Shown here: piece by piece, positions 1-28,372 of the stretch | Numbering within the stretch: the stretch's first letter is position 1 | Layout: each line of letters starts with the position of its first letter | Assembly: GCA_001430745.1 (NCBI GenBank) | Contig: KQ481995.1 | Location: forward strand, 165,583-193,954 | Direction of reading: 5' to 3' | Origin: Auxenochlorella pyrenoidosa | Lineage: Eukaryota; Chlorophyta; Trebouxiophyceae; Chlorellales; Chlorellaceae | DNA length: 28,372 nt | The notes under the pieces: generated by a model | Databases searched by the model: none | What the model saw: only the letters and a program-made list of their open reading frames with translations | What the model was told of the DNA's origin: nothing | Program-made: the position numbers and the translations under genes

Positions 1-194
1 GGCGCCTTTCTGCTTTGCTCTTTTGGCTGCACGGAAGGTGTAGTGTGCTGCCATCTGTGGGGCAGGCGCGGGGCCCCGCCGCGCACCCTCCCTGCGGGCT
101 TCCTCGCCTCCCTCCACCCCTCTTCCCACTATCCACCGCTGCTCCCGGCCGCCCTCAAGCCCCCCAACCCCCGGCGCTCCCGTCTGCCCTGCAG
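1..194 (+). other. Probable intron upstream of the first visible exon
   Basis: The stretch ends in a pyrimidine-rich tract followed by CTGCAG, a good 3' splice site for the exon starting at 195. A possible 5' splice site (AAG|GTGTAG) lies at 37/38, so bases 1-37 could be the end of another exon, but nothing in them is recognisable. No other feature is seen here. Confidence 0.45.
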
Positions 195-1257
195 TGAGCT
201 GGATGGAGCTCACAGAGCGCGGCGCCTCTGCCCGCGAGATTGAGGACGAGGGCAAGTCTGCGCTGGAGCGGGCCATCGAGGGCGTGCTGCCCGGCACCCA
301 GGGTGCGCTGCCGCCGCCGCCCGCCACCCCACACACAGACGCACGTGCCGGCTTGCGCTTGCACCGCCTTGCCTGCCTGCCCGCCTTCCCGCCCGGCCTG
401 ACCCGCACCCGCCCCTGCTTCCTCCGCTGGCCCCGCCACCACCTTGAGCCTGCACCTGCGTGCACTGGGTGCGCCTACGGCCCGTGGGCGAGCCCGCTGG
501 GTGGCCCAACATTGCTGCTTCCACACGCTTTCGCCTCTCCTAAGCAGCCTGGGCACCGATCCCCAGCCTTTTCTCCTCGCCCCCCACTTCTCACCCTGCT
601 GCAGACGAGTTCCAGGCCGCTGCCGACAGCGAAACGCTGGCTGACGACTTGCTCACCCGCGCCAGCAAGCAGGCCGACGGCGAGTACTACTCTGTTCTTG
701 CTGGCGCGCTGGTGGATGAGGAGGAGGAGGCGGCGGCGACCGAGAGCGTGAGCGAGGAGGAGGAGGAGGAGGAGGAGGCAGAGGAGATGCTGGCGGCGGC
801 AGGCGGCGGCGGCAAGCGGCGCGGGCCGGTGCTGGGCGCGGCGCATCAGGTGGGGGGCCGCTGCCTTGCTGGATGCTATCTGCTGCGTGCTGCCTGCCGC
901 CGGCTGCGTGCTACCTGCTGCATGCTGCGCGCGGCTGCATGAGCAGGCCGGCCGAGCAGCCAGTGCGCTCGCGCACCGGCGGACAGTCTGTGTCGGGTGG
1001 CAGGGAGCGGCGCAGGTAGGTGCGGGGCTGCCTGGTGTGCCCCTGCCCGGCTCCGCAGAGAGGCACCTCCCCGGCCTGCCGCCACATTGAAGCCGCTGTA
1101 TTGCCCGGGTCCCTGGCTGCAGAGCAAGGTGCAGGCAGCGGCTGAGGAGCGGGAACGGCAAAAGGCCGGGCTGCTGGAGATGGGCCAGGGGTCGTGGAGC
1201 GGGCGGCCCTCAGACCCGCTTTTGGACCTGCTTGACCGGCATGACCAGGCCAGCTAA
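195..1257 (+). CDS. Unrecognised acidic protein, C-terminal part (three exons)
   Basis: Three exons join in frame: 195-302, 605-849 and 1123-1257, with GT-AG introns at 303-604 and 850-1122 and TAA at 1255-1257. The 162 or so visible residues start with a charged helical stretch (WMELTERGASAREIEDEG), continue through a second helical block with DEFQAAADSETLADDLLTRA, then a long Glu run (about ten acidic residues after SVSEE), a Gly/Ala linker with a KRR patch, and a final charged helix ending in LLDLLDRHDQAS. The acidic run and coiled-coil-like composition are clear, but I recognise no family. The 5' part lies outside the window. The two introns hold short CTGC-rich repeats but no other gene. 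The frame is supported by phase agreement at both junctions and by composition, not by homology. Confidence 0.6.
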
Positions 1258-1328
1258 GACACCTGCCAGCTGGCCAGGCCAGTTGACCGGCAAATTGCGC
1301 GACAGTTGACCGGCATGACCAGGCCAGC
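1232..1328 (+). repeat. Tandem duplication of the stop-codon region (74-bp period)
   Basis: A 23-bp identical segment (TTGACCGGCATGACCAGGCC plus AGC) occurs at 1232-1254, where it encodes the last codons before the TAA, and again at 1306-1328 in the 3' region. A shorter partial copy (TTGACCGGCA) is at 1283. The second copy is followed by CGAG instead of TAAG, so it would not supply the same stop. Confidence 0.8.
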
Positions 1329-1929
1329 CGAGGCGCCCACCGGCTGGTTAGGCCGCCCAGACGGCTGGCGGCCCGGGCGACGCCAATGCTACTGACCCTT
1401 GTGCGCAGCCTGCCGCGAGCCGGCCTGCCCCTCTCAGCCCACATTTCATTCCTGCGGCACGCATTGGCGGGCCCGCCCTTGCAGCGCGCACTGCTGCCTC
1501 CTTCTGTCCGCTGCCCGCAGCCTTGCCCCTGCCACCCTGATTTTCCAGGGGCAGCCCTCGTTTTGCTCTTAGCCCGCGCGTCCCTGCCCCTCCCTCTGCC
1601 TGGGGCCTGAATGTCTCGCCCCGCCTCCGCCCTTCTCTACCCACCGCCCAGCAATGCTTGTACCAAGCCTCTCAACAACTTGCATCCGGAAAGGCCCCGA
1701 GCAGGGTCGCCGGCATGGCGTGAATCGGGGCAGGCATGGGGAAACAGAGCATCAGCGTGGAGCCTGCTGGTCGCCAGGCTGATGCTGGGTGCTTGAGCAT
1801 GCAGGAACGCTAGGGAAGAATCGACGAGTAAAAATGCAGGCATGCGCAGGCTGGCCGCAGCAGCTGGCGGCTCGCTACAAGACTGGCAGGTTCAAGGCAG
1901 AGGCAGCGCCAGCTCGTGAGCCGCCAGGC
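1258..1929. other. Convergent 3' intergenic region
   Basis: This region lies between the stop codon of the left plus-strand gene and the stop codon of CHLD on the minus strand, so it should hold both 3' UTRs. I find no TGTAA in either orientation and no spliceable coding frame. Open frames here, such as the 98-residue minus frame at 1348-1644, look like GC-driven chance frames. Confidence 0.5.
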
Positions 1930-4359
1930 TCAGGGCTCGGCCTCGGCCATGGCTGCGCGGGCTGCTGCCGAGATGGCGGCTGCCGGGTCTGCCACGTTCG
2001 GCAGCAGGTGATACCTGCCGCCGGCAGCGTTTGCAATCTCCCTTGCAAATCCGCGACTGATGTACCGGCTTTCTGCAGAAAGGGTGGTATGTTGGGGATG
2101 GGCCAGATGAAGACGTGAACTTGCTTGTTTGGGCTTAAAGTCTGTCTATCCGCAACGGAACTTGCGACACAGAACTGAGCAGCACAGTCTGTTTGCAAGG
2201 GGTGGAGAGCATGCGTCGGGCACTGCTATAGTGCGGGGCCGCGGGCACTGCTATAGTGCGCCCATGGCGGGCAGGGCGCCCGCCTGCCAAACATCACACC
2301 CACGAATTGCCTGGAGTGAGCAGCTCTGTATTGAAATTCACAGCCTGCCATGCGCCCGCTGTGCCAGGACACTGCCTGGCAGGGCCTTAGTCCTCTGGTT
2401 AAACCCCCGACCTGTCACCTTTGGGTGCGCACCTGTGTCAATGACGAGCAGCTTCATACCAGTTGCCCCCAGCCTGCGCGCCATATCCAGGACCTCGGCA
2501 TTCAGGGCCTCCTGCCAGAGCGGGAGTTGCGGGCAATCATGTGCAGTGCAGCGCTGGCTAGAGGTACTGCTGGCTGCCATGCTGGGATGGCCCGTGCGGC
2601 AGGCTGGCTGGCTTTGCCGTGTGGGCACATTGTGGGCACTGATGGCGGGATGGGCAGCAAACGCAAGCAAAGCATCAGTGCTGTGCAGGGAAACACTTTC
2701 GGGATATGATTCTTCCTCCCGGCAGCGCTGCAGATCTCGTCGGGCAGCAGGCCTGGTTTACATGCCATGCTGCCAGGGGGGGGGCCTCTACCTGAGGTGG
2801 CGTGACCGCCTCTGCACCAGGATCTCTATTGCTGCGCGCCAGGCTCACGTTGGCACGGCCGTCTGCAGCCAGGCGCGAGACAAGAGCTTGCGGCATCCCA
2901 CGATGCTAGGCATGGCAGCAGGGGGAGGCCAAGCTGCCGAGAGACCAAGGGGGCCACAAGGGGTGCACACCAGGGGAAACAGGCTGTGCACTGCTCCTCT
3001 GGAGACAAGATGGACTAGCAGGGGGCACTCTGGCACCAGCAAGCCCTAGGCTTGGCGCCGCGACTGAGCAGCCACGCGCTGCTGGCACGGCAGGGTCGCC
3101 CCAACTTTTCATTATTTGCTGAGGGCACTGCCCCTGCTGAGTCCCCCCGCCCCCCCCCCCCCCCCCCGTCCCTCTCCCCCCGCCCTACCGGTCAAAAGCA
3201 CCACCAGGCAACGCCCCACCTCGCCCTTCTTTTGCGCATTGGCCCCCACACGCGCCGCCAGCGAGAGGGCTGCAGGGGAGGGGGGCGAGAGGCTGGCAGG
3301 AGGGCCAGTGGAGCACTGCTGGTGGGACCGTGGTGCAAACAACAGGGTGACTCTGAATCCGCTAGTGAAACAGGGCATCTTTGGGGCAGCCATGGGGCCA
3401 CAGCATGCGCACCCGTTAAACCCCCCCCCTCGAGCGGCTGCCAGGTTTTGGGGCATTTGCGCAAAGCCAGAAGATGCAGCCTGCACTCCTGACCGTGTGC
3501 CAGGGGGGTGCCACCGCTGCAAGGCAGGACCTCCAGGCGTCTGCGCGCCAGTGCCACGGCTCTCGACGGAGGCACCAGCACCTGTGTCCAGGGGTGTGAG
3601 GATTTGGGGGTAGCCTAGAAGTCGGTGAGGCTTCGAGGCAGGCATGAGGCTTCAAGGCCTGGCCTGCCTGCACCATGTTCGGGCTCAATGCACTGCGCTG
3701 ACAGGCGCCCCGCTTGCAGCAGAGTCACGCTGTGCGGCAGCGGCCCTGCCCTGCGCACTGCGGGCCCCTCTCAACTCCACCTGCCCCCGGGCGGGAAAGG
3801 CAGGCACACGGCACATGGCTGGATAGCATGACCTTTCCCGGGATAAGTTTCGTTTTATGATTTCGTGCGACGCTTTCATGCCTTTGCTCATTACAGCGGC
3901 CCACCTCTGCAGCATCGCCGTGGAAGGGCAGTACCGCCACGTGGTCGCGACTGACGTACGACTGGCCCAGCAGGCGCAGTGCAGCGCCCTGCGAGCGGGC
4001 AGGCAGGTCGGACAGCTGCGATCTTAATCGCAGGCTGCCGCACGACTGGCCCAGTCGGGGCAGCGCGGCGGCCTGCGCCATGGCGGGCTGGCCGGGCAGC
4101 GGCCAGCAGCCCAGCCAGCCAGCCGGCTTGGTTTGCGGCTCTGAGGCTGTCGCACTGAGCAGAGCCCCTTCTTCCGAGTCTCGCAGCCGCAGCAGTAAGA
4201 TAGTCCATCCTACCAGACCATTTCCTCCTGCACAAGCACCCACCTTGGCAGCCGCCATGCGGTTAAGCGCCATGGAACCCGAGGCATCCACCACAAACAG
4301 CACCAGGCAGCGCGACTTGCGGGCCAGGCGCTTGGCCCTGCCGCAAGTGGAGGGAGACA

Positions 4360-4390
<31 letters not shown>

Positions 4391-7300
4391 GTTGGGGGTT
4401 GGGGTGGGTGGGTGGGTGGGTGGGGCCACTGCGCATGGAGCGCTCAGGTACACAGATACCCCAAACCCCGATTATCGGGCAGGATGCTGGTGGGCAGGCA
4501 GGCAAGACAGTGGTGCAGGCCGGCGGGCTGGCAGTACAAACTGCAACCATGCAGCGCGGGAGGACGAGCACAGGCGGACCCTGCTCAGAAGATGATACTT
4601 TACGGAGCGCAGGCTCGAGGCATGCATGATCAGGTGCGGGGAGGGTCGAGAGCCCGCCTGAGGTCGTCCTGGGTAATGTAGATCCTCCTGCCGCCCCTGC
4701 CCTGGGCGTCTGCTCGGCGCCGACGAGCGAGCTGGTGCGGCGCCGCCGCGCGCAGGGTCGCATCCACCGCCAGCCGGCGAACCTTTCCTGCACAGGTGGG
4801 GTGGGGGTTAGGGGGGTGCGGGGGACGCGGGGTGCATGGGCAGCTAGGGCAGTCGCATTTTTGCACGATCACACTGTCCCCGGCATGGGCGTCAGTAGGC
4901 GACTTGTGCCCTTCAGTAGCGACAGTGGCATCCACACACGGCTGTTGTAGCACATGCAAGTGCTGTCAGACGCCGCTCATGGCCAGGGGGCGATGCGGAG
5001 GGGCATGCTGCCCTCTCAGCAGCTGTGCGGCCTCTTGCCTTTGGGGAACACAGGCTTGACGTAGCGTCCCCTCTCCTGCGAAAAGATGACGTTGCGGCTG
5101 CGCCCGCCCTTGCCGCGCAGCCGCTTCTGCTGCAGTGCAAAATACAGCACTGCAGGGCAGGCAGACCGGGGGCAGGGGAGTGGGCTCGCTGTCAGAGCCA
5201 GGCAGGGTCAATGGGGTGGGCAAGGTGGCAGAGCGGGCAGGCGCGGGCAAGGTAATGGCAGATGCCCGATCAGAACGGTTGCCACTGGGGGTCGCAGCAA
5301 GGCACGGAGTGCAGGTGTGGGCCATGCATGCAACGCCCAAGCCGCCGAGGCCTGCCGAGCCTGAGCGCCTGCACCAGGTACAAACTCGCGTGGTTGATGG
5401 AGTTGGCATGCAACTGTGGCCGGAAACAAGCATGCAGCCTGCGCCCCCAGCAGCCTCGCCTGAAGGGTCTAGCGCAACCTCTTGCACCCCCACCATGAGC
5501 TCTGCTGGGGGCAGCGTCGCCTCCTCAGCTGTTGCCTGCTCCCGCTGCTGCTCCTCCTGCTGCTCTTCCTCCTCGGGCGGCCTCTCCGCTGGGGGCGGCG
5601 GCGGCGGCGGCGGGCGAGGCGGCGGCGCCACCACCAGTGTGGCCCGTGGCAGGATGGCCAGCTGCACCGCTGTCTGAAGGTCGGGAGCCTCGACACGGGT
5701 GCTGCCCCTGCAGGGCGCGCAGAGCTGTCAGATACACTTCAGTTTGTGCCTTTCAAGTGCTGAGTTTTCCTCCGTCCTAGGCCTGTGAATAGGCACCCCT
5801 GTTTGCCCAATCCTTGCTGCCCATGCCAGAGCATTGCGCCTCTTTCTCGCCTGCGCTGCCCGCACAGCGACTGGGACTGCTTGCCACCCCCAACCAAGCC
5901 TTGCCTGAGCGCTGCGGCAGCACGGGCCACGCGTGCTGCCGACAGCTCAGCACGCTGCCCCTGGCAGCCCAGCCGCGCCGCCTGTTCCACCAGGAAGCGA
6001 GCATGGGCCTCGGACAGGGCGACGTCCGGCAGGGCCGCCCGGGCAGCCAACACCTGCTGGCATTGCAGAGGGGGTTTTGGATTTTGATGGGGCAGGCGGC
6101 GCATGGATGCGCGCCAGCAGACCAGGCACGCGGGTTGGAGGCAGTACAGGCCTGTCTGCATCGACTCAGACGAGCAGCAACTCTGCACGGCACAACGCCG
6201 GGGCACGGGTGGCCTGGCCCGTGCGATGTATGTAGCCAACCAGACACTGCGCCGGGTCAGTCCTGGCACAGTGCAGGCCTCAATGCTAGCCTGCGATGCT
6301 AGGCTGGCTGGCAAGAGAGCTCACCGCCATGCGCAGCGCCCCAGTGTCTTCCTCTGTCTCTGCCAGGACGTCCGCCTGCCGGTCCTGGAAGCGCTCCGCC
6401 GCCAGCGCTGCCTCCACGCGTTGCTCCACGGGGAAGGAGGATATGTCAGCGCTGCAAGGGGGGGCGGGGTTGGTAGGGACGGGAGTGGTGGTGGTGGTGG
6501 TGGTGGTGTGTGTGTGTGTGTGCGTCCCCTCATTATGGTGCTTGTGTTTGTGGGTAGGAAGGTGGGGGTGGGGGGCAGCTTGTGCACGGAGGGGGCTGTT
6601 GGTGCCTGGGGTGTGCTGCATGGGAAGCCAGGTTGCAACAAGCCGCCTAACCACGGAATGGGGAGGACGCGCATGAGCTCAGCCTCCCTCCCTGGAGGCA
6701 CAGGGGCGCCCGCCACACCCCCGCCCGTCCCCCCGGCAGCCCTTGCCTCAGGCCTATGGCAAAGCGGTCCAGAACCCCCTCCCGCATCTCTCCCTCCTCG
6801 GGATTGTAGGTGGCAATGAGCAGCGGCTGGCAGCTGCAAGGGCTGGGGTGGGGAGGTGGGTGGGTGGGGGCCACATGGCGCGGCGCTGCGGCGCTCTTGC
6901 CCCGCAGAGCGGGTGCAGCATGTTGCGACATGAACAGCTGGCAGGTCAGGCCTCACGGGTGCGCAACAGACACGCCCTCGCGTTCCACCACGCTCCACCC
7001 TGCCGCAACGGTGGACAGCAGCAGCGAGCGGGTGCCTTCATCTGCGCAATGGGGAGGGGACTCCGCCCAGGTCAGCGCCGCTGTTTCGCTTACCAACAGG
7101 TTTCACTGCATCGCCCAGCCATGCGGTGCGCCGGGGTTTGCTGGGCCAGCGCGAGGTGGCACTGCACGGCTCCTTGGCAAGGCAGGGTGCCCTGCAGCCT
7201 GCTGCGCCCACCCAGTGGCCCCCATGCGACGAGGGTCCCCAGCCGAGGCTTGTCCCGGGGCCTGCTGCTCACCCAGCAGGTTTATGTCGTCGATGTACAG

Positions 7301-9102
7301 CACGCCACGGTGGCAGGCCGCCAGCAGTCCTGGCTGGAACACTGGCCTGCCCTCCTGCAGAGGAGGCGCTTCTGGCTGGGCGAGTAATACACCCCGCTTT
7401 AACACGCTGGCCGGTTTCCTTGTACTGGACAGCTGCCATTGCTACACCGCTGGAGCCGCATGGTGCGCCTGGGTGTGCAGCTGATCAGGGGGAGACTATA
7501 GTGGCATGGCGAGCCGCCGGCATGCGGCTCATACGAGCCTGGGACTGCAGTCGCATGCACAGCCTGAAAACCCATGCACAGCAGCGCAGCAGGCACAGGG
7601 GCCGGCCCACCACAACCGCGCCTTCCGAGAAGACAGGGAAGGAGAGCAAGCTGTATGGGCAGCAGGCACAAGACAGCAGTCAACTTGCCTTCATGGATGC
7701 CTCCGCATCCACCGTGCCCAGAAGCCGGTCCTCAGTGACCCCCAGTGGTACCGTCACAAAGGGCGCCGGCCGCATGCGCCGCGCCGGCGCCACGCCGCCC
7801 AGCCTTGCAGCCAGGCCGTCCTGCAATCATGGCTGGCTCATCAGGCGCGTGCCAGCAGCACTTTGCAAGGCTTTGCATGCCTGAGTGCGCAGCCCAGCTT
7901 GCCAGCGGGGCGAGCGCGGCAGTGCACGCACAGTGCGACGCCCCGGGCCTGCGAGAGGAGCATGCATGCCTTGGCAGCTAACTGTGTCGCAAGTGCCGCT
8001 GCAACTTTGCGCCCTGACAAGGAAGTGACCACCCACGCTCGGCCCACCTCCCAATCCGCTGTGTTGTCTGGGTCGGCATTGCACCAGGACGCGTCCACCA
8101 CCTCAATGGGCGGGAGCAGCTCGATGAGGCTCCGAGCCAGAACTGTTGTCGCGGGAAGGCCCGGCGAGGCAGAGGTGGTGCCGTGCAGGTAGGCGCGCGA
8201 GCGCAGCAGCAGCAGCAGCAGCAGCAGCCAGCAGCAGCAGCCAGCATTTAGGGGGCTTTGATTCAAGATGCCTGCATCAGCAGCAGCGGGAGCAGCCGCG
8301 CTCAGCACCGCTCGTGACGCACCCGACTTGGCCACGCCGTGGCCGCCAGAGATGACAATGCCGCCAATACCTGCGGGGGGAGAGGGCCAGTAACAGCCGC
8401 AGAAGGTGCGACCGAACAGTCTGACGCTGCCAAACCCAGTGGAACATGGGCGCGGCGGCGTGGGGCTCACACAAGCCGATGGGCGGCGGGCACCGGGCCG
8501 GCTTAGAGCCCCTCAGCCAGGGTTGCAGCAAACTTTCTCCTGCCCACACCCCCGCTGCGCGCCGCCTGCTCGCTACAAAGTATCCCCCACCTCTGCCCTA
8601 AACAAAATATTCCCCCACCAAAGTATGCCCCCACTCGCGAAACGCCCCAACCCACTGCTCCCACCAGGCACCTGTGTCCACAGCGCCCAGCAGCAGGGCA
8701 TGTTTGATGTGCTCCAGCCCAACCACAGCGGTCATAGGGAAGCTGCGGGGGCCTAGCCCGCAGGGCAGCACGGCTGGTGTTCTGTGCAAGCCTGCCGCTG
8801 CATCTACCCCAGAGCCAACAGCCGGGGTGTGTGCCGATGAAACAGGCTTGGTTGCGGTCAGCCTCGCCCTGGGGCTGAGTGAGCCGGGCTTTGGAAGGGT
8901 GGCGCCACTGCTGTTGCCGATGCTGGTGCGATAATCGCTGGGTCGGTTCTCGCTGGGGCCACCGTCATTGCTGCCGCAACTCCAGCAAGGACCGCTCGAG
9001 CAGCTGCTGCTAGGGTGCTGCGGCATGAAACCTGGATGCTCCGGCTGCTGCGCACACGGCTGCTGCGCCTGCCAGTCGATGGCTAACTGTGGCCAGCTCC
9101 AT
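1930..9102 (-). CDS. CHLD: Magnesium chelatase subunit D (ChlD), complete, 20 exons
   Basis: ChlD is the plastid Mg-chelatase subunit that couples the ChlI ATPase ring to ChlH for Mg insertion into protoporphyrin IX. Exons, 5' to 3': 9102-9032, 8781-8672, 8370-8323, 8142-8048, 7820-7689, 7354-7273, 7041-6957, 6833-6747, 6451-6325, 6053-5905, 5707-5460, 5149-5039, 4787-4658, 4337-4244, 3988-3905, 3581-3494, 3269-3189, 2862-2792, 2511-2433, 2072-1930. These total 2115 nt (704 residues), and every junction phase agrees. Residues 1-24 ([12 protein letters not shown]...) resemble a short transit peptide. Then come the AAA+ domain (Walker A GGHGVAKS at 69-76, Walker [12 protein letters not shown] at 169-179, [12 protein letters not shown]), a Pro/Glu linker (about 355-390), and the vWA domain with MIDAS DASGS at 509-513 and TDG at 607-609. 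Six introns need GC donors. The exon 11 donor (5459/5460) is the least certain. Length fits the family (about 670-760). Confidence 0.96.
2218..2260 (-). repeat. Two-copy direct repeat with palindromic core
   Basis: GGGCACTGCTATAGTGCG occurs at 2218-2235 and 2243-2260 (25-bp period) inside the last CHLD intron. Each copy is a near-palindrome (GCAC...GTGC). No function is evident. Confidence 0.85.
3150..3167. repeat. Poly-C tract (18 bp) near a CHLD donor
   Basis: Eighteen consecutive C on the plus strand give a G tract in the CHLD sense RNA about 20 nt after the 5' splice site of the intron 2863-3188. Length polymorphism or assembly error is likely here. Confidence 0.9.
3958..4080 (-). repeat. 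84-bp tandem duplication copying the start of CHLD exon 15
   Basis: In CHLD sense, exon 15 begins CGCAG|GGCGCTGCACTGCGC and continues to CTGGGCCAGTCGTAC. An upstream intronic copy reads GCGCAG|GCCGCCGCGCTGCC and continues to CTGGGCCAGTCGTGC. Matching points are 3958/4042 and 3989/4073, both 84 bp apart without an indel. The downstream copy carries the conserved residues ([15 protein letters not shown]). The intronic copy, if read, gives [12 protein letters not shown], so it is a decayed duplicate including the acceptor AG. Confidence 0.8.
4361..4425. repeat. (TG)n followed by (GGTG)n in CHLD intron
   Basis: A (TG)11 run at 4361-4382 is followed by GCGCGTGG and then GGTG-type repeats at about 4401-4425, within the CHLD intron 4338-4657. 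On the CHLD sense strand it reads as CA and CCCA repeats. Confidence 0.9.
6485..6522. repeat. (GTG)n-(TG)n microsatellite in CHLD intron
   Basis: GTG triplets run from about 6485 to 6507 and then TG dinucleotides to 6522, in the CHLD intron 6452-6746. This is the same GT-rich composition as the other long introns. Confidence 0.9.
8203..8242. repeat. (CAG)n microsatellite in CHLD intron 3
   Basis: About a dozen interrupted CAG triplets lie in the intron between CHLD exons 3 and 4 (8143-8322). The reading frames across it are shadows. Confidence 0.9.
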
Positions 9103-9758
9103 GGAGCATGAGCTGAGGCTGCCGCTGCAGCTGCGGCTGGCTTCCACGAAGCGGCTGTTGTTTGCTGCTCCAGGGATTGGGTTAGGGTTTGGACTGCATA
9201 GCAAGAGAGATACGGATCTGACAGATCCTCCACTTGGATCGTTAGAAAGAAAAATAAAAATGAAAGTGAAACGAAAAATTAAGTTGCAATGGAAGGGGTG
9301 GAACTGGGGTGGGCTGCAGCGCGGCGCCGGCATAGCCGACTGGCACTATGAAAGGCGCTCACCCTGGTCGCACCGACCGCTGTCGTGCCGTTTACGACCG
9401 TCAGATGCATGACTTGTCAAGGCAATCGATCGCCGCGTGGGGCCGCCGAGGCCGCAGAAGACAGAGACGGTGTGCAAGGCTGCAAAGGTCGGGCATTGCA
9501 TCCTGACAGCGCCAAACCCACAGAGACCGTTCACGAAAGAATCAACCAGATCGAAAGGGAAGGCTTCAAGCCTTCCACAGCGGCCCTGGATCTCTCCATC
9601 AGTGCCACTGCTGAGCTCAGCGCCGAGCGGGATGCTGACATGCTCCTCAGAACGCTGCTCTGGTTTGACCACCGACCTGCCCCTCTTTCTCATGCCTTAA
9701 TATTGAAAAATATCTTGTGTGGCCGACTCATTGAAAAGCCAGTGTCACAAGGGATGCA
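9103..9758. other. Region between the COA1-like stop and the CHLD start
   Basis: Both flanking genes are on the minus strand, so this region holds the 3' UTR of the COA1-like gene and the 5' UTR and promoter of CHLD. An A-rich stretch at about 9240-9285 stands out against the GC-rich background and could be core promoter. A telo-box lies at 9182-9190. I see no credible coding exon. The 115-residue minus frame at 9346-9693 lacks splice or homology support. Confidence 0.5.
9182..9190 (-). promoter_or_regulatory. Telo-box-like element upstream of CHLD
   Basis: AAACCCTAA on the minus strand lies 80-88 bp upstream of the CHLD ATG (9102). In land plants this element (AAACCCTA) occurs in promoters of translation and replication genes. 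Activity in this alga is inference, since a 9-mer can occur by chance and the site also resembles a telomere repeat unit. Confidence 0.4.
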
Positions 9759-11225
9759 TCACCTGCCCGGCGCATGCTGCCGCGCCGCCTCTGCTCCTGC
9801 CGCCGGCCGCTGCTGCTGGCAGGGCACGCACTGGCCGTGGCCCAATGCCGCCGCTGCCGCTGCCGCCGCCGCCATGTCCGGAACCTCTTGCTCCAGAAGA
9901 CTCATGGAGATGGGCCGACCACCCGGGCCCATGCCTGCGCAAAGACCAAACAAAGGGGGCAGCGTAAGCGACACATGCAGGTCCCGGCAGCTCTGTCCAG
10001 TCATGGCAGCACCCAGCAGATCTCGATCGAGAGCCTGCACCCTGCCTGCGCACAGCGGCGGCCTGGCGCAAGCACAAGGTTGGAGCACAGGGCCAGGCTG
10101 CTCGCCAACCTTGGCAAGAGCACGCGTCAGACCGGCCCCTTGGCACTTGCTCGCCGTGCTTCCTGACAAAGCAGACGTCCGGTTCACCAGACAGGCAAGC
10201 CGCTCACCGATCATGGCATTCATGACGAGCACCTCCCAGTCCCCACCAGTTAGGTTGTACAGTAGGGTGGAACGCAGGCCGCCCTTGCGCACAACCTGCA
10301 GACCGGCACAGTGTGTGTGTGTGTGTGCGTGTGTGCGCGCGCGTGGTGGTGTTGTGTGTGTGAGACCCACCAGCCGCCCGGCGGCCGCACAAACGCAGGC
10401 GCCCCCCCCCCCCCCCCCCCGTCGCGGGTCGCGTTTGTGTGCCGTGGGTGGGTGGGTGGGTTGGGGGCTTGGGGGCACAAGTCGCTTGCACTTGTTGCTG
10501 CGCAGCGGCTTCCAGCTCGGGACGGGAAGAGGGCCCGTGTCGCCACTGGCGCGCAGGCAGCAGTTCGGCAGCTTGGCGGCGAGGGCAGCCGTGGGGCGGG
10601 CCCTCAGCATCACCTGCCGCGTGCGCTCGCAGCCATCCCCAGGCGCCAGTGTCCGGCAGATGCAGCCGCGGCAGACATTTGCAGCCGTGCCCAAGCTCAA
10701 GCCCCTGCACGAAGCCGGCACAACCCTGCAGTTCCACCCCCACCCACTCTTACGCAGACACACACCCCCACAGACACACCCACCCGTACAGTGACGTCGG
10801 ACGACCGCTGGCTGCCGCGCACAGGCAGCGTGACCGTGGCGATGTGCCCCTCTGCGGACAGCGCCACGCTGCTGTTGTACCAAGGGCCGGCCGCCAGCGG
10901 GGCGCCCAGCTCGGCCTTGAATCGCTCGTTGCCCTCGGCTTGGCTGGCCACAAGGCTGCACATATCACAGCCGAGAGGAGGGTCATTGCGAGCGGGTGAG
11001 TTGGGAGGGCAGGGTGCTGGCGGGCAGTTGGGGAGAGAGAACAGGGCAGCTGCGGCAGCTGGGCATGCAGTAACAGGCGTGCAACAGCGCCCAGGGTAGG
11101 AGGGCAGCAGGCAACGAGCTCGCCCACCTCTTGGCCTTGAGATACATCAAGGCATCCGCTGTCGCGTCAGCTGCCATGTACGCGGTGGCACCCACCAGCG
11201 CCATGCCGCCCAGCCGCCGCAGCAT
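9759..11225 (-). CDS. COA1: Coa1-like cytochrome c oxidase assembly protein, complete, 4 exons
   Basis: Coa1 proteins are small inner-mitochondrial-membrane factors for cytochrome c oxidase assembly, related in fold to Tim21. Exons: 11225-11128, 10955-10790, 10295-10208, 9934-9759; 528 nt, 175 residues, all GT-AG, phases agree, ATG at 11225, TGA at 9761-9759. Residues about 5-22 (LGGMALVGATAYMAADAT) form a short N-terminal hydrophobic segment, a candidate membrane anchor. The core reads RFKAELGAPLAAGPWYNSSV, then TVTLPVRGSQRSSDVTV, then RSTLLYNLTGGDWEVLVMNA. The pattern ELGxPL...WYN...PVxGS...R followed by a W-containing strand is what I know of the Coa1 family. The C-terminus is an Ala/Gln-rich tail with no family counterpart that I know. 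The gene is head-to-head with the polymerase gene. The alternative is another Tim21-fold protein. Confidence 0.72.
10310..10470. repeat. (GT)n, poly-C(19) and (GGTG)n composite in COA1-like intron 2
   Basis: Intron 10296-10789 holds GT repeats at 10310-10364, a run of 19 C at 10402-10420 and GGTG repeats at about 10445-10460. The poly-C is flanked by an inverted repeat (GCACAAACGC at about 10387 against GCGTTTGTGTGC at 10431). On the sense strand the C run becomes a G run. Confidence 0.85.
10427..10442 (+). repeat. Dispersed repeat core, copy 1
   Basis: GGTCGCGTTTGTGTGC at 10427-10442 is identical to 17340-17355. Both copies are followed by G/T-rich repeat and, further on, by a CAGCTCGGG motif (10513 and 17497). 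They may belong to one intron-dwelling repeat family. Confidence 0.5.
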
Positions 11226-11791
11226 TGTGCCTGCAAGATGAGGGGAGTGTGAGGCGGGTGGGGTGGCCTAGCAGCAGGCGGCGCCGGTGGCACGCGCTGG
11301 CGGGCAGTGGCGGCAGACGCCAGTGGCGCACCTCTTTCAACTGCGCAGCCTTTACGAAGAAACGAGAGATCTGCTATCAGCGCTCTGACCAATTGAGAGC
11401 AGAAGGATTGGGAGAAGCGAGGAGTGAAAGGCGGGGCAAGCGACGAGGCGCCCTGGCTGCGGTAGAAGATGATTGTTGCGCCTTCAACAACTTCGGATCA
11501 ATAGCAATGGCAAAGACTGCAGGTTTGGTCCGGTAGAATGGTTGCGGCCAAAGTGGCAGCTGATGTCAACATGCGAAGCCCTAGGGCGATCCGTCAGTTT
11601 CTCCTGCTCATAACGTCGACGATGGCTTGGCAAACGTAATACAGGGCACTTCTGGTGCACACACTTGTGACTGCACACCTCCTTTGCCTCTCTGGGCGCT
11701 GCCGGGCCCACAGGGGGCTCGCCGCTTTATTCTGAACATCCAATCGATCTGTATTTTTGCGGCGGTGGCCGCGCTAGCGACCGGCAGGGCC
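11226..11791. promoter_or_regulatory. Divergent promoter region, COA1-like / family X polymerase
   Basis: The two genes start 566 bp apart on opposite strands. The region is less GC-rich in its centre. It contains CCAAT at 11389-11393 on the plus strand and CCAAT on the minus strand (ATTGG at 11405-11409), a facing pair about 15 bp apart. I see no TATA box and no coding exon. A 102-residue frame through 11627-11935 simply runs into polymerase exon 1. Confidence 0.45.
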
Positions 11792-14700
11792 ATGGATGCA
11801 GCGGCGGAGCGGGCGCCCAAGCGGCCGAGAACGGAAACAACGCTGCCGCAAGCAGACAGCAAGCCGCTCACAGGCCTGACCATATTTGTGCCAAAGCATG
11901 GACTGCCACATGGTCCGGCCATGTTTAGACTGTGAGCACAAAACCACACGCACACAAGCCGCGTGGAGATCCAGCCTGCCACCGGCCTGTTGTTGCTTTC
12001 TGGGTGCATTGCCGCCCCTCCTCTCTGCCCTGCTTTGCCATCCCGGCACAACCCCAATGCGTGCAGGTGGAGCAAGAGCGTGCCCTCCGTGGGCGGGGCA
12101 GTCACTCAGGACGAGTCCTGCCCCTGCCTCACCCACGCCATCGTGCCAGCAGCAGCGCCGCCCGGAGCCGGCACAAAGGGCATGGCCGCCAGCGCCAGCA
12201 GCAGCGGCGGGGCCTGGGCAAGCCTGCCGGCGCCCCTGCAACCAGGCGCAGCAGCCGTGCCAGTTGCGCTGTTGTATGTCACCCAGGCCTGGCTCACAGA
12301 CAGCCTGCGCTTTCAGCGGCGGCAGCCCGAGCGTGAGTACCGACCCCCGCCTGCAGCACCCACAGCTGTCGCCGCTGCCACCGGCACGGCTGCTGCTCCT
12401 GCCGCCGCTGGCGGTGCCGCAGCCAGGGGCAGCAGGCGAAGGAGCGGCGGATGGTCAACGGACGAGGGCGGCAGCGACAAAGAGGAGGGGGGCGGCGGCG
12501 GCGGCGCGGGGGACGTGGCCAGCCTGCAGCGCTGGCTGGGGCCGCTGTGGCGGGAGGAGTGCCTGGAGATGGAGAAGGCCGAGCTCATGCTGCAGGTGGG
12601 GTCGGGCCAGGGCTAGCACGGCGGGTGGGGGTGGGGTGGGGGTGGGTGTATGGGTGGGGCTCATGCTGCAGGTGGGGCCAGGCCAGGGAAAGGGGAAGGG
12701 TGAGGTGGGGGGGAAGATGTGGGTGAGCCGGAAAGGGATTTCAGATCTGCTCAGGCAATACACTCCCGGCCCCTAGTGCACGCTCACGCGCCGTCCAGCC
12801 TTGCTGCGCTTCAACCGCTGCCGCCTCCCGCTTCCCCCCCAGCCTCGCTTTCAGCACTGCTCCTGCTGTTGCCCTGGGTGCCTGCAGGGAGACTACGACG
12901 AGGAGCGCTGCCGGCGCATCGGCAACGAGGAGGTGAGCCCGTTCGGGGCCCTCCCACCTCCCCAGCTCCAAGCTCTTCACCGCCCAGCCTACCGTGCATG
13001 CATAAGCAGCCATGCTCTGACGCACCCCCCTGCACCTCACCTCACCCCAACTCGCCTCTCTCTTGGATGCTTTGTTGTTCACCTCACTGCAGTTCAACCC
13101 CCTCCAGCGGCCGCTGCAGGCGCTGCGGGAGCTGAAGCAGCCGTGCCCTGACGACGCACCTTCCTTTTCTCCACTACAATTTAATCATCCTTTCCCGGCA
13201 GGTGGTGCAGGCGCTGCGGGAGCTGAGGCAGTACGAGGAGGCGCTCAACGGCGCGACGCTCGTCACGCCCGCGGGACTCAAGCGGGACAACCACAAGGCG
13301 GGTGCTGCCCCCGGGGTGCTGGCTTGCTTGAGGATGTGGTTGCTGGCTGAAGGACGTGCCAGGCCAGGGGGTGTGCTGGCTTGAGGATATGCCGGACTGC
13401 GTCTGGGTGCTGGACCTGTGGTGTGGCAGACCCGTGGCTGCCGGACCAGAGGGTGTTGGAACTGATGACTTGAATCTGCCCCGGGGTGCCGGACCAGAGG
13501 GTGTGGAGCAGGTGGAATTTCATTGACCAATTTGACGTTATTAAAGCAGTCCTTCTCCTGCTTGAGTTCTGGCATGCCGGCCTGCCGGCACGGCGGCACG
13601 TTCACAGAGTGTGTGCACAAGGCTGGGTGTGTGTGCGGTCTTGCGCCGTGCACGGTGGCACGTGCACGGCGCGAGTGCGTGCACGCCCACCCAGCCTTGT
13701 TCACACATCCTGGGACGTGTTGCGCGCCGCAAGCGCAGGTCGCCGTCGACAGCCCGGCGCTTAATCAGCTTGCGCCGGTGGACTCACGCTGTCACGCCTG
13801 AGCGGTGCGCATCTATCTCTGATCCCTTCTGGTCCCTACGTCTCCTCCGCGTCTGTCCGCAGTCTCTGGCGTACGCCCAAGCAGCCGCTGCCGTGCGCAC
13901 GTGTGCCTACAAGCTCAAGCCGCCGGTGGTTGCAGGGCAGCTGCCCTACATGGCTGCGGTGAGGCCTGCCTGGTGCCAAGCCCTGAATGAATGCGTGCGG
14001 TGCTTCCGCCCCGTGAAGTGTGCACGGGTTGGACTCCATGTCGGTGTGCTCAGCCCCTGTGGCCCTCCCAACCCTCCAACAATATGGGTGGGAGCCGACC
14101 CCGACAACTCTGATGCCATCATGCAGAGCATTGCCGAGGAGGTGACCGCCATCCTGGCGACTGGGACGTGCACCAAGCTGGAGTGTTTCAGGTGAGGCCA
14201 AGGCGGTGTGTGGGCCCTGATCAGCTTCCTCAACCACGCCCACGGGCGTGCTCTTTGCTTTCCTTTTCCCCTGTGGGGGGGGGCCTGCAAGGAGTGACAC
14301 CTACACAACCGGGAATGAGCCCTCTGGCTCCTACCGTGTGGCCTCTCAACGCTGTTGGCGACAGAAGCCCCTCTGGGCCAACCGCCATTCTGCCTAGGGA
14401 GCGCGCCCCGGCGCCCCTGCTGCCCTGTCATCGCCCGCCACCCGCGCTGCCCCTGCTGGGCCGGCTCCCATTGACCGGCCCTGCCGCCGGGGGCGTCCCC
14501 CCTCCCTCGGGCCCAAGGAGCCAGCGCGCGACTCCCGCGGCTTCTTCCCATTCCTTCCTCCCCTCCCCACCCCACCCCACCACGCATCCCCTCGCCCTCT
14601 CCCGCAGGCGCAACGAGCCGGCGCGCGACTGCAGGGGCTTCTTGCCCCATTAGCCCATCCCCACCCGAACCCACCCCTCCTCCCCTCGCCCTCTCCCGCA

Positions 14701-17700
14701 GGCGCAACGAGGCGGCACGTGACTCCCGGGGCTTCCTGCGCCTTACACCCCACCCCACCCCAATCCGCCCCCACGCCCTTTTGTCCCCCCCCCCCCAGGC
14801 GCAACGAGCCGGCGCGCGATGCCCGGGGCTTCCTGCGCCTCGACAGCGCCGGCGCGGCGGTGCGCCGCCAGTTCTGTCGCCTCAACGGCGTGGGCGCCAA
14901 GACTGCAAGGGCCTGGTGGGAGGCTGGCTGCCGGTGAGGCCGGGGGGCTTGTGTGTATGTGTTGGGGAGGAGAGGGGTGTGGTGTGTATGTGGGTGGAGG
15001 CGTGGGGTGGAGCCGGTGCTTAACCGGGGCCAGGAGCTGCCGTGGGCAAGGGCAGGGTGTGTGGTGAGAGCCGGCGGGCCGTGGCGAGGTCAGGGTGGCG
15101 GGCAGGATGAGCAGAGATCGAATGTCCCGGCAGCGCAACACAGCAGTGCCTGACGTCGCAGGTCCCGCTGCCCGCTGGCGCACCGCCCATGGGCCCTCCC
15201 GCCTCAAGCGTGCAGGACATTTGAGGAGGTGGAGGCGGCGGCGGCGCGGCCGCACCCGCCCTTCAAGCTGACAGAGCACCAGCGATTCTCGCTGCGGCAC
15301 AGGGAGTATTTTTTGGAGGGCACCAGTGAGCCGCTTCCAGGGGCCGCTCCCTGGGGGGCACAGGGTGGATGCTCCTCTGCCAAAGGAACAAACACACCGC
15401 CACCTCAGCACCCGTGTCCTGACGCACGCCCCGGCGCTCCCTTGTCCCTGCCCGATCATAAGCCCCTTGGGGCTGGCTCGTGCGGGCAGGCGCGCAGGCA
15501 TTGAGCGCTCATTGCTTCCAGCTGGCCGCCCTCCCATACCCAGATGCTAAAACCCCTGCCATCTCACCCCGCCCCTTGCTGCCCCCGCAGCTGCCGAGGA
15601 TGTGGCAGAGATGGCAGCTGCGCTAGCAGCCGCCCTGGAGGGCGTGTCGGGCGAGGAGGGGTGGCAGATCGAGCTGGTGGGGGGAAGCCGGCGCAAGCGG
15701 CCAGCGGCCGCCGCTGGTGGCAGCAGGGACACTGGCGCTGCACGTGCAGCCGCGAAGGGCACCGACGCGACACCAGGAGCTGGGCATGGCCACGTAGCTC
15801 TGGCCAAGAGGCAGCAGGATGGGTCGGGGGACAGCCTCCGAGCTCCGGCAGAGGGGCGGGCGGGCGACGGCCTGGCCGCCGGCAGCCCCACCACCGTTGG
15901 CGGCAGCAGCTTCATTGCGGGCATCCTGGCGGGGCGGCACCACGATGCAGACTTTATGATCAGGTACGAATGGATGCCAGTGCAGCTCCGTCCACTTGAT
16001 GTGTTTGATTATTTGGTTGGTTGGTTGGTTGAGCAGGCAGGAGGGCTTGTCAATGCAGCGTGGCCAAGGGATGCGCAGGGCAGGGGACGGCAGCTGGCGG
16101 AGGGGGTGAAGCCGCCCCCTGCCCGGTTGTCAGCCCCTGGTTCTTGGCATGCAAAAGAGCCTTGACCGATTGGTTAGGTAATGGCAGGTGTGCGGGAGGC
16201 CACAGCGCATGCCCCTGGCGCGGGGCAGCCAGGCCTGGCTGCCTGCGCCAACCTCCAAATCTAAGCATCCCACACATCTCACAACCCGCCATGCCCGGCT
16301 GCAGCCACCCCACCTACGCCTGGGACGAGCACTTTGTCGGGGCCCTGAGGGACGAGATGGTGCGCCGGCGGCGCCTGGTGTCCCCCAGCGTGCCCGGCGC
16401 CATGTCCAGCCTGCAGGCAAGAGGGGGAGGCAGAGGGGTCGGGTTTGGGATGCATCCCACGCATAGCCAGCCCGCAGGCCAGAAGCAGCCGCTGTGCCGG
16501 CGCCATGCGGACAGCCAGCCTGCAGGCAAGCAGCTGTTGTGTCGGCACTATCGCTTGCGCCGCCCCGCCGCCCTCGCCCCATGCTCATCACCCGCCGGCG
16601 CACGTGCTTGCCCTTCCCCACCCTCTGTTCACCTCATTGCCGCCCCCTGCGCCGCGCAGTATGGCCGCACCCGGGACCTGGAGTCCAAGCTGCTGCAGGA
16701 GCTGACTGCGGNNNNNNNNNNNNNNNNNNNNNNNNNNNNNNNNNNNNNNNNNNNNNNNNNNNNNNNNNNNNNNNNNNNNNNNNNNNNNNNNNNNNNNNNN
16801 NNNNNNNNNNNNNNNNNNNNNNNNNNNNNNNNNNNNNNNNNNNNNNNNNNNNNNNNNNNNNNNNNNNNNNNNNNNNNNNNNNNNNNNNNNNNNNNNNNNN
16901 NNNNNNNNNNNNNNNNNNNNNNNNNNNNNNNNNNNNNNNNNNNNNNNNNNNNNNNNNNNNNNNNNNNNNNNNNNNNNNNNNNNNNNNNNNNNNNNNNNNN
17001 NNNNNNNNNNNNNNNNNNNNNNNNNNNNNNNNNNNNNNNNNNNNNNNNNNNNNNNNNNNNNNNNNNNNNNNNNNNNNNNNNNNNNNNNNNNNNNNNNNNN
17101 NNNNNNNNNNNNNNNNNNNNNNNNNNNNNNNNNNNNNNNNNNNNNNNNNNNNNNNNNNNNNNNNNNNNNNNNNNNNNNNNNNNNNNNNNNNNNNNNNNNN
17201 NNNNNNNNNNNNNNNNNNNNNNNNNNNNNNNNNNNNNNNNNNNNNNNNNNNNNNNNNNNNNNNNNNNNNNNNNNNNNNNNNNNNNNNNNNNNNNNNNNNN
17301 NNNNNNNNNNNNNNNNNNNNNNNNNNNNNNTTCGGTGCTGGTCGCGTTTGTGTGCGCGTGGTGGTGGTGCTGGTGCTGGTGCTGGTGGTGGTTGGGGTCT
17401 AAGGGGATGAGTCCCTTGTGTTTTTTGGACAGATCCAAGGCCAGCCCAGGGCAGTTCCGAGCCCTCCGGCGGCGCTAAGCCGGCGCCCCGCTTCCCAGCT
17501 CGGGTCACCCACCCCCGAAGGCAGCTCTGCAGTGGTGCTGTGCTCACAACCCACTCACAACCCACTCACAACCCTTACCTCACCCCCCGTACCATGCCAG
17601 GCTGGACCACCTGTTGGCCACCTTCGTCACCTCTGGGGGGCGGTACCGCCGCATCGACATCATCCTTGCCACCCCGGCGCAGCTGCCCTTTGGCCTGATA

Positions 17701-18643
17701 GGCTGGATAGGTGGGCGGGCGCCTGCTGGCCTTCCACCCGGCCTTCACCAGCGAGTGCAAGGGAGGGAAGGGTCTCCTTCATCAAACGCCTGGCCCTCTG
17801 CCGTCGGCTGTTGCAACTCCTGGGCCTGCGCTCCTCTCCTCTCACACGTGCAACTGGCCCCGCCGGCGCCCCCGCACCCCAAACCAACCCTTGCAGGCAG
17901 CGCCATGTTCAACCGCTTCCTGCGGCGCTGCATGGGGCACCGGGGCATGCACCTGAACTCCCACGGGTGAGGCACGCATCTGGCTTGCACCCGGTGCAGG
18001 CCGGGCCCTGCCACTTGCGCGCCACATCACAGTGGTTTCCAGTGCCATCACTTTTTCGTGGGTGCGGCCGAGCCCGCTGGGAATAGGTTTGGGTGCAGCG
18101 CTCTGCTCCCCTGTCGGCTGCGCCTGCTTGCTCCTTGTGTCGCCCCCGGCACGCGGGCCTCACAGCCTCCCTGTCTGCAGAAGAGCGCTGGCATGCACTG
18201 CAGCCAGCACGTGGTTGCCATGACCATGGCACACCCTCACACACACACACCCGCTTCGCAGGCTGTACCGCGTGCGTAGTGGGCGCATCTGTCGCGTGCC
18301 AGACGACGCGCCGCCGCTGCACAGGCGCGGCCACGAGTACTGGCCGCCCGGCTGGGGGCCTGCAGCCTGCAGCGGCGCCAATGGAGCCGCCGCTGGCAGC
18401 AGCAGCGCCGCCCAGCAGGCGCCCGGGGAGGCGCAAATGCCAGCAGCAGCAGCTCAGGAGGCAGCAACTGTGGAAGGCTTGGCGGCGGCATGCCATCCAG
18501 GCGGCCCACTGACCAGTTTGGAGGCGGCAGCAGCAGCCTCCGGGCGTGGCGCCGGCAGCAGGCGGCGGGTGCGGTGCCAGCGTGACGTGTTTGAGCTGCT
18601 GGGGCTGCCCTGGCGGGAGCCGTTCCAGCGAGACATGCCCTAG
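11792..18643 (+). CDS. POLL: Family X DNA polymerase with BRCT domain (Pol lambda/mu-like), gapped
   Basis: The gene encodes a nuclear gap-filling repair polymerase of the base-excision and end-joining type. Exons: 11792-11931, 12067-12595, 12888-12932, 13202-13297, 13863-13958, 14127-14191, 14799-14933, 15216-15325, 15591-15963, 16305-16416, 16660 to the gap at 16711, then 17601-17710, 17897-17966, 18262-18643 (TAG). Phases agree throughout. Residues 27-130 form a BRCT domain ending AWLTDSL. The 8-kDa region includes SIAEEVTAILATGT. The helix-hairpin-helix is FCRLNGVGAKTARAW. Palm metal ligands are D524 and D526 (HHDADFMI) and the Asp of RRIDII after the gap. Downstream are GSAMFNR and DVFELLGLPWREPFQRD at the C-terminus. 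Odd points: about 70 extra residues between GGSRR and DxD, a 75-residue Ala-rich insert before the last motif, and two GC donors (13298, 16417). Plants are known to have Pol lambda; the HDxDF motif is more like Pol mu/TdT. Confidence 0.9.
12583..12690 (+). repeat. 76-bp tandem duplication of the polymerase exon 2 donor
   Basis: GCTCATGCTGCAG|GTGGGG begins at 12583, where it is the exon 2/intron 2 junction, and again at 12659 inside intron 2. Both are followed by C-GGCCAGGG-type sequence. The first copy fits the reading frame; using the second would read through the TAG at 12614-12616. Confidence 0.85.
13116..13231 (+). repeat. 91-bp tandem duplication around polymerase exon 4 start
   Basis: GCAGGCGCTGCGGGAGCTGA followed by A/G and GCAG occurs at 13116-13140 and 13207-13231. 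The second copy is inside exon 4 (VVQALRELRQ). The first copy would read FNPLQRPLQALRELKQ from an acceptor at 13092, but it has no donor that keeps the frame, so I treat it as a dead copy in the intron. Confidence 0.75.
13611..13706. repeat. 96-bp near-palindrome (hairpin) in polymerase intron 4
   Basis: Left arm 13611-13654 and right arm 13661-13706 are imperfect reverse complements around a 6-nt loop (GTGGCA). The outer 18 bp pair with one mismatch (GTGTGCACAAGGCTGGGT against GTGTGAACAAGGCTGGGT), and the inner 12 bp pair perfectly (GCGCCGTGCACG). The intron is 13298-13862. Confidence 0.85.
14511..14820 (+). repeat. Tandem array of four copies of the polymerase exon 7 start
   Basis: Copies start at 14511 (diverged), 14608, 14702 and 14799, with spacings 97, 94 and 97 bp. 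Each has the exon start GCGCAACGAGCCGGCGCGCG or a close variant; the last three are preceded by a pyrimidine tract and CAG. Only the last (14799) continues into the conserved HhH exon. The copy at 14608 meets an in-frame TAG (RNEPARDCRGFLPH then stop), and the copy at 14702 loses the frame after LRL. Confidence 0.9.
16397..16530 (+). repeat. Tandem duplication of the exon 10 GC donor
   Basis: GGCGCCATG...CCAGCCTGCAGGCAAG occurs at 16397-16421, spanning the exon 10 end and its GC splice donor, and at 16499-16530 in the intron. A diverged partial copy (CCAGCCCGCAGGCCAG) lies near 16466. The first copy matches the exon end MSSLQ. Confidence 0.75.
16712..17330. other. Assembly gap (run of N)
   Basis: A run of 619 N interrupts the polymerase gene right after LLQELTA in exon 11. 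The missing part should contain the rest of that exon and the sequence leading to the RRIDII exon. The N count may be an estimate. Confidence 0.99.
17340..17355 (+). repeat. Dispersed repeat core, copy 2, with GTG/CTG repeats
   Basis: The 16-mer is identical to 10427-10442. It is followed by (GTGGTG)n and (CTGGTG)n to about 17395, in the polymerase intron just after the gap. Confidence 0.5.
17543..17574 (+). repeat. Three 11-bp tandem repeats
   Basis: CTCACAACCCA is repeated almost three times, 26 bp upstream of the splice acceptor of the exon at 17601. Confidence 0.85.
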
Positions 18644-19316
18644 CGGCTGCTTCCCTGGCTTGGGGTGTTTAATAGGCGCGTCCTGAAGGCCTTATTGCGC
18701 TCCCAGGGCCGCATGGTTGATGCACTGGAGCGGCAAGCCTGCTTGACGGCATGGCATGTGCACCGCTGGCAGCCTGTAAGCGTGAACTTCACTTATCAGC
18801 AGAAAGCTCACACATACTTCTGGCAAGGGCGCAGGGTGGCAGAAACGTGCCCAGCCTGTCTCGTACACAGCGTCTCAACTGCATGCACAGAGCTGCTTTG
18901 GAAACAAATCAACAGACGAGGAGGTGAGGTCGACTTGCAAGGGCGCAGTTGTAGGATGCTCGGTGCTTGCAAGGCGTGCAGGGAGCGGCATGAGGGCAAT
19001 GACAGCCACAAGGGGCCAGCTGGCAGGGGAATAGCGCGGAAGAGCAAGAAGAGGGCAGCATGGCAGCAACGCCCCTGTTGCAGCTCTGAGCTTGGGGCTG
19101 GGGTTGCAGGCTGCCGTCAGCAGTGTTAGACACCTGGAACAACTGGAATCTGGCAATCCAGGCGCCCTGCAGCCTCTACAAATGTACAGGACGATCTGCG
19201 ACGCGCGCTGTGCGTCCTTGTGGACAATTGCTGCCGAACCGCAGAGAACCACAGCCCATGCCATGAGTGGGGCCTAAGCGTTCGCCTGCAGGCTCAGGTC
19301 GCAGGCTCACTTGGGC
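18644..19316. other. Convergent 3' region of the polymerase and 82-residue genes
   Basis: This region holds the 3' ends of two convergent genes. A 154-residue plus-strand frame (18665-19129) begins with GTG, not ATG, has no family match that I recognise and lies across the polymerase polyadenylation signal, so I do not call it. Nothing else is seen. Confidence 0.5.
18775..18779 (+). terminator. TGTAA polyadenylation signal of the polymerase gene
   Basis: TGTAA, the usual chlorophyte polyadenylation signal, lies 132 bp after the polymerase stop codon on the sense strand. Cleavage would be expected shortly downstream. Confidence 0.5.
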
Positions 19317-20323
19317 TCATTTCGCGGGCTGAGCCGGCGTCGCCTCTGCCTTTCTGGGGCTGTGCGGCAGGTGCTCCGGGTCGTACACCATGGCATTGGC
19401 TGTGTACTCCTCCTGCAGTTGGGGTGCATCAGTATTTGTTTCGCTGCCCGATGGCAGCAGGCGGCCTGGTGGCACAGGCTGGCATGGCCAACGCTAGAGG
19501 TGCAGCCAATGTTGGAGGGATGTGTCACAGTGCCACAGATCTGAATGCGGCAGTAGGGGGGCAGCGCGCGTCAGCGCAGCCAGCCGGCGCAGGGGCTTGC
19601 CTCGGGTTTGCTCATCTTGCGGGAGGAGTAGGCGCGCCACCACCTGCGCGGAAGCAGGAAGAATTCGGTTAAAAAAATATCCAGACCTGCTGTAGTGGCG
19701 TCTGGAGTTGCGCTGGGCATGAAACGGTCCGAGACGCCGAGTGACCGGGCGGGGGAGATCGCAGCGACGCGCAAAGGCGGTGCCAGCACAGGCCGGCTTC
19801 CCTGCATCCCTTCGCTGCCGCAGGTGATGGATGTCTGGCAGATTGCTCACAAGCCGGCTGTTAGCTGTCGGTACCGAGGTACATCGCTGCAGTGACATGC
19901 ACAGCACCCACCCCCGGCTGCACCGACCCCCAACTCCGCACCTCTTCTCAGACTCCTCCAAATCCTGCGCCTTGGTAGGGCTCTTGGGCCCGTAAATCGC
20001 CTGCTGGAAAGGTGCAGCAAAAACCGGCTGAAAGCGTATGCATCCTGCTGATGGCTGCGAGAGGGGCCGTCGCTGGCGCTCGCTCAACCGCCAGCACAAG
20101 CGCCTTGGGTCGGCCGGGCGCTGGCCGCCCGAACCCGCCTCAATGTAGCGGCTCCCAATCAAATTGGATGTCGCTGGTGCGGCCTGTTGTCAGCAGCCTA
20201 CTGGAAATGCCGAGCGCTACAGCACCCGTGTTTCCCGATAGAATGTAGCCTTCCTGGCTACACAACACGCACCTGCATGACCTCCTGCGGGCACTTCTTG
20301 GTCTTCACTTGAAGGCCTTCCAT
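19317..20323 (-). CDS. Small protein of unknown function, 82 residues, 4 exons
   Basis: Exons: 20323-20273 (ATG), 20000-19942, 19643-19601 and 19412-19317 (TGA). They total 249 nt and all phases agree. The protein starts MEGLQVKTKKCPQEVMQ, continues AIYGPKSPTKAQDLEESEKR, then WWRAYSSRKMSKPE and EEYTANAMVYDPEHLP, and ends in a Pro/Ala/Lys tail. It is soluble-looking and lysine-rich with no membrane segment. I do not recognise the family. The non-random sequence and the clean splicing of four tiny exons argue that it is real. Exon 2 has a CAGCAG tandem acceptor, so isoforms with or without one Gln are possible. The third intron needs a GC donor (GAG|GCAAGC at 19600/19599). The 5' end of the gene lies 330 bp downstream of the Gln-rich gene on the same strand. 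Confidence 0.72.
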
Positions 20324-20652
20324 TGCTGAGCACTCTGTCGCGGTTTCGGGGGCGTGCCGGAGCCGGTGGGGGAGCTCACATGAATGTACAAACAAGGATT
20401 ATAGCAGCAAACGATGCGGACGAGACGGTAATGGCTGGGTGCCCCATGCCGCAGGCCCCGCTGGCGCTTCCACGCGCACGCGGCTGCGCATGGATACTGC
20501 TCCCAGGTCGTCTCTGTACATGGGCATGAAATTCACATCGCGCTGCTCGTTGGAGAGCAGCGCCACATGCACTGTTGCACAAACATTGCTGTTGCCATTA
20601 TTTACAAGTCTGGCACAGACATGCTTGCGACAGGTGCTATATCCCAAGACAG
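20324..20652 (-). other. 3' UTR of the Gln-rich gene and promoter of the small gene
   Basis: This is a spacer between two same-strand genes. It contains the TGTAA at 20606-20602 and then about 280 bp upstream of the small gene's ATG. I see no coding exon. Confidence 0.5.
20602..20606 (-). terminator. TGTAA polyadenylation signal of the Gln-rich gene
   Basis: TTACA on the plus strand is TGTAA on the minus strand, 47 bp past the stop codon at 20653. Its position suits a short 3' UTR. Confidence 0.5.
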
Positions 20653-23600
20653 TCACTTCCTTGTGCGCGCGCGCTTGCCGCCGCCGCCGCTCCTCTTCCT
20701 GCCGCCCTTCGCCTTGCGCTTGCGCCCGCCGGGCTTGCCCAACAGGCCATTCTCCTTCTTGTGTGCCAAGTACGCACGCTGCCCCACCAGACGACGGCCG
20801 CCTGCATCGTAGTACACCTGCAGAGAGGAAGGAACGGGACAGCAGTAGCGGAGTCATGTAACAGAAAAGGGGTGACGATGGGCTCGCTGGCGCAGGGCTG
20901 GCAAGCACGCTGTGCACGCCGTGCAAAGAGAAGGCTGGGTGCACCCCAGGCCGCAGGCAGCACCCACATTCACGCCGCCCTCGCTCTGCCAGTAGCCCGT
21001 GCCGCCGCCGCCTGCGCCATCCTCCGCCGTCCCTCTGCCGCTGCCCTGGCTCTTCCTGCCACGCCCCTTCTTGCTGCCGCCAGCACTGCCCACAGGCACG
21101 AAAGGGCCGCCGATGCCGGCTTTGACAGCGGCCTTTGAGGCCGCGGTGGCGCCGCCGGCAGTGACACCAGAGAACTGCTGCATGTAATTGATGTACACAA
21201 CGGCGCCCGTCCTGCAGACGTGGAGTTCAAGTGGAGCAACGCACCCAAAGAGGTGGGGCCAGAACGCATCAGCAGCATGCAGGAGCTAAGACGAATGCAG
21301 CCGGCTGCGCTGTCGCATGCCCTGCCGTTGACTGCCGATGCTGCCTGCCACATGGCGGACAGATGCACGCAGGTTGATCCACCCGAGCGGGAACGGCCTC
21401 ACCGAGGATCCTTGCCGCCCTTCAGTGCCGCCACCGGCACAAAGTCTGGGAGGCGCACCCACCAGGGCTGCTGCCCGTCGCCGCCGCCGCCAACAGGCGC
21501 CTGCCAGCCGGCGCCGCTGCCGACGTCGCCGCCCGGGGGCATGTCGCCATAGCCGCCTGCACCCTCATTGGAAGCAGCCCGAGCAAACCCCTCATGGTCG
21601 TCCTCATCGGGCGCTTGCCAGAAGGGCTGCTGCAGCTGCTGCGGCTGCTGTGGCTGCTCCATGCCGTGCCAGGGCTGCTGTTGCGGCTGGTGCTGGTGCT
21701 GCTGCCACTCCCACTGCTGCCCCGCAGCGCCCTCTGGCCCCCAGCCATCGACCCGCCAGGGCGGCAGGCCCTGCTGCTGCTGCTGGGCATAGCCTCCAAA
21801 GCGCTGCTCCTGCTGCTGCTCCCTTTGCAGCTCGCTGCCGACCCATCCGCCATCGTCCTCAGCCTTCCACAGCGGCTCCTGCTGCTGCTGGTGTGGCGCC
21901 TCTGTGCCCTGCCACGGCACCTGCCGCTGTGGCGGTTCCTGCCACTCCCACTGCTGCTGCTGAAGCTGCTGAGGACGGCCTTGCCAACCATTGTCCACCC
22001 AAGGCTCCTGCTTTGGTATCTGTGCTTGCTGCTCCTGCTGCTGCCATTGCTGCTCCTGGGGTAGCGAGAAGGCTGCCTGCTGCCCCTGATGGCCGGCAGT
22101 CTGGGGTTCTGTCTTGACGCATACAGATGCAGCATGGCCCGCCTGCTCTGTCACCGGCTGAGTGATGGTCTGTTGTGCCGATTGCAGGGGCCCAGCAGGC
22201 CTGGGCAGTTGGAGGCGGCGCCGCGGCAGTGGCGCGTCCTGCTGCTGCTGCTGCGGCTGCTGCGAGGGCGGCGACGGGACCTGCTGCTGCTGGCGCTGCT
22301 GTTGCGCCGCTGTTGCAGCAAGCAGGGGCGGCTGCTTGCGCCCAGAGCGCGGCGCACGGCGGCCCGAGCTCGGAGGGCAGGGCTCAAAGTCATCATCGCT
22401 GCTACTGTCGCACAGCTGCTGCTTGGCTGCACCTGCACCTGCTGCTGCTGCTGTTCGGAGCGGCTGCTGCTGCTGCTGCTTGCCTGCAGCAGCTCCAGAT
22501 GCTGCCGCCACAGCTGGCTTCGATTCCATGCGAGGGGGCTTGAAGGCGGGGCGCCGCGGCTGCTGCCAGGGCTTTACCGCCGGAGCCGCGGGTGCAGCAT
22601 GTGTGGGCGCTAGTTGCGGGCCTGCCAAGCTCCCCAGCAAGGCCACTGCATTGGCCGCTTCGGCGGCAGCCGCTGAGGGCGCGGCTCGCGCCGTGGCCGC
22701 GCCAGCTGCCAGCACGATGCGCTGCATGGCAGAGCAAGGACAGCTGACTAGTTGATCAGTTGACCAGTTGACCAGCTGGTGGGCGCGCACCACTGGAGGG
22801 AGGGCAGAATCAACACACACACACACAGGCAGGCAGGCAGGCAGGCATGGCAGGCATTGCGTATGCCATGGGCCACTCGCCCTTCCCCTGGGCACTCACT
22901 GAGCCCTTGCCAGCGGCCCCCGTGCGAGCAAACGGGTTGCCTGTTGGCTTGGCTGCTGCCGCCTGCTCCGCGCCCTCTGCCTCTCCCGCCGCCGCTGCTG
23001 CCAAAGGGCCGCTGCCTGCCTGGCCCTCTGGTTCAAGGCGCGCCTCCTGCGGAGAGCTGTGCTGCAGCCGCAGCGGTGCCCGTGCGGCTGTGCCTCGCCC
23101 TGTGACTGGCGAGGGCACCGTGGCTGCGGGCTGGGCGCCCTCGGCACTGCGAGGAGCAGCGAACACTGCATCAGCTGGCCCGCTCAGGGCCTGCCCCTCC
23201 TGCTGCCCCTCCTGTTGCCGCTGCTGCTGCCCGTGCTCCTGCCCCTCCTGCTCCCACTCTCGCTGCCCGTGCTGCTGCTCCTCATGCTGGCCCTCCTGCT
23301 GCCTCATGGGGGCGCCGGCGGCGGCGACGGCCTCCCTGCGCAGGCGCTTGAATGCGGTGGCTGCCGTCGCTGCCCCCGGCCCCTTGCCCCTGGTGCTCCA
23401 GGGCACGGCAATAAGGTCGGCATCGCCCTCGCTGTCCTCGCCTGCTGCCGTGCCACCGCCAGCTGGCGTGGCGGCGGCCCACCCGCCGGCCGTTCCCTGC
23501 AGGGCCGCAAGCCAGAGTGGGGACACAGCTGTGGGTGAGACTAGCCCTGTGTATTGCCATGCTACGTGACGCGCCTCTCTCTGGCTTCCAGCCCATGTCC

Positions 23601-24502
23601 AGCTGGGCCATGTCCGGATGCCACCTGCACCCACCTGCTGTGCCTCCTCATCAGCAAACATGGAGCGCAGTCGTCGGCGGCGGGCTGTGGTGCCGCCAGT
23701 CTGCTGGCCGCTGGCTGGCAGCCCGGCCGCGGCGGGGGCACCCACAGCAGGCGCCCCCGCGACAAACGGGCTGGCCCAGTCGTGCCCCTCTCCATCGTGC
23801 CAGTCCTCTTCTGTAGCTGGCGCAGCTGCTGGTAGCTCCGCGGCCTGCTGTGGCTGCTGCTGCCTAGGCTCACACCACAGCTGCTGCTCTGCCACCTGCT
23901 CTGGCGGGAGCTCCTCGGGCTCTGCCTGCTGCTGCAGCCGTGCCCCCTCCCCATCTTGCGGCGCAGCCGGTGCAGCACCCTCTAGAAGTGAAGGCCCGTC
24001 TGCCAGCTCGCCCAGCAGATCCCAGCTGGGCGAATCGTCGTCCTCCTCGTCTGACCAGCCCCCACTGCTGCCGCTGTTGCCCGCTGCTGGCTGCGCGACC
24101 GCCGGCGCCGGCTGCACCAGGTCGCTCTGCTGCAGAGGTGTGGTGCACCCAGCCGCGCCTGGATTACCCAGCTCCACTGGACCAAGCTTGTGCTGCTGGT
24201 TGCTGGCCTCGGCGGTAATGTCCAGCAGCACGCCCGAAGGTGCAGCGCTTGCGGGCGTGGCGGCGGCATCGTCGCCGCCGGTGGCCGCTGCCGCCAAACG
24301 GAGTCGTTTGAACAGAGTCAACCTGCAAAGTGTTGCAAACGATAGAAGGGAGTTCGCACCGGGCAGAGGGAGGGAAAGGACAGCAACAGTTTTCGACAGC
24401 GAGGGAGGGACTCACCGTCCTGTCGACATCAAAGCGCATCAGTCCCGCACCATTCCACAGGATTACGTTGTGAGGGCAAACCGGGCAATCAATTTCCAGC
24501 AA
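20653..24502 (-). CDS. Large Gln/Ala-rich protein with basic tail, unknown function, 5' end unresolved
   Basis: Coding exons: 24320-23635, 23496-22900, 22721-21403, 21211-20968 and 20817-20653 (TGA), about 1000 residues. The N-terminal part has TLFKRLRLAAA and an acidic stretch (WSDEEDDDSPSWDLLGEL). A second FKRLR motif (ATAFKRLRREAVAA) follows, then long poly-Gln and Gln/Trp-rich segments. The C-terminal part looks folded and conserved (LPDFVPVAALKGGK, VVYINYMQQFSGVTAGG, VYYDAGGRRLVGQRAYLAHK) and ends in a Lys/Arg tail like a nuclear localisation signal (KRARTRK). A nuclear role is inference; I know no family. Intron 23634-23497 is 138 nt, in frame and stop-free, so it may be retained. An upstream exon with GLLEIDCPVCPHNV-type coding sequence (about 24502-24412) ends in a good GTGAGT donor, but joining it to 24320 breaks the frame by one base. 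No in-frame ATG was found. Confidence 0.65.
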
Positions 24503-24810
24503 AGCTTTGCAAAGGCCACGTTGGAACTTGGGGCATCAGGGCATTCCCACGCGATCGGGGTCTATTCCGCAAACCATCAGCCAGCATAAATTTCGCTGCG
24601 ACGCTCTGCCCCACCTCCTTGCCCGCTTGCGCCTCTTCGCCCCACCTTTCCTGGGCCGCACAAGCGCGCGGGCACCTGCTACACACCTGATCAAAACTTG
24701 AGTCGTGATCGCGACCGCCTCAGCGCTCGGCCGGCGGCGTGGGACGGCGTGCGCCGTTGAGGCGCGGGCGTCACCACTGCCCGCCACCCTGCCCATCGCT
24801 TCCCGGCAGT
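24503..24810. promoter_or_regulatory. Divergent 5' region, Gln-rich gene / F-box-LRR gene
   Basis: About 308 bp separate the two divergent genes and must contain both promoters and probably the true first exon of the Gln-rich gene. A candidate minus-strand exon (ATG near 24799 with coding for MGRVAGSGDARAST and a GTGTGT donor) does not join the next exon in phase, so I do not call it. There is no TATA box that I can defend. Confidence 0.4.
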
Positions 24811-27800
24811 ATGAGCACCCTCCCACAGCGGCCTACCTCACTGGATGACCTGGAAGATGCGCTGCTGGAGCTGATATTTGCGCGCGCGTGTGCGGCGCCA
24901 CAGCCGGATGGCAGCGCTGGGTTCCGCCACAACCCCGCCCTCCCGCTAGTGTGCCGCCGATTCTGCCAGCTTTACGTGCAGGTAGGGACTGGGGCCATGG
25001 TTGTCGAGCCCTGTGCGGCGCTCTATGGACGCTCTGTGCCGTATGGCTGCATGCAAACGCTGGCCCAGAGTGACTGCCACCGCTGCCGCCTGCAAGCAGC
25101 GGTGTGCCCTCCCTGGCAAGCACAGTGGTTGCCTCAAGGCGCTCTGCTTTCGTTTTTGTCGGGTGCCTGCAGAGCTCCCTGCTGTGGGAGGAGCTACGCA
25201 TCGACTGGTCGGTGCTGGCCAAGCAAGTTCAGGAGGCACAGGCAGCTGGCGGGCTGGTCCCCCGACCCGCCTTTGCTGCCGGCGCGGCCTGGCTGTCTGC
25301 CCGCCTGCCGTATGCCCAGCGGCTGCTCTTCCGAGGCTGCTTCGCGCTGGCGCCGCCGGCAGAGGCGCTGCCGCTGGCGTGGGTGCGCACCTGGTCTTGG
25401 CTTGGCAGGGCCCCCACTGGGGCGCGGCACTGCTGTGCTGGCCCGGCTTGCTGCCTACTTGAACAGGTGTTACCCCATGCATGCCCGGCTTGCTGCCTGG
25501 CAGGTGCGGCCCGGGCACACTTTCTCAAGCCACTCTCTCAAGCCTGCTGTCCCACCCGGCCCGCCCGCACCCCGCAGCTCTTCCCTGGTGGCCTCAGCAG
25601 CCCCCGCCTGGCAGAGGCGCGCCTGCTGGATGCCTGGGGCGGCCACGGCGCCGAGCTGCTCTGCCTGCTGCGCCGCTGCCCCGCGCTGCGCAGCGTCACG
25701 CTGGCCTGTCAGCCGTGGGCCCAGGGTGGGTGGGTGGGTTGGCAGTAGGTGGAAGGGTGGAAGGATGCGCCGCGCCGCGCCTGCCGGCTGGCTGCCCATG
25801 CTGCTGTCGCCTGTGTGCAGCACGGCAGGGGCCACGAGGGTCGCCTTCGGAGTCTGCCTCATTGTCCCGTCATGCTCTGGACAAAGCGCGCGCGCTGAGC
25901 CGCGCTGGCCCGTCCTCCTGCCCTTGGCTTGCGTCCTGCGCAGGCAGGGCGGCGGCGCTGGTACTGCAGGGTCAGCTGCTGCCCCGCCTGGCATGCCTGC
26001 CCAGCCTGGCTTCCCTGGAGCTGCATGTGGATAAGGTGAGCCGCCCGCCCAGCTGCCCCGTCCTCAGCCCTGCCTGCCCACGTAGCCCTGCATCCCCTGC
26101 TGCCATGCTTCTTGCGTGGGCTGCCCACCAGCTCACCACCCACTTCAGCGCCAACCCCCCCCCGGCCGGCCCTGTCCTGCAGGTCGCCGGCAGCCTGGCT
26201 GAGCTGTCAGAGGCGCTCCCTGGGCTCACCCACCTGTCCCTGCGCTGTCGAATGGAGTCGGCAGCGCTGGCGCCAGGGCTGCTGGAGGGGCTCAGCCAGG
26301 CGGGTGCTGGCGCCCGCCGCCGCGTGTCCGCATCTCGAGGCGCCTGCCGGGCTACCGCGGCCGCGTGCCCGCCCCCTTGTCCGCCTCTGCCCAACTGCTT
26401 GCGCCTCGCGTGCGCCAACCCCAATCCCCCCAACCCCCTACCCCACTCTCACCCACCCACCCACCTCCATATCATGCAGCTGCGGCGCCTGGAGCTGGAG
26501 AATGTGCGCGTGGCGCAGTTCACGCCCCGCCTGGCGCAGGCGCTGTGCCACCTGTCGTACCTGGCCTGCACGGGTGAGGCGGCCGCCGCCCCCAGCACAA
26601 CGGGCGCCTGCTGCCTGCGCACAGCGGTTGAGCCAATCCTTCTACCACGCTCTACACCGACCGCACCCGCAGACAGCCTGTTGGCTGCAGCCCAAGTGGC
26701 AGCTGCACTCCCTCCCCTCGGCCTCGTCCCCCTCCCTCTGTTGCATGCAGATGTCCTGGCCGGAAATGCTACGTCGGCTGCCCCTTGCAGGCCCACTCAT
26801 CGCTGCCTCAACTCCTCCGCCCTCTCTTTTGGTGCATGCAGACGTGCTGGCCGCGCAGCCGCGGCGGCGCGCGGGGGTGCAGCTGTGGCAGGGCCTTCGC
26901 CACCTGGCCTCCCTGCAGCACCTGCGGCTGGACCGGCAGGCCGGGGCGGGAATGCCCGCAAACGCGCTGGCCTGCCGGGGCCTGCGCAGCCTCACCCTGG
27001 TTGCCTGCGAGGCAGGGGAGTGGCCCGCGGCGCCGCACCAGCTGAGTGAGTGCGGGTGGCCCGCGGGGCGGGGCGCTGGCCACGCGCGCTGCCGCGGGAA
27101 GGGCCCCCTTGGCTCGCCCAGCTGCTGCGCGGCTGCCCTGCGGCTGCCCTGCGGTGGTGGGGAGAGCTCGCACTGCACTGGCGTGGAGCAGACGATTGCA
27201 AGCGCCAGAACACCTGTGCGCGGGTGGTTGTTCCCAGCCTCAGCGGCCCCCACCTCCACCCCCCGCCCCTCAACCCGCCACCTCCCGCCCCTCAACCCGC
27301 CCCCCCCTGTCTGCCACCCACCCACCCACCCACCTCCCCCCCATCCCCTGCTGCAGCTGGCGAAGGCGGCTGCCTGGGTCGCCTGGCTTCCCTGCACCTT
27401 GAGTCGCTGCACCTGCTGGCCCCGGTGCCGGCGCCGCTGTGGCGCCACCTGGCGGCCGGCCTGACCTCGCTGACGTGGCGCAGCGTGCTGCACGGCGTGC
27501 CGCAGGTGGAGCTGCTCCTGCCGGGGGAGGGCCCCCAGATCCACATGCAGGTGAGGAATCCAGGCTCAGAGGGGGTGGCTGGTGCGGCGGATGCACACGG
27601 GCGCACCAGGCGGGGGCGCTGCCGCCTGGCGCTTCGAGTCAAATGTGCAGCTTGCCCTGCCAACAGCAGGCAGCAGGCCTGTCAGCGGCCTGGGCTCCTG
27701 GCCAGTGCCGCCCCCTCTCCTCAGCGTACGTGCAACACGCACGCTGAGGTGCTGGCGCCCCCGTGCCTGCAGCCCCTGGGAGTCCCCGCTGAGCTGGCGC

Positions 27801-28280
27801 ACCTGCGGGGCCTGCTGGCGCTGCGCCTGGAGTACTGTGGCCTGGATGCCCTGCCGCCTGCCTTGCAGGTTGGTTGTGGGGGGGGGTTGTTTTTGGGTGG
27901 GGGAGAGGGGGGTGGGGTGGGGGTGGGGTGGGGGGGCAGCCGTCGGGGCGCCGCTCTGGAGGAAGGCTGCCATGTACCCGACTGGCGCCCCTTCAATGCC
28001 CTGAAGAACTGCATGCCACCAGGCGTGCTGACTCCGGCGCACGGCAGCCTTCGCCCATGGGCCGCTGGCTGGCGCTGGTCCGCGAGCGCAGCAGAGTGCC
28101 GCGCCTGCCTGCGCCTGCCCCGTGTGTGCAGGCTCTGTCCGGCCTCACCAGCCTCTCCCTGGAGGGCAATCGCATCTCCGCCCTGCCCGCCTGGCGCTCC
28201 CTCACCGCCCTGCGCCGCCTCAGCCTGGCCAACAACAGCTCGGCAGAGGGGCTGCCAGAGGGCCTGGCCGCGTGCAGCAG
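24811..28280 (+). CDS. F-box / leucine-rich-repeat protein, N-terminal part (10 exons seen)
   Basis: This is likely the substrate-recognition subunit of an SCF ubiquitin ligase. Exons: 24811-24981, 25173-25382, 25578-25725, 25944-26035, 26183-26299, 26480-26573, 26842-27045, 27357-27550, 27773-27868 and 28132-28280, where the gene runs off the window. ATG at 24811; phases agree. Residues about 10-70 read as an F-box: LDDLEDALLELIFARA, then LPLVCRRFCQL, then SSLLWEELRIDW across the first intron. LRR-type segments follow: LPRLACLPSLASLELHVD, LRRLELENVRVAQF, LRHLASLQHLRLD, LRGLLALRLEYCGLDALP and LTSLSLEGNRISALP. The end of exon 2 is the least certain boundary (an alternative donor lies at 25466). 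Exon 5 needs a GC donor (CAG|GCGGGT at 26300). The Skp1 link is inferred from the F-box only. Confidence 0.8.
25441..25501 (+). repeat. 46-bp direct repeat in intron 2 of the F-box gene
   Basis: CCCGGCTTGCTGCCT occurs at about 25441 and again at about 25487. Each copy is followed within about 15 bp by a CAG|GT sequence, that is, two alternative cryptic donors. Confidence 0.7.
26741..26852 (+). repeat. 91-bp tandem duplication of the F-box gene exon 7 acceptor
   Basis: GCATGCAG|ATGTCCTGGCC at 26743 and GCATGCAG|ACGTGCTGGCC at 26834 both follow a pyrimidine-rich tract. Only the second continues into coding LRR sequence. The first is an intronic copy of acceptor plus exon start. Confidence 0.8.
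27262..27301 (+). repeat. 22-bp tandem repeat in an F-box gene intron
   Basis: CCCGCCCCTCAACCCGCC occurs at 27262-27279 and 27284-27301, in the pyrimidine-rich end of intron 27046-27356. Confidence 0.8.
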
Positions 28281-28372
28281 GTGTGTGTGTGTGGTGGGTG
28301 GGGGGGGGGTCGGGCCGCCCGAGGCGGGGGGAGTGTATGTGTGTGTGTGTGTGTGGTGGGTGGGGTGGGTGG
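28281..28372 (+). repeat. GT-rich intron start at the window edge
   Basis: After the donor AG|GTGTGT the sequence is (GT)n, G-run and GGTG repeat to the end of the window, the same composition as other long introns here. No coding sequence is seen. Confidence 0.8.

What the first reader, a model, noticed from the sequence alone, without database searches (positions are those of the whole stretch)
1232..26852. Recurrent 75-100 bp tandem duplications that copy exon edges across five places in three spliced genes and one stop codon
The sequence shows duplicates with similar periods: 74 bp (1232/1306, stop region), 84 bp (3989/4073, CHLD acceptor), 76 bp (12583/12659, polymerase donor), 91 bp (13116/13207, polymerase exon start), 97/94/97 bp (14511-14799, polymerase acceptor array), about 103 bp (16397/16499, GC donor) and 91 bp (26743/26834, F-box gene acceptor). 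Wherever an acceptor is copied, the coding copy is the last; wherever a donor is copied, it is the first. The extra copies therefore always lie in the intron. This suggests that introns in this genome lengthen, and may arise, by slippage-scale tandem duplication at exon edges. Intron gain by tandem duplication is known in principle, but so many cases in 28 kb would be striking. Mechanism is inference.
Basis: partly seen in the sequence, partly recalled or inferred. Interest (0 to 1): 0.8.

Follow-up and report, generated by a model that had tools for sequence, protein, structure and literature searches.

The report
Tandem duplications that lengthen algal introns
In this green alga, stretches of about 70 to 100 bases, often spanning exon borders, have repeatedly been duplicated side by side, which appears to make the neighbouring introns one unit longer without changing the protein.

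Summary
Self-alignment of 140.8 kb of this genome (a Chlorellaceae alga; window plus sampled stretches) finds 15 places with direct repeats at 69-103 bp spacing (seven in the window, eight elsewhere), against about 0.2 alignments expected by chance and no inverted ones at the same score. An exon edge lies inside an aligned copy at 11 of 15 (random 4.8, P=0.0007), but outside the window, which was picked for its repeats, at 5 of 8 (P=0.07). The coding copy faces the exon wherever one copy codes; an unchanged mRNA requires this. Best control: a paralogous intron without the copy is 126 nt, with it 209 nt, for an 81-bp period. So introns lengthen by about one unit. None of the 15 places shows a new intron. 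Size limit and direct orientation fit the repair-type tandem duplication known from rice better than slippage (inference). Unexplained: no young copies among the 15 (about 65% expected at a constant rate), several short near-identical cores, and clustering in few genes. I judge it a new variant of a known kind.

The parts
1232..1354 (+). stop-codon duplication: copies 1232-1280 (coding end; the CDS ends at 1257) and 1306-1354 (downstream), period 74
   Evidence: gene model
3951..4105 (-). CHLD-like gene, acceptor duplication: coding copy 3951-4021 (acceptor between 3988 and 3989), intronic copy 4035-4105, period 84
   Evidence: junction AAAKG|AALRLL matches Chlorella ohadii orthologue P0009 without insertion
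12583..12688 (+). family X DNA polymerase gene, donor duplication: coding copy 12583-12612 (donor after 12595), intronic copy 12659-12688, period 76
   Evidence: junction LMLQ|GDYD matches P0001
13115..13231 (+). polymerase exon-start duplication: intronic copy 13115-13140, coding copy 13206-13231, period 91
   Evidence: exon matches P0001; C. sorokiniana P0003 carries an in-frame repeat of the same peptide
14495..14840 (+). polymerase acceptor array, four copies at 97/94/97; the last (acceptor 14798/14799) gives the protein seen in the orthologue
   Evidence: FR|RNEP junction matches P0001
16394..16530 (+). polymerase GC-donor duplication, coding copy 16394-16421 (donor after 16416), intronic copy 16497-16530, period 103, weak
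   Evidence: score 34; junction SSLQ|YGRTRD matches P0001
26723..26853 (+). LRR gene, acceptor duplication: intronic copy 26723-26762, coding-side copy 26812-26853 (acceptor 26841/26842), period 89-91, weak
   Evidence: score 36; Pfam LRR; junction from the gene finder only
11792..16711 (+). family X DNA polymerase gene (5' part; 3' part 17601-18643 beyond a masked stretch) that carries four of the seven places

Best explanation
Tandem duplications of about 70-100 bp units hit some genes of this alga repeatedly. Where a unit straddles an exon edge (or the stop codon), the mRNA stays unchanged as long as the outermost splice sites are used, so the event can be fixed as a near-neutral change. 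The surplus copy then lies in the intron, which is longer by one unit, and decays. SHOWN: the duplicates, their size class, their direct orientation, and one paralogous pair in which the intron with the copy is longer by about one period. INFERRED: that the DNA step is fill-in/joining repair of two nearby nicks or a staggered break rather than replication slippage; that splicing uses the outer sites; that the surplus copies are neutral.
For: Fifteen places at 69-103 bp (mean 84.5, SD 9.9) in 140.8 kb; 17 HSPs at offsets 60-109 against 1 at 110-159 and no inverted one of that score. The array shows head-to-tail copies over more than a full period. Similarity core and spacer trade off (r=-0.79), so the period is the constant quantity (my 60-110 filter adds to this). 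Edge inside an aligned copy at 11 of 15; null 4.8 (P=0.0007), or 5.6 when all-exon placements are dropped (P=0.004). A random 69-103 bp unit straddles one edge in 35% of placements, so intron density alone gives much of the pattern. Introns with events are longer by about one unit (14 against 292 introns). Paralogue: 126 nt without copy, 209 nt with copy, period 81; own edge against rest of own intron scores 10 (97% of 2000 shuffles reach it) versus 34 (0 of 2000). Junctions backed by orthologues or a paralogue at 9 of 15 places (the three in L013 are my reading of P0006). Rice: tandem duplications start at 70% of events, decline above 125 bp and reach 5% by 200 bp, ascribed there to repair of adjacent nicks (PMC7971508, passages).
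Against: Outside the window, which was chosen for its repeats, the edge share is 5 of 8 (P=0.07, or 0.13 with all-exon placements dropped). A constant-rate neutral model predicts 64-66% of detected pairs with score above 66; observed 0 of 15 (maximum 65), although by another aligner without masking one array pair scores 113. It predicts 3-4% short high-identity cores (at least 92%, at most 30 bp); observed 5 of 15 (P about 2e-4). It predicts at most 42 exonic nt in 56-58% of edge cores; observed 11 of 11 (P about 0.002). All three cut-offs were set after seeing the data. For pairs of the observed score range the simulated edge share is 0.33-0.38, against which 11 of 15 is high (P=0.002-0.006); at 0.46 P=0.03, at 0.60 P=0.22. 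Events cluster: 14 pairs within 3 kb against 3.9 expected. So rate, age or decay is not as simple as stated.
Confidence: 0.66

Rival explanations
1. The intronic copies are kept by selection: they act as decoy or alternative splice sites or as splicing signals, so only the edge-like core stays similar.
For: More short, highly identical cores than simulated decay gives, and no young pairs; some copies keep a usable-looking donor (12659, L013 5396); C. sorokiniana polymerase P0003 shows the same exon-start peptide twice in frame; the gene finder could read the array with two mini-exons adding 10 residues in frame.
Against: Some copies have lost the splice signal (L013 upstream copy near 9849 reads GCTG where the coding copy reads GCAG, my reading; array copy 1 lacks CAG). 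The paralogous intron has no copy. A relative's read-through translation (P0004) shows no donor copy in the one frame visible. The stop-codon case has no splice site. Lack of similarity beyond the core does not discriminate: simulated decayed duplications give similar extension scores (mean 0.80-1.72 against 0.84 observed).
Confidence: 0.13
2. Short templated insertion or insertion with a target-site-like duplication: a 17-50 bp duplicate separated by filler DNA, as proposed for intron gain in Daphnia, not tandem duplication of the whole unit.
For: Short cores with sharp ends, e.g. 25 of 26 identical then no detectable similarity at 13115/13206.
Against: No inverted copies of that score at this spacing. 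Near-constant sum of core and spacer. The array and CHLD pairs are similar over the whole or most of the period. Two regions searched with their spacers (13116-13231 and L017 8260-8420) gave no other genomic match to the spacer.
Confidence: 0.12
3. Ordinary minisatellite or low-complexity noise read as pattern.
For: The genome has G-, C- and CTG-rich introns; other short-period repeats occur at 25-49 bp; L004 5456 belongs to a 46-bp intronic minisatellite and is one of the 15.
Against: Low-complexity filters on, 0 in shuffles, about 0.2 expected at this spacing.
Confidence: 0.03
4. Assembly artefact.
For: No reads were available.
Against: At 14 of 15 places the copies differ within the aligned core (one 17-bp core is identical), unlike stutter of identical sequence.
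Confidence: 0.02

Closest known systems
Tandem genomic duplication crossing an intron-exon boundary in potato RdRp (PMC4974935; abstract, Results section)
   Same: A tandem duplication spans an acceptor and exon start; the paper also mentions an 83-bp tandem duplication inside an intron of that gene.
   Different: In potato a new intron and extra exonic sequence resulted, with RNA-seq support; here the read-out is a longer intron and unchanged protein, at several places, without RNA evidence.
Tandem genomic duplication model of intron gain using AGGT (review PMC3443670, passages)
   Same: Short tandem duplication of genic DNA that splicing absorbs.
   Different: There an exonic AGGT segment is duplicated and the sequence between the two AGGT is spliced out; here existing introns are extended.
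Repair-type small tandem duplications in rice and mammalian cells (PMC7971508 passages; PMC8355091 passages)
   Same: Direct tandem copies, about 100 bp upper scale.
   Different: Those are differences between varieties or induced events; here all are diverged and no reads or alleles were tested.

Membership tests
Small tandem duplication by break/nick repair | direct head-to-tail copies | tested here: met
   array; direct 17 HSPs versus inverted 0 at score 34 or more, offset 60-110
Small tandem duplication by break/nick repair | size limit near 100-125 bp | tested here: met
   periods 69-103; 1 HSP at 110-159; offsets below 60 were not seen by BLAST
Small tandem duplication by break/nick repair | perfect, full-unit copies when young | tested here: inconclusive
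   0 of 15 young pairs in the BLAST set, so the feature could not be examined; the repair origin stays an inference
[quoted passage not shown]
   at each of the 14 intronic places the modelled intron is longer than the period
[quoted passage not shown]
   no relatives' DNA; the one paralogue read has the same intron, shorter
Introner (transposon-derived intron family; recalled) | many dispersed similar introns | tested here: not met
   8 of 15 places searched in the own genome: no dispersed intron copies; one search gave 40 further matches, nearly all CTG-type low complexity, and an exon of a paralogue each

The most novel reading that the evidence does not exclude
Exon-edge copies placed 70-100 nt inside introns are not decaying debris but are maintained, serving as decoy or alternative splice sites, and arose in gene-wise bursts, so that single genes gained several at once; some (the array) may already be spliced as mini-exons, a step towards new introns.
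Probability: 0.12. Interest if true: 0.75.

Novelty: new variant of a known kind. Interest (0 to 1): 0.5.

Why it matters
How introns get longer without harm is rarely caught in the act. A compact, intron-dense alga with several one-unit steps, including a pair of paralogous genes with and without the step, would let intron growth and splice-site choice between duplicate sites be measured directly. It also warns gene predictors: copied edges can create false mini-exons.

Tried and rejected
Orientation-random templated insertion: disfavoured, no inverted copies of score 34 or more. Dispersed insert or introner origin: no other copies found at 8 of 15 places searched. Multiple-of-three periods: 5 of 15, as expected by chance. 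Purely random placement: rejected at P=0.0007 for all 15, not for the 8 outside the window. BLAST reported nothing below offset 60, so short periods were judged by the ungapped scan only.

The gene finder was trained on this DNA starting from ten polymerase exons that I had read by hand, so its agreement with those ten is not independent. It made false mini-exons in the array (collapsed by hand) and one false exon in L017 that splits the intron 8296-8504 (left, corrected). It also missed part of a CHLD exon. My first hand-typed exon coordinates were wrong, mended. One search failed on a script error. The line on the paralogue's edge copy was wrong because a motif was not found; one search replaces it.

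The array was counted as one place. Of 27 stretches fetched, several read wholly or partly N. Only runs of at least 300 readable bases were used; with the window this gave 140.8 kb (17 loci outside the window, plus 1.1 kb of L027 joined to it). None was dropped after looking at events. One search listed in-exon repeats and 25-49 bp repeats, which I did not count among the 15; 'EDGE' was flagged for two of those. The rate outside the window is 8 places in about 112-113 kb.

Papers: PMC7971508, PMC8355091, PMC3443670 passages only; PMC4974935 abstract and Results; others as search listings. Searches listed, by title and abstract start, no report of exon-edge duplications in Chlorellaceae; listings 33, 51 and 52 were capped and the library is partial.
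Full report
WHAT IT IS. The window lies in a 51.6-Mb genome of 65 contigs. Its polymerase gene is closest to Micractinium sp. CCAP 211/92 (76% identical) and also matches Chlorella sorokiniana, and its CHLD-like gene is closest to Chlorella ohadii, so it is most likely a Chlorellaceae green alga. Genes are dense in introns: a gene finder that I trained on this DNA, starting from ten polymerase exons read by hand, finds 686 exon edges in 140.8 kb; introns without an event have median 205.5 nt.

OBSERVATION. All seven reported duplicates are there; two (16394/16497 and 26723/26812) are weak alone. I then sampled the own genome. Many sampled stretches read N. The readable total is 140.8 kb in 22 pieces. 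Gapped self-alignment gives 17 HSPs of score 34 or more at offsets 60-109, forming 15 places: seven in the window, five in L013, two in L017, one in L004. Offsets 110-159 give one. Offsets 1000-3999 give ten, i.e. about 0.2 per 51 offsets. No inverted pair of that score occurs at 60-110; at score 30 there are 3 inverted against 21 direct. Periods run 69 to 103, mean 84.5. Local shuffles give none in the ungapped scan.

PLACE. At 11 of 15 an exon edge or CDS end lies inside an aligned copy; three more lie within 1-5 bp of an edge and one 18 bp away. Random placement gives 4.8 (SD 1.8, P=0.0007), or 5.6 if placements wholly in exons are dropped (P=0.004). The window was chosen for its repeats: it has 6 of 7, the rest 5 of 8 (P=0.07 and 0.13). 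A random 69-103 bp unit straddles one edge in 35% of cases and lies in an intron in 37%. In simulations of neutral tandem duplication with decay, 44-46% of detected pairs show an edge inside the copy, 33-38% of those in the observed score range, and 40-65% depending on age. Against these 11 of 15 has P=0.002-0.35. Edge targeting beyond intron density is therefore suggestive, not proven.

THE RULE. The coding copy is on the exon side wherever one copy is coding (12 of 15). This must be so if the mRNA is unchanged: using the inner site would insert one period. Junctions are backed independently at nine places: four in the polymerase by P0001, CHLD by P0009, three in the L013 gene by P0006 (my reading), and one in L017 by its paralogue. 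The other six rest on the gene finder or on my reading.

LENGTHENING. Introns with an event: median 268.5 nt, others 205.5 (P=0.009); after subtraction of the extra unit 181.5 (P=0.34), 14 against 292 introns. Best control: the L017 gene (subtilisin-like by my reading of the peptides) has a neighbouring paralogue. The same intron (GGWNR|GEDASG) is 209 nt with an edge copy (period 81) and 126 nt without; the paralogue's intron shows no copy of its edge. This is one pair; the second event of that gene could not be compared. A relative's contig translated through the polymerase intron (P0004) shows no donor copy either, in the one frame visible.

WHAT DOES NOT FIT. A constant-rate neutral model would make about 65% of detected pairs young and strong (score above 66); none of 15 is, though without masking one array pair scores 113. 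Five of 15 cores are at most 30 bp and at least 92% identical against 3-4% simulated; exonic parts are at most 42 nt in 11 of 11 against 56-58%. These cut-offs were set after seeing the data. Similarity was not detectable beyond the core except at L013 5314 and marginally in the array, but simulated decayed duplications score much the same on that test, so it does not discriminate. Events cluster: 14 pairs within 3 kb against 3.9; without the window 9 against 1.3. Only 3 of 17 readable loci outside the window have events. Possible causes are a past burst, indel-driven decay of low-complexity intron parts, purging of young copies, or selection on the copies. In C. sorokiniana the same polymerase exon start carries an in-frame repeat of 13 residues (P0003), so this edge may have been duplicated twice or the event may be shared.

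MECHANISM. Rice tandem duplications fall from 70% of events to 5% between about 125 and 200 bp and are ascribed to repair of adjacent nicks (PMC7971508, passages). Small tandem duplications in mammalian cells come from fill-in at break ends (PMC8355091, passages). The size limit and direct orientation here fit that class better than slippage; this is inference. Potato shows that an edge-crossing duplication can make a new intron (PMC4974935). I saw no such case at the 15 places, though the array could be spliced with two mini-exons in frame.

Noticed in passing
window 1930-11739, minus strand: The CHLD-like gene looks like a second, divergent CHLD paralogue: 76% identical to Chlorella ohadii COHA_010180 but about 52% to that species' other CHLD (COHA_004360) and to Micractinium conductrix CHLD.
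   Followed up: partly
window 13115-13231: C. sorokiniana polymerase 'isoform C' (P0003) carries VVEALRELRKFEE twice in frame at the exon start that is duplicated here.
   Followed up: partly
window 13597-13719: A long imperfect inverted repeat (127 columns, 79%) in a polymerase intron.
   Followed up: no
L014 1293-1460: A long inverted repeat of about 119 columns, 76-79% identical.
   Followed up: no
L004 5456-5574 and 129-282: Intronic minisatellites of 46-bp and 25-bp units; the first lies 5 bp from a predicted exon edge.
   Followed up: no
sampled 133.5 kb: GC-AG introns look common: C at the second intron base in about 19% of predicted donors (the starting model assumed 4%; false exons included).
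   Followed up: no
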